64,000 nucleotides of DNA from Tragulus kanchil. Its lineage: Eukaryota; Chordata; Mammalia; Artiodactyla; Tragulidae. The position numbers and the translations under genes are program-made. Positions 1-64,000 of the stretch are shown piece by piece. The notes under the pieces were generated by a model, which saw only the letters and a program-made list of their open reading frames with translations, did no database searches and had not been told where the DNA came from. Location: NCBI GenBank assembly GCA_022376925.1, contig JAIOJX010000027.1, positions 21,283,471 through 21,347,470 of the forward strand, read 5' to 3'. Within the stretch, counting starts at the first letter, position 1. Every line of letters starts with the position of its first letter.

Positions 1-116
1 GGCTGTCTTCAGTCAGGGTCTGCCCTCAACAAGGTGTGTATGTGTGACCTTCAAGACCCGTATCTGCTGTGAGGGTCTTCTCTGCTTATTAGGGTGGATG
101 AGCGTCTGCCTCATCA

Positions 117-136
117 GGTGTGTGTGTGTGTGTGTG
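117..136. repeat. (GT)n microsatellite
   Basis: About ten GT units directly before a reversed Bov-A body, a common position for a dinucleotide repeat at this SINE's 3' end. Confidence 0.85.
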
Positions 137-303
137 AACCCCTCAGTCGTATCTGACTCTTTGTGACCGCATGGACAGGCTCCTCTGCTCATGGAATCCT
201 CCAGACGGGAACACTGGGTTGGGTGGATCTTCCTGACCCATGGATGGACCCGGGTCTCCTCCACGGTAGGCAGATGCTTTACCGTCTGAGCACCAGGGAA
301 GCC
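133..303 (-). mobile_element. Bov-tA SINE
   Basis: On the minus strand it has the tRNA-like head (GGGCTTCCCTGGTG at the right end), the B-box-like region and the BovB-derived body, matching the known ruminant Bov-tA structure. Diverged, with several small indels. Confidence 0.85.
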
Positions 304-379
304 CACTTGACACAGAGCAGGCCCCCGGTGGATAATCATCATAGCCAACGAAGAAGCAGACCATGCTGGTCTGAGCACG

Positions 380-512
380 TGATCCATATGAATGCATTTA
401 ATCCCCACAAGAGTCTTATGATTATCTACCTTGATTATCCAGAAAACAGAGGCCCAGAGAGGTCAAGGAATTTGTCCAGGGTTGCACAGGATCTGAACTC
501 AAGCCTGGCCTG
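380..512 (+). mobile_element. MIR SINE fragment
   Basis: It contains the MIR core pattern: 'aggcccagagaggtcaagg', then a 'gttgcacaggatctgaactc' block in MIR order. An ancient mammalian SINE remnant. A second copy in tandem duplication 1 lies at 1528-1660. Confidence 0.75.
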
Positions 513-1527
513 ATGCCTGCAGACTTCACCCCTGCTGGGGCTACTATATTTTGTGCTGAGTCAAGCTAGGGGCAGGGATGTAATGTCCAGAGTGCCTCGG
601 TCCAGCCCTCGCTCTCCGGATGCTTCCTCTTTGTCCAGGTCTCCAGGTGAAGAGGGAGGGCGCGGGCCTTCCCCGGGGTCTTGGTTGGCGGACACTCCAG
701 CCACCAAGAATGATTCAACCTCGTCCTTCCCGCAATGTTCAGCAGTTTGGCTTGGAAAATGATGATAGAGTAAGACTGAAAAGCCTGAAGAGTGGACTAT
801 TACTCTTATCAGTGCGAATAAAGGGGAAAGCGTTTTATTTCCTGGTCTGCGTGTGGTTCAGACAACCAGAAAATTCCCCACCTTCTCCTCCCCGTGGACC
901 TGTGCCCTCTTTGCCGCCACTATCCTCTGACCCTAGTGGCTGTGGTCCTGAGAGGCCCGCCCCTCCACGAACCCCACTCCCAGCAGAAGCCCTGGGGCAT
1001 GTGAGGGGCCCCAGTCCCCTACGAGGTCTCTGCTCACCCCCTGGAGAGGAGCGGAAGCGGCTGGGAGAAATGACCAGAGCCGCGGCCGCCAGGGGCCCTT
1101 CTGCGGGGGTGCAGGTGCTGTCAGGAGGTCCTCAGCTGCCCCCTCTGTGCCCCCGGGAAGTTCGACACGCAGAGTTTGCCTAGACTTGTCTACAAAAGCT
1201 GAGTCAACGAGATCGTGAAATGTCCTATCTTTTCAGAGATTGGTTCAGGATATTAGAGTCCCCCTCTCCCCAACATACACACAGAGTGCTTTTCAATTCT
1301 GCAAAGAGAAAAAGGTCTTAGATTCTTGCTCTCGGCTTTGAGAGAGCCTCTGGTCCTCATCCATCATTCCTTTCTCCCAGAGGGCCTTCTGGCTGGTTTT
1401 CTGAGAGATCCTTCCCCCGGTGCATCCCTGCATGACAACTGATTGTGTCTGACCAGGGAAGCCCATTGCAAGCAGGCCCCGTGGATAATCATCATAGCAA
1501 AAGCAGACCATGCTGGTCTGAGCACGT

Positions 1528-1660
1528 GATCCATATGAATGCATTTAATCCCCACAAGAGTCTTATGATTATCTACCTTGATTATCCAGAAAACAGAGGC
1601 CCAGAGAGGTCAAGGAATTTGTCCAGGGTTGCACAGGATCTGAACTCAAGCCTGGCCTGA
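1528..1660 (+). mobile_element. MIR SINE fragment (duplicate copy)
   Basis: Same sequence as 380-512, present because of tandem duplication 1. Confidence 0.75.
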
Positions 1661-2600
1661 TGCCTGCAGACTTCACCCCTGCTGGGGCTACTATATTTTG
1701 TGCTGAGTCAAGCTAGGGGCAGGGATGTAATGTCCAGAGTGCCTCGGTCCAGCCCTCGCTCTCCGGATGCTTCCTCTTTGTCCAGGTCTCCAGGTGAAGA
1801 GGGAGGGCGCGGGCCTTCCCCGGGGTCTTGGTTGGCGGACACTCCAGCCACCAAGAATGATTCAACCTCGTCCTTCCCGCAATGTTCAGCAGTTTGGCTT
1901 GGAAAATGATGATAGAGTAAGACTGAAAAGCCTGAAGAGTGGACTATTACTCTTATCAGTGCGAATAAAGGGGAAAGCGTTTTATTTCCTGGTCTGCGTG
2001 TGGTTCAGACAACCAGAAAATTCCCCACCTTCTCCTCCCCGTGGACCTGTGCCCTCTTTGCCGCCACTATCCTCTGACCCTAGTGGCTGTGGTCCTGAGA
2101 GGCCCGCCCCTCCACGAACCCCACTCCCAGCAGAAGCCCTGGGGCATGTGAGGGGCCACCAGTCCCCTACGAGGTCTCTGCTCACCCCCTGGAGAGGAGC
2201 GGAAGCGGCTGGGAGAAATGACCAGAGCCGCGGCCGCCAGGGGCCCTTCTGCGGGGGTGCAGGTGCTGTCAGGAGGTCCTCAGCTGCCCCCTCTGTGCCC
2301 CCGGGAAGTTCGACACGCAGAGTTTGCCTAGACTTGTCTACAAAAGCTGAGTCAACGAGATCGTGAAATGTCCTATCTTTTCAGAGATTGGTTCAGGATA
2401 TTAGAGTCCCCCTCTCCCCAACATACACACAGAGTGCTTTTCAATTCTGCAAAGAGAAAAAGGTCTTAGATTCTTGCTCTCGGCTTTGAGAGAGCCTCTG
2501 GTCCTCATCCATCATTCCTTTCTTCCCAGAGGGCCTTCTGGCTGGTTTTCTGAGAGATCCTTCCCCCGGTGCATCCCTGCATGACAACTGATTGTGTCTG

Positions 2601-2984
2601 AGTTTGTTTGTGGATGCTCTGTGTGCCTCGCCCTCATCCTAGGAGTTGGAAATCAAATGCAATCAGCTGGCTGCATTCATGTGCTTTATTTCCACTGCTC
2701 TCGGAATAAATTTCCAACTCCTTTCGGAGTCCTGCAAAGCTGGTGCAGGATGAACCTGCCCAGCTCCGGGGCACACCCCCTCCCTCTGGCTCCCTATTTC
2801 CAGCCACGTCAGTTTTCTGTCTGTTCTTCGAACCCACCAGCTCCTCCACATGTGTGTTGTCTGTCTGTCTGGATGCTTTCATTCCGGAGACTAGCGTGAG
2901 ACGCCCGCTTTTAAGAGTCCAGCTCTTGCCATAGGTGAGGCTGCATTCTCCTTCTTCAGAGTTTACCTCAAAACTTGCCTCCTA
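2601..2984. other. Unique noncoding sequence
   Basis: No repeat family, gene or RNA recognised. Moderately pyrimidine-rich; short open frames on both strands lack any family likeness. Confidence 0.5.
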
Positions 2985-3736
2985 GAAAAGGGAACCCTCT
3001 TGCATTGCTGCTGGGAATGTAAACTGATACAGCCTCTATGGAAGACAGTACGGAGATTCCTTTAAAAACTAAAAAGAGAAGCACCCTATGACCCAGCAAT
3101 CCCATTACTAGGCCTATATCCTGATGAAATCAAAACTGAAAGAAGCACCTGTACCCCAATGTTCATTGCAGCTCTCTATACAATAGCCAGAACATGGAAG
3201 CAACCTAGATGTCCATCGACAAATGAATGGATACAGAAGCTCTGGTACATATATACAGTGAAATACTACTCAGCTGTTAAAAGAAATGCAGAAGACTCAG
3301 TCCTAATGAGGTGGCTAGCTCTAGAACCTATCATAAAAAGTGAAGTAAGTCAAAAAGAGAAAGACAAGTACAGTATACTAACTCATATATATGGAATCTA
3401 GTAAGATGGTCATGATAACACACGCAGTGAACTCATGGAAAAACAGACAGAGAATAGACATATGGACATTGTGGGGAACGAACAGTGAGAGGGAAGCATG
3501 GAGTGAGTAACATGGAAACCTATACTGGCACATGTGGAAAAGATAGCTATTGTCATTGTGCTAAGGGAATAGGAGTGCCTACAATCACTTGGGACGATGG
3601 TCCGGAGGGGTGGGAGGGGGGACCTGGGTGGGTGCGTTGGGGGAGGTCCAGGGATATGCATATGAATGATCTGGGAACATACATGTCGGTGAACAACAAA
3701 ACTCTGTCAAATCTTTAAAGTAAAGAATTAAAAATT
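2985..3736 (+). mobile_element. L1 LINE, 5'-truncated 3' end
   Basis: The sequence starts inside the C-terminal part of L1 ORF2 (the GGGAATGTAAACTGATACAG and CCCAGCAATCCCATTACTA landmarks), runs through the stop into a GA-rich 3' UTR and ends in an A-rich tail. ORF2 is broken, so it is a dead copy. The part from 3284 on is repeated at 4447-4869. Confidence 0.88.
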
Positions 3737-3910
3737 AAAAAAAATAAGAAAGACAACTCAAGAAGACATAGTAATACATGCAAAAGAGAGGAACTCTCCT
3801 TGCTGAGGATCAGTGTATTTCCTTACACTCCCCATTTCTATTAAAGATATGAAAAAAGGAAAAAAAAAAAACTCGCCTCTTCTGAGAAGTCTTCCTTCTT
3901 TGCCCTATTT

Positions 3911-4035
3911 AAAAATTTTTTTTAAATTTATTTTTGGCTGTTTGGGATCTCTGTTGCTGCCCTCAGGCTTTCTCTGGTTTTTCTATGGGGGTTACTCTCT
4001 AGCTCTTCTTGGAGGTACTACTTGCTGAGCACTGT
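3911..4035 (-). mobile_element. CHR-type SINE fragment
   Basis: The pattern 'TTTATTTTTGGCTG' followed by a 'gctttctctggttt' block matches the reversed tail half of the cetartiodactyl CHR SINE, strongly diverged. Repeated at 5044-5168. Confidence 0.55.
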
Positions 4036-4337
4036 TGCATATCATGGCTGGGTGGAGTCAATACTGTCTGTTCAACTCCCCTGGGAGAGGTCAATGGGCC
4101 CCTCCGCACCGGGGCTGCCTGGAGGCTGCCCTGTGGACCCCTCCCCGTGCTGACTTAGTCTCCTCCCTTCCACTGTAAGCAACCAGGAGCCTGATGGCTT
4201 TGCTCAGTGGTCCAGTTAATCGCGGAGGCTGAAGGTGGTCTTGGGGACCTCTGACTTTTCCAGCATTGGTCACTGTTGTCTCTCAGGGCTGGGGACAATG
4301 GGGTGGGGTGGCATATAGGAAGAATTCAAGAAGTATT

Positions 4338-4446
4338 TCTTAGACTGTATTTATCTGTTTTATTTGGGGCTGTGCTGGGTCTTCATTCCTGCCCACGGGC
4401 TTCCTCTAGTTGCGGAGAGCGGGTCTCCTCTCTAGTCGCTGTGTGC
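4338..4446 (-). mobile_element. CHR SINE cut by duplication joint
   Basis: The tail part of the CHR SINE seen complete at 5471-5768. It stops where tandem copy 2 begins, so the truncation is a by-product of the duplication joint. Confidence 0.8.
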
Positions 4447-4869
4447 GAAATCAGAAGACTCTCTAATGGAGGTGGCTAGCTCTAGAACCTAAAAAGATGG
4501 GGTCAGTATACTAACTCATATATATGGAATCTAGTAAGATGGTCATGATAACACACGCAGTGAACTCATGGAAAAACAGACAGAGAATAGACATATGGAC
4601 ATTGTGGGGAACGAACAGTGAGAGGGAAGCATGGAGTGAGTAACATGGAAACCTATACTGGCACATGTGGAAAAGATAGCTATTGTCATTGTGCTAAGGG
4701 AATAGGAGTGCCTACAATCACTTGGGACGATGGTCCGGAGGGGTGGGAGGGGGGACCTGGGTGGGTGCGTTGGGGGAGGTCCAGGGATATGCATATGAAT
4801 GATCTGGGAACATACATGTCGGTGAACAACAAAACTCTGTCAAATCTTTAAAGTAAAGAATTAAAAATT
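4447..4869 (+). mobile_element. L1 3' end (duplicate copy)
   Basis: Second copy of the terminal part of the L1 at 2985-3736, produced by tandem duplication 2, with about 30 bases missing near its left edge. Confidence 0.85.
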
Positions 4870-5043
4870 AAAAAAAATAAGAAAGACAACTCAAGAAGAC
4901 ATAGTAATACATGCAAAAGAGAGGAACTCTCCTTGCTGAGGATCAGTGTATTTCCTTACACTCCCCATTTCTATTAAAGATATGAAAAAAGGAAAAAAAA
5001 AAAACTCGCCTCTTCTGAGAAGTCTTCCTTCTTTGCCCTATTT

Positions 5044-5168
5044 AAAAATTTTTTTTAAATTTATTTTTGGCTGTTTGGGATCTCTGTTGCTGCCCTCAGG
5101 CTTTCTCTGGTTTTTCTATGGGGGTTACTCTCTAGCTCTTCTTGGAGGTACTACTTGCTGAGCACTGT
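5044..5168 (-). mobile_element. CHR-type SINE fragment (duplicate copy)
   Basis: Identical to 3911-4035, repeated by tandem duplication 2. Confidence 0.55.
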
Positions 5169-5470
5169 TGCATATCATGGCTGGGTGGAGTCAATACTGT
5201 CTGTTCAACTCCCCTGGGAGAGGTCAATGGGCCCCTCCGCACCGGGGCTGCCTGGAGGCTGCCCTGTGGACCCCTCCCCGTGCTGACTTAGTCTCCTCCC
5301 TTCCACTGTAAGCAACCAGGAGCCTGATGGCTTTGCTCAGTGGTCCAGTTAATCGCGGAGGCTGAAGGTGGTCTTGGGGACCTCTGACTTTTCCAGCATT
5401 GGTCACTGCTGTCTCTCAGGGCTGGGGACAATGGGGTGGGGTGGCATATAGGAAGAATTCAAGAAGTATT

Positions 5471-5768
5471 TCTTAGACTGTATTTATCTGTTTTATTTGG
5501 GGCTGTGCTGGGTCTTCATTCCTGCCCACGGGCTTCCTCTAGTTGCGGAGAGCGGGGTCTCCTCTCTAGTCGCGGTGTGCAGGCTTCTCACCGCGGTGGC
5601 TTCTCTTGGAGCAGAGCACAGGCTTTAGGGCACACAGGAGTCAGTAGCTGTGGCTCCCAGGCTCAGTAGGTGTTGCCCTGAAGCACGAGGAATCTTCCCA
5701 TAGCAAGGATCAAGCCTGTGTTCCCTGCATTGGCAGGTAGATTCTTAGTCACTGGACTTCCAGAGAAG
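5471..5768 (-). mobile_element. CHR SINE, full length with target-site duplication
   Basis: Reversed CHR element: tail landmarks 'GGGCTGTGCTGGGTCTTCAT' and 'GCGGTGGCTTCTCTTGGAGC', head at the right end. The flanks TCAAGAAGTATT (5459-5470) and TCAAGAAGTGTT (5769-5780) form a 12-bp target-site duplication with one mismatch. Confidence 0.88.
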
Positions 5769-5885
5769 TCAAGAAGTGTTGCTGATGATGAATAAGCCTG
5801 CTGGAGCAATGGCCTCTTTCCTCAAGCCAGCATCCCTGGAACGCGCTCTCAGCTGCCTGTATAGCACTGAGTTGAACTCTACCAG

Positions 5886-6310
5886 GTGACTACCTTATGG
5901 AAACACGCTGAGCTCCCTCAGGCCCCCAGACCTTGGCACGGGCTGTGGCTTGTGTCTGGAGAGTCCACCCTTTTCCTCCACCACCTCCTCAATGCCTCAT
6001 CGTGCCCCAAGACTCGGCTCAAGCATCGCCTCCCGCCCAGGGAAAACCCCACACGAGCCCAGCTCCTTCCAAGCCCAATGAGCTCCCGCCTCTAGATTCC
6101 CAGGTATCCTGCGCTCCCCTCCACCAACTCCTGTCATTGGAGTTATCACCGAAAAACCTTCTACTGGGGCTTCCTTCCTGGAGCTGTGGTTGTGCTCGAA
6201 TCTCTTCTCCCTGGATAATGGCACTTGAGCTCCTTTAAAACCAAGAATGGTATGTTTTTATCTCTAGATCTTTAGTACCAAGTATTGTGCCAACGGCACA
6301 GTAAAGGCTC
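5886..6310 (-). mobile_element. L2 LINE 3'-end remnant
   Basis: The reversed L2 3' region is suggested by the order of 'ggctcaagcatcgcctc', a pyrimidine-rich middle and a terminal 'agtattgtgcc...cacagtaaaggctcag' block. Ancient and diverged. Confidence 0.55.
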
Positions 6311-6552
6311 AGCACACTTGTGCACCGGGGCTGCCTGGAGGCTGCCCTGTGGACCCCTCCCGTGCTGACTTAGTCTCCTCCCTTCCACTGTAAGCAACCA
6401 GGAGCCTGATGGCTTTGCTCAGTGGTCCAGTTAATCGCGGAGGCTGAAGGTGGTCTTGGGGACCTCTGACTTTTCCAGCATTGGTCACTGCTGTCTCTCA
6501 GGGCTGGGGACAATGGGGTGGGGTGGCATATAGGAAGAATTCAAGAAGTATT

Positions 6553-6849
6553 TCTTAGACTGTATTTATCTGTTTTATTTGGGGCTGTGCTGGGTCTTCA
6601 TTCCTGCCCACGGGCTTCCTCTAGTTGCGGAGAGCGGGGTCTCCTCTCTAGTCGCGGTGTGCAGGCTTCTCACCGCGGTGGCTTCTCTTGGAGCAGAGCA
6701 CAGGCTTTAGGGCACACAGGAGTCAGTAGCTGTGGCTCCCAGGCTCAGTAGGTGTTGCCCTGAAGCACGAGGAATCTTCCCATAGCAAGGATCAAGCCTG
6801 TGTTCCCTGCATTGGCAGGTAGATTCTTAGTCACTGGACTCCAGAGAAG
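6553..6849 (-). mobile_element. CHR SINE, full length (duplicate copy)
   Basis: Copy of 5471-5768 created by tandem duplication 3, with the same target-site repeats at 6541-6552 and 6850-6861. Confidence 0.88.
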
Positions 6850-6966
6850 TCAAGAAGTGTTGCTGATGATGAATAAGCCTGCTGGAGCAATGGCCTCTTT
6901 CCTCAAGCCAGCATCCCTGGAACGCGCTCTCAGCTGCCTGTATAGCACTGAGTTGAACTCTACCAG

Positions 6967-7392
6967 GTGACTACCTTATGGAAACACGCTGAGCTCCCTC
7001 AGGCCCCCAGACCTTGGCACGGGCTGTGGCTTGTGTCTGGAGAGTCCACCCTTTTCCTCCACCACCTCCTCAATGCCTCATCGTGCCCCAAGACTCGGCT
7101 CAAGCATCGCCTCCCGCCCAGGGAAAACCCCACACGAGCCCAGCTCCTTCCAAGCCCAATGAGCTCCCGCCTCTAGATTCCCAGGTATCCTGCGCTCCCC
7201 TCCACCAACTCCTGTCATTGGAGTTATCACCGAAAAACCTTCTACTGGGGCTTCCCTTCCTGGAGCTGTGGTTGTGCTCGAATCTCTTCTCCCTGGATAA
7301 TGGCACTTGAGCTCCTTTAAAACCAAGAATGGTATGTTTTTATCTCTAGATCTTTAGTACCAAGTATTGTGCCAACGGCACAGTAAAGGCTC
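6967..7392 (-). mobile_element. L2 LINE 3'-end remnant (duplicate copy)
   Basis: Second copy of 5886-6310 from tandem duplication 3. Confidence 0.55.
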
Positions 7393-7682
7393 AGCACAAG
7401 TCTGTGTTAACAAACAGGCCAGCCTTCCAATAGGCAGGGGTGAACAGGGAGGCAGGGACATGCCTTGGGAAACTGTTTCCAACTGATGGCCATATCGCAG
7501 TGCTCAGCACTGTTTTTAGCAGCAGGATTCCAGCTACTCCTTCTGACCCCAGCAGAAGGGGCCGAGAGCCAAAAAGAAGGCGGTTACACTGCCCAGGAGC
7601 TGCCTTGGAGTAGGAGTGAACTGCTCTGGACACAGAGAGGAAGCCCAGGCCACTGAGCCTTGCAGAATGTTCACCTAATCTT

Positions 7683-7902
7683 GAGCTTCCCAGGTGGCAC
7701 TCGTGGTCAAGAACCCGCCTGCCACTGCAGGAGATGGAAGAGACTCGAGTTTGATCCCTGGGTTGGGAAGATACGCTGGAGTATGAAAGGGCAACTCCGT
7801 CCAGTATCCATGCCTGGAAAAGCCCATGGAAAGAGGAGCCTGGTGGGCTACAGTCCATAGGGTCGTAAGGAGTTAGGCACGACTGGAGCGACTTCCCATG
7901 CA
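7683..7902 (+). mobile_element. Bov-tA SINE
   Basis: tRNA-like head (gagcttcccaggtggcac, then GTTTGATCCCTGGG as B-box) followed by the Bov-A body ending in 'ggcacgactggagcgactt'. Full length, moderately diverged. Confidence 0.9.
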
Positions 7903-7924
7903 CGTAATAATTAACCCATGACCT

Positions 7925-8070
7925 CCAGAGTCAGGGATCCTGGGTTCAAAGCCCCCACTTCTGTGTCGTGTGACCTCAGGCAAGCTACTCAGCATCTGCT
8001 CTGTTGCTGGGGTGTAACTTCATTAGCTACTTAGTGGGACTGCGGTTAGAAACACAGTAGCTCATACCTG
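7925..8070 (-). mobile_element. MIR SINE fragment
   Basis: Reversed MIR: 'agagtcagggatcctgggttc', then 'tgtgacctcaggcaagctac', in the right order and spacing. Confidence 0.7.
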
Positions 8071-8200
8071 CGACATGCTGCGGCAGCGGCGCTGGTCCTA
8101 ATACTCATTGCTGCCCATTACAGCACATGCATATTGATGCTGTTTGTTATTCTGAACCTTTGTGGCTTCAGTTCCCAACGGCGTGAGTACATACAGTTGA

Positions 8201-10362
8201 TCACGATCCACCCCCATAGCCCGGTTCTAACACAAGCCGGTGGAGGCAAGACCCCGGGGCAGAGAGCTGTCTTCTGTGCCCACCCACCACAGGTCCGATC
8301 CCACGTCCTCAAAGACCACCTCCTCCCTGGACCCAGCGTCCTGGCCACGCCCCCTTCGGACACCAAGAGCGCCTCTGCACGCCCCGAGCCGAGCTGCGCA
8401 CCCGGGTCTCATCACCCCAACCCTTGCAAATACGTTTCTACCGACAGTCAGGATCCATTCCCCCTGATGGTTAAGGGGAATTCAATACCTAATCATCACA
8501 ATTAAATCCCATTATGGATCGCCGGAACATAAACCAGTGCTCGGCAGGAAGACGCCACGCCGGCAAAAAGCCAGCGCTCCGCGGGCCTCCGGGCTCACAG
8601 CGGAGCAGACCCTCAGCCCAGAGGGCTCCTCGCTTGCTCTCAGCGGCACGGCCGCCCGTACAAGGTGATCCCTGCGCTGGTTTAGGGCAGACTCGGCCGT
8701 GGGACTTTGCCCCGAAGTTAAAACGGGTCCCCTGGCGCGGTCACCGCCGTCCCAGGCGCAGCTTGGCGGATGGCGAAGGTGCCTCCGCAGGAGGCAGGGA
8801 GCTGGTGCCGCCGAGCTCCATCCCTGTTCTGCAAGGGCCCGCCTCGGCGGCTGTACGTTGGGGATTTTCCCAGCATGCATTGGGAAATCCATCTCATCCT
8901 GGAGTCAAGCTCCATTCAAAGGAAATGCAGCTGGTGAGCTCATCTGCAGGTCAGGGGTGGACGCTGGGTTTGGACTGGAGAGAAGATGGGTACCCTGCCT
9001 GGCAGGCTATGGAGGAAGAGACCATGCTGGGAGCGAGAGTCTGTGCCCCACTGGCATCCTGGGCTGTGGAGACCCTATCCCTGGCTTCCCCTAATAGAGT
9101 TTGACCCCATTTACTTTCTTAAATTGCCTGTGGGCGTTCAGATGCCTCTGAGGAGCCTGTCTGGGTCTCTCCTGGGAGGCGAGCGTCTGCCTTGCTTTGC
9201 TTGTTCCCTCAAGGTGACGGTTCAGAGGTGTTAGGAAAGAAACAGGACTGTGAGGGGTCCTGTGGCCCCATGGGAGGACTACAGGTCACGATCCACCCCC
9301 ATAGCCCGGTTCTAACACAAGCCGGTGGAGGCAAGACCCCGGGGCAGAGAGCTGTCTTCTGTGCCCACCCACCACAGGTCCGATCCCACGTCCTCAAAGA
9401 CCACCTCCTCCCTGGACCCAGCGTCCTGGCCACGCCCCCTTCGGACACCAAGAGCGCCTCTGCACGCCCCGAGCCGAGCTGCGCACCCGGGTCTCATCAC
9501 CCCAACCCTTGCAAATACGTTTCTACCGACAGTCAGGATCCATTCCCCCTGATGGTTAAGGGGAATTCAATACCTAATCATCACAATTAAATCCCATTAT
9601 GGATCGCCGGAACATAAACCAGTGCTCGGCAGGAAGACGCCACGCCGGCAAAAAGCCAGCGCTCCGCGGGCCTCCGGGCTCACAGCGGAGCAGACCCTCA
9701 GCCCAGAGGGCTCCTCGCTTGCTCTCAGCGGCACGGCCGCCCGTACAAGGTGATCCCTGCGCTGGTTTAGGGCAGACTCGGCCGTGGGACTTTGCCCCGA
9801 AGTTAAAACGGGTCCCCTGGCGCGGTCACCGCCGTCCCAGGCGCAGCTTGGCGGATGGCGAAGGTGCCTCCGCAGGAGGCAGGGAGCTGGTGCCGGCCGA
9901 GCTCCATCCCTGTTCTGCAAGGGCCCGCCTCGGCGGCTGTACGTTGGGGATTTTCCCAGCATGCATTGGGAAATCCATCTCATCCTGGAGTCAAGCTCCA
10001 TTCAAAGGAAATGCAGCTGGTGAGCTCATCTGCAGGTCAGGGGTGGACGCTGGGTTTGGACTGGAGAGAAGATGGGTACCCTGCCTGGCAGGCTATGGAG
10101 GAAGAGACCATGCTGGGAGCGAGAGTCTGTGCCCCACTGGCATCCTGGGCTGTGGAGACCCTATCCCTGGCTTCCCCTAATAGAGTTTGACCCCATTTAC
10201 TTTCTTAAATTGCCTGTGGGCGTTCAGATGCCTCTGAGGAGCCTGTCTGGGTCTCTCCTGGGAGGCGAGCGTCTGCCTTGCTTTGCTTGTTCCCTCAAGG
10301 TGACGGTTCAGAGGTGTTAGGAAAGAAACAGGACTGTGAGTGTCTGTGGCCCCATGAGGCCC
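8201..10362. repeat. Direct tandem duplication 4 (8201-9285 / 9286-10362)
   Basis: The shift is 1,085 bp and covers unique GC-rich sequence. The interior differs by a one-base indel near 8811/9896. The last 50 bp of the upstream copy are degraded relative to the downstream copy. Confidence 0.93.
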
Positions 10363-12399
10363 AGGGTGTGTGTGCCACTTGTGTCTGTGCACGGCTGTGT
10401 GTGTCGTAGCTGACAGACATCAGTAGGGATCCTTAGGAAGACACGATCAATGATGGCTGTCAGGGCTCAGCTTCTGATGAGCTTCCTAGTCCTAAAGCTA
10501 ATTGTCAGATTTAACGGGCATCTGGTCCTTTTCATAAATGTGTGTGAATTTCATGAGCCAAGCGATGTATTTTAGCAGAGAGTCAGAAACCCAGAGAATC
10601 ATGCATTTTGTGTCCTATCTGGCCCAATATCCTTTCTCAGCCAGACGACGGAGTTTTGAAAGGAAGGTGAAACAGAAGTAGGATGCGCCCACCTACCTAT
10701 CGGACCCCCACCTGCTTCAGAGCCAGGGGTTGTTTTCCACCCCATGACTGGGCTGATCCCCGTGTGGGCAGAGGACAGCCGGCTGGGCACGGAGACAGCA
10801 TTTCTCTCCCCGCGATGAGCACGGGGTGTGCCGAAGGAGAGCCGTCCTGCGGCCGGGGAGCGGGCGCGACACCTGCGCCGGCCGGGGTCAGACCGGAGCG
10901 TGTGTGTGGTCTCCAGGAGACGGCGTTCTTCATCACGAGGATCTTGGCAGGTTTCATGCCATGGTCACTGGGAAACAAGATTATACAGGTTTGCAGCTGG
11001 TTACCTCTGGCTTCCCACGGCCTTCAGACCGTGCTTGTGTAGCCAAGTAACTGCCGACGGAGAAAACATCTGTCCCCCTGCAGGAAAACAACGCAGCTTC
11101 CCTGTATTTACCCAGCATGCCCTTCCCGCAATGGCCAGGACGACTCAGCTCAAGGACAGTGCTGAGGAGCGAGGGTGTCGGTTAGGATGGGAGAGGTGAC
11201 CCTCCAGTAGCAAACAGCTCCAGACGCTTGGCCGCACCGACGTTCCCGTCTGTTTCTAATTCCTGCTCTGTGTCCTCTGGGTCTCCGCCCCTGCTGGTCA
11301 TCGCCCCTGCTCTGGGATCCCGGCTGCTGGAGGCGCCACCGGTGGGGACTTGGCCGATCACCCTGGCAGAGAACAAAGAGAATCAGCCATTACGTGCTCA
11401 GCCCAGAAGTGAGCCAACTCATTGGTCAGAAGAGGTCCCCTGGCTCCATCACAGGAGCCGGTCAGTGTATCTCAGCCATGTAGGGGGGCAGGGCAGCACC
11501 CAAAGATTAGACCAATGACTAGACTCAGGATTATTTACAATTAACATTATTATTATTATTATTATCACAAAGGTAATTAAAGCAGCTCAGACATCGTTGG
11601 TAAAAGCAACAAGGAGACAGTTTTGATTCTATTAAGGAAGAGACTTGTGAACTTCCAGAAACTTCTGTGGATGGTTTGGAATGGACTACCAGCCATGTGC
11701 AGAGGTGGCTCCGGCCATCGTGGGGAGGGCACTGAAGCCTTTGTGATCTCTTCCAAATGAATTAACTCAGTTTCCATCACTCACCCAGTCTGAAACAATC
11801 CTTGTCATGAGGGTTGGTCACTCAGATTCTTGTAGAAAGCAGCGGTCTGAAGGAAAAGCTAAAATTAGAAGATAGGGTGAGGTCGGTGGGGGCGGAGGCC
11901 ATGTGCACGTTCCTGCTGTGGACTCGGTCCCCTCTAAGTCAGTTCCCTCTGTATCACGGTGCTCGGTGCTGCTGAGACCTGGGTCAGGCTAAGCGCCCAG
12001 TCTGCGGTCACGTGAACTTGCAGGCAGCTGTACCTTCAGATGAGACCTCAGCCTGGCCAGCACCTCGACTGCAGTTTGTGAAAGACCTTGAAACAGAGGA
12101 GAGTCAGGAGCATCTGGCGCAAAGAGCTTTGACAGAGAGCAGTGACAGGAGCTGTGGCAAAGGAGTTGGTCAGACCACCTGCCAAGCCAGGCTGTGGCCG
12201 CCTCCTGCCGTCCCAAGCTGTCGCCCAGGCGGATCTGGAGCTGGTGGAGGTGCATGCCTGTCTCTTAGAGGCCAGCGACAGCTTCACTGCGGCCTACTCA
12301 CGGACGGTCAGTTGAGCCCTCTTCAAATACAACTCTGGTATTTTATAAAAGCAGCAAATGGTAGCTGTCCTTATTAAACAGCCCCTATGGCCCAGACTC
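10363..12399. other. Unique noncoding sequence
   Basis: About 2 kb without recognisable gene or repeat apart from a (TTA)n tract at 11544-11565. No long frame resembles a known protein. The 10860-10930 stretch is CpG-rich. Confidence 0.5.
11544..11565. repeat. (TTA)n microsatellite
   Basis: About seven TTA units in an AT-rich context. Confidence 0.85.
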
Positions 12400-12720
12400 A
12401 GTTCTTTTGCCAGCGTGACTCAATTTACGCTCATGATGCCTTTGAGAAGTAGGTGCCATTAACCTTATTTGAGAATTGTGTCTGTGCTCAGTTGCTTCCG
12501 TCATGTGGGACTCTGTGTGACCTTATGGACTGTCGCCCGCCTGGCTCCTCTGTCCATGGCCGTCTCCAGGCAAGAACACTGGAGTGGGTTGCCGTGCCCT
12601 CCTCTGGGGCATCTTCCAGACCCAGGAGTCAATTCATTGAAGACCGTGTAACTTGTAAGTGACAGAGCTGGGCTCAAACCCACATGGGCCCCAAGGCCAA
12701 TTCTCTTTCAGCTCTAATCC
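12400..12720 (+). mobile_element. MIR SINE split by a Bov-A insertion
   Basis: MIR pieces lie on both sides of 12478-12646: the left piece has 'gactcaatttacgctcatga' and a gap-like 'gagaagtaggtgccattaa'; the right piece has 'gacagagctgggctcaaacc'. The order fits one MIR interrupted later by the ruminant SINE. Confidence 0.7.
12478..12646 (-). mobile_element. Bov-A/Bov-tA SINE nested in MIR
   Basis: Reversed Bov-A body with 'gtgctcagttgcttccgtc', 'ctggctcctctgtccatgg' and 'aacactggagtgggttgcc' landmarks. The tRNA-like head is poorly preserved. Confidence 0.82.
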
Positions 12721-12959
12721 CCCCACCTTCCAGGCAAGATGAGGGGTTTTGAGAAAGCCCCCTTCTCAGCTGCCTCCCTTCCAGGTGTCCCAGACTTGGA
12801 AAACAGCTCCAAGCCCAGGAAAAGAGGGCTGTTCCCTCCACCACCGTGCCTCATCCCTTAGTCAAGATTCCACCCATGTCACCTCATCCTTGTTAAAAAG
12901 TGTGCTCTGGTCCATCAGCACCCTGATTGCGAAGCAGAACAAGAACACCATCTTTTGCT

Positions 12960-13260
12960 TAATTTAAAGATATTTACGCCACACTTTGAAATGTCAAACG
13001 TTTTCATTAAAATCCTCTCACACCCTGGGCTGACAAAGGGACGCCGAGATCTTTGGGAGATACTTTAATCTCAATCAATTAGGGAGAAAGTCGGCCTCGC
13101 AGTGTGGCAATAAAAGAACGCTTTAATTTCAGAGCTAATTAAATATCAACAATTGGGATGCGGCAACAGACACTTAACCTGCAGTAACCCATTATTTATT
13201 AGGAATATAATGCGCTGACTCTGGATATGATGTGAGTTGTGGTCGTTTTAATATCAGCTG
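12960..13260. promoter_or_regulatory. AT-rich, repeat-free island with homeodomain-like cores (candidate conserved element)
   Basis: This 300-bp stretch stands out from GC-rich neighbours. It carries several AATTA/TAATT cores (for example 'agagctaattaaatatcaac' near 13131) and no recognisable transposon. Enhancer function is inference only. Confidence 0.35.
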
Positions 13261-13870
13261 CCACCGTCTGGCAGCTCCCTTTGGTTTTGCTCCAGCACAA
13301 TCATCTCCCAGCCCCGCCGGGATCCCTCTGGCACCCGGATCCCCATGAGGCTGATTAAGCTGATGGGCACCAGGGTGCCTAGGTTCCGGGCAGCACCATC
13401 TGCGACCGAGGCAGGGCAGGACAGGCGTACAACAGCTAGCAGCTCGGTCCCATGCCCCCTGGGCCAAGGGGCCACATTGGAGCCAGGAGATGGACCAGGA
13501 AGGATGCTTTCAGCTGCAAGTAACAGGAAAGAAAAAGCCGACATGAATGACTCAACCTCAAAGGCGTTGAACAGAAAAGGTTTCTGAGCTCACATAAAGA
13601 GAAGGGAGTCCGCACAGGTGGGGCTGCAAAAGTGGACAGTTCCAAAGCTTGACAATAGTGTCGCACCCTCAGGCTCCCTCTTCGCTCCCTAGCCCGCTGG
13701 CCTCAGCAGGGGACTGATGTCAAGATGGCCTGCCTCGATCGCACAGCCTGGATAAGGTCTTGCAAAGAGGAAGATCCTTCCTCCTGTGCATCTTTCCCCT
13801 CTATTTCTTTTTTTAACAAAATAATCTGTTTAGTTCAGCCTAACTTTAGATTGACTGAAAACTGGCAAAG
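13261..13870. other. Unique noncoding sequence
   Basis: No gene, RNA or clear repeat recognised. Open frames here have no recognisable domain. Confidence 0.5.
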
Positions 13871-13876
13871 ATAGCA

Positions 13877-14056
13877 CGTGTGTGTGTGTGTTAGTCACTG
13901 TTGTGTCCAACTCTTCACAACCCCATGGACTGTGCCCACCAGGCTCCTCCGTCCATGGACTTCCCCAGGCAAGAACACTAGAGGGGTTGCCGTTTCCTCC
14001 TTCAGGGGATCTTTCCGACCCAGGATCTCCTACACGGCAGGCAAATTCTCTACTCT
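13877..14056 (-). mobile_element. Bov-tA SINE
   Basis: Reversed Bov-A body preceded by a short GT run: 'ccatggactgtgcccaccag', 'caggcaagaacactagaggg', then the head remnant. It supplies the first part of a 274-codon open frame that is not a gene. Confidence 0.87.
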
Positions 14057-14940
14057 TCTCTCTTCCAGAAAAGCCACTTCTATATCCTAAAATTAGACCA
14101 CCCATTAATCAAAAGTGGATTTGGCTGGAGCTTCGGTCCTTCTCTGAAAGGCGAGTTTCAGAGTCAGGGGCTTCTTTGCTCACCACTGTTTCCTACGAGC
14201 CCAGAGCAGCGCCGGGCACGTGGCCAGCACGCACGCGATACCTCCCGGACGCACGCAGCGCTAGCTCGTGTCGTGGCGGCGATGAGCAGGGTGCGTACCT
14301 CCTCAGCAGAAGCCATGCCCAGGATGAACTGGCCACTCACTCGGGACGCTGGGATTTTTCCGAGCTGAGTCCCCACGCCCCGTGCCTTTGGCCAGGCTGT
14401 GTGTTCAGGAGGACAGGTGGTCTCCCCCGGGGAGGTGTCTCAGCCCACAGTTCTCCAGATGGACTCGGGGCATTTCCTGGGTGCCAAGCTCCTCTGGTGC
14501 GATTACCTCCAGCGGGACACCCACGTGGACGGAGTGCCCTGCCCGTTGCCACAGCCCGGGAGTGGGGCTCTCCGTTGCCCGTCCTCGGTCTCACACAGCG
14601 CCTCCAGCTCCAGCTGAGCGTTGAGTGCGCAGCCAGGCTGGCCTGGGCAGGAAAGCCCAAGGCAAGAACCTATTCCGAGGACGATCCCCCGGGCCTAACA
14701 GTCTGAAAGGGAGGTAGGCAAGGGCGAAGGGAAACCCACAGGGCGGGGCTGGGGCCGTCTTGGCCAGGCTGGTCCCAGGCTTGCTGGGCCCACTTCCAGC
14801 TCCAAGGGTGGGTGTGGCAGAAGCTGAAATCTTGATTTGTCGCTCTGCTGCTGAGAAAGGCCCAGTTCTGGTACACAGGGTCGTTGCCGGACTGGTCATG
14901 AAGAACCTCACTTCCCTTGAGACCTCTGATCGCCCGGGTC
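14057..14940. other. Unique GC-rich noncoding sequence
   Basis: No repeat family recognised with confidence. CpG density is raised around 14200-14290. Long open frames reflect the base composition. Confidence 0.45.
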
Positions 14941-15098
14941 CCCTGACGGCTCAACGGTAAAGGATGTGCCCGCAAGGCGGGAGACCCGGGTGTGACCCCT
15001 GGGTGGGGAAGGCCCCCGGGAGGAGGGCGTGGCGGTCCACTGCAGTCCTCTTGCCTGGAGAAGCCCGTGGACAGAGGAGCCTGGTGGACTGTTTACCA
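14941..15098 (+). mobile_element. Bov-tA SINE, diverged
   Basis: Head remnant 'ctgacggctcaacggtaaag', B-box-like 'gggtgtgacccctgggtggg' and body 'gacagaggagcctggtggac'. The last part of the body is lost. Confidence 0.8.
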
Positions 15099-15124
15099 CC
15101 GAGCCACCTGGGAGACCAGCTGGC

Positions 15125-15215
15125 ATGGTTTACTAAGCCCTGAATTCCCCGAGACTCAGTTTCCTCCTCTCTAAAATAGGGCTAATGATGCCAAAATAGG
15201 GCCACTGGGGTTGAT
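15125..15215 (-). mobile_element. MIR SINE fragment
   Basis: 'gactcagtttcctcctctct' followed by 'aaaatagggctaatgatgcc' is the classic reversed MIR segment. Confidence 0.65.
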
Positions 15216-15522
15216 ACAGACAGAAGGACTGCAGGCCACAGAGTGGACGCTCTTGTTCAGTTTCACTTTGGTGTTCTGCAATGTCCCGCCCCCTGCTTTC
15301 GCCCCGGCCCAGAGCAGCCGCCCCTGCAGACTCCTGACAGGGTGCATGCAAACCTCGGACTGCCTGTGTTATTGTTTACCTCAGCGTGACCATTGTACGT
15401 CTCTGCTCCACGCAGAACAGTGGGGACGCCTCTCAGGCGCTCTGGCCTTTCCAATGAGGCAGGACTGTATTAGCTCCTGATTACAGCTCCCAGAACACAA
15501 TAGAGGCGCCCAGCCTGGAAGG
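15216..15522. other. Unique noncoding sequence
   Basis: No gene or repeat recognised; it leads directly into tandem duplication 5. Confidence 0.5.
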
Positions 15523-17798
15523 CGGCCCCTGCCTCTGCCTCAATCAGCTGCTTTGTGCTTGATTTCCTTCTCTGCGGCCCCATTTTCCTTTCTCTCTTTT
15601 ATTTTTCTCCTGCTCCCCCTCCTAATCTGCTTAACAACCTGCCTGGCTCCTGCCTGCCTCCCCCCACGCCCACCGCCTCTGAACATCTCTCCCAGCCCCT
15701 AATAGCCCCGCTGCTCGTCCTGCTTTTAATAAAAGCTGCTGACAGGGAAATCCGGGCTCCCTGATTTACTTCCTCATTAGAGAGGCGGGCAGATTCCTGG
15801 CCCCTCAGTGCTGGTAAGCTGGTGTCCCCCACCCTGGCTCTTCCCGTCGGGCCCCTCCCGGCTGCTGCAATCAGGTGAGAAAGCTCTGGGTCCCCGTGCA
15901 GGCCCGGGTCCCGCAGGGGGCTGGGAGGGGCCGTGGGCTTCTCTCCAGGGTAGTCCCCACTCTGCTTACGCTCCCGCCTCCCCAGACGTTCGGCATCCCA
16001 GCCCAGGAGCACCCGGCCAGCTGGGTGGACGAACAGAGGTGACTTTCCCACGGTCACCCAGGCTTGCGCCTCCTGTTCCGAGGGGCTGCTCTCTTCGTCC
16101 TGGGCAAGTGAGTGGATGCTGCTCACGGCCTGCCTTGGGCTTCAGAGGACTCTGCTTCCTGGCAGGGCTGTGAGGAGATGCTCTCTAGCTGGTGGGTTCC
16201 CCCAAGAAAAAGGAAAGAGGAAGCAGACTCCAGGAATCTGTCTCACCCCCTCCTGCCCACCCAGCAGAGGCCTGTGTCTGCCCGACAGGCCCCCATGTCA
16301 GTGTTTTCTGGGGCTTCGGCCGGGCCTTCCGCGGCTGGTGTCTGAACACGCTCACCTGCTGGTGCCCGAGCCTCCATCTCCCCATCTGGGCAGTGAGCAT
16401 CTTGTCTTCAACGTCCCCACCTGCACGTCCTGCCTGGCGCCCCGGCCCGGCGGAGGGCGCTCCTGCCCAGCCGCTGGTGAAGGGCGGGCAGCGAGCAGGG
16501 ACACCAGACACAGTTATTTTAAACGCCAGCTGCATTACCAGCCGTTTCCTCCCAGGCGATGGAAGATTTACTTGTTCTTTTGTTTGGGAAAACACCTTAA
16601 TGGGCCTTTCGGCCCCTGGGTACCTTTACGTGGGAGAAGATGGAGACAGAGAAACATTGACGGCCCCTGCCTCTGCCTCAATCAGCTGCTTTGTGCTTGA
16701 TTTCCTTCTCTGCGGCCCCATTTTCCTTTCTCTCTTTTATTTTTCTCCTGCTCCCCCTCCTAATCTGCTTAACAACCTGCCTGGCTCCTGCCTGCCTCCC
16801 CCCACGCCCACCGCCTCTGAACATCTCTCCCAGCCCCTAATAGCCCCGCTGCTCGTCCTGCTTTTAATAAAAGCTGCTGACAGGGAAATCCGGGCTCCCT
16901 GATTTACTTCCTCATTAGAGAGGCGGGCAGATTCCTGGCCCCTCAGTGCTGGTAAGCTGGTGTCCCCCACCCTGGCTCTTCCCGTCGGGCCCCTCCCGGC
17001 TGCTGCAATCAGGTGAGAAAGCTCTGGGTCCCCGTGCAGGCCCGGGTCCCGCAGGGGGCTGGGAGGGGCCGTGGGCTTCTCTCCAGGGTAGTCCCCACTC
17101 TGCTTACGCTCCCGCCTCCCCAGACGTTCGGCATCCCAGCCCAGGAGCACCCGGCCAGCTGGGTGGACGAACAGAGGTGACTTTCCACGGTCACCCAGGC
17201 TTGCGCCTCCTGTTCCGAGGGGCTGCTCTCTTCGTCCTGGGCAAGTGAGTGGATGCTGCTCACGGCCTGCCTTGGGCTTCAGAGGACTCTGCTTCCTGGC
17301 AGGGCTGTGAGGAGATGCTCTCTAGCTGGTGGGTTCCCCCAAGAAAAAGGAAAGAGGAAGCAGACTCCAGGAATCTGTCTCACCCCCTCCTGCCCACCCA
17401 GCAGAGGCCTGTGTCTGCCCGACAGGCCCCCATGTCAGTGTTTTCTGGGGCTTCGGCCGGGCCTTCCGCGGCTGGTGTCTGAACACGCTCACCTGCTGGT
17501 GCCCGAGCCTCCATCTCCCCATCTGGGCAGTGAGCATCTTGTCTTCAACGTCCCCACCTGCACGTCCTGCCTGGCGCCCCGGCCCGGCGGAGGGCGCTCC
17601 TGCCCAGCCGCTGGTGAAGGGCGGGCAGCGAGCAGGGACACCAGACACAGTTATTTTAAACGCCAGCTGCATTACCAGCCGTTTCCTCCCAGGCGATGGA
17701 AGATTTACTTGTTCTTTTGTTTGGGAAAACACCTTAATGGGCCTTTCGGCCCCTGGGTACCTTTACGTGGGAGAAGATGGAGACAGAGAAACATTGAC
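15523..17798. repeat. Direct tandem duplication 5 (15523-16660 / 16661-17798)
   Basis: The shift is 1,138 bp with an abrupt joint at 16660/16661. Interior copies are almost identical; one C is missing in the homopolymer near 17186. The contents are unique GC-rich sequence with short AT-rich islands. Confidence 0.94.
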
Positions 17799-18189
17799 TT
17801 GCTCTGTGTCGTAAAGTAAAGGAAGCTCCGGCTCCTTAAGCAGCCCAGGAATCCAGGAGAGGGGGGCTCCGGGAGGGAGCCCTCCTGGGAGGAAGGGGAA
17901 CGAGAGGGACCCTCGAAAGCAGGCTGGTTTCAACCTAAAAGCCTGTGTGCTGAGGCTGGACACAACCTTGAAGAAACACCTTAGACCACAAGCTCCCGCC
18001 GGGCCTGCGGAGCCACGGGAGAGGCTGACCAGGGGCCGAGCGTGCCGCATCACGGCAGCCTGCAGCTCAGGATGAAGTTGCTGCTCGAAATCCTGCCGTG
18101 GCCAGGGTTTCCGAAGCTATGCCGCCTGCGAACAGGACGTTTCTGGTTCCCCAGGCCATCTGGTAAAACGGGTCAGGGCTGCAGGCTTG

Positions 18190-18401
18190 GTTCTTCAGTA
18201 GCTAAGTCCTGTCTGACTGTTTGGACCCTAAGGACTGTGGCCCTCCGGGCTCCTCTGTCCGTGGGATTTCCCAGGCAGGAACACTGGAGTGGGTTGCCAT
18301 GTCCTCCCCAAAGGATCCTCCTGACCCAGGGATCAAGCCCACATCGCCTGGGTCTCCTCCACTGCCTGCAGATTCTTTATCCTGAGCCATCGGGGAAGCC
18401 C
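18190..18401 (-). mobile_element. Bov-tA SINE
   Basis: Reversed, near full length: body landmarks 'gggctcctctgtccgtggga' and 'aacactggagtgggttgcca', head 'ccatcggggaagccc' at the right end. Repeated at 19268-19479. Confidence 0.9.
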
Positions 18402-18816
18402 CTAAGGTGAGCCTGAGGAGGACAGAACTCGGGGAGCAGAGAGGAGTTAAAATACCTGGGCCAACCGGGAAAGGTCTGCGCGTTCCATGGAGAATTTGTC
18501 CCGGCCTCCGCCTGGGTTCCCCAGGTTCTCTCTCCTGCCTCCCCCACTCCTGTCTGGTGACTGCATGAAACCAGATGGTGCAGAAACTTCCCTTTTTTTC
18601 TTTTTATAAAAAAGAAACCTTTTCATGGGGGTGGCTCTGGGGCTACTCCCCACACAGGAGAGGGAGCAAGTTTGCCCCCAGCGCCCCTGGTTTCTTGGTC
18701 CCCCTGGTGCCGCCTCCTTGGGCCGCCGGCTCTGTCCCTGACCCTGACCACGAACGTGCTCCGCTCCCGACGGCCCACCTCCGGACTCCCCGGCCCCTCT
18801 GCCTTTATGGGCCTTT
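18402..18816. other. Unique noncoding sequence and degraded joint
   Basis: GC-rich sequence without gene. The terminal 50 bp are a corrupted version of sequence seen intact at about 19843-19880. Confidence 0.5.
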
Positions 18817-19267
18817 GGGCCTTTCGGCCCCTGGGTACCTTTACGTGGGAGAAGATGGAGACAGAGAAACATTGACTTGCTCTGTGTCGTAAAGTAAAGG
18901 AAGCTCCGGCTCCTTAAGCAGCCCAGGAATCCAGGAGAGGGGGGCTCCGGGAGGGAGCCCTCCTGGGAGGAAGGGGAACGAGAGGGACCCTCGAAAGCAG
19001 GCTGGTTTCAACCTAAAAGCCTGTGTGCTGAGGCTGGACACAACCTTGAAGAAACACCTTAGACCACAAGCTCCCGCCGGGCCTGCGGAGCCACGGGAGA
19101 GGCTGACCAGGGGCCGAGCGTGCCGCATCACGGCAGCCTGCAGCTCAGGATGAAGTTGCTGCTCGAAATCCTGCCGTGGCCAGGGTTTCCGAAGCTATGC
19201 CGCCTGCGAACAGGACGTTTCTGGTTCCCCAGGCCATCTGGTAAAACGGGTCAGGGCTGCAGGCTTG

Positions 19268-19479
19268 GTTCTTCAGTAGCTAAGTCCTGTCTGACTGTTT
19301 GGACCCTAAGGACTGTGGCCCTCCGGGCTCCTCTGTCCGTGGGATTTCCCAGGCAGGAACACTGGAGTGGGTTGCCATGTCCTCCCCAAAGGATCCTCCT
19401 GACCCAGGGATCAAGCCCACATCGCCTGGGTCTCCTCCACTGCCTGCAGATTCTTTATCCTGAGCCATCGGGGAAGCCC
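19268..19479 (-). mobile_element. Bov-tA SINE (duplicate copy)
   Basis: Same insertion as 18190-18401, duplicated in tandem duplication 6. Confidence 0.9.
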
Positions 19480-20330
19480 CTAAGGTGAGCCTGAGGAGGA
19501 CAGAACTCGGGGAGCAGAGAGGAGTTAAAATACCTGGGCCAACCGGGAAAGGTCTGCGCGTTCCATGGAGAATTTGTCCCGGCCTCCGCCTGGGTTCCCC
19601 AGGTTCTCTCTCCTGCCTCCCCCACTCCTGTCTGGTGACTGCATGAAACCAGATGGTGCAGAAACTTCCCTTTTTTTCTTTTTATAAAAAAGAAACCTTT
19701 TCATGGGGGTGGCTCTGGGGCTACTCCCCACACAGGAGAGGGAGCAAGTTTGCCCCCAGCGCCCCTGGTTTCTTGGTCCCCCTGGTGCCGCCTCCTTGGG
19801 CCGCCGGCTCTGTCCCTGACCCTGACCACGAACGTGCTCCGCTCGCCCTCCCCGACGGCCCACTCCGTGATCTGCGAGGACTCTGGGCCCAGGGGCAGAC
19901 CCTGGCCCTTCTGCTTGCAGGAAATACTGCCTCTCACCTCGCACTTGTCCTGCGCCTCATCACCACGGGGCGGAGACGGAGGTGGAGGCGGGCTCCCGGC
20001 CGTCTGTCACCGGCTTGTGCCAGAGGAGGCGGACAGGCTGGCACTGGGACGGCCCGAGGGAGGGCTGGGGCTGGAGAGACGGAGCCCTCGCGCCACAAGC
20101 GGCAAGTATTTATTAGGTGCTAACTGCGTGCACAGAAGGGCAGAGACCAGAACGAGCAGAGAAATGGTGCCATGCAGCCCAGAGGGCACCGGCGCCCCCT
20201 CCGAACTTGGAGCAGCGCAGCGATCCTTTCAGACGCTGGAGAACCGGACGTGCTCCACCGGCGGAAGCAGGTAGGTGTGGCTTTGGCGGGGAGAGGGGGC
20301 TTTGAAATCAGGTTTACAAAACTGATACAC

Positions 20331-20505
20331 GGGGATCTCTTGTCGGTTCGGTGGTTAAGAATCCACCTTCCCGTGCAGGTGACGCAGGTTTGATCCCTGG
20401 TTGGGAGCGAAAACCCATAGGCTGCAGGGCAATGAAAACGGCCTGCTGCAACTAAACCGATAACAAAATAAGTAAACAAATATTAAAAAACAAAAACAAA
20501 AACTG
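20331..20505 (+). mobile_element. CHR-type tRNA-Glu SINE
   Basis: Head with 'cggttcggtggttaagaatc' and 'caggtttgatccctggttgg', followed by an A-rich tail with AAATA units. A shorter body than Bov-tA and no BovB-derived part. Repeated at 21415-21590. Confidence 0.75.
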
Positions 20506-21414
20506 AGGTGTTCATGCACTCTGAACCAGCAGTCCACCTCTAGAAACAAATACTGAAAATTAAGTGCATGGAAAAGCTCCTGTGTGGCAGCCAAATGAAC
20601 AGGTGTGAGACCAGAGTATCATCAGGGTCTCTCATTTGCTTGTGAGAGGTTTTTTCGTTTGTTAACCTCCATCCCTGGCTGTAGGCACCATATGGAAAAT
20701 CCCCAAATATCCTCTACCTGCCACAAGCCCTTCTAAACACTCAGAAGGGAAAGTGTAAGCAACAGGCACTTAAAGATCTTCAGGGAGGGGTCTGTCCTGG
20801 CACCTATGAATCCAGCGCTGAACCAAGGATCCGAGATGCACGAGTGGCTAAGTCAACAGGCACTAGAAGTGCCGCCTCCTTGGGCCGCCGGCTCTGTCCC
20901 TGACCCTGACCACGAACGTGCTCCGCTCGCCCTCCCCGACGGCCCACTCCGTGATCTGCGAGGACTCTGGGCCCAGGGGCAGACCCTGGCCCTTCTGCTT
21001 GCAGGAAATACTGCCTCTCACCTCGCACTTGTCCTGCGCCTCATCACCACGGGGCGGAGACGGAGGTGGAGGCGGGCTCCCGGCCGTCTGTCACCGGCTT
21101 GTGCCAGAGGAGGCGGACAGGCTGGCACTGGGACGGCCCGAGGGAGGGCTGGGGCTGGAGAGACGGAGCCCTCGCGCCACAAGCGGCAAGTATTTATTAG
21201 GTGCTAACTGCGTGCACAGAAGGGCAGAGACCAGAACGAGCAGAGAAATGGTGCCATGCAGCCCAGAGGGCACCGGCGCCCCCTCCGAACTTGGAGCAGC
21301 GCAGCGATCCTTTCAGACGCTGGAGAACCGGACGTGCTCCACCGGCGGAAGCAGGTAGGTGTGGCTTTGGCGGGGAGAGGGGGCTTTGAAATCAGGTTTA
21401 CAAAACTGATACAC

Positions 21415-21590
21415 GGGGATCTCTTGTCGGTTCGGTGGTTAAGAATCCACCTTCCCGTGCAGGTGACGCAGGTTTGATCCCTGGTTGGGAGCGAAAAACC
21501 CATAGGCTGCAGGGCAATGAAAACGGCCTGCTGCAACTAAACCGATAACAAAATAAGTAAACAAATATTAAAAAACAAAAACAAAAACTG
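21415..21590 (+). mobile_element. CHR-type tRNA-Glu SINE (duplicate copy)
   Basis: Same element as 20331-20505, repeated by tandem duplication 7. Confidence 0.75.
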
Positions 21591-21922
21591 AGGTGTTCAT
21601 GCACTCTGAACCAGCAGTCCACCTCTAGAAACAAATACTGAAAATTAAGTGCATGGAAAAGCTCCTGTGTGGCAGCCAAATGAACAGGTGTGAGACCAGA
21701 GTATCATCAGGGTCTCTCATTTGCTTGTGAGAGGTTTTTTCGTTTGTTAACCTCCATCCCTGGCTGTAGGCACCATATGGAAAATCCCCAAATATCCTCT
21801 ACCTGCCACAAGCCCTTCTAAACACTCAGAAGGGAAAGTGTAAGCAACAGGCACTTAAAGATCTTCAGGGAGGGGTCTGTCCTGGCACCTATGAATCCAG
21901 CGCTGAACCAAGGATCCGAGAT

Positions 21923-24166
21923 GCACGAGTGCGGACGTGGACGCTGAGTTCAGGTGGGGCTGAGGCAGGGGTGGGCTGCGGCGACGCCCAAGGGCTTCTG
22001 GGAAGACACGGCTGGACCTGAAGGCGGAGGGAGGTTTCAGCAGGCGGGCGAGGATGATCAAAGGATTAAAACCAGCAGGCGGAGCTGGTGAGACCCTGAG
22101 AGTTGTCATGACTTAGGCCCACCATGCAGTTCCAGAGGGAGCCTTGGATGTGGATGAGGCTCTGGCTTCTGAAGGGCCACACGCGCCGCCCATGGGTCCT
22201 GTCTGGGAAGCACCAAGCCGGAGGAGGGGTGGGGACGGCCACTCCACTCCAGTCGAGGAAGCAGCTCGTACATGGTTATCACGTGGGGGATGCTGCAGAG
22301 ACAAGCCCTGCATCGCCTCCCGCTCATTTGCATGCGTAAATGTATGTGTATATATATTGCTTATTAGTGTCAGTGGAATTTGCATTTTAAGTGGATTGGT
22401 TTGTTGGGCATGTTTTTAAGAGCCCTGGACTTGAAAGGAACATTCCAACTTCAATGTCATGCAATAAACAACGGCTTCTTTCCGAGGGGCTGATGCGAGG
22501 GGAGTGGGTTCGGCGCGGGGGAGGAAAGGCACACTCAGCCGGGTGTCTGGGCCTCGGGGCCACTCCCAGCGCAGCCGCCAGGGGCCGGTGGCCTTGGGCA
22601 CCCAGCAGTGCTCCTGTTCTGTGCCATCACCCCTGCCTACCTCGTGGAGCGACTTAGCGCCACGCCACGAGCAGGACCGTGTCATGCCGCGGCCGTCAGT
22701 CCTGCGTCTGAGCACCGTCTGCTCGTTCTGCGCCAGTGGGTTTGCCTCTGCACCTCCACCCAGCCACAGAACCCCGCCTGTCTTTCAGTTCCCTACACCT
22801 CAGTGCTGGGGAGCCATCCAGACTTCTCTGGAAAAGAGAGGTGGAGTGTTACATTGAAGACCCCTCGACTGCTAAAAAAAATCCCTCCGCGTTAGACGTG
22901 TCTGGTCTCCAAATCCTGTCTCCCAGGTCCTGTAGGTTCAGCACCCTCGTTCCCCCACGGTTTCTACTCTCAAGGTATCCCCAGTTTCCTCTGGGAAATT
23001 CCATTTCCCCTCATCATCGATCATCCTGAATGACTCATCCCGCTCCGCACGAGTGCGGACGTGGACGCTGAGTTCAGGTGGGGCTGAGGCAGGGTGGGCT
23101 GCGGACGCCCAAGGGCTTCTGGGAAGACACGGCTGGACCTGAAGGCGGAGGGAGGTTTCAGCAGGCGGGCGAGGATGATCAAAGGATTAAAACCAGCAGG
23201 CGGAGCTGGTGAGACCCTGAGAGTTGTCATGACTTAGGCCCACCATGCAGTTCCAGAGGGAGCCTTGGATGTGGATGAGGCTCTGGCTTCTGAAGGGCCA
23301 CACGCGCCGCCCATGGGTCCTGTCTGGGAAGCACCAAGCCGGAGGAGGGGTGGGGACGGCCACTCCACTCCAGTCGAGGAAGCAGCTCGTACATGGTTAT
23401 CACGTGGGGGATGCTGCAGAGACAAGCCCTGCATCGCCTCCCGCTCATTTGCATGCGTAAATGTATGTGTATATATATTGCTTATTAGTGTCAGTGGAAT
23501 TTGCATTTTAAGTGGATTGGTTTGTTGGGCATGTTTTTAAGAGCCCTGGACTTGAAAGGAACATTCCAACTTCAATGTCATGCAATAAACAACGGCTTCT
23601 TTCCGAGGGGCTGATGCGAGGGGAGTGGGTTCGGCGCGGGGGAGGAAAGGCACACTCAGCCGGGTGTCTGGGCCTCGGGGCCACTCCCAGCGCAGCCGCC
23701 AGGGGCCGGTGGCCTTGGGCACCCAGCAGTGCTCCTGTTCTGTGCCATCACCCCTGCCTACCTCGTGGAGCGACTTAGCGCCACGCCACGAGCAGGACCG
23801 TGTCATGCCGCGGCCGTCAGTCCTGCGTCTGAGCACCGTCTGCTCGTTCTGCGCCAGTGGGTTTGCCTCTGCACCTCCACCCAGCCACAGAACCCCGCCT
23901 GTCTTTCAGTTCCCTACACCTCAGTGCTGGGGAGCCATCCAGACTTCTCTGGAAAAGAGAGGTGGAGTGTTACATTGAAGACCCCTCGACTGCTAAAAAA
24001 AATCCCTCCGCGTTAGACGTGTCTGGTCTCCAAATCCTGTCTCCCAGGTCCTGTAGGTTCAGCACCCTCGTTCCCCCACGGTTTCTACTCTCAAGGTATC
24101 CCCAGTTTCCTCTGGGAAATTCCATTTCCCCTCATCATCGATCATCCTGAATGACTCATCCCCGCT
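21923..24166. repeat. Direct tandem duplication 8 (21923-23046 / 23047-24166)
   Basis: The shift is 1,124 bp, abutting the end of duplication 7. The only differences I saw are small deletions in the first 70 bp of the downstream copy (near 23093 and 23104). The contents are unique sequence, including a transcription-factor-motif-rich AT island. Confidence 0.94.
22320..22475. promoter_or_regulatory. AT-rich island with octamer, TEAD-like and FOX-like motifs (candidate enhancer)
   Basis: Two perfect ATTTGCAT octamers (22326-22333 and 22378-22385), a CATTCCA core (22441-22447) and ATAAACAA (22464-22471) lie within 150 bp, in repeat-free sequence flanked by GC-rich DNA. A second copy lies about 1,121 bp downstream. 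Regulatory function is inferred from motifs only. Confidence 0.35.
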
Positions 24167-24688
24167 CCAGTGCCCCCTCCCACATTTGCTTACCCCAGCC
24201 CATCGGGCGTCAGCAAACCACAGTTCCGCATCCCAGGAAGGTACTGGAACCTGTCAGCCGTCTCAAGGCTAGGATCTCACTTCAGCATCAGGGCATGCGC
24301 TTGCTCCCCAGCCTGTGTGCTTGGCTCATCCAGCACCTTACCTGTCTGATCTGATGACCAGATCTCTGACTTCCCAGACTCTCTAAGGTTACATTCCTTT
24401 TGTTACCATGGAGAACCTGTACAAATAATTGACAAGGAGGTTTAGCCGCCAGTGCTTTTCTGGGTCCAGCAACATCACCAAGGAGCAAACCATGGCGGCA
24501 GCAAAAGTAACCAGGAGGTGGGAGAGGGCACGGAGAGAGGGGGACGGTGAGCTCTGCTGCTGATGTGCCTGAAGAGTGGAAAAGTGGGGAGCAAAGCCAG
24601 ACCCCCCATGCAGAAGAATTCCAGTCATGTATGTAGCTGCTCCACCCATATTTCTACAAAATAACTGATCAGCACTCTTAGAAACTGT
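24167..24688. other. Unique noncoding sequence
   Basis: No gene or clear repeat recognised. Confidence 0.5.
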
Positions 24689-24825
24689 CATGCGTGCTCA
24701 GTGGTCCGGTTGTGTTTGACGGTGACCCTGGGGAGTTTACTCCACCAGGCTCCTCTCTCCATGGAATTTTCCAGGCAAGAATTCTGACGTAGGTTACCAT
24801 TTCCCCCTCCAGGAAACTCACGTTC
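24689..24825 (-). mobile_element. Bov-A SINE fragment
   Basis: Reversed Bov-A body only: 'caccaggctcctctctccat' and 'ttttccaggcaagaattctg'. The tRNA-like head is missing. Confidence 0.75.
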
Positions 24826-24982
24826 ACCCAAACAAGACCACTCTGAGTTACAACCCAAAGGAGCCCAAGGCGACACGAACAAAGTGTAATGTAAGGTGGG
24901 ATCAGGGGACAGAATAGGAAATTCTAGAGGGGAAACTCCGGAACCCTGTATAGCATACACACGTAAACACTAACGTAGTCAT

Positions 24983-25137
24983 TGCTGATGTTCACTTGCC
25001 TAGTCTTGTCTTCCTCATCGCGAACCCGTGGACGGCGGCACGCCAGGCTTCTCTGTCCCTCACCATCTCCTGGAGCTTGCCCAGATTCACGTCCACGGCA
25101 TTGGTGATGCCACGTAGCCATCTCATCCTCTGTTGCC
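24983..25137 (-). mobile_element. BovB LINE 3'-end fragment
   Basis: The reversed BovB 3' end is indicated by 'gcacgccaggcttctctgtc', a 'catctcctggagcttgccc' block and 'gccatctcatcctctgttgc'. BovB is a ruminant LINE of RTE type. Only the terminus is present; there is no reverse transcriptase frame. Confidence 0.82.
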
Positions 25138-25286
25138 CTGGTCCATTCATTGTGACAAACACACCATTGTCCTGTAAGATTTCATCGTAGGGGAAACTGA
25201 GTGTGCTAGACGGGAGCCCTCTGCCCTCACCGCAATAGTCCGGAAACCTACAACTGTTCTAAAATGAGAGGCTCATGGGGAAAAAC

Positions 25287-25545
25287 AGTTTAGGTCTTGG
25301 CAAATGCTTGAAATTTCTTACTATCTTCCTCTTGGAAGCCAAACAACATCATCGTTTGGTTCAGGTTCCACGCACCATCGTTGCTCACGATATTGGTGTC
25401 ACCAGATTGTCAAGTACTCAAGTACACCTGGGGCCACCAACATCGACAAGCGACGATGGGCAGGGAACCTAAACCAAGCCGTCACTTTGGTTGGCTTCAA
25501 AGAGAAAGACAGTAAAAACTTCAATCATTTGCCAAGACCTAAACT
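25287..25545. repeat. 259-bp imperfect palindrome (foldback element)
   Basis: The left arm begins AGTTTAGGTCTTGGCAAATG (25287-25306), and its exact reverse complement ends the right arm (25526-25545). Inside these 20-bp perfect ends the arms stay alignable for about 120 bp at roughly 80% identity by eye, meeting near a CAAGTACTCAAGTAC centre. No transposase and no clear target-site duplication are seen. It could be a foldback MITE, a fossil inverted duplication or a hairpin RNA source. A chance 87-codon frame crosses most of it. Confidence 0.85.
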
Positions 25546-25584
25546 TGGTGAAGCTAGGAAGACCTAAGGAGTTTTAAAAAAAAA

Positions 25585-25838
25585 TTTTTTTTAGCCACTT
25601 TTATCGGTCTTTCATTTATCTATTTTCATCCATCTTTGTTCTTTGGCCTGTGTGGGCCTCCCATCGCAGTGGCCTCTGTTGTTGCAGAGCACTGGTTCTG
25701 GGCGCATACGCTTGGTAATTGGACATATCCGTCCAGCTGCTCCGTGGCACGTGCATCTTCCCAGGCCAGGGATCGAACCAGCGCCCCTTGCACTGCAAGG
25801 TGGTGTCCCTACCCAGTGGACCATCAGGGAAGTCCACT
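25585..25838 (-). mobile_element. CHR-type SINE, full length
   Basis: The reversed element reads from an AT-rich tail through 'gggcctcccatcgcagtggc' and 'cgccccttgcactgcaaggt' to the head 'ggaccatcagggaagtcca'. Same family as 28694-28947. Confidence 0.88.
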
Positions 25839-26169
25839 AAGGTTTTTTTTTAACGCCAGCCTCCGCCCATGACCCACTAGGAACCAGCCTGGCAGCGAAT
25901 CCATGTGATCCGTAAGGAACTGGAACTGGCCCATGAAATGCTGTTTGTAAGAAAACATCACTAGATGCCCTGCAGAGCGCTTCCTAGCATCTCGTGCTTG
26001 ATATTGACTGAAAATTCACTTCCCAGCATCTTGGCTCCTCCACTGAAGGTGTGGCCCTGGGCAATTTACTGAAACTCCGCTAAGCTGCACTATCCATTTA
26101 TCAAGCATGCAAAGGAGAACGTAGTCCCGATAGGTGGTAGCGTATTAAGATCATGTTACATTTTACTGT

Positions 26170-26516
26170 GGGCTTCCCTGGTGGTTCAGCAGTAAAGAAT
26201 TCACCTGCTTCAGGGGTGCTGTGTGACGGTCGGGAGGGGTGGGAAGGGGGGACATACATATGACTAATCTGGGAACATGCATATCTGTAAGCAACAAAAC
26301 TCTGTAAAAGTTAAAAGTAAAATAAAAGTTAAAAAAAAAAAGGAATTCACCTGCCAATGCAGGAGACAAGCGTCAGTCTCTGGGTTGGGAAGACCCCCTG
26401 GAAAAGAAAACAGCAACCCACTCCAGTATTCCTGCCTGCAAAAATCCCACGGACAGAAGAGCCTACTGGGCTACAGTTCCTGGGGTTGCAAGAGTTGCAC
26501 GCGACTTAGGGACTGA
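26170..26516 (+). mobile_element. Bov-tA SINE interrupted by an L1 3' end
   Basis: Head GGGCTTCCCTGGTGG at 26170, interrupted at 26208, resumed at 26355 with 'caatgcaggagacaagcgtc', then a complete Bov-A body to about 26516. Removing 26209-26354 restores a standard head. Confidence 0.88.
26209..26342 (+). mobile_element. Short L1 3'-end insertion with target-site duplication
   Basis: It resembles the 3' UTR of the L1 at 2985-3736 ('gggaggggtgggaagggg', 'gactaatctgggaacatgc') and ends in an A-rich tail. It is bracketed by GAATTCACCTGC at 26197-26208 and 26343-26354, a perfect 12-bp target-site duplication lying in the SINE head. Confidence 0.88.
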
Positions 26517-26520
26517 ACAC

Positions 26521-27920
26521 CGCCACCCACCGTATAGAGGGAGACAAGGAGGGAACATGCCGGTCTCGTTTAACCTTGGCATTGGATGGAGGGAGAAAAA
26601 CAAACTCTCCGGAGAGCTGATCCTCACGTGGGTTCAGGGTCATACTTCAAGAGACCTGTAGTCCAAGAGACCTCAAGAGGGAAATTAAATTTAAACTTGT
26701 CCTAGCTTGATAGAGCTAGGAAGAAAGAAATCCAAGTGCCCTCTGGGAAACGCTACTTCCATACGCTTCATAGAATTTTTATGAAGTTCTAAGGAATACG
26801 GTGGCTGATAGTTAAAAATCCCCAGAATTAACCTGTTAGGACTCCAGAGAAAGAAAAAGAAAGTCAAGGAGAATGAGAAATCAAAATGCCTAATCAAAAT
26901 TCCAGTAGGAGACGGTGGAAAAAAATGGGGAAAAGATACCATTGTGACAAATAATAGCCAAGAACATTCAGGCTTTTTTACATCTATATAAGGTGCACAC
27001 TTTCCTATCTAGGAAATTCTGCTTAAACTTTCCTGTAATTGCCAGAGAGGAGAATCTGTGCCTTGAAAAACTGATCCTTCCACCGCTTTAGTTTGCAAGA
27101 AGTAGCAAAACCAAAAATTACCCTTATTCGAACAACAAGAAAAAGTTAGATAAGTAACAGAATCAGAACTTTTCTTGAACCCACCAGCACGCTGAGGTCG
27201 CCAGATGATCAAGGAACCTGAAATCTGGATAGGAGTCCCTCTGAGGAGGGAAGAGACACATGAATGATCTCATTTGTGGCAGAACACGGGAGGAAGAGAA
27301 GCTATATCATCACAGCAGAGAAGAGTAAGAAAAATCTGCTAAAATTTTAAAGAGCTGCTGGCCAAGTGTGGTTTAGCATCTCCATCTGAAATAGCTGGGA
27401 GCAATGCAATAAAATAGGGGCTCCTGTCACTCTTCAGCTGTTTCCCATGAGCATATACCAGGCGCTCCTGAGAAAGGCCGTGTGGAAGAGCAGGACACCT
27501 AAGAAAGTCCCAATCGGTGGTGCAGCCCTGCAAGCGGGGGTGACCACCTGCAAGGGGGGCAATAAAATGCAGTCATTTCTCTGGACCCTGCTCTCCTGCA
27601 AAGCAGACCCTAAGTCACTAGAGGAGGAATGGCGAACCCTTTCATCCCAAGGACTCCAAAGAAATGATCAGCAGCCAGGGCGGAAGGAGCCAGTGAAAGC
27701 CCCGCCCACGTTCCCTGGCCCCCCTCCCGCCTACAAAGCAAAAGCTGTCACTTTTCACCACTTCCTGTCATCCATGCTTTGTAGTTTGGGGCACATAAAT
27801 CTTGCACATATATTTTCATGTTTTCATGTTTTAGTAGATGTGCCACTGAAGCGAGCCCGTGTTTTCAGAGTAGTTTAAATGACACTTTAAAAACTGAAAA
27901 ATTCAACTCCCTTTTGTTTA
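26521..27920. other. Noncoding sequence, unassigned
   Basis: About 1.4 kb, AT-rich on the left. Parts near 26940-27180 could be ancient LINE sequence, but I could not match a landmark. No gene recognised. Confidence 0.4.
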
Positions 27921-27924
27921 TTGC

Positions 27925-28130
27925 TGTGGTGGTTTAGACACTCAGTTGTGTCCCACTCTTTTTCCATCCCATAGACTGTAGCCCACCAGGCTCCTCTGTC
28001 CATGGGATTTTCCAGGCAAGAATACTGGAGTGGGTTGCTGTGCTCCTCTCCAAGGGATCTTCCCGACCTAGGAATCAGGGCTCCTGCATTGCAACCCAAT
28101 TCTTTACCAGCTGAGCTACGTGGGAAGCCC
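27925..28130 (-). mobile_element. Bov-tA SINE, full length
   Basis: Reversed, well preserved: 'gtagcccaccaggctcctct', 'aatactggagtgggttgctg' and head 'gagctacgtgggaagccc'. Confidence 0.92.
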
Positions 28131-28693
28131 TAAAAACGTGATTTTCATATAACAACTGTATTCTGTATCCTTTCTAAATTAACCTGCTAGAATCAGTTGC
28201 ATTTATTGTACGTAAAATAAACTTAAGCAAAAAATACTGCTCAAAATAGACTTTCTACCTAATGATAAAAGGTTTCATTTATCAAGAAAATACAGTTCTG
28301 AACTTTCATGCATCAAGAACAAAACTCAAAATACAAAAGCAAAAACTGACACATTTTCTAGGAAGTTCTGCTTAAAATATGAGAAGAAATAGAGAAATAT
28401 ACAGTCATAGTGAGAGATTTTTAATCCATCCATCTCAATTACTGGTGAAGAGACAGAAAGTTGCTAATAATATAAAAAATGAATAATTCAAAAAGGATCT
28501 CATGATCATGTACAGAATGTTGCACAATTGGAGGATAAACACTTATGTCAAAGCATTATGAAATAGTTATAAAAATTGACTATGTGCTTGACCATTGAGT
28601 TGACCTCAACAAATTCTAAGAACAGTATATTCTCTGGCCCTAATGTTGCAGGTAAGAAATTTAATGACAAGAATTTATCCATTAAAAGTCTAG

Positions 28694-28947
28694 GGCTTCT
28701 CTGGTGGTCCAGTGGGTAAGGACACCACCTTGCAGTGCAAGGGATGCTGGTTCGATCCCTGGCCTGGGAAGATGCCACGTGCCACGGAGCAGCTGGACTG
28801 ATGTGTCCAACTACTGAGCCAGAGCTCTGGAGTGCATGCGCCCAGAGCCGGTGCTCTGCGACGTGAGAGGCCACTGCGATGGGAGGCCCACACAAGCCAA
28901 AGAACAAAGATAAATAAATGAAAGATTGATAGAAGTGGCCCCCCCAA
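28694..28947 (+). mobile_element. CHR-type SINE with target-site duplication
   Basis: Head 'ggcttctctggtggtccagt', B-box 'GGTTCGATCCCTGG', CHR body and an A-rich tail. Flanked by AAAAGTCTAG at 28684-28693 and 28948-28957, a 10-bp target-site duplication inside the L1M. Confidence 0.92.
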
Positions 28948-29618
28948 AAAAGTCTAGATACCTCAAAATTTACAATACTGAAACATTCATGGGTCAAGCA
29001 GGAATTATTGTGGAAATTAGAAAACAGAAATATGAATAAAGTGATAAAATTATTTCTTATAAAGATTCTGGGGACATAACTAAAATTGTATTGAAAGGAA
29101 AATGTATACCTTTAATGGCTAATAATAAAATTCAAGAGACTGAAAATTAATGACATCTGCATTCAACTTAAGAAGCCAAAAGAATCACTAAAAAAGGTTT
29201 CATTTATCAAGAAAATACAGTTCTGAACTTTCATGCATCAAGAACAAAACTCAAAATACAAAAGCAAAACGACACATGTTCTAGGAAGTTCTGCTTAAAA
29301 TATGAGAAGAAATAGAGAAATATACAGTCATAGTGAGAGATTTTTAATCCATCCATCTCAATTACTGGTGAAGAGACAGAAAGTTGCTAATAATATAAAA
29401 AATGAATAATTCAAAAAGGATCTCATGATCATGTACAGAATGTTGCACAATTGGAGGATAAACACTTATGTCAAAGCATTATGAAATAGTTATAAAAATT
29501 GACTATGTGCTTGACCATTGAGTTGACCTCAACAAATTCTAAGAACAGTATATTCTCTGGCCCTAATGTTGCAGGTAAGAAATTTAATGACAAGAATTTA
29601 TCCATTAAAAGTCTAGGG

Positions 29619-29872
29619 CTTCTCTGGTGGTCCAGTGGGTAAGGACACCACCTTGCAGTGCAAGGGATGCTGGTTCGATCCCTGGCCTGGGAAGATGCCA
29701 CGTGCCACGGAGCAGCTGGACTGATGTGTCCAACTACTGAGCCAGAGCTCTGGAGTGCATGCGCCCAGAGCCGGTGCTCTGCGACGTGAGAGGCCACTGC
29801 GATGGGAGGCCCACACAAGCCAAAGAACAAAGATAAATAAATGAAAGATTGATAGAAGTGGCCCCCCCAAAA
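29619..29872 (+). mobile_element. CHR-type SINE (duplicate copy)
   Basis: Copy of 28694-28947, with the same flanking repeats, created by tandem duplication 9. Confidence 0.92.
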
Positions 29873-30928
29873 AAGTCTAGATACCTCAAAATTTACAATA
29901 CTGAAACATTCATGGGTCAAGCAGGAATTATTGTGGAAATTAGAAAACAGAAATATGAATAAAGTGATAAAATTATTTCTTATAAAGATTCTGGGGACAT
30001 AACTAAAATTGTATTGAAAGGAAAATGTATACCTTTAATGGCTAATAATAAAATTCAAGAGACTGAAAATTAATGACATCTGCATTCAACTTAAGAAGCC
30101 AAAAGAATAGCAAAACAAATTCAATGAGTTAGAAGGAATACTATGTTGAAATTAAGAATGAAATTAAAGGCACAAAACAAAGTGTAACAGAAAGAATTAT
30201 CAAAGCCAAAAGTTGTTTCTTTGAAAAAAAATATGAAGGCTTTTAAAAAGAAAATTCTCTCGTGTGATTCATCGGGGGAAAATAAAGAGACGGGGAGAGA
30301 AAAAAATAAAAAAGATAAACAACATTAAGAATTAAAAAGGTGTCACAACTGCAAAAGCTTTAATGATTAAACACATGGAAAAAGATTATTACGAACAACT
30401 TGGTGACAAATTTTAAAACAACGCAAAATGGATAAATTCTTTTAAAAAATGCAACTTAGGAAGCGATAGAAAACCTGGACAGTCTAATGGCCTTAGTAGT
30501 TAAAAATCTTCCCGGAAAGGAAAATAAAAAACTGGTTCAGATGTTTTATCAGCAATTCCTACCAAATGTTTCAGGAACCACTCTTTGGTACAGTAATAAA
30601 AAAAAAGAAGAAGAAACACGCCCCAAATCACTGTAAGGGCTAACATAGTTATAATTCTAGAACTAGACAAGGACAATATTGGCAAGAGAAAAAACTACAG
30701 TCTAATCTTGATCAAAATCTGCATTAGTCAGGATAGAACAGATGGGTTTGCAGTAAACAAGTGCCCGGGTTTCAAGCATCTTTCACAGTAAAGGTTTACA
30801 TCTCTCGGCGTCTCAGCTGGCTGCTGGGCAGACAGCTCTGCTCCAGGCAGTGACGCAGGGATCCAGCCGGCCGCCTGCCTCCTTGGCTCCAGGGCTTAGA
30901 CCACGCAGCTTCCAAGGCTCGCGTGCCT

Positions 30929-31006
30929 TCATGTCCTGCTCTTTGCAGTCCTGTGGACTGTAGCCCGCCAGGCTCCTCTGTCCATGGCATTTCCCAGGCA
31001 AGAATC
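30929..31006 (-). mobile_element. Bov-tA SINE cut by duplication joint
   Basis: The Bov-A body stops at the joint at 31006; the complete element is at 32031-32220. Confidence 0.85.
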
Positions 31007-31842
31007 CTGAAACATTCATGGAAAATTATTGTGGAAATTAGAAAACAGAAATATGAATAAAGTGATAAAATTATTTCTTATAAAGATTCTGGGGACATAA
31101 CTAAAATTGTATTGAAAGGAAAATGTATACCTTTAATGGCTAATAATAAAATTCAAGAGACTGAAAATTAATGACATCTGCATTCAACTTAAGAAGCCAA
31201 AAGAATAGCAAAACAAATTCAATGAGTTAGAAGGAATACTATGTTGAAATTAAGAATGAAATTAAAGGCACAAAACAAAGTGTAACAGAAAGAATTATCA
31301 AAGCCAAAAGTTGTTTCTTTGAAAAAAAATATGAAGGCTTTTAAAAAGAAAATTCTCTCGTGTGATTCATCGGGGGAAAATAAAGAGACGGGGAGAGAAA
31401 AAAATAAAAAAGATAAACAACATTAAGAATTAAAAAGGTGTCACAACTGCAAAAGCTTTAATGATTAAACACATGGAAAAAGATTATTACGAACAACTTG
31501 GTGACAAATTTTAAAACAACGCAAAATGGATAAATTCTTTTAAAAAATGCAACTTACGAAGGAAGCGATAGAAAACCTGGACAGTCTAATGGCCTTAGTA
31601 GTTAAAAATCTTCCCAGAAAGGAAAATAAAAAACTGGTTCAGATGTTTTATCAGCAATTCCTACCAAATGTTTCAGGAACCACTCTTTGGTACAGTAATA
31701 AAAAAAAAGAAGAAGAAACACGCCCCAAATCACTGTAAGGGCTAACATAGTTATAATTCTAGAACTAGACAAGGACAATATTGGCAAGAGAAAAAACTAC
31801 AGTCTAATCTTGATCAAAATCTGCATTAGTCAGGATAGAACA
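31007..31842 (+). mobile_element. L1M LINE fragment (duplicate copy)
   Basis: Repeats the right part of the L1M at 29901-30740 through tandem duplication 10. Small differences: a loss of about 11 bases near 31022 and four extra bases near 31556. Confidence 0.82.
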
Positions 31843-32030
31843 GATGGGTTTGCAGTAAACAAGTCCCCGGATTTCAATCATCTTTCACAGTAAAGGTTTA
31901 CATCTCTCGGCGTCTCAGCTGGCTGCTGGGCAGACAGCTCTGCTCCAGGCAGTGACGCAGGGATCCAGCCGGCCGCCTGCCTCCTTGGCTCCAGGGCTTA
32001 GACCACGCAGCTTCCAAGGCTCGCGTGCCT

Positions 32031-32220
32031 TCATGTCCTGCTCTTTGCAGTCCTGTGGACTGTAGCCCGCCAGGCTCCTCTGTCCATGGCATTTCCCAGG
32101 CAAGAATCCTGCAGTGGGTGGTCATTTCCTCCTTCATGAGATCCTTCCGCATCAGGGATTGAAGCCGCATCTCCCTGCATTGCAGGTGGATTCTTTACTG
32201 CTGAGACACCGGGAAAGCCC
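32031..32220 (-). mobile_element. Bov-tA SINE
   Basis: Reversed element with intact body and head ('ctgcattgcaggtggattct', 'gagacaccgggaaagccc'). Confidence 0.9.
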
Positions 32221-32314
32221 TGTGCTTGCCCCAGCACTCAACAAATCCATTTCTAGTATAAACCCACGTCGAGAGCCGCGCTTCCCCAGCTTCAACGTGC
32301 CTACAATTTTGCTA

Positions 32315-32432
32315 CAATGTAGATTCTGATTCGGTGTGTCTGGCATGGGACCCTGAAATCCTGCCTTTTTAACAAGTGCCCGGAAGATAGCAACACTCCC
32401 ACTGTGAGGACCACACTTGGAGTAGCAAGCAG
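32315..32432 (+). mobile_element. MER5A-type hAT DNA transposon remnant
   Basis: The order 'tgtagattctgattcggtgt', 'taacaagtgcccggaagata', 'ggaccacacttggagtagca' matches the MER5A non-autonomous hAT-Charlie element in the plus orientation. Confidence 0.7.
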
Positions 32433-32708
32433 GAGTCATGAAACTGGGAAATTACAGCCACGTCCGTTAACAGCCAAAATCCCAAATTTCCACCAGCCGT
32501 GAGACCAGGCAAATGAACTGCAACATATGGCAGCAAAGTTACACACTGGAATACTATTCAGAAGGGAAAATGCATAAACTGCAGCTACTCACACTAAAGA
32601 GAGATGAATCTAACCGGAGGAGCCAGGCACGGAAGAGATTATACAGTGTGATTCCCTATCAGAAAGTTCACAATTCGGGCTGATCTAAATCATATCGTGC
32701 TTAGGAAT

Positions 32709-32925
32709 GCATGTGTGTGTTAATCACTCAGTTGCGTCCAACTCTTTGCAATCGCATGGACTGTAGCCCACCAGGCTCCTCCGTCCGTGGGATTTTTCCC
32801 AGGCGGGAATGCTGGAGTGGGCTGCTATTTCCTTTTCCAGGGGATCTTCCCGACCCAGGGATTGAATTCACATCTCTTGCATTGGCAGGCAGGTTCTCTG
32901 TGTACACACTTGTTAAAATCTTGGT
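32709..32925 (-). mobile_element. Bov-tA SINE nested in L1M
   Basis: Reversed Bov-A body beginning with a GT run, 'gtagcccaccaggctcctcc' and 'ttttccaggggatcttcccg'. The head is degraded. A poly-T run (32926-32947) follows. Confidence 0.87.
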
Positions 32926-32947
32926 GTTTTTTTTTTTTTTTTTTTTT
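32926..32947. repeat. Poly-T tract
   Basis: About 22 T in a row between the SINE and the resumed L1M sequence. Confidence 0.9.
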
Positions 32948-33170
32948 AATTAAGAAAAGGCCAGTAAGGAAATAATTAGTACAAAACTCAGGATGGTGGC
33001 AGTAGAGAGGAAGAGGAATGGGTTGGGGGTAAATCCACACGGGCCTTCTCGGGTCCTGGCAAGGCGCTATGTCTCGAGCCCAATGGTGAATATATGGAGG
33101 CTTTATTTTATTCCTCTTCTTTAAACTGTATACATGCATTTTTCATGTACTCCTTTGAATAAAAAAGTAG

Positions 33171-33582
33171 CAGGAAGCCTTTTGGTATTGAAGTCCCAAG
33201 TGACTAGTAAAATAAAGCTAGTGAATTATAAAAAGTCTAAATTTTGAGCACCAAGGTCTCCTTGTACCTCTGAAACAAAACACACATGCATGCGGGCATC
33301 CCAAGTTCCAAGTGAAGCCAGCAGGAGTGCAAGATCAGGGACATGCTCCCTTTGTCAATCTTAAGACTCTCAGCTGTAGACAAATGGGAAGGGAGAGCAG
33401 CCGGCAAAATGTTACTAAATGCAGAAAGTAACTACCCAGTAACACCTTGACTTGGGTCAGACGGGTTGACTGGTTGAGAGTCTGGGCTAGACTGTGGAGG
33501 GCGGGGAGGGATGGCCCCCTGGGAGGGGCCAGGGATGGGGAGGGGCAGGGAAGGGTCCTTCCTGGGGAAGAATCCTCCCACC
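33171..33582. other. Unique noncoding sequence
   Basis: No gene or clear repeat recognised. Confidence 0.5.
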
Positions 33583-33795
33583 TAGGCTTCCCAGGCGGCG
33601 CTGGTAGTGAAGAACCCACCTGCCAATGCAGGAGCAGCAGGAGACACGGGCTTGATCCCGGGGTTGGGAAGATCCCCTGGAGGAGGGCACGGCAACCCGC
33701 TCCAGGAGTCTTACCTAGATAGTTCCATGGACAGAGGGCCTGCTGGGCTACAGTCCATAGGATCACAAAGAGTCGGTTACTACTGAAGAGAGTTG
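33583..33795 (+). mobile_element. Bov-tA SINE
   Basis: Head 'aggcttcccaggcggcgctg', B-box-like 'gggcttgatcccggggttgg', body 'ggcctgctgggctacagtcc'. Full length with a short insertion in the head. Confidence 0.9.
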
Positions 33796-33824
33796 GCATG
33801 CATGCTGATTAGCGGTGTTGTGGC

Positions 33825-34020
33825 AGTCTAATGTTGACAGCGAAGGGACCCAGCCGTGCCTATACCTGTACCCATCCTCCCCCAACGCCTCTCCATCCAG
33901 CCTGCCCCATCACGTTGAGCAGACTTCCCTGTGCCATAGACTAGGACCTTGCTGGTCATCCATTTGAAACACAGCCGTGTGTTCACCTCCATCATCAACT
34001 CCCTAACTCCCAGCTTCATC
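33825..34020 (+). mobile_element. L1 3' UTR fragment
   Basis: Resembles the ruminant L1 3' UTR block 'gagcagacttccctgtgcca', 'taggaccttgctggtcatcc', followed by 'caactccctaactcccagc'. Confidence 0.6.
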
Positions 34021-34637
34021 GCCTGACCCCCCGGTTCCCTGATCTGGACCCTGAGCCCCTGGCTCCACGCCCTCTGCCTCCTAGACCCGTGTAGTACCTG
34101 GACCAGACTTCTGCCGTCTCCGTTCTAAGAGCTCCCCGTCCACGCAGCAGCCCTGTTTGCCTCTAGCCACTCATGCAAGGGCGATGTTGTGATTGAATTT
34201 TAGCTCAGGGAGAAGCAAGATATAAATACATCCCGGTGTGCTATTAATGTCAATAATATTAGTGCAATTATTTCCAGGCTAGTCCGATTCAATCAAAGCG
34301 ACAGTAAACAAGCCTGGAGCAGCCACCAGGTGAGCGCTGAGGGGGCCGGTGCAGCCGGCTGGCGGCTGAGAAGGCCTTGCCTTTGCTGCTGCCCCCAGAG
34401 CAGGGAGACACTTGGCGCGTGGCTGTGGCCCCACCGTCTGCCCCTCCCCTCCCCTCCCTGAAGTCCTGGTGCCTCAAGTAACTGATCCGGGCAGTCATCT
34501 CCACCCAGAGCAAGAGCTGTGCCCAGAGCACAGCCAGAGCAACAGCTGTGCCATCTACGGAGGGAAGGAGGGGAGGGGGCAGGGGCTGAGGAGGGGAGGG
34601 GAGGAGGGGGAGTCCTAGATGTTACTCACAGGTACGC
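34021..34637. other. Unique noncoding sequence with AT-rich island
   Basis: GC-rich flanks around a repeat-free AT-rich island at about 34185-34315, which could be a conserved element. Short GATTGAAT / ATTCAATC inverted arms bracket it. No gene recognised. Confidence 0.4.
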
Positions 34638-34847
34638 ACAGGCTCCGTTGCTAAGATGTGTCCGATTATTTGTGACCCCGTGGACTGCAGACCGCCAGGT
34701 TCCTCTGTTCATGGAATTCTCCAGGCAAGAATACTGGAGTGGGTTGCCATTTCCTCCTCCAGGGGAATCTTCCCAGCCCAGGGAGGGAACCTGCGTCTCC
34801 GGCACAACAGGTAGATTCTTTCCCACTGAGCCATTGGGGAAGCCCCG
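34638..34847 (-). mobile_element. Bov-tA SINE
   Basis: Reversed full-length element: 'ccgccaggttcctctgttca', 'aatactggagtgggttgcca' and head 'gagccattggggaagcccc'. Confidence 0.92.
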
Positions 34848-35639
34848 TTTACAGGTAAGATGCCTCCAAAGTCAGAGCTGAGGGGGTGACCAGCCCCGTG
34901 GCCCCTTCCTGGAAATCCCCAGAGTGGTGGCTTTCTCCTCGCCGCTTCGCTGTGATCTGTTTCCACGCCTGTGACCCACCCCGGGGGATGCTCAATTCTC
35001 TGAAGATGCAGGCCAGGCACCCCAATGCCTGCAATCATGTGGAATGCAAACCCCAGCATGCTTGGACCCAGATATTTGTCAAATCAGATACTTGAGAGGG
35101 TAGGGAGCTGTAAGCGAAGAAAAATTCCCTTGGACTTTCTTAGGTTCTGTGGCTGGCCTGAGGATGAAATTGATGCAAGAGAGGAGAAGAGCATATAAAC
35201 TTATTTAAGATTTTTACATGGATATAGGAGTCTTCAGAGGACAATCAGGCCAGAAAAAGCCATTAGACAAAAAGCTTCTATCTTTTAAACAAAGACAAAG
35301 GGCTCGGGCGAGGGGCAGTCCATGAAGAGACGGTGACCCAGAAAGAAGCGGCAGACCAGGGCTGCTTGAGTAGGCTTGTCTGTCCTGGTCCATTTGGGAA
35401 TCGACTGCTCGTCTCTGGCAATGGGAATGTTTTTCCCTTCTTGGGACAATGCGCACCTTTCTTGTGGGAAATATTAGAGTGCAGAAAGGTCAGGGAGTCC
35501 TTTTGGCTTCTGCCATTTTTCTAGTACCTTCAGCTCAGGACAATCCATGTGCTGAAGTGGCACACTCTGTGGGGGGGCAGGTCTGGAACCTCTTTAGATG
35601 CAAGCGTGGCGCCAGGTGGACGTGGAGGCAAAGGCCTTT

Positions 35640-36060
35640 TCTTCCCCGTGCTGGCTGTGTGAGGCTGGGTGAGTCACTCAGCCACTCTGTGCCAGTCACT
35701 CTGTGCCTCAACTGTTGAGTGAAGATCATAACACCAGTCTTCCAGGGCTCTTGTGAGGACTCTCGGAGAGGATAAACGTCAGATGAAGTAGCACCACGGG
35801 GACGTCCCTGCTGGTTCAGTGGTTGCGATGCCACGCTCCCAAGGCAGAGGCCGGGGTTCGATCCTGGATCAGGGAACTAGATCCCACGTGTCGCAACGAA
35901 GAGTGATGTCGCATCTGAAAAGAACCCCATGCTGCAGCTAAGACCCAGCAGAGCCAAATATATCAACGTTTTTTAAAAATACAGCAGCACAGTGCCAGGC
36001 ACATAGAGGCGCCTCTATGCATATTATTATCATCTTATTAGTATCTTCATCAGCATACGT
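35640..36060 (-). mobile_element. MIR SINE split by CHR SINE
   Basis: Left part 'ggctgggtgagtcactcagc' with 'agatcataacaccagtcttc', right part 'gtgccaggcacatagaggcg' with 'attattatcatc'. These fit one reversed MIR with the CHR SINE at 35797 inserted in it. Confidence 0.68.
35797..35975 (+). mobile_element. CHR-type SINE
   Basis: Head 'gacgtccctgctggttcagt', B-box 'GGGGTTCGATCCTGG', 'gatcagggaactagatccca' and an A-rich end. Confidence 0.85.
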
Positions 36061-36767
36061 TTATTCACGATCGCTACAGAGGCAGGACAGTGGAGGCAGA
36101 GGCGGCCCTCTCGCTGAGAGTCAGGCTCTCTGGTTTTCATGCCTGACTCAGTTCTTCTCAACTTCTGTGGAATGCAAACCCCAGCATGCTTGGACCCAGA
36201 TATTTGTCAAATCAGATACTTGAGAGGGTAGGGAGCTGTAAGCGAAGAAAAATTCCCTTGGACTTTCTTAGGTTCTGTGGCTGGCCTGAGGATGAAATTG
36301 ATGCAAGAGAGGAGAAGAGCATATAAACTTATTTAAGATTTTTACATGGATATAGGAGTCTTCAGAGGACAATCAGGCCAGAAAAAGCCATTAGACAAAA
36401 AGCTTCTATCTTTTAAACAAAGACAAAGGGCTCGGGCGAGGGGCAGTCCATGAAGAGACGGTGACCCAGAAAGAAGCGGCAGACCAGGGCTGCTTGAGTA
36501 GGCTTGTCTGTCCTGGTCCATTTGGGAATCGACTGCTCGTCTCTGGCAATGGGAATGTTTTTCCCTTCTTGGGACAATGCGCACCTTTCTTGTGGGAAAT
36601 ATTAGAGTGCAGAAAGGTCAGGGAGTCCTTTTGGCTTCTGCCATTTTTCTAGTACCTTCAGCTCAGGACAATCCATGTGCTGAAGTGGCACACTCTGTGG
36701 GGGGGCAGGTCTGGAACCTCTTTAGATGCAAGCGTGGCGCCAGGTGGACGTGGAGGCAAAGGCCTTT

Positions 36768-37188
36768 TCTTCCCCGTGCTGGCTGTGTGAGGCTGGGTGA
36801 GTCACTCAGCCACTCTGTGCCAGTCACTCTGTGCCTCAACTGTTGAGTGAAGATCATAACACCAGTCTTCCAGGGCTCTTGTGAGGACTCTCGGAGAGGA
36901 TAAACGTCAGATGAAGTAGCACCACGGGGACGTCCCTGCTGGTTCAGTGGTTGCGATGCCACGCTCCCAAGGCAGAGGCCGGGGTTCGATCCTGGATCAG
37001 GGAACTAGATCCCACGTGTCGCAACGAAGAGTGATGTCGCATCTGAAAAGAACCCCATGCTGCAGCTAAGACCCAGCAGAGCCAAATATATCAACGTTTT
37101 TTAAAAATACAGCAGCACAGTGCCAGGCACATAGAGGCGCCTCTATGCATATTATTATCATCTTATTAGTATCTTCATCAGCATACGT
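36768..37188 (-). mobile_element. MIR SINE split by CHR SINE (duplicate copy)
   Basis: Second copy of 35640-36060 from tandem duplication 11. Confidence 0.68.
36925..37103 (+). mobile_element. CHR-type SINE (duplicate copy)
   Basis: Second copy of 35797-35975 from tandem duplication 11. Confidence 0.85.
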
Positions 37189-37730
37189 TTATTCACGATC
37201 GCTACAGAGGCAGGACAGTGGAGGCAGAGGCGGCCCTCTCGCTGAGAGTCAGGCTCTCTGGTTTTCATGCCTGACTCAGTTCTTCTCAACTTCTGTGACC
37301 TTGGATGACTTCGGGTGGCAAGGCTTGGACTACTGGGACGTGCGGTCACGCGGGTGTAAAATTTTGGGAGGCCTCGGACTTGCCTTCCCCCGTCTTGCTC
37401 CCATGGGCCAAGCCACGTGCTTCACTGTGACGTACGGCAAGCGACACAGTCCCACCCACCAAAGTGTCCCCGGCACAGGTGTCTATGTCGCAGACGGCTC
37501 CAGTCTCATATAAAAAGAATAAACCCGACTGCATCAGTGAACCCGAGGGAGAAAGCAGCTAAGAACTCTCATGGATGAAGAAAGAGGGGTGGAGGAAAAA
37601 GGCTTTTCTTGGAATGCCTCTGGCAATCAACACATTTTCCTGGCGTTCGCTTGGGTGGGAAGCTGGAAACCAAATCGAAAGCCTCGAATAGAGTCAATAA
37701 CTTATAATAAATAGCCCATGATGGAAAAGA

Positions 37731-37915
37731 GGGCTTCCCAGGTGGCGCTCGTGGTCCAGAACCCGCCTGCCAATGCAGGAGATGTAAGAGACGTGGGTTC
37801 GATCCCTGGGTCAGGAAGATTCCCTGGAGAACGAAATGGCCACTCACACTGTGGAATTCTCCAGGCAAGAATGCTGGAGCGGGTCGCCAAGTCAGACACG
37901 ACCGAAGCGACTTAG
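37731..37915 (+). mobile_element. Bov-tA SINE with rearranged body
   Basis: A good head with B-box 'GGGTTCGATCCCTGGG'. The body then switches to the reverse-strand Bov-A piece 'gtggaattctccaggcaaga' and returns to the plus-strand end 'cagacacgaccgaagcgact'. Repeated at 38821-39005. Confidence 0.85.
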
Positions 37916-37921
37916 TGCACG

Positions 37922-38020
37922 TGCACTCTCCGGGGCTCAGTGGCAAAGAATCTGCCTTCAGTGCAGGGCACACGGAGTTGGTCTCTGGGTCAGGAAGATC
38001 CTCTGGAGAAGGGAATCTCA
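37922..38020 (+). mobile_element. Second Bov-tA head fragment
   Basis: 'ggggctcagtggcaaagaat', 'gcagggcacacggagttggt' and 'ggaagatcctctggagaagg' are the head and early body of a further SINE, truncated into an L1 3' end. Repeated at 39012-39110. Confidence 0.75.
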
Positions 38021-38118
38021 ACAAAATAATCTGAAAAAGAATATCTATATATCTGTGTCTATAACTGAATCACTCTGTCACACACTTGAAACTAACACGA
38101 CATTGTAAATGATTATAC
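38014..38118 (+). mobile_element. L1 3'-terminal fragment
   Basis: 'ataactgaatcactctgtca' and 'gaaactaacacgacattgta' match the widespread cetartiodactyl L1 3' terminus. Repeated at 39104-39208. Confidence 0.6.
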
Positions 38119-38320
38119 TGTTGGGTCGAGGGGACAATGGGCTAACTTCGCTGGTTGCGAAGGCCAGTGATAAGGGACATCTGCAAGGCCAGCGATGAGA
38201 AACCCCCTCCCCGGGCCTCTTGCAACACAAAGGACTTCTCTGGAACTTACCTCATAACCCAGATATGAGTCATGCAAGACCTTTACTCTGCTCCGCTAAC
38301 TGCCTGCCAAAACCTTTTCA
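38119..38320 (+). mobile_element. Retroviral LTR, cut by duplication joint
   Basis: First 200 bp of the LTR seen whole at 39209-39570. It stops at the joint of tandem duplication 12. Confidence 0.65.
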
Positions 38321-38820
38321 CAGGCAGTGAGGCAGGGCGGCCTCTCGCTGGTTTTCATGCCTGACTCAGTTCTTCTCAACTTCTGTGACCTTGGATGACT
38401 TCGGGTGGCAAGGCTTGGACTACTGGGACGTGCGGTCACGCGGGTGTAAAATTTTGGGAGGCCTCGGACTTGCCTTCCCCCGTCTTGCTCCCATGGGCCA
38501 AGCCACGTGCTTCACTGTGACGTACGGCAAGCGACACAGTCCCACCCACCAAAGTGTCCCCGGCACAGGTGTCTATGTCGCAGACGGCTCCAGTCTCATA
38601 TAAAAAGAATAAACCCGACTGCATCAGTGAACCCGAGGGAGAAAGCAGCTAAGAACTCTCATGGATGAAGAAAGAGGGGTGGAGGAAAAAGGCTTTTCTT
38701 GGAATGCCTCTGGCAATCAACACATTTTCCTGGCGTTCGCTTGGGTGGGAAGCTGGAAACCAAATCGAAAGCCTCGAATAGAGTCAATAACTTATAATAA
38801 ATAGCCCATGATGGAAAAGA

Positions 38821-39005
38821 GGGCTTCCCAGGTGGCGCTCGTGGTCCAGAACCCGCCTGCCAATGCAGGAGATGTAAGAGACGTGGGTTCGATCCCTGGG
38901 TCAGGAAGATTCCCTGGAGAACGAAATGGCCACTCACACTGTGGAATTCTCCAGGCAAGAATGCTGGAGCGGGTCGCCAAGTCAGACACGACCGAAGCGA
39001 CTTAG
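38821..39005 (+). mobile_element. Bov-tA SINE (duplicate copy)
   Basis: Second copy of 37731-37915 from tandem duplication 12. Confidence 0.85.
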
Positions 39006-39208
39006 TGCACGTGCACTCTCCGGGGCTCAGTGGCAAAGAATCTGCCTTCAGTGCAGGGCACACGGAGTTGGTCTCTGGGTCAGGAAGATCCTCTGGAGAA
39101 GGGAATCTCAACAAAATAATCTGAAAAAGAATATCTATATATCTGTGTCTATAACTGAATCACTCTGTCACACACTTGAAACTAACACGACATTGTAAAT
39201 GATTATAC

Positions 39209-39570
39209 TGTTGGGTCGAGGGGACAATGGGCTAACTTCGCTGGTTGCGAAGGCCAGTGATAAGGGACATCTGCAAGGCCAGCGATGAGAAACCCCCTCC
39301 CCGGGCCTCTTGCAACACAAAGGACTTCTCTGGAACTTACCTCATAACCCAGATATGAGTCATGCAAGACCTTTACTCTGCTCCGCTAACTGCCTGCCAA
39401 AACCTTTTTCACTACAAGCCTATAAAACCCCCTCTACCTCTTCCCTGGGCGCGACTTCACCAGCCCAATCTGTGGACCCGTGAACCTTGCCCGGGAGCTT
39501 CCCAATAAGCCTCTTGTTTGCCTCTAACCCCTGGTCCTGCCTATCTCTTGCTGCGCCAGAAAACCTTACA
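39209..39570 (+). mobile_element. Solo-type endogenous retrovirus LTR
   Basis: Begins TG and ends CA, with a TATA-like TATAAAA at 39421-39427 and a polyadenylation-like AATAAG at 39504-39509, followed by a T/C-rich end. It sits inside L1 3'-terminal sequence that resumes after 39570 ('tacacttcaattttt'). No internal viral gene is seen on either side, so it is a solo LTR or fragment; the family is not named. Confidence 0.68.
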
Positions 39571-39822
39571 TACACTTCAATTTTTAACAGAAGACCTTGA
39601 AGGCCACGTGCAGAAGCTGGGTCTTGGTTCTCTGTGGCTGCTCCACTCAGGAGCCCGCGCCCCCTTTCCTGCCCTGCTGCCCCGGCTATCTTTCTCTCCT
39701 GGCTTGCCACCCTGGCAGCAGACAGAACAAGAGAAGAGTCACCCAGGGCGTTTCTCTGCAGAGGACGTAAAACATTCCAAGACCTATGTCTTTCCCATTA
39801 GGAAGAGATAGTGTCCACTCTT
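39571..39822. other. Unique noncoding sequence
   Basis: A short L1-like continuation, then unassigned sequence. No gene recognised. Confidence 0.45.
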
Positions 39823-42015
39823 TGTGTAAAAAAGACAGAGGGTTCTTCTTCCAAGCCACAATCGACCTGGGACTTTAAATAAATTTGCATAGAACCCCCC
39901 TCGCAGCACCCTGGCAAAGGCCTGCCTCCCCGGCTCTCCACAAAGGCCTGTATATCTTTTCCCCAGCCTTTTCCAGCTGAATTTTAAAGAGGTTTTTAAA
40001 GAGTGCGGCCTGACGAGGGTGCTTCGGAGTGTTCTAAATCATAACGCACAGAGGCGAAAGAGCCCCTATTTCTCCTCCCGAGGATGATTTGCCCACCCTG
40101 ATTCTCGCGGCCCCAGCCACATACTAAGGACCCAACCCCAGGTGGGACACTTCTTCCGTTTTCTTCCCTTCATGTGGCTCTCCTTCTCCATTCCTCCTGT
40201 GCCGGGCCCTCTCTTTCCCTCCCTCCTTCTCTCATTACAAAACAATAAGGCAAGCCTAGAGCATCTCATTTGCTTTCAATAGCTGGAGAGGGAGGGGACC
40301 AGCGACTGCATTTGCCTCTAAGTGGATGCAAATTCGCTTACTGCCGATTCTCAAAGAAATGAGACATCCCACCACAATATTGCCTTTCTCATCACCAAAC
40401 CGGGCCTTTGCTCTGTCATTTGGAAAAGCCGTCAGGACAATCAGATCTGGGAGGCCGGATGGCGTCTGCATCCCGCCATCCCCTGAGTTGGATCTCAGTG
40501 GCAGCAGGGACCTCCAGGCCCCGGGGCAGAGCACCAGCCAGGGGTGGGGCCAGGCCAGCCGGCCCTCCAGGGTCCTCTGTGGAGGCCGCCTGGGGAGAGG
40601 GGGTGAGGGAGCTGGAAGGAGAAAGACCCTGAGATGGCCCTCTGCGCTCTTTTCTGGGTTTTCACGGGCCCCCTGGCCCAGTACAACGTGTATGCATTAC
40701 AGATGCTAGGTCTGCCCCAGGCAGGCGGTTCCGTCTCCCTGGGCCTCCCTGGAGCTCTTCATCTGCAGGAGAAAGTGGGTAGCTCTGCCTCACACGTCCT
40801 CCAAATCTCTAGTTTTAGGTCCTCAGAGGTAACAGACAGGAAAGCAAATAGGAGTGTTGGACAGTAGGGCTTTACTAAAAAGAGCAGGAAGACTTCCCTC
40901 GTGGTCCAGTGGTTAAGAAAGCAATCTTTGTAAAAAGACAGAGGGTTCTTCTTCCAAGCCACAATCGACCTGGGACTTTAAATAAATTTGCATAGAACCC
41001 CCCTCGCAGCACCCTGGCAAAGGCCTGCCTCCCCGGCTCTCCACAAAGGCCTGTATATCTTTTCCCCAGCCTTTTCCAGCTGAATTTTAAAGAGGTTTTT
41101 AAAGAGTGCGGCCTGACGAGGGTGCTTCGGAGTGTTCTAAATCATAACGCACAGAGGCGAAAGAGCCCCTATTTCTCCTCCCGAGGATGATTTGCCCACC
41201 CTGATTCTCGCGGCCCCAGCCACATACTAAGGACCCAACCCCAGGTGGGACACTTCTTCCGTTTTCTTCCCTTCATGTGGCTCTCCTTCTCCATTCCTCC
41301 TGTGCCGGGCCCTCTCTTTCCCTCCCTCCTTCTCTCATTACAAAACAATAAGGCAAGCCTAGAGCATCTCATTTGCTTTCAATAGCTGGAGAGGGAGGGG
41401 ACCAGCGGCTGCATTTGCCTCTAAGTGGATGCAAATTCGCTTACTGCCGATTCTCAAAGAAATGAGACATCCCACCACAATATTGCCTTTCTCATCACCA
41501 AACCGGGCCTTTGCTCTGTCATTTGGAAAAGCCGTCAGGACAATCAGATCTGGGAGGCCGGATGGCGTCTGCATCCCGCCATCCCCTGAGTTGGATCTCA
41601 GTGGCAGCAGGGACCTCCAGGCCCCGGGGCAGAGCACCAGCCAGGGGTGGGGCCAGGCCAGCCGGCCCTCCAGGGTCCTCTGTGGAGGCCGCCTGGGGAG
41701 AGGGGGTGAGGGAGCTGGAAGGAGAAAGACCCTGAGATGGCCCTCTGCGCTCTTTTCTGGGTTTTCACGGGCCCCCTGGCCCAGTACAACGTGTATGCAT
41801 TACAGATGCTAGGTCTGCCCCAGGCAGGCGGTTCCGTCTCCCTGGGCCTCCCTGGAGCTCTTCATCTGCAGGAGAAAGTGGGGTAGCTCTGCCTCACACG
41901 TCCTCCAAATCTCTAGTTTTAGGTCCTCAGAGGTAACAGACAGGAAAGCAAATAGGAGTGTTGGACAGTAGGGCTTTACTAAAAAAAAGAGCAGGAAGAC
42001 TTCCCTCGTGGTCCA
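39823..42015. repeat. Direct tandem duplication 13 (39823-40925 / 40926-42015)
   Basis: The shift is 1,103 bp. The upstream copy breaks about 30 bases into a CHR SINE head (near 40918), and the downstream copy contains the full SINE. Interior differences are single bases, such as A/G near 40306/41409. Confidence 0.93.
39831..40890. other. Unique noncoding sequence, duplicated at 40934-41997
   Basis: No transposon recognised. The part at 40230-40450 is moderately AT-rich, of even composition and repeat-free, as conserved elements often are; this is speculative. No gene recognised. Confidence 0.4.
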
Positions 42016-42183
42016 GTGGTTAAGACTCTGTGTTCCCAGTGCAGGGGCCCAGATTCGATCCCTGCTCAGGGAACTGGATCCCACGTGCTGCAACCAAGAG
42101 TTTGCACACTGCAACTGAAAGAGTCTGCACGCCTTAACTAAAGACCTGGTGCAGCCAAATAAACGAAGAAATAAATAAAAAGA
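41998..42183 (+). mobile_element. CHR-type SINE
   Basis: Head 'gacttccctcgtggtccagt', B-box 'AGATTCGATCCCTG', 'gctgcaaccaagagtttgca' and an A-rich AAATA tail. A 30-bp stub of the same element is at 40891-40918, where the upstream duplicate breaks. Confidence 0.9.
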
Positions 42184-42297
42184 CATGCCGGTCCTCCTGG
42201 CGCTGGCGTGCTGGTCAGGATGCTTTGAGTTACACATAATAGAAAATCAAGTCTGACACAAGCTCATTTGGCCCACGCAACCAAGAAGCCACCTGGA

Positions 42298-42775
42298 TTC
42301 ATTTTCTACAGCAACAAATTACTCCAAATACAGCCCCCAAAACAACAGAAATGTGTTGTCTTAGAGTCCTGGAGGTCAGAAGTCTGAAAATGAGTTTACA
42401 AGGCTGAAGCCCAGAGATGAGCAAGTCTGCATTCCTTCTGGAAGTTCGAGGAAAGAATCCGTTCCCTGTCTTTTCTAAGCAGCATTCCCCCGGGTTTGTG
42501 ACCCCCCTGCTGGCAATGGTCACGGCTTCAACTTCTGCTGCTGTCTCCCCATCTCCTCGGACTCTGGCCCCCTGCCTCCCTCTCATGATAAGGACCGCTT
42601 GTGATTACACTGAGCCTATGGATAATGCCGGATGACCTCCCACCTCTGTATCCTCAGCTTAATCATATCTGTCATGTCTACTTTGTCATGTAAGGGACCC
42701 TATTCACAGGTTCAAAGGATGAAGATGGAGACATTCGGGGGAAGGGGGAGTATTCTGTGGGCCACACTGAGGGGT
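42298..42775 (-). mobile_element. MLT1-type MaLR LTR remnant
   Basis: Reversed MLT1-like order: 'cagcaacaaattactccaaa', 'tcctggaggtcagaagtctg', 'gcattccttctggaagttcg', 'ccttgtgattacactgag'-type blocks and 'ttcacaggttcaaaggatga'. The exact subfamily is uncertain. Confidence 0.62.
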
Positions 42776-42931
42776 GGATTTCGAGCACGGCTAGATCTAG
42801 GAGCTCCTGTAGTAGCATCAGGCTCTTTCCCTCATCTCTACCTCTGCATTATGTTTTCTTTCTGTTGGTCTTGCTCTCTATACCATTTTCCATAGCTTCC
42901 TTGCATAGCCAAGGAAAAGTACTAAGACCAC

Positions 42932-43021
42932 TGGAGTGGGTTGCCATATCCCCTTCAGGGCTGACCTGGGGTGCATCTCCTGCATCAGCAGACAGGTTCT
43001 TTCCCACTGCACCCCTGGGAG
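42932..43021 (-). mobile_element. Bov-A SINE fragment
   Basis: 'ccactggagtgggttgccat' to 'gttctttcccactgcacccc', a reversed Bov-tA with part of the middle missing. A longer version is at 44036-44136. Confidence 0.75.
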
Positions 43022-43106
43022 TGCACACAGGTCTGTAACTTTACACATGCTCACACATGCATCAGCACAGGGAACAAAAGTAGGGCTTTACTAAAAAGAG
43101 CAGGAA

Positions 43107-43292
43107 GACTTCCCTCGTGGTCCAGTGGTTAAGACTCTGTGTTCCCAGTGCAGGGGCCCAGATTCGATCCCTGCTCAGGGAACTGGATCCCACGTGCTGC
43201 AACCAAGAGTTTGCACACTGCAACTGAAAGAGTCTGCACGCCTTAACTAAAGACCTGGTGCAGCCAAATAAACGAAGAAATAAATAAAAAGA
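43107..43292 (+). mobile_element. CHR-type SINE (duplicate copy)
   Basis: Second full copy of 41998-42183 from tandem duplication 14. Confidence 0.9.
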
Positions 43293-43407
43293 CATGCCGG
43301 TCCTCCTGGCGCTGGCGTGCTGGTCAGGATGCTTTGAGTTACACATAATAGAAAATCAAGTCTGACACAAGCTCATTTGGCCCACGCAACCAAGAAGCCA
43401 CCTGGAT

Positions 43408-43880
43408 TCATTTTCTACAGCAACAAATTACTCCAAATACAGCCCCCAAAACAACAGAAATGTGTTGTCTTAGAGTCCTGGAGGTCAGAAGTCTGAAAAT
43501 GAGTTTACAAGGCTGAAGCCCAGAGATGAGCAAGTCTGCATTCCTTCTGGAAGTTCGAGGAAAGAATCCGTTCCCTGTCTTTTCTAAGCAGCATTCCCCG
43601 GTTCGTGACCCCCCTGCTGGCAATGGTCACGGCTTCAACTTCTGCTGCTGTCTCCCCATCTCCTCGGACTCTGGCCCCCTGCCTCCCTCTCATGATAAGG
43701 ACCGCTTGTGATTACACTGAGCCTATGGATAATGCCGGATGACCTCCCACCTCTGTATCCTCAGCTTAATCATATCTGTCATGTCTACTTTGTCATGTAA
43801 GGGACCCTATTCACAGGTTCAAAGGATGAAGATGGAGACATTCGGGGGAAGGGGGAGTATTCTGTGGGCCACACTGAGGG
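43408..43880 (-). mobile_element. MLT1-type LTR remnant (duplicate copy)
   Basis: Second copy of 42298-42775 from tandem duplication 14, with a few bases lost near 43600. Confidence 0.62.
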
Positions 43881-44035
43881 GTGGATTTCGAGCACGGCTA
43901 GATCTAGGAGCTCCTGTAGTAGCATCAGGCTCTTTCCCTCATCTCTACCTCTGCATTATGTTTTCTTTCTGTTGGTCTTGCTCTCTATACCATTTTCCAT
44001 AGCTTCCTTGCATAGCCAAGGAAAAGTACTAAGAC

Positions 44036-44136
44036 CACTGGAGTGGGTTGCCATATCCCCTTCAGGGCTGACCTGGGGACGGAACCTGCATCTCCTGCAT
44101 CAGCAGACAGGTTCTTTCCCACTGCACCCCCTGGGA
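44036..44136 (-). mobile_element. Bov-A SINE fragment (duplicate copy)
   Basis: Same fragment as 42932-43021, but retaining about ten bases ('acggaacctgc') absent there. Confidence 0.75.
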
Positions 44137-44180
44137 GTGCACACAGGTCTGTAACTTTACACATGCTCACACACATGCAC

Positions 44181-45423
44181 AGATGCATGTGCATATACTT
44201 AACTCTACAAGTACAGGCAGCCTGTTGTCGGTGTTTTATTGAAAGAGAGGATATTCCCATTCTTCTGTCTTGCTTCTTTTACTCAACAATACCTTGGGGA
44301 ACTCTTCTCAGCCCTCTGGCATAGCTCTAGTTAATTGTTCTTGAGAGTGTAAACACAGTCTCCCTTATTTCACCCAGACTTCCAGTGATGGATATTCCCT
44401 TGGTTTCCTCTGGAGAATTTCCCACCGTCACCAACAGATGGTGTAGTGTTCTTTGACCCTCCTGCCCTGACTCATGAGAGATTCAAAATCTTTCAAAGCC
44501 GGTGTCCATCGGAAGACCATAATCAGCCACCATTGTTTGCTGCAAAATGTCAGACTGACCCACCAAGCCGACGGGAGGCAGAGCGTGAAGCCTTCCCGTT
44601 CCATCAAAAGGCGGCCACAGCCTTTGCTGTCCTCTCAGTCGGCCGTGTGCGCGCAGCTGCGGAGGGGGCTGGCCAGTCAGAGCCGCGGCCCCGCACAGGA
44701 GCCTCCTCTGCGTTAGAACGAGCTCTGGCTTCCGAAACAGGGGGACCCGCTCTCACATCCCGGCCCCTCCACGTACGAGTTGGGATATCTGGATAAATGC
44801 CTTCTCCCTGCCCCAGCTGTCCCGTCTTATAACAGGAGCCGTGACCCCGAGCCACAGAGTGAGTTACACAGGGTGACCCGTGCGCAGGTCCAGGCAGCCG
44901 AGACGCCCACGGCCCACGGCGCCTCCCCACTCACAGACCCGGACCCCGCTGGCACCTGATGGAGAAAAGTTGCCATCCGGGCCGAGGGACGCCCAGGCCG
45001 ACGGCCCAGGTCTGAAGAGCAGACAGACTGAGGCTGCTCTCGAGTAACCGGATGCCGGGCGGTGTTCACAGGGCGCTGGTGAGTCATGGGGGAGACACAA
45101 GGCTGGAGGTGCCCCGAGTCCGTGGGTGCCCTGGAGGGAAGGCGGAGAGCACGCGAGCGGGTGGAGACTGGAGGAGTGGAGCAAGGCCTCCTGGGAGGGG
45201 CGCCCAGGGCAGGGACAGCCCAGGCCCTCCTGCACGCTGGCCGCGGGCTGGGGCAGCGGGCAGGAGGCGGGCACCACCCACCAGGCAGTAGAGGCCGCTT
45301 CCCGTCCTCTCCTCCCTCCACACCCCACACTTACAGACGCCCACCTGCTGACCTGCCCAAAAGGAAAGCAGAAACTGGGGCCTGACTGCAGCGGCCGTGT
45401 GGCTGAGGGTGCCTTCTCTCTCC
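44181..45423. other. Unique noncoding sequence
   Basis: No gene or confident repeat. CpG-rich around 44630-44720 and 44870-45060; frames here reflect GC content. Confidence 0.45.
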
Positions 45424-45900
45424 CCAGATCCACATGTTGGAGCCCTAACTCCTAAAGTGAGAGTGTCTGGAGCTGGTGATTGATTGCGCTTGGGGAGGTG
45501 ATTAGGGTTAGATAAGGTCAAGACGGGGCTTCTCAGGTGGCACGAGTGGTAAAGAGCCCGCCTGTCCATGCGGGAGACGTAAGAGATGCAGGTTGGATCC
45601 CTGGGTCGGGAAGATCCCCGGAGGAGGGCATGGCCACCCACGCCTGTATTCCGGCCTGGAGACTCCCGTGGACAGAGGCGCCTGGAGGGTCACCGTCCAT
45701 GGGGCCACAGAGAGTCGGACACGACTGAAGTGACTCAGCACACGTGCAAGGTCACGGGGCTGGAGCCCTCACACTGGGAGCCGTGTCCTTACGAGAAGAG
45801 GAAGAGAGCAGGGCTCTCTCTGCCTTCTGAGGACACTGCAAGCAGGCTGCTGTCTGCAAACCAGGGAAAGAGCCCTCGCCGGGAACAGAACCTGCCAGGA
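45424..45900 (+). mobile_element. MLT1 LTR with nested Bov-tA
   Basis: The MLT1 order is clear: 'ccacatgttggagccctaac', 'ggggaggtgattagggttag', then after the SINE 'ttacgagaagaggaagagag' and 'ctgcttgcagt'-side blocks to 'agagccctcgccgggaacag'. Repeated at 46540-47016. Confidence 0.75.
45525..45747 (+). mobile_element. Bov-tA SINE with short target-site duplication
   Basis: Full head and body ('ggggcttctcaggtggcacg', 'gttggatccctgggtcggga', 'gtcggacacgactgaagtga'). Flanked by AAGGTCA at 45514-45520 and 45748-45754 within the MLT1. Confidence 0.92.
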
Positions 45901-46096
45901 CCTCCCATTGCAGCGGCCTCTCTCGCCACAGAGCACCAGCTCCAGGCGCATGTGCTCCCGAGCTCCAGTTCGGTAGCTGGACACATCGGTCCAGCTGCTC
46001 CACGGCACGTGGGATCTTCCCAGGCCAGGGATTGAACCGGCGCCCCTTGCACTGCAAGGCGGTGTCCTTACCCACTGGACCACCAGGGGAAGCCCG
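45896..46096 (-). mobile_element. CHR-type SINE, divergent version
   Basis: Reversed CHR: 'cctcccattgcagcggcctc', 'cgccccttgcactgcaaggc', head 'ggaccaccaggggaagccc'. The stretch 45924-45977 departs from both its own duplicate and the family pattern. Confidence 0.88.
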
Positions 46097-46539
46097 CATC
46101 GAGGGTGTTGATGGCGATTCCCGTTGATGGAACATGTAGGAACAGGTGACGACGTAGGGCTGGAAAGCCAGACCCTCCCTCACCCACACACGAATTTCCA
46201 TTACCACGGGTCATATTTTGGTTTCCAAACCAGCTCCCCCCAAAAACCTACCCAGACCCTGAAGAAATTATAAGAATTCTAATTTTCTTCTTTGGAGCAA
46301 GGCCTCCTGGGAGGGGCGCCCAGGGCAGGGACAGCCCAGGCCCTCCTGCACGCTGGCCGCGGGCTGGGGCAGCGGGCAGGAGGCGGGCACCACCCACCAG
46401 GCAGTAGAGGCCGCTTCCCGTCCTCTCCTCCCTCCACACCCCACACTTACAGACGCCCACCTGCTGACCTGCCCAAAAGGAAAGCAGAAACTGGGGCCTG
46501 ACTGCAGCGGCCGTGTGGCTGAGGGTGCCTTCTCTCTCC

Positions 46540-47016
46540 CCAGATCCACATGTTGGAGCCCTAACTCCTAAAGTGAGAGTGTCTGGAGCTGGTGATTGAT
46601 TGCGCTTGGGGAGGTGATTAGGGTTAGATAAGGTCAAGACGGGGCTTCTCAGGTGGCACGAGTGGTAAAGAGCCCGCCTGTCCATGCGGGAGACGTAAGA
46701 GATGCAGGTTGGATCCCTGGGTCGGGAAGATCCCCGGAGGAGGGCATGGCCACCCACGCCTGTATTCCGGCCTGGAGACTCCCGTGGACAGAGGCGCCTG
46801 GAGGGTCACCGTCCATGGGGCCACAGAGAGTCGGACACGACTGAAGTGACTCAGCACACGTGCAAGGTCACGGGGCTGGAGCCCTCACACTGGGAGCCGT
46901 GTCCTTACGAGAAGAGGAAGAGAGCAGGGCTCTCTCTGCCTTCTGAGGACACTGCAAGCAGGCTGCTGTCTGCAAACCAGGGAAAGAGCCCTCGCCGGGA
47001 ACAGAACCTGCCAGGA
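46540..47016 (+). mobile_element. MLT1 LTR with nested Bov-tA (duplicate copy)
   Basis: Second copy of 45424-45900 from tandem duplication 15. Confidence 0.75.
46641..46863 (+). mobile_element. Bov-tA SINE (duplicate copy)
   Basis: Second copy of 45525-45747 from tandem duplication 15. Confidence 0.92.
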
Positions 47017-47212
47017 CCTCCCATTGCAGCGGCCTCTCTTGTCGCAGAGCGCCGGCTCTGGGCACATGCGCTCCAGAGCTCCAACTCGGTAGTTGGACAC
47101 ATCGGTCCAGCTGCTCCACGGCACGTGGGATCTTCCCAGGCCAGGGATTGAACCGGCGCCCCTTGCACTGCAAGGCGGTGTCCTTACCCACTGGACCACC
47201 AGGGGAAGCCCG
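47012..47212 (-). mobile_element. CHR-type SINE (duplicate copy)
   Basis: Duplicate of 45896-46096; its 47040-47095 stretch is closer to other CHR copies in the window (for example 49435-49495). Confidence 0.88.
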
Positions 47213-47606
47213 CATCGAGGGTGTTGATGGCGATTCCCGTTGATGGAACATGTAGGAACAGGTGACGACGTAGGGCTGGAAAGCCAGACCCTCCCTCACC
47301 CCACACACGAATTTCCATTACCACGGGTCATATTTTGGTTTCCAAACCAGCTCCCCCCAAAAACCTACCCAGACCCTGAAGAAATTATAAGAATTCTAAT
47401 TTTCTTCTTTGGAGCAACCTTCTCTGAGTCAGCCCTCCAAACACCCCTCTCCCACCATCTTCCACCACTCAGCAGCCCTTCCCGCCCTCAGCGTCCCCCA
47501 GTCCCTGACGAAGAGGCTTTCTTAGGGACCACTTGCCCGGGGCTCTGATATATTCATTCGTAGCCTCCTAAACAGGCTGTCTTCCACATTGTGGGGGCTC
47601 AAGTTG

Positions 47607-47690
47607 TATCTGGTAAGTCACTTTGCTGTATAAGTAGAAACTAACATTGTAAAGTAGCTGTACTCCAATGAAGATTAATTAAGGAAAAGA
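47607..47690 (+). mobile_element. L1 3'-terminal fragment
   Basis: 'taagtcactttgctgtataa' and 'gaaactaacattgtaaag' resemble the L1 3' terminus also seen at 38014. Repeated at 48699-48782. Confidence 0.55.
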
Positions 47691-47702
47691 AATGAAAGAA
47701 CT

Positions 47703-47730
47703 AATAGATGGTCAGAGAGAGAGAGAGACT
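47703..47730. repeat. (GA)n microsatellite
   Basis: Short GA run; also at 48795-48822 by duplication. Confidence 0.75.
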
Positions 47731-48180
47731 GGGAACCAGCAGTTGCCTGGATTGGAAGGAGGAGGGAAATCCCATCCCCAGGCGAAGCCTGAGTCTGAAA
47801 TCCAGAGAGGGGAGGTGGGAGACATCAGTTACTCAGACCAGACCTTCATTCATTCATTAAAATTTCCAAAATGGGAGTTGTGTTAATGGCCAGGCACGCT
47901 GTTCTTTCCCCTCAAGGTAAGAAGATTTATCGTCCAAACTTACATTTTATAGCGCACAACCAAATAAAAATGATCGATTTCCCTGCCCACCTTACGGCAT
48001 CCTTCCACAGTTATTAAAGTCTCTAAAAATGTTTTCTTTTAAAAAAAGTTTGGAAGAAAGGAGCAGAGAGAGGCGACCAGGAGGCGATGGGAAACACCGG
48101 GTTGCCGAGAGTTATCTGTCTTGTCAGCTGGGGACGGCGTTAAGCTCGATGTCACTATATTTTCTGCTCAGACCCAGATT

Positions 48181-48412
48181 ATTTTTTTAAAGATTTATTT
48201 ATTTATTTATTTTGGTGAGGGTGGGGTGGGGAGGGAGAGGAGCAGGCGGGCCACTTCTATTGGTCTTTCATTTGTCCATTTTCATCCATCTTTTTTTTTT
48301 CCCTTTGGCCAGTGTGGGCCTCCCATCGTGGCGGCCTTGGTTGTCACAGAGCACCGGTTCTGGGCGCATGCGCTCCAGAGCTCCGGCTCGGTAACTGGAC
48401 ACATCAGTTCAG
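48181..48412 (-). mobile_element. CHR-type SINE cut by duplication joint
   Basis: Has the left target site CAGACCCAGATT (48169-48180) and the tail and body, but no head: it ends at the joint of tandem duplication 16. Confidence 0.9.
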
Positions 48413-49272
48413 CCACGGGTCATATTTTGGTTTCCAAACCAGCTCCCCCCAAAAACCTACCCAGACCCTGAAGAAATTATAAGAATTCTAATTTTCTTCT
48501 TTGGAGCAACCTTCTCTGAGTCAGCCCTCCAAACACCCCTCTCCCACCATCTTCCACCACTCAGCAGCCCTTCCCGCCCTCAGCGTCCCCCAGTCCCTGA
48601 CGAAGAGGCTTTCTTAGGGACCACTTGCCCGGGGCTCTGATATATTCATTCGTAGCCTCCTAAACAGGCTGTCTTCCACATTGTGGGGGCTCAAGTTGTA
48701 TCTGGTAAGTCACTTTGCTGTATAAGTAGAAACTAACATTGTAAAGTAGCTGTACTCCAATGAAGATTAATTAAGGAAAAGAAATGAAAGAACTAATAGA
48801 TGGTCAGAGAGAGAGAGAGACTGGGAACCAGCAGTTGCCTGGATTGGAAGGAGGAGGGAAATCCCATCCCCAGGCGAAGCCTGAGTCTGAAATCCAGAGA
48901 GGGGAGGTGGGAGACATCAGTTACTCAGACCAGACCTTCATTCATTCATTAAAATTTCCAAAATGGGAGTTGTGTTAATGGCCAGGCACGCTGTTCTTTC
49001 CCCTCAAGGTAAGAAGATTTATCGTCCAAACTTACATTTTATAGCGCACAACCAAATAAAAATGATCGATTTCCCTGCCCACCTTACGGCATCCTTCCAC
49101 AGTTATTAAAGTCTCTAAAAATGTTTTCTTTTAAAAAAAGTTTGGAAGAAAGGAGCAGAGAGAGGCGACCAGGAGGCGATGGGAAACACCGGGTTGCCGA
49201 GAGTTATCTGTCTTGTCAGCTGGGGACGGCGTTAAGCTCGATGTCACTATATTTTCTGCTCAGACCCAGATT

Positions 49273-49603
49273 ATTTTTTTAAAGATTTATTTATTTATTT
49301 ATTTTGGTGGGGGTGGGGTGGGGAGGGAGAGGAGCAGGCGGGCCACTTCTATTGGTCTTTCATTTGTCCATTTTCATCCATCTTTTTTTTTTCCCTTTGG
49401 CCAGTGTGGGCCTCCCATCGTGGCGGCCTTGGTTGTCACAGAGCACCGGTTCTGGGCGCATGCGCTCCAGAGCTCCGGCTCGGTAACTGGACACATCAGT
49501 TCAGCCACTCCGCGGCACATGGGATCTTCCCAGGCCAGGGCACAAACTGGCGCCCCTTGCACTGCAAGGCGGTGTCCTTACCCACTGGACCACCAGGGAA
49601 GCC
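49273..49603 (-). mobile_element. CHR-type SINE, complete, with target-site duplication
   Basis: T-rich (TTTA)n tail, CHR body and intact head, flanked by CAGACCCAGATT at 49261-49272 and 49604-49615, a perfect 12-bp target-site duplication. Confidence 0.93.
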
Positions 49604-49615
49604 CAGACCCAGATT

Positions 49616-50362
49616 TACAGTTTGCCAGCCAAGGAGACGGAAATGCCAGACCTCTTCTTTGGAGGCGAGTGTGGGGAGGTCCTTAAAGGGCTGGAGAGGG
49701 GGGAAGACCCCAGGTCTGAAAACCTTTTACAAGACAGACAGCCTGTCTCTGAGATTTCATCAGTGTCTCCCCAGGGGGCAAACCCAGCCTCCGAGGGTGA
49801 GGAGGCTCCAGGGCTCCAGACGCGTTTGGCCAGGAGCGCCTTTGTGCTCTCTTCACCGATGAACACGCAGGTTTCCAGCCCAAAGGAGCAGCCTAGATGG
49901 GTTGGACGTCCACCTGTGCGAGGCAGGCGCTAGGCGGGTGGGGCGGCGGCGGGGGCGGGAACCAGCGCCCAAGGGAAGCGTCTAACCCACAGGAACGGGC
50001 AAGCAGCCTGCACCCAGCAGGCCTGCCAGTTGGCATGCTCACACGTTGACGGGCAATTGCACATCATTCATCCGCTCGTTCTTGTAAGTCCCTAAGAACC
50101 TTTGTATCGCCATTTTGATCATTTAATTTTACTAAATGCCAAGTAATACAATTGTAGATCACGCATTTCCCTGGAACATGGGGAATTCCTTCAGGGCAAG
50201 GATAAGCACCCTTGCTCTCTCTCTCTTTCACACACACACACACATGCACACATGCACACGCACATTGGGTGTTCTCTAGAAAGATCTGCTGTCGTCCATT
50301 TGCTTGAATGTGGCAAAACTGTATTTAGCATTTCCATAATTCAGAATTTTTTACTAGGTCAG
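49616..50362. other. Unique noncoding sequence
   Basis: No gene recognised. A quiet AT-rich stretch (50080-50165) and a (CA)n microsatellite follow a GC-rich left half. Confidence 0.45.
50229..50265. repeat. (CA)n microsatellite, interrupted
   Basis: CA units interrupted by TG after about 18 bases. Confidence 0.85.
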
Positions 50363-51167
50363 TCTGGCCTCTTTCTGAATTGGTGCTAATTAGTTAGTCT
50401 TCCTGGACTTGTTTCTGGGTGAATCCAGACATCTGTCCTTCGCTCAGACACCGTGTCATGCTCAGGCAGCGCTGGTCTGGCTCTGGGGGTTTCCCGCACT
50501 CTGGGTGAGGCCCTGGGGCTCCAGGTGCGCCCAGTAGATGCTCCCTCCACCCTTCCCGGTCTCCTGAGTGAGTGGGAGTCCTGAATGCTGTCAGGGAGCG
50601 TTTTCCTGGCGTGGCCTGGAAGATGGCCATAAACCTGTCTCGGGCCATTTGGCTGAGACTCCCAATGCCCAGCTTAACAGACACTTCCATCGGGCCTGAT
50701 GTGCCAACAATCTGTAAGCCATTAGCCTGGTGGTATTAGACCTCCTGCCTTGGCCTCCTGGGAGGGAAGGTGAGCAGGGGAGGGAGAAGGAGGGAGAGAG
50801 AGGAGGTGCCCTGGCTGGGAGGGCAGGGACGGTGCGGGCAGGCCAGGAGAGAGCCAATCGACGTTCCTTTGGCCTATCGGGGCCTTGAAACGACGCGGCA
50901 TCTGCCCAGTCGGTCCCACCCGAGACGGATGCGAAAGAGGGGCAGCCAGTCTGGTGGGGGAGGGCCGCTGGACAACCAGGAGCCAGGGCGGAGGCTCAGG
51001 GCTCGAGGACCGCACACAGGCGTTCTGCCCTGACCGAAGGTGCCACTGCCAGGGGAGGCCGAGCTCCTCCTTGGCCAGCTGGCCTTGGGTCCCTTCCATC
51101 CTGAATCTCCCCTTGCAGCATATGTCCCCGGGAACCCAGGCAGATTCCACACTCTCTGTAAGAATAG

Positions 51168-51247
51168 ATGATCGTGAGGATGGTGCTGGAGACAGTGATA
51201 CTGGTGCTCATCACGGCGATGCTGACGGTGACGGTGAAGAGTGAAGA
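51168..51247. repeat. Imperfect GATGGTG-like short-period repeat
   Basis: Runs of GATG/GGTGCTGG/GACGGTGA words up to the SINE at 51248, resumed briefly after it ('cgatgctggtagtgagacg'). The SINE inserted into a degenerate trinucleotide-type repeat. Repeated at 52268-52347. Confidence 0.6.
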
Positions 51248-51436
51248 CTGAAAGTGAAGTTGCTCAGTCGTGACCAACTCGTTGCAACCCACGGACAAGC
51301 TGTGGAATTCTCCAGGGAAGAATCCCGGCAGGGGTGGCCATGCCCTTCTCCGGGGCATCTTCCCAACCCAGGGATCGAACCCAGGTCTCCCGCATGGCAG
51401 GCAGATTCTTTACCATCTGAGCCACCAGGGAAGCCC
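51248..51436 (-). mobile_element. Bov-tA SINE
   Basis: Reversed, complete: 'agttgctcagtcgtgaccaa', 'gggatcgaacccaggtctcc', head 'gccaccagggaagccc'. Repeated at 52348-52536. Confidence 0.93.
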
Positions 51437-52347
51437 ACGATGCTGGTAGTGAGACGAGAATCTGGCCTCTTTCTGAATTGGTGCTAATTAGTTAGTCTTC
51501 CTGGACTTGTTTCTGGGTGAATCCAGACATCTGTCCTTCGCTCAGACACCGTGTCATGCTCAGGCAGCGCTGGTCTGGCTCTGGGGGTTTCCCGCACTCT
51601 GGGTGAGGCCCTGGGGCTCCAGGTGCGCCAGTAGATGCTCCCTCCACCCTTCCCGGTCTCCTGAGTGAGTGGGAGTCCTGAATGCTGTCAGGGAGCGTTT
51701 TCCTGGCGTGGCCTGGAAGATGGCCATAAACCTGTCTCGGGCCATTTGGCTGAGACTCCCAATGCCCAGCTTAACAGACACTTCCATCGGGCCTGATGTG
51801 CCAACAATCTGTAAGCCATTAGCCTGGTGGTATTAGACCTCCTGCCTTGGCCTCCTGGGAGGGAAGGTGAGCAGGGGAGGGAGAAGGAGGGAGAGAGAGG
51901 AGGTGCCCTGGCTGGGAGGGCAGGGACGGTGCGGGCAGGCCAGGAGAGAGCCAATCGACGTTCCTTTGGCCTATCGGGGCCTTGAAACGACGCGGCATCT
52001 GCCCAGTCGGTCCCACCCGAGACGGATGCGAAAGAGGGGCAGCCAGTCTGGTGGGGGAGGGCCGCCGCTGGACAACCAGGAGCCAGGGCGGAGGCTCAGG
52101 GCTCGAGGACCGCACACAGGCGTTCTGCCCTGACCGAAGGTGCCACTGCCAGGGGAGGCCGAGCTCCTCCTTGGCCAGCTGGCCTTGGGTCCCTTCCATC
52201 CTGAATCTCCCCTTGCAGCATATGTCCCCGGGAACCCAGGCAGATTCCACACTCTCTGTAAGAATAGATGATCGTGAGGATGGTGCTGGAGACAGTGATA
52301 CTGGTGCTCATCACGGCGATGCTGACGGTGACGGTGAAGAGTGAAGA

Positions 52348-52536
52348 CTGAAAGTGAAGTTGCTCAGTCGTGACCAACTCGTTGCAACCCACGGACAAGC
52401 TGTGGAATTCTCCAGGGAAGAATCCCGGCAGGGGTGGCCATGCCCTTCTCCGGGGCATCTTCCCAACCCAGGGATCGAACCCAGGTCTCCCGCATGGCAG
52501 GCAGATTCTTTACCATCTGAGCCACCAGGGAAGCCC
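52348..52536 (-). mobile_element. Bov-tA SINE (duplicate copy)
   Basis: Second copy of 51248-51436 from tandem duplication 17. Confidence 0.93.
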
Positions 52537-52560
52537 ACGATGCTGGTAGTGAGACGAGAA

Positions 52561-53239
52561 ATGTGACTAGCAATTGACTGGAGGTCTTCACACACAGCTC
52601 GTCTATCAGCACAATGATCCCACGAGGCAGACGCGGTCCTTATACTCACTACACGGAGCTGAAGTCAACACAGACAGAAGAGCGTCCCGCTCCGGGTCGC
52701 GTAAGCGTTCTGAGTCCCCAGCTGGCTGCCACTGCTCTGGTCCGATGGGCCCCCAGCCCGGCATGCTGTCCCGTAGAGTCCCGAGGCAAGTCACAGAGCC
52801 CCAGGTGACGTCTTCTAGTCCTTCTAGAAACAGCAGTATCTAAGCTGCTTCCTTAATCAGAGCTTCTTAGACTCTTTGGAATTTCAGGGCCAAAATCTCC
52901 TGCCTCTGAGGCTCTTCGTGGCCACGGCCTCAGCGTCCTGCAGCCTCTGCCAAACACTGCCACCAAGGCTGGTCTCCAAAGGCCCCTGCTGGGGAGACTC
53001 GAGATGGAGCAGGAAGCGGAGGGATGAGGATGTGGTGAAATGTGGTGAGACAGGAAGGGGAGTGGGTGAACGGCACCTGTCTGTCAAACTATCACCATGC
53101 TCCGATCGCCCCTTCTTTCTAAACAGGCGTGGGTCGTCAGTAAAAAAGAAAGACGCGTGCCATCCTAGCACCTTCCAGGGAGCCATGTGTGTAAGAGGTG
53201 GTGATCCGTCACTCCTCACCCGGGACTGAAGATGCTCCA
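52561..53239. other. Noncoding sequence
   Basis: Possible weak MIR likeness at 52600-52670; otherwise unassigned. No gene recognised. Confidence 0.4.
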
Positions 53240-53620
53240 CGATCGGCATCTTGGTCAGCTCAAGCTGCTGGAACAGAATACCACGCGTCGGGGGCTCAGA
53301 CAGCAGCCGTTTCTTCCTCGCCGCTCTGGAGGCTGGGGAGTCCAAGATCAAGGTGGCGGCAGATTCGGGCCCTGGTGAGGTCTCCTCCCGGCTGGCAGAT
53401 GGCCTCCTTCTTGCTCTGTCCTCAGATGGGAGAGAGGAAGAGCTAGGATCTCTCTTCCTTTTAGAAGGGCACTAAGCCCGTCACCAGGACCCCGCCCTCA
53501 TGATCTCACGTAAACTTAATTACCTCCAAAGCCCCCACCTCCTACCATCACATGAGAGGGTTGGGGCTTTAACACGTCGTGGATTTGGGGGAGGGCTTAC
53601 AAACGTTCCGTCCGTAATAA
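53240..53620 (-). mobile_element. MLT1 MaLR LTR
   Basis: Reversed MLT1 in the correct order: 'gctggaacagaataccacgc', 'ggaggctggggagtccaaga', 'agggcactaagcccgtcacc', 'cccccacctcctaccatcac', to 'gggggagggcttacaaacg'. Confidence 0.82.
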
Positions 53621-53689
53621 TGAACGTAGCTGCACCCTCGGCCTGCGGTCTAGAGGCCTCCTCCCACGCTCTGCTGCCCTGCATGGGCC

Positions 53690-53860
53690 CCGACCTACCA
53701 GGGGCCTCGCTCCAAAGCCTTCAAGGCCTCGCTCCAAATCCCCCACTTTCAGGAAGCCTTCCCTGACGGCCTCTTTCCGGTCTCTGATTCCCAGCTCTTT
53801 TTACAACTGTCACCCCATTGCGATGCTGCATTGATCTCTCATCTTGAAATCCAAATGTAT
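53690..53860 (-). mobile_element. L2 LINE 3'-end remnant
   Basis: 'caggaagccttccctgacgg' followed by 'ctctttttacaactgtcacc' and a T-rich end resembles a reversed L2. Confidence 0.55.
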
Positions 53861-54194
53861 ATAGTCTGTGTTTACCCATGGGGGACAGCGTCCTGGGACT
53901 TAGAAGCCAGTTCTTAGCAGAAGACCTTTTTGCAGGGCCCCACTCCCCAAACTTTCCAAACGGCAGGCTTAAAACAAAGGGTTTCTAGGACCAAGACCCC
54001 AGCGCCGGCCACCTGGTCTTTGAAGACATGGCTCAGACGTCCAGCCGGGCGGAGGGCCCTTCCCCGGGAGGCCACGAGGGCCCACCCAGGCCAGCCCATG
54101 ACAGAGGGACCGTTCCTTTCCCTTTGCTGTGTCTGATTTCTATTTACTCAGATGAGGAAGCCTGCTTGTCGTCTTTTCTTTTGCAGAAGAACTT
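53861..54194. other. Unique noncoding sequence
   Basis: No gene or repeat recognised. Confidence 0.45.
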
Positions 54195-54325
54195 CTCACC
54201 TGTTAGCACCCCCCTGCATCACAGCCAGTGCGTGATTATCACGTCGCCCCAGGTGGGGAAACGGAGGCTGCAGGCGCGGAAGAGGCCGTGTCAAGATCAG
54301 ACAGCGAGTCATCAGCCTCCTCCGG
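54195..54325 (+). mobile_element. MIR SINE fragment
   Basis: 'ccaggtggggaaacggaggc' and 'gtgtcaagatcagacagcga' fit the MIR core in the plus orientation; the right part is lost in the downstream duplicate. Confidence 0.5.
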
Positions 54326-55405
54326 CCTCAGACCCTCGGTCCCCACTGAGCCCTCGGTTTCGGGGATGGAATCAGAGCGGGAGCCACGGGGGCGTCAAGC
54401 GTCCAGCGTCCTGGGGCCTGGGGCGCACCCACTCCTGTGGCCAAGGGGGAGTGTGACCAGCCAGTTGCTGGGAAATGGGTTTTCGGAAAATATATAAAGA
54501 AAGAAAAAAAGAAAGAGAGGAAGACACCGCCCGCCCTCCACCCACCCTCGCCGGCCATCCGGGGCAGCGGGGTGTCGGGTCAGTCCCCTTTCCGCGCCAC
54601 CTTTCCTTTTCACATCAGCCTTCCATCATCTTTCCGCGTTCACTTGGCCTCTTCCATTTTTATCTTACGCTGCCCATGAAAATTGGTGTGAAATAAAAAG
54701 GCAAGTCTGCCTACAGATGTCATCAATTGATTTGGCAGGTGGCCCGTGGACAGCCCGGGAGGGGAAAAACCAGTCTCCAGCATGGACATCCCCTCCCCGT
54801 GTTTTCTTTCTCTTCCTCCTTCCTGTCTGCCCTCTCCTTAGTTTTCCTGTCTCCCCCTTTTCAGCCTTGCTTTGATCTTCTTGTTAGTTTCTGCTTTGCA
54901 TTTAACGGACCTAAACCCGTCTCTTTGCCGCCACCCCCGTTCTTCACTATTATTTTGTTGTATGAAAGGCAGAGGAGGGAGTGTCTGCCCTTCCCCATCT
55001 CCTCTGCAGAATGGTAGGAGACGCCGGGAGCTTCCAGGGGTCCACCTCCGTCTTTCTAGGGAGGCGAGACGAGGTTCACGGTCTCAAAGGATCCTTGCCT
55101 CCTAATCCCTTACAGACAGACCCAGTGAGTAGCTAATTCTATAAAACCAGTCCCAGAAGGACGTCTCCCCAGCATTCAGGGAAGGAAGAAATGTCCTACG
55201 CAGGAGAATCGTATGTTCCGACTCATTAAATCACTTACCAGAAAAAAATATATTTATTTAGCATCATTATGGCCAGGCACTGGAGATACTGAAGTGAGCC
55301 GAACACCCAGAGTTCCTTGTAAAGTGCATTTCCCGGCACAGCACGGATGCTCAGCAGACGGACGTCACTGTCGGTTATTATTATTCTAGAAGTCTTTTTG
55401 GGCCA
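54326..55405. other. Unique noncoding sequence, duplicated at 55433-56517
   Basis: Contains a polypurine tract at about 54497-54535, pyrimidine-rich 54780-54870 and, at 55245-55345, an ancient repeat-like 'tatttatttagcatcattat...ccaggcactggagatactga' block. No gene recognised. Confidence 0.45.
54497..54535 (+). repeat. Polypurine (A/G) tract
   Basis: Nearly uninterrupted A/G run; its duplicate is at about 55619-55657. Confidence 0.8.
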
Positions 55406-56517
55406 GGCTGCAGGCGCGAAGAGGCCGTGTAAATCAGCCTCCTCCGGCCTCAGACCCTCGGTCCCCACTGAGCCCTCGGTTTCGGGGATGGAATCAGAGC
55501 GGGAGCCACGGGGGCGTCAAGCGTCCAGCGTCCTGGGGCCTGGGGCGCACCCACTCCTGTGGCCAAGGGGGAGTGTGACCAGCCAGTTGCTGGGAAATGG
55601 GTTTTCGGAAAATATATAAAGAAAGAAAAAAAGAAAGAGAGGAAGACACCGCCCGCCCTCCACCCACCCTCGCCGGCCATCCGGGGCAGCGGGGTGTCGG
55701 GTCAGTCCCCTTTCCGCGCCACCTTTCCTTTTCACATCAGCCTTCCATCATCTTTCCGCGTTCACTTGGCCTCTTCCATTTTTATCTTACGCTGCCCATG
55801 AAAATTGGTGTGAAATAAAAAGGCAAGTCTGCCTACAGATGTCATCAATTGATTTGGCAGGTGGCCCGTGGACAGCCCGGGAGGGAAAAGTCAGTCTCCA
55901 GCATGGACATCCCCTCCCTGTGTTTTCTTTCTCTTCCTCCTTCCTGTCTGCCCCTCTCCTTAGTTTTCCTGTCTCCCCCTTTTCAGCCTTGCTTTGATCT
56001 TCTTGTTAGTTTCTGCTTTGCATTTAACGGACCTAAACCCGTCTCTTTGCCGCCACCCCCGTTCTTCACTATTATTTTGTTGTATGAAAGGCAGAGGAGG
56101 GAGTGTCTGCCCTTCCCCATCTCCTCTGCAGAATGGTAGGAGACGCCGGGAGCTTCCAGGGGTCCACCTCCGTCTTTCTAGGGAGGCGAGACGAGGTTCA
56201 CGGTCTCAAAGGATCCTTGCCTCCTAATCCCTTACAGACAGACCCAGTGAGTAGCTAATTCTATAAAACCAGTCCCAGAAGGACGTCTCCCCAGCATTCA
56301 GGGAAGGAAGAAATGTCCTACGCAGGAGAATCGTATGTTCCGACTCATTAAATCACTTACCAGAAAAAAATATATTTATTTAGCATCATTATGGCCAGGC
56401 ACTGGAGATACTGAAGTGAGCCGAACACCCAGAGTTCCTTGTAAAGTGCATTTCCCGGCACAGCACGGATGCTCAGCAGACGGACGTCACTGTCGGTTAT
56501 TATTATTCTAGAAGTCT

Positions 56518-56842
56518 TTATGATAGCGCAAGACGCTCACTAGCCTTCAGTAAACATTCATTCCCTCCCTTCTAAAGGCAAGAGAGACGGACTCTGTACA
56601 ATACCCGTTTACTGGTCCCGGCTGTTGTTTTACTCTAAGACAGGATGGGGGTGTGAACCAAAGGGCTCACTCTGGTGCCATTTAGATGAGAAGATATTCG
56701 GTCAACACAAACTCACAGTCAAAAGTCAGTAACACCGCGGTACAATTGTAATATGTTACCATTATACTATATTAAAATAAGACTTGATGTGAGGAAAAAT
56801 CACAAGGTGCTACAGGAGGATTTCATTGGGAAAGGGAGGTGG
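56518..56842. other. Unique noncoding sequence
   Basis: No gene or clear repeat. Confidence 0.45.
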
Positions 56843-56990
56843 GGAGTTCCCTGGCAGGCCAGTGGTTACGATTCCGTGCTGCCAGTGCGGGGGGTGCAGG
56901 TTCAATCCCTGGTCAGGGAATTAAGGCCCCACCTGCTGCGTGGTGCGGCCGCAACGCATAATAATTAAAAGATTACAAAAGTAAAGAAAG
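56843..56990 (+). mobile_element. CHR-type SINE
   Basis: Head 'gggagttccctggcaggcca', B-box 'CAGGTTCAATCCCTGG', 'tcagggaattaaggccccac' and an A-rich end. Confidence 0.88.
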
Positions 56991-58527
56991 GAAGAAAAGT
57001 GGAGGGAGGGGGTGTCTGTAAAGCCAGCATCTTAGAGAAGCAGCACTTAATCCCGTGTGTCTCAGAGTAGGGTCCCCTCCCCCTCAGCCACCGAGCAGTA
57101 CCAAGGAACTCGTTGGAAATGAACGTCCTCGGGCCGCCCCAGCACAGCTGAGCCAAAGCTCTGGGGATGGGGTCCATCTGCTGTCCAGGAGAGCCTGGAA
57201 CTTCTTGAAGTGCGAGAAATGCTGACATCCACGGAGACCAGAAGGATGGGTGGGAGGCGGCCATGTGATGGGGAGAAAGAAAACTTCCCGGAGAACACAG
57301 CACAGCACTCACCAAGGCCCTGGGGCAAGGAAGTCGATGAGAATGTGTGGGATGTAGCGAGGGACGGGAGGAAGAGAGTCAGATTTCACAGAATCTTAGA
57401 GACCCATGAAGCGCGAGGACGTCCACCTCCAGGCACCAGAAGCTGCAGAGAGCTCTCAGCAGAGGGATGATGCCATACAGTCTCAGTGCCACAGAGTCCT
57501 GTCCCTACCTGCGCTAGTGGGTCAAGGTTTAAACTAAAAACACCTACAGTCTGGCTCCCAGGGCTTCCCAAAGCCTCCAGCCTCTTCCCGGGCCACACCT
57601 GACCCCGCTTCCCAGGGACAAACCCTTCTCAGCCCCGAGCAGGGGCTGCCAGGGCGGGGCGGGGTGGCGGAGCAGCCGGGCTGGTGCCAGAGCCGACGCA
57701 GAGGGCTCTTTCCTTTCATCCTGTGCCTTTTGATACCGAATAGGATTTTCTATCTGTCTGCATGTATTATTTTTATCTTTTTAAAGATGTCCATAGGGGG
57801 TATCAAAGCAGTGGGATTACAGGTTATTTTTGTTTCTGTTCTGCAGGTTCCTGAATTTTATGAAATAAAAGCAAACACAATTTTATAAAGCCAATATTTA
57901 TCAAATACTGTTATGCACCAGGTCCTTTGGAGAGTTTGTTCTTTATTCTCTCAATAAATATTGATGGGGCGTCTGCCCTACCCCAGCCACTGGGGGGGTC
58001 TGGGGGTGGGAGGAAAGGAGACCCAGACCCTGCCTCCTTGTTGGCTCTGCTCTGATGGCCGGAGAGCCTGACGCCTAACAGTGCTTGAGCAGGACAGGAG
58101 CCCTAAGGTGGATGCTGGCCTGAAGAGGACCGGCAGAGAGGGCGCGTGGCTTCAACGGGTGGAGGACAGGCGAGAGGGAGCGAGGAGGGCCTGCGGGGGG
58201 AGCCATGCGGCTCACGGCTTTTACCTGGGAGCCGCTGACCCCCAAGACGGGACCTGACGTCTTGAAAGCACCCCTCAGCTACGGGATGACGGCAGCCAGA
58301 GGCAGGGAGGGTGCAAGCAGGCCGTCCAGAGAGCTGGGTTCACCACAGTTCAGGTGGGAGGCGACATCCGCGTGGACTGGAGCAGGAGCAGGGGAGTGTG
58401 TGACTCTCTGAAGTGGAAACTGACGGGATTTGCTGCTGGGTGGAGAACGGAAGAAAGAGGCGACTCGGGGATCGGCCACAGCTTTGGAGCATGAGCGACG
58501 GAAGCTAGCTGGCATTTATTAACCTGA
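56991..58527. other. Unique noncoding sequence
   Basis: GC-rich except for an AT-rich part at 57725-57960 whose end ('caataaatattgatggggcg', 'cccagccactggggg') resembles an ancient mammalian repeat terminus. No gene recognised. Confidence 0.4.
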
Positions 58528-59645
58528 GGCTGGAGGCCTGGTGGAGCCGTAGGCTTCTGGAGGGGAGAGAGAGCTGGTTCGTTTGATTTAGAACATTTGA
58601 AGTTTGAGATGCTAGTGTGTTTCTTTGGATCCTCCAAGGAGCAGATGCCACGACAGGATGGGCAAGAGACTTCCAAGGGACGTGGCTATAAAGAGTGGAA
58701 GGGAGGGAGCCGGGGTCAGTGGGGAGCTTCCCAGAGGCAGGAAGGTCACCTGTGGAACGGGCTGGACCGAGGAAGGGCTGGGGAGGGAGTCCTCCCCGCC
58801 CCCGCCCCGCTGCTCTCTCTGGCTTACCCCACCCTGCACTCGGCCGTGGGCTGGGAGAGCCTATAGGAGGCACAGACTGGGGACGTCAGGTCCCCGTTGC
58901 CCTCAACGGCGTGCATGGAGCATTCCCACGGCTGCCACCGCCTATGAGACATGTGTGCAGAGGCACCAAGGAGGCAGCCGGATGTGTGAGTCGGAAGTTC
59001 AACACGCGGTCCAGGCGGGAGACACAATTTTAAGAGTCTTCAGCTCATAAACGGTATTTAGGGGCTGGAGACGGGAAGACAAGGTGGAGAAAAAGGACCG
59101 AGTCCAGAGGCTCGCCTGCACTCAGACACCAGGGGCTGTGGAGGAGCCGGCCATGGTGGCCGGGGGCCGGAAGGAGACTGAGCCTGGGAGGTCCTGGACG
59201 CCAAGGGAAGAAGCTGCTTCCAAGGGGAGGGGCCGCCCCCCTTCAGACCCAGCCAGTCGCCTCTTCGCAGCAGCCTTTGTGGGCCTGGCCGCTGGCCAGT
59301 GATCTCATAGGCAGCATCCCCCTCAGCTGGCCTTGTTACCTGTGGTGGGTGCGGCCCAGACCTTCCTGAGGCCGACACCCTCCCCTCTGGTGCTGGGAGC
59401 ATTGGCAGCTGGCCCTCAAGGCCGCACCTGCTCCCCAGGGCGCAAAAGCCCAACCTCTCTGTGCTGCCATTCTGGACACCTCACAGGGCCAGCTGTGCTT
59501 CAGAGCTCCCAGGATCACCTGAGGCCTAGGGCGGCGTCTACAGTCGGCAGGTTCCTCCACCAGAGGGAAGGCCTGGTGACCTCCAGAGGCTGGGCGCGCA
59601 CTGCCTCTGTAAGAATCCACGGATGAACGCTCTGGTGAAGAAACA
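58528..59645. other. Unique GC-rich noncoding sequence, duplicated at 59646-60768
   Basis: No transposon or gene recognised; several overlapping frames in all registers show that open frames here follow base composition. Confidence 0.45.
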
Positions 59646-60768
59646 GGCTGGAGGCCTGGTGGAGCCGTAGGCTTCTGGAGGGGAGAGAGAGCTGGTTCGT
59701 TTGATTTAGAACATTTGAAGTTTGAGATGCTAGTGTGTTTCTTTGGATCCTCCAAGGAGCAGATGCCACGACAGGATGGGCAAGAGACTTCCAAGGGACG
59801 TGGCTATAAAGAGTGGAAGGGAGGGAGCCGGGGTCAGTGGGGAGCTTCCCAGAGGCAGGAAGGTCACCTGTGGAACGGGCTGGACCGAGGAAGGGCTGGG
59901 GAGGGAGTCCTCCCCGCCCCCGCCCCGCTGCTCTCTCTGGCTTACCCCACCCTGCACTCGGCCGTGGGCTGGGAGAGCCTATAGGAGGCACAGACTGGGG
60001 ACGTCAGGTCCCCGTTGCCCTCAACGGCGTGCATGGAGCATTCCCACGGCTGCCACCGCCTATGAGACATGTGTGCAGAGGCACCAAGGAGGCAGCCGGA
60101 TGTGTGAGTCGGAAGTTCAACACGCGGTCCAGGCGGGAGACACAATTTTAAGAGTCTTCAGCTCATAAACGGTATTTAGGGGCTGGAGACGGGAAGACAA
60201 GGTGGAGAAAAAGGACCGAGTCCAGAGGCTCGCCTGCACTCAGACACCAGGGGCTGTGGAGGAGCCGGCCATGGTGGCCGGGGGCCGGAAGGAGACTGAG
60301 CCTGGGAGGTCCTGGACGCCAAGGGAAGAAGCTGCTTCCAAGGGGAGGGGCCGCCCCCCTTCAGACCCAGCCAGTCGCCTCTTACGCAGCAGCCTTTGTG
60401 GGCCTGGCCGCTGGCCAGTGATCTCATAGGCAGCATCCCCCTCAGCTGGCCTTGTTACCTGTGGTGGGTGCGGCCCAGACCTTCCTGAGGCCGACACCCT
60501 CCCCTCTGGTGCTGGGAGCATTGGCAGCTGGCCCTCAAGGCCGCACCTGCTCCCCAGGGCGCAAAAGCCCAACCTCTCTGTGCTGCCATTCTGGACACCT
60601 CACAGGGCCAGCTGTGCTTCAGAGCTCCCAGGATCACCTGAGGCCTAGGGCGGCGTCTACAGTCGGCAGGTTCCTCCACCAGAGGGAAGGCCTGGTGACC
60701 TCCAGAGGCTGGGCGCGCACTGCCTCTGTAAGAATCCACCGGATGAACGCTCTGGTGAGAAACAGGAA
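58528..60768. repeat. Direct tandem duplication 19 (58528-59645 / 59646-60768)
   Basis: The shift is 1,118 bp over GC-rich unique sequence. The interior differs only by single-base indels (near 59265/60384 and at the copy ends). Confidence 0.94.
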
Positions 60769-60774
60769 ACTCAC

Positions 60775-61240
60775 AGACTCGCTGGCCCTTCTTCTACATC
60801 CTGACCTTCTAAGTCTACCTCCACTAGACACTCCTTACCCCCTTTCTGGCTACTCGCCTCCCTCTATGGCACTCATCACCTTCCAATGTGCTACGTCACT
60901 TCCCGTTTTCTTTGTGTACCATTTATGGTCCGAGCTTCCCTGGTGGCTCAGTGGTAAAGAGTCCACCTCCAATGCAAGAGACACAGGTTTGATCCTTCGG
61001 TCAGGTAGATCCTCTGGAGGAGGAAATGGCAACCCACTCCAGTATGCCTGCCTGGAGAATCCCACGGACAGAGGAGCCTGGCGGGCTACAGTCCACAGGG
61101 TCACAAAGAGTCAGACACGACTGAGTGACTCACCAACAGCAAGTTTATGGTTCACCTTCCTTCTTTCCTGGAATGGCAGCTCCAGAAAGGCGAGGATATG
61201 TATCACTTTGTTTGTTGATGCCTTCCAATGTTTCTTCCAC
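60775..61240 (-). mobile_element. L2 LINE 3'-end remnant with nested Bov-tA
   Basis: 'gcactcatcaccttccaatg' on the left and 'gaatggcagctccagaaagg' to 'gatatgtatcactttgtttg' on the right form a reversed L2 terminus around the SINE. Confidence 0.6.
60932..61143 (+). mobile_element. Bov-tA SINE with target-site duplication
   Basis: Complete head ('gagcttccctggtggctcag') and body ('gtcagacacgactgagtgac'). Flanked by TTTATGGT at 60922-60929 and 61144-61151. Confidence 0.94.
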
Positions 61241-61289
61241 AGTGAGTGTGCAGAGCGCCGTCCTAAGGGTTTCCTGGTCAGTGAGCTGT

Positions 61290-61445
61290 GTGTTGCTCCC
61301 ATCAGTTCTGTGAGGAAGGAAATAGCATGCCCAGTTTACAGCTGGGAAAACTGAGGCATACAGAAGTTCAGTCTGCCCTGGGCTCTCATAGCTAGAAATG
61401 CAGAGCCAAGGCGCTCACTCAGCCTGCCTGGCTGCAGAGTTTGTC
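61290..61445 (+). mobile_element. MIR SINE
   Basis: 'cagtttacagctgggaaaac', 'tgaggcatacagaagttcag', then 'agctagaaatgcagagccaa' in MIR order. Confidence 0.72.
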
Positions 61446-61587
61446 TTCTTAACTACCCCACGCATGGCGGAGAGACAGAGAAACAGCTGACGTGCTGGTA
61501 CACAGAGGCAGATACCCCCCGAGTGTTCAGACGCTGGCCTGTCAGATCTGAAGCAGCCAAGGGCACTCCTGTACCAGCTGCCCCCCT

Positions 61588-61910
61588 TGCAGTGGGTTGA
61601 ATAACGATCTTCAGAAAGACGCATCCAGGTTCCAATCCCCCGGAACCTCTGGAGTTGAAAAGGCCCTTTGCAGATGCAGTTAAAGGCCTGGAGATGAGGT
61701 CATCCTGGATCCAGGGTGGGCCCTGGACTTCGGGAAGAGAGTCCTTAGAGAGACAGAGCGGGACAGGCACACTCTGACGCAGCAAGGAGGCCCCGCGACG
61801 CTGGAGGCCAAGGCTGGGGCGACGCGACCACCTGCCAAGGACCCCTGGCAGCGCCGGAGCCGGAGAGGCTCCGCTGCAAGTCCTCCTCAGCTTCCAGAAG
61901 GAACCAGCAC
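61588..61910 (+). mobile_element. MLT1-type MaLR LTR remnant
   Basis: 'cagtgggttgaataacgatc', 'gccctttgcagatgcagtta', 'ggagatgaggtcatcctgga', 'gagtccttagagagacagag' follow the MLT1-like order; the right part is GC-rich and diverged. Confidence 0.65.
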
Positions 61911-63002
61911 AGCTTGTCCTTCACTCTGGACGGCAGGCCTCTAGAGCCATCCGACGATCCTCTCCTCGTGTTGGAAGCTGCCCAGTTTGCGGCCACTGGT
62001 CACAGCAGCCGCGGGAAACCCATACGCCCCCTTCCCACTTTCTCCTCGCCACCCCCTCCTCCCCCATTTGGAGAACTGGAGGCTTCCGTCGCTCTCGCTG
62101 CTCCCCCTCCCGCTCGCCTTCCCCTCTTCTCATGTTCATCCCCACCGAACCCATCATCAAGATACTGAATCGGTGAGGTCCCCATGGCAACGGCTCTGAA
62201 GCCAGAACCCAGGATTATGGTCCTGGAAACAGCTGCGGGCGGGGCCAGGCCGGGTGTGCCGGGAAAACAAACAGCAGAGGGAAGAGAAGGGGACTGACGA
62301 GCCCTTTGGGCTTCACGTTAGCAGTTTTTCTAAGAAAACAAAGAGACGTTCCTCTTAACCGGATGAATCATCTGTAGGCAGCAGAGTGAACAGGCTGGCG
62401 GAAGTGTCGGGTACCGGGTGGCGGGGGCGGGCAGGGCCCCCCCCTGCGGGCAGGGCCCCCCCCTCCCCCGGTCCTTCCAGACACGCCCTGACCAGGGGCT
62501 CAGCCCCGGCCGGCCTGCTCGCAGACCCCGCCAAGCGCCCAGGCTCCCGGGACAGCCTCGGGTCCCCTGATGGTGGCCCGAGCTGGGCTCTGCCCTTCCG
62601 CTGCCCTTCTGTCATGCCCGGAGTGGACACAAACGCAGTGGCTGCATCCCCCCTCCCCGAGCTTCCCGGAGCCTCCCACCCAATACCTCACCTCTCCCGC
62701 CTCCCTGTGGAGGCGCCCCTGCCAGCCTCCCGTCCCCTCCTCGCCGGGCAGGAGGCGACAGGGCCTGGGCTCCAGCCCCCAGCCTGACAGGTGTCCCCTC
62801 CTGAGCGCCATCCACCCTCACCTCCCTGCTCACCCTCCTCCTGTCTGTTCCCCTGGACCCCAGCCCGGCCCTGGGGCGCGTCAAGCCTCCCGTCTGCTCG
62901 GCCCAGCCACCTGCGGCTCCCGGACCAGCTTCCGAGAAGCATCCTCCGGCCTAGCCCGCGTTCTCGCTTTCCTTCCCCCAAATCCCTTTCCACCTCTGCT
63001 CA
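61911..63002. other. Unique GC-rich noncoding sequence
   Basis: C-rich, with polypyrimidine stretches at 62030-62130 and 62640-62860. No gene recognised; long frames on both strands are compositional. Confidence 0.45.
62427..62464. repeat. 19-bp unit, two perfect tandem copies
   Basis: GCGGGCAGGGCCCCCCCCT occurs at 62427-62445 and again at 62446-62464, each with eight C in a row. Confidence 0.9.
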
Positions 63003-63478
63003 CGCACGGGTGGACACGCACAGTGGCACGTACCGTACCCACATGAACACGCAGACTCGGACACACACACGCTCATTCATACTCACAGACTCAGTACCAC
63101 AGACAAACACGCACACTCAGACACACTCATTCACACTCACAGACTCAGTACCACAAACTCACGCACACCCAGACACACTCATTCACACTCAGACGACACA
63201 TGTACATACTCATTTATACCCACATTCACACACACTACCACAAAGGTACGCTAACAGGCACATGCAGACACACTCAAATTCAGGGGCACGCTCATTCATA
63301 CTCACAGGCACGTGCAGACACACACTCATATAAACCACAACACACACTGACAACAGACAGTCACACCCAGACACGCGTGTACTCATTCACACTCACAAAC
63401 ACTCTCATCCAGGCACACGCCGACCACACTCACACACCGTCCCCTGCACGCGTTCACACTCGCACCTGCACACACATG
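63003..63478. repeat. CAC-rich minisatellite
   Basis: Dominated by CACAC, TCATTCA and CACTCACAGACTCAG words. A longer unit of about 52-54 bp repeats from 63073 and 63127, with a partial third copy at 63179. Confidence 0.85.
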
Positions 63479-63489
63479 CTCCCTCCGGT

Positions 63490-63640
63490 CCTGGAGCTCA
63501 GGCGCTGCCCGCCGCGCAGGCGCGGAGCCCACGGAGGTGGGGAGACGCCGCTCGGGTCCGCGGGCGGCTACCGCGCGGGGCCTCGCTGAGCTCGCGGGTC
63601 CGGGGAGCCTGACGAGGACGTCCGCTGTGGCTTCCCCTCC
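63490..63640. promoter_or_regulatory. CpG-dense patch
   Basis: About 25 CpG dinucleotides in roughly 140 bp, the highest density in the window. It could be part of a CpG island, but no promoter motif or exon is visible and it is short. Confidence 0.45.
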
Positions 63641-63894
63641 CTCCGCCTCTCCTTTCCAGCTCAGCTGACACAGGGCAGCGTGCACTGTCGGTTCTTCCGA
63701 AGCATCTCTTCAATGAGTGGCTGTGAGTCGCCTGAACTTCAGCCCCCGTTTCACAGCCCAGAACCTGAAAGCGCCCCGTGTTAAACCCACCAGACGATCC
63801 TCAAAGCCAGAAACGGAAAAGGAAGGTGACGAACGAATGCCCACGGCTCAGCTGTCTGCCTGATTCCACGTACCTTGCAGCCCAGGAGGCCATG
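63641..63894. other. Unique noncoding sequence
   Basis: A weak reversed MIR-like piece near 63705-63770; otherwise unassigned up to the last duplication. Confidence 0.4.
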
Positions 63895-64000
63895 GGCTCC
63901 CCAGCCTGACAGGTGTCCCTCCTGAGCCCATCCCCTGCTCACCCTCCTCCTGTCTGTTCCCCTGGACCCCAGCCCGGCCCCGGGGCGCGTCAAGCCTCCC

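Follow-up and report, generated by a model that had tools for sequence, protein, structure and literature searches.

The 64,000-nucleotide stretch of Tragulus kanchil DNA analysed here (the window) contains 20 blocks that each occur twice, head to tail, at a nearly constant shift of about 1.1 kb, and we propose that these duplications are almost certainly an assembly artefact, of whatever make, in which overlaps between neighbouring pieces of sequence were left unmerged. Judged from the sequence itself, this reading is strongly supported but short of proven. An assembler of the wtdbg2/Redbean type is the probable source, and the animal would carry each block in a single copy.

Self-BLAST of the window, which a preliminary description of this DNA had proposed as a check in the form of a self-alignment, confirmed the duplications and returned 19 complete pairs and one pair cut by the window end (Table 1), in agreement with the 20 doubled segments that had been described. 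Measured between block starts, all but one of the 19 complete pairs are shifted by 1,078-1,160 bp, the exception being a pair with 925 bp. The mean shift is 1,100.8 bp over all 19 and 1,110.6 bp (s.d. 23.4) when the 925-bp case is left aside; the cut pair has a shift of 1,122. Of the shifts reported earlier (19 at 1,078-1,149 bp and one at 925 bp), the short one stands, but the upper bound has to be raised to the start-based maximum of 1,160, the value of 1,149 for the first pair having been taken at the block end. Identity across the complete pairs ranges from 97.8 to 100%, and chance origin of the pairs is excluded by their length and identity. With the duplications and triple regions set aside, the other self-matches of at least 100 bp are 70.8-88.4% identical and represent dispersed repeats. 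The second copies of the 19 complete pairs total 20,733 bp and the cut pair contributes about 100 bp more, as the earlier estimate of about 21 kb of redundant sequence had it. The window contains no N. Under gapped alignment, the starts of the cut pair move to near 62749 and 63883.

Table 1. Positions of the duplicated blocks, and of the longest joint insert, within the window
Feature	Span	Copy 1	Copy 2	Identity	Remarks
Block 1	292-2601	292-1452	1452-2601	98.6%	
Block 2	3371-5580	3371-4446	4504-5580	99.7%	
Block 2 joint insert, 57 bp	4447-4503				gapped copy of sequence directly upstream of 3371
Block 3	5239-7398	5239-6316	6322-7398		first 342 bp in three copies
Block 4	8201-10356	8201-9272	9286-10356	99.5%	
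Block 5	15523-17798	15523-16661	16661-17798	99.9%	
Block 6	17738-19867	17738-18783	18816-19867	99.2%	
Block 7	19785-21931	19785-20846	20869-21931	99.9%	
Block 8	21923-24168	21923-23046	23047-24168	99.6%	
Block 9	28267-30108	28267-29185	29192-30108	99.6%	short, shift 925
Block 10	29897-32111	29897-31009	31003-32111	98.5%	
Block 11	35038-37297	35038-36169	36166-37297	100%	
Block 12	37254-39408	37254-38318	38344-39408		25-bp joint insert 38319-38343
Block 13	39816-42025	39816-40918	40922-42025	99.2%	
Block 14	41967-44173	41967-43057	43079-44173	98.6%	
Block 15	45177-47417	45177-46300	46293-47417		13 differences clustered in ~54 bp
Block 16	47321-49508	47321-48416	48413-49508	99.9%	
Block 17	50363-52560	50363-51460	51461-52560	99.6%	
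Block 18	54265-56522	54265-55400	55405-56522	97.8%	
Block 19	58527-60766	58527-59647	59645-60766	99.7%	
Block 20	62777-64000	62777-62891	63899-64000		cut by window end; self-BLAST

From joint to joint (n = 19, with the joint of block 20 placed at 63898), the distance ranges from 1,818 to 7,382 bp. Six of the 19 spacings fall within 2.0-2.25 kb, which bears out part of the earlier remark that many joints lie about 2.05-2.2 kb apart, but the full range runs from 1.82 to 7.38 kb. Neighbouring blocks overlap in 8 of 19 pairs, by 9-342 bp: the second copy of one block extends past the point at which the first copy of its successor begins, and, as had also been noted, parts are present three times. 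None of the 20 blocks holds a foreign joint (15 bp margin), and joints are everywhere more than 1.8 kb apart. In each of 20,000 simulation runs, a 43-kb sequence received 20 random duplications of about 1.1 kb, one after the other. On average, 3.8 of them bridged a joint made earlier, and the probability that none did was 0.014; the chance that every joint spacing reached at least 1.8 kb was 5 × 10⁻⁵, with a corresponding chance of 2.5 × 10⁻⁴ for at least six spacings within 2.0-2.25 kb. Random recurrent tandem duplication is rejected by this simulation, on both the spacing of the joints and the absence of nesting. A fixed-length node common to chained units would yield the observed spacing and lack of nesting, and spacings near 2.1 kb would come from units of two abutting nodes. 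Inspection by eye of the block and spacing figures revealed no clear pattern of 256-bp steps between blocks.

Between the two copies of each complete pair there are 76 differences in total over the 19 pairs, made up of 41 indel events and 35 substitutions. A block end is no more than 60 bp away in 32 of them, where 8.3 would be expected. The terminal indels are polarised with respect to the joint: within 100 bp of block starts, copy 2 is the shorter one in 15 of 15 cases, and within 100 bp of block ends copy 1 is shorter in 8 of 11, such that the joint-side copy is shorter in 23 of the 26 terminal indels and the far copy in 3. P-values computed by event assume that clustered events are independent, and a tally per block end is safer; here the shorter copy is on the joint side at 13 ends and on the far side at 1, with 2 ties (p = 0.002). 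In the cut pair, which stands outside these counts, all six gaps of the gapped alignment fall in the joint-side copy. Where sequence is present three times, the third copy can serve as a vote. Seven of the eight triple regions (those of at least 20 bp) were aligned and contain 12 differences in all, some of which adjoin and may represent a single event; two of the seven are free of differences. In 11 of the 12, the deviating copy belongs to the tail of the first unit or to the head of the third, and in the contrary case, a run of A, it is the middle copy that deviates. Real duplicates would not be expected to show such an error polarity.

Further than 100 bp from the block ends, the 16,994 aligned columns contain 24 substitutions, of which 13 form a single cluster, and 12 of the 19 blocks are without any internal substitution. 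The cluster belongs to block 15 (45924-45977 against 47040-47093, about 54 bp) and sits in a dispersed repeat, inside 45898-46095 and 47014-47211. Compared with other aligned members of the repeat family, copy 2 has the majority base at 9 of the 13 sites and copy 1 at 3, with one tie. Perhaps this stretch was mis-polished with reads of another copy of the repeat; a haplotype difference would also explain it, as would gene conversion if the copies are real.

Extra sequence of 3-57 bp separates the copies at 10 of the 19 joints. Two of the six inserts of at least 10 bp are gapped copies of the sequence directly upstream of their block, unmatched by random windows (at most 2,000 draws each): the insert at 4447-4503, whose alignment score of 79 no random window equalled (null mean 16), and the insert at 38319-38343, which copies the sequence directly upstream of 37254. 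Of the other four, one gives a suggestive match at P = 0.03 and two a borderline match at P = 0.07; the last has no match. In the two clear cases, the second unit would start upstream of where the block becomes visible, within a deletion-rich stretch of the kind expected where a consensus begins and coverage is thin. The joints also show microhomology, with 3-8 bp of shared sequence at 5 of 19. It reaches at least 4 bp at 4 of the 19 joints, compared with 1.9% of random joints, the observed lengths being BLAST overlaps and the null exact matches; the longest cases measure 7 and 8 bp, and in an approximate comparison random joints reach 7 bp in 0.045%. The 7-bp case contains one mismatch to copy 1. 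A joining step that accepts a few matching bases at the ends would produce this excess over chance, and so would microhomology-mediated duplication.

We suggest that these patterns have a common origin in the way a contig is written out. In wtdbg2, consecutive layout units have one node in common. A long-read assembler of the wtdbg2/Redbean type would lay out the contig as a chain of units, the edges of its graph, in which each unit and the next have a node of about 1 kb in common, and the consensus would be made unit by unit. If, as we infer, the common node was left unmerged at 20 places when the consensus units were joined, it would both close one unit and open the following one, appearing twice in the sequence, and an overlap of two successive nodes would be written three times. 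Damage would flank the joint on both sides because thinly supported unit ends carry deletion-type consensus errors. The preliminary description had likewise proposed unmerged overlaps, and this is supported by the joint-side errors, by the two inserts that appear to be damaged extensions and by the absence of blocks straddling a joint (0 of 20). The error pattern backs unmerged overlaps and provides support separate from the argument from length. The part of that proposal that we would refine is the source, given as short contigs or gap-filling flanks: instead of independent pieces, we appear to see consecutive units of one layout. Because the distance between joints varies (1.8-7.4 kb) and the overlap hardly does, these would be consecutive consensus units with one fixed-length node in common. 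Several observations weigh on the other side. The mean shift lies about 8% above 1,024 bp, a single block has 925 bp, 20 failed joins in 64 kb are many, microhomology exceeds chance, four of the six longer inserts have no clear explanation, and there are contrary counts, with 1 of 12 third-copy differences in the middle copy and 3 of 26 terminal indels in the far copy.

All signs of unmerged overlap would fit equally well with an artefact of another make, whether the overlaps lay between the chunks of a polisher or stitcher, between short contigs that a scaffolder abutted, or in the flanks of gap filling, and false duplications of the homotype class described by the Vertebrate Genomes Project (VGP) do occur at contig boundaries and near read length (PMC8081667). 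We nevertheless consider such an origin unlikely: chunks of fixed size predict regular joint spacing and the observed range is 1.82 to 7.38 kb, ordinary contig overlaps would differ in length, and the scaffolding case is described with a gap, which a window without N does not have. That the copies are two parental haplotypes kept in one sequence (heterotype false duplication) finds some encouragement in the internal substitutions and their one cluster; still, most blocks have none, haplotype divergence explains neither the fixed length nor the joint-side errors, and we regard this reading as very improbable.

Slighter still is the probability we give to a single recent burst in which about 20 real, adjacent tandem duplications of near-constant 1.1-kb length arose on the chromosome. 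Replication that re-initiates at a fixed distance, with microhomology at the joints, would be one example of a mechanism. The tandem topology and the shared sequence at five joints agree with such a burst. However, low divergence everywhere would demand about 20 events, all of them recent, within some 43 kb, and neither the spacing of the joints and the absence of nesting, nor the joint-polarised errors, nor the inserts that are damaged upstream copies fit this scenario. We know of no process that makes tandem duplications of such fixed length.

No Rfam family reaches its gathering score in the window, and no Pfam family was found at E<=0.01 in the 10 scanned of 187 stop-to-stop open reading frames of at least 100 aa. 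One open frame on the forward strand (3066-3398, 111 aa, no Pfam family at E<=0.01), within which block 2 begins, resembles the end of a LINE-1 ORF2 protein. A family of dispersed short repeats occurs on both strands (e.g. 18195-18402, 27921-28128 and 60934-61135), with copies 70-85% identical, and we take it to resemble the tRNA-derived SINEs of ruminants. A tandem repeat at 63067-63191 has a 54-bp period, 2.4 copies and 90% matches, and is rich in CACACTCA-like words.

If the duplications are artefactual, about one third of the window would be false sequence, the same flaw may occur elsewhere in the assembly, and the genome size would be inflated. Such blocks would mimic duplications of exons or regulatory elements, recent segmental duplications and copy-number variants. 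Screening for such blocks would be easy, since their signature combines self-alignments at a fixed shift of about 1.1 kb and joint errors.

Among known systems, tandem-duplicator genomes and microhomology-mediated tandem duplication share with the window many head-to-tail duplications in unrelated sequence and some joint microhomology. Duplications of that kind are scattered over the genome with a broad size spread, whereas the blocks described here are adjacent, of near-constant length and marked by un-nested joints and joint-side errors. The likeness to the wtdbg2/Redbean node lies in a fixed length that nearly equals the shift and in units chained through common nodes; the overlap length (1,110.6 ± 23.4 bp) lies near the 1,024-bp segment and unit length is variable, with the difference that the observed mean is about 8% longer and that the program is named nowhere in the window. 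Redbean (wtdbg2) is described as dividing reads into segments of 1,024 bp, with similar segments collapsed into vertices and adjacent ones linked (PMC7730629), its bin size is 256 bp (PMC11831799), and wtdbg2 contigs are overlapping sequences of reads whose consensus is made by wtpoa-cns (PMC12037172). Ruminant assemblies built with wtdbg or wtdbg2 include mule deer and sika deer (wtdbg v1.2.8), neither tied to the window, and goat, also not tied to it, where a trial assembly was dropped from the final version.

No description of a serial, gapless, fixed-length form of false duplication was found in the literature searched, as far as its accessible text goes, which is weak evidence of absence. 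The closest relatives are the VGP homotype false duplications, which stem from sequencing errors or lie at the boundaries of contigs, are often of read length (PMC8081667, PMC9516828) and, after scaffolding, come with a gap (PMC8081667). As in these, near-identical sequence in the window is doubled, apparently through unmerged overlapping pieces, and the copies differ in the manner of sequencing or consensus error (41 indels against 35 substitutions, 32 of the 76 near block ends). Unlike the homotype cases as they are described there, with their contig boundaries, read lengths and gaps, the blocks of the window are serial, gapless and of a fixed length of about 1.1 kb.
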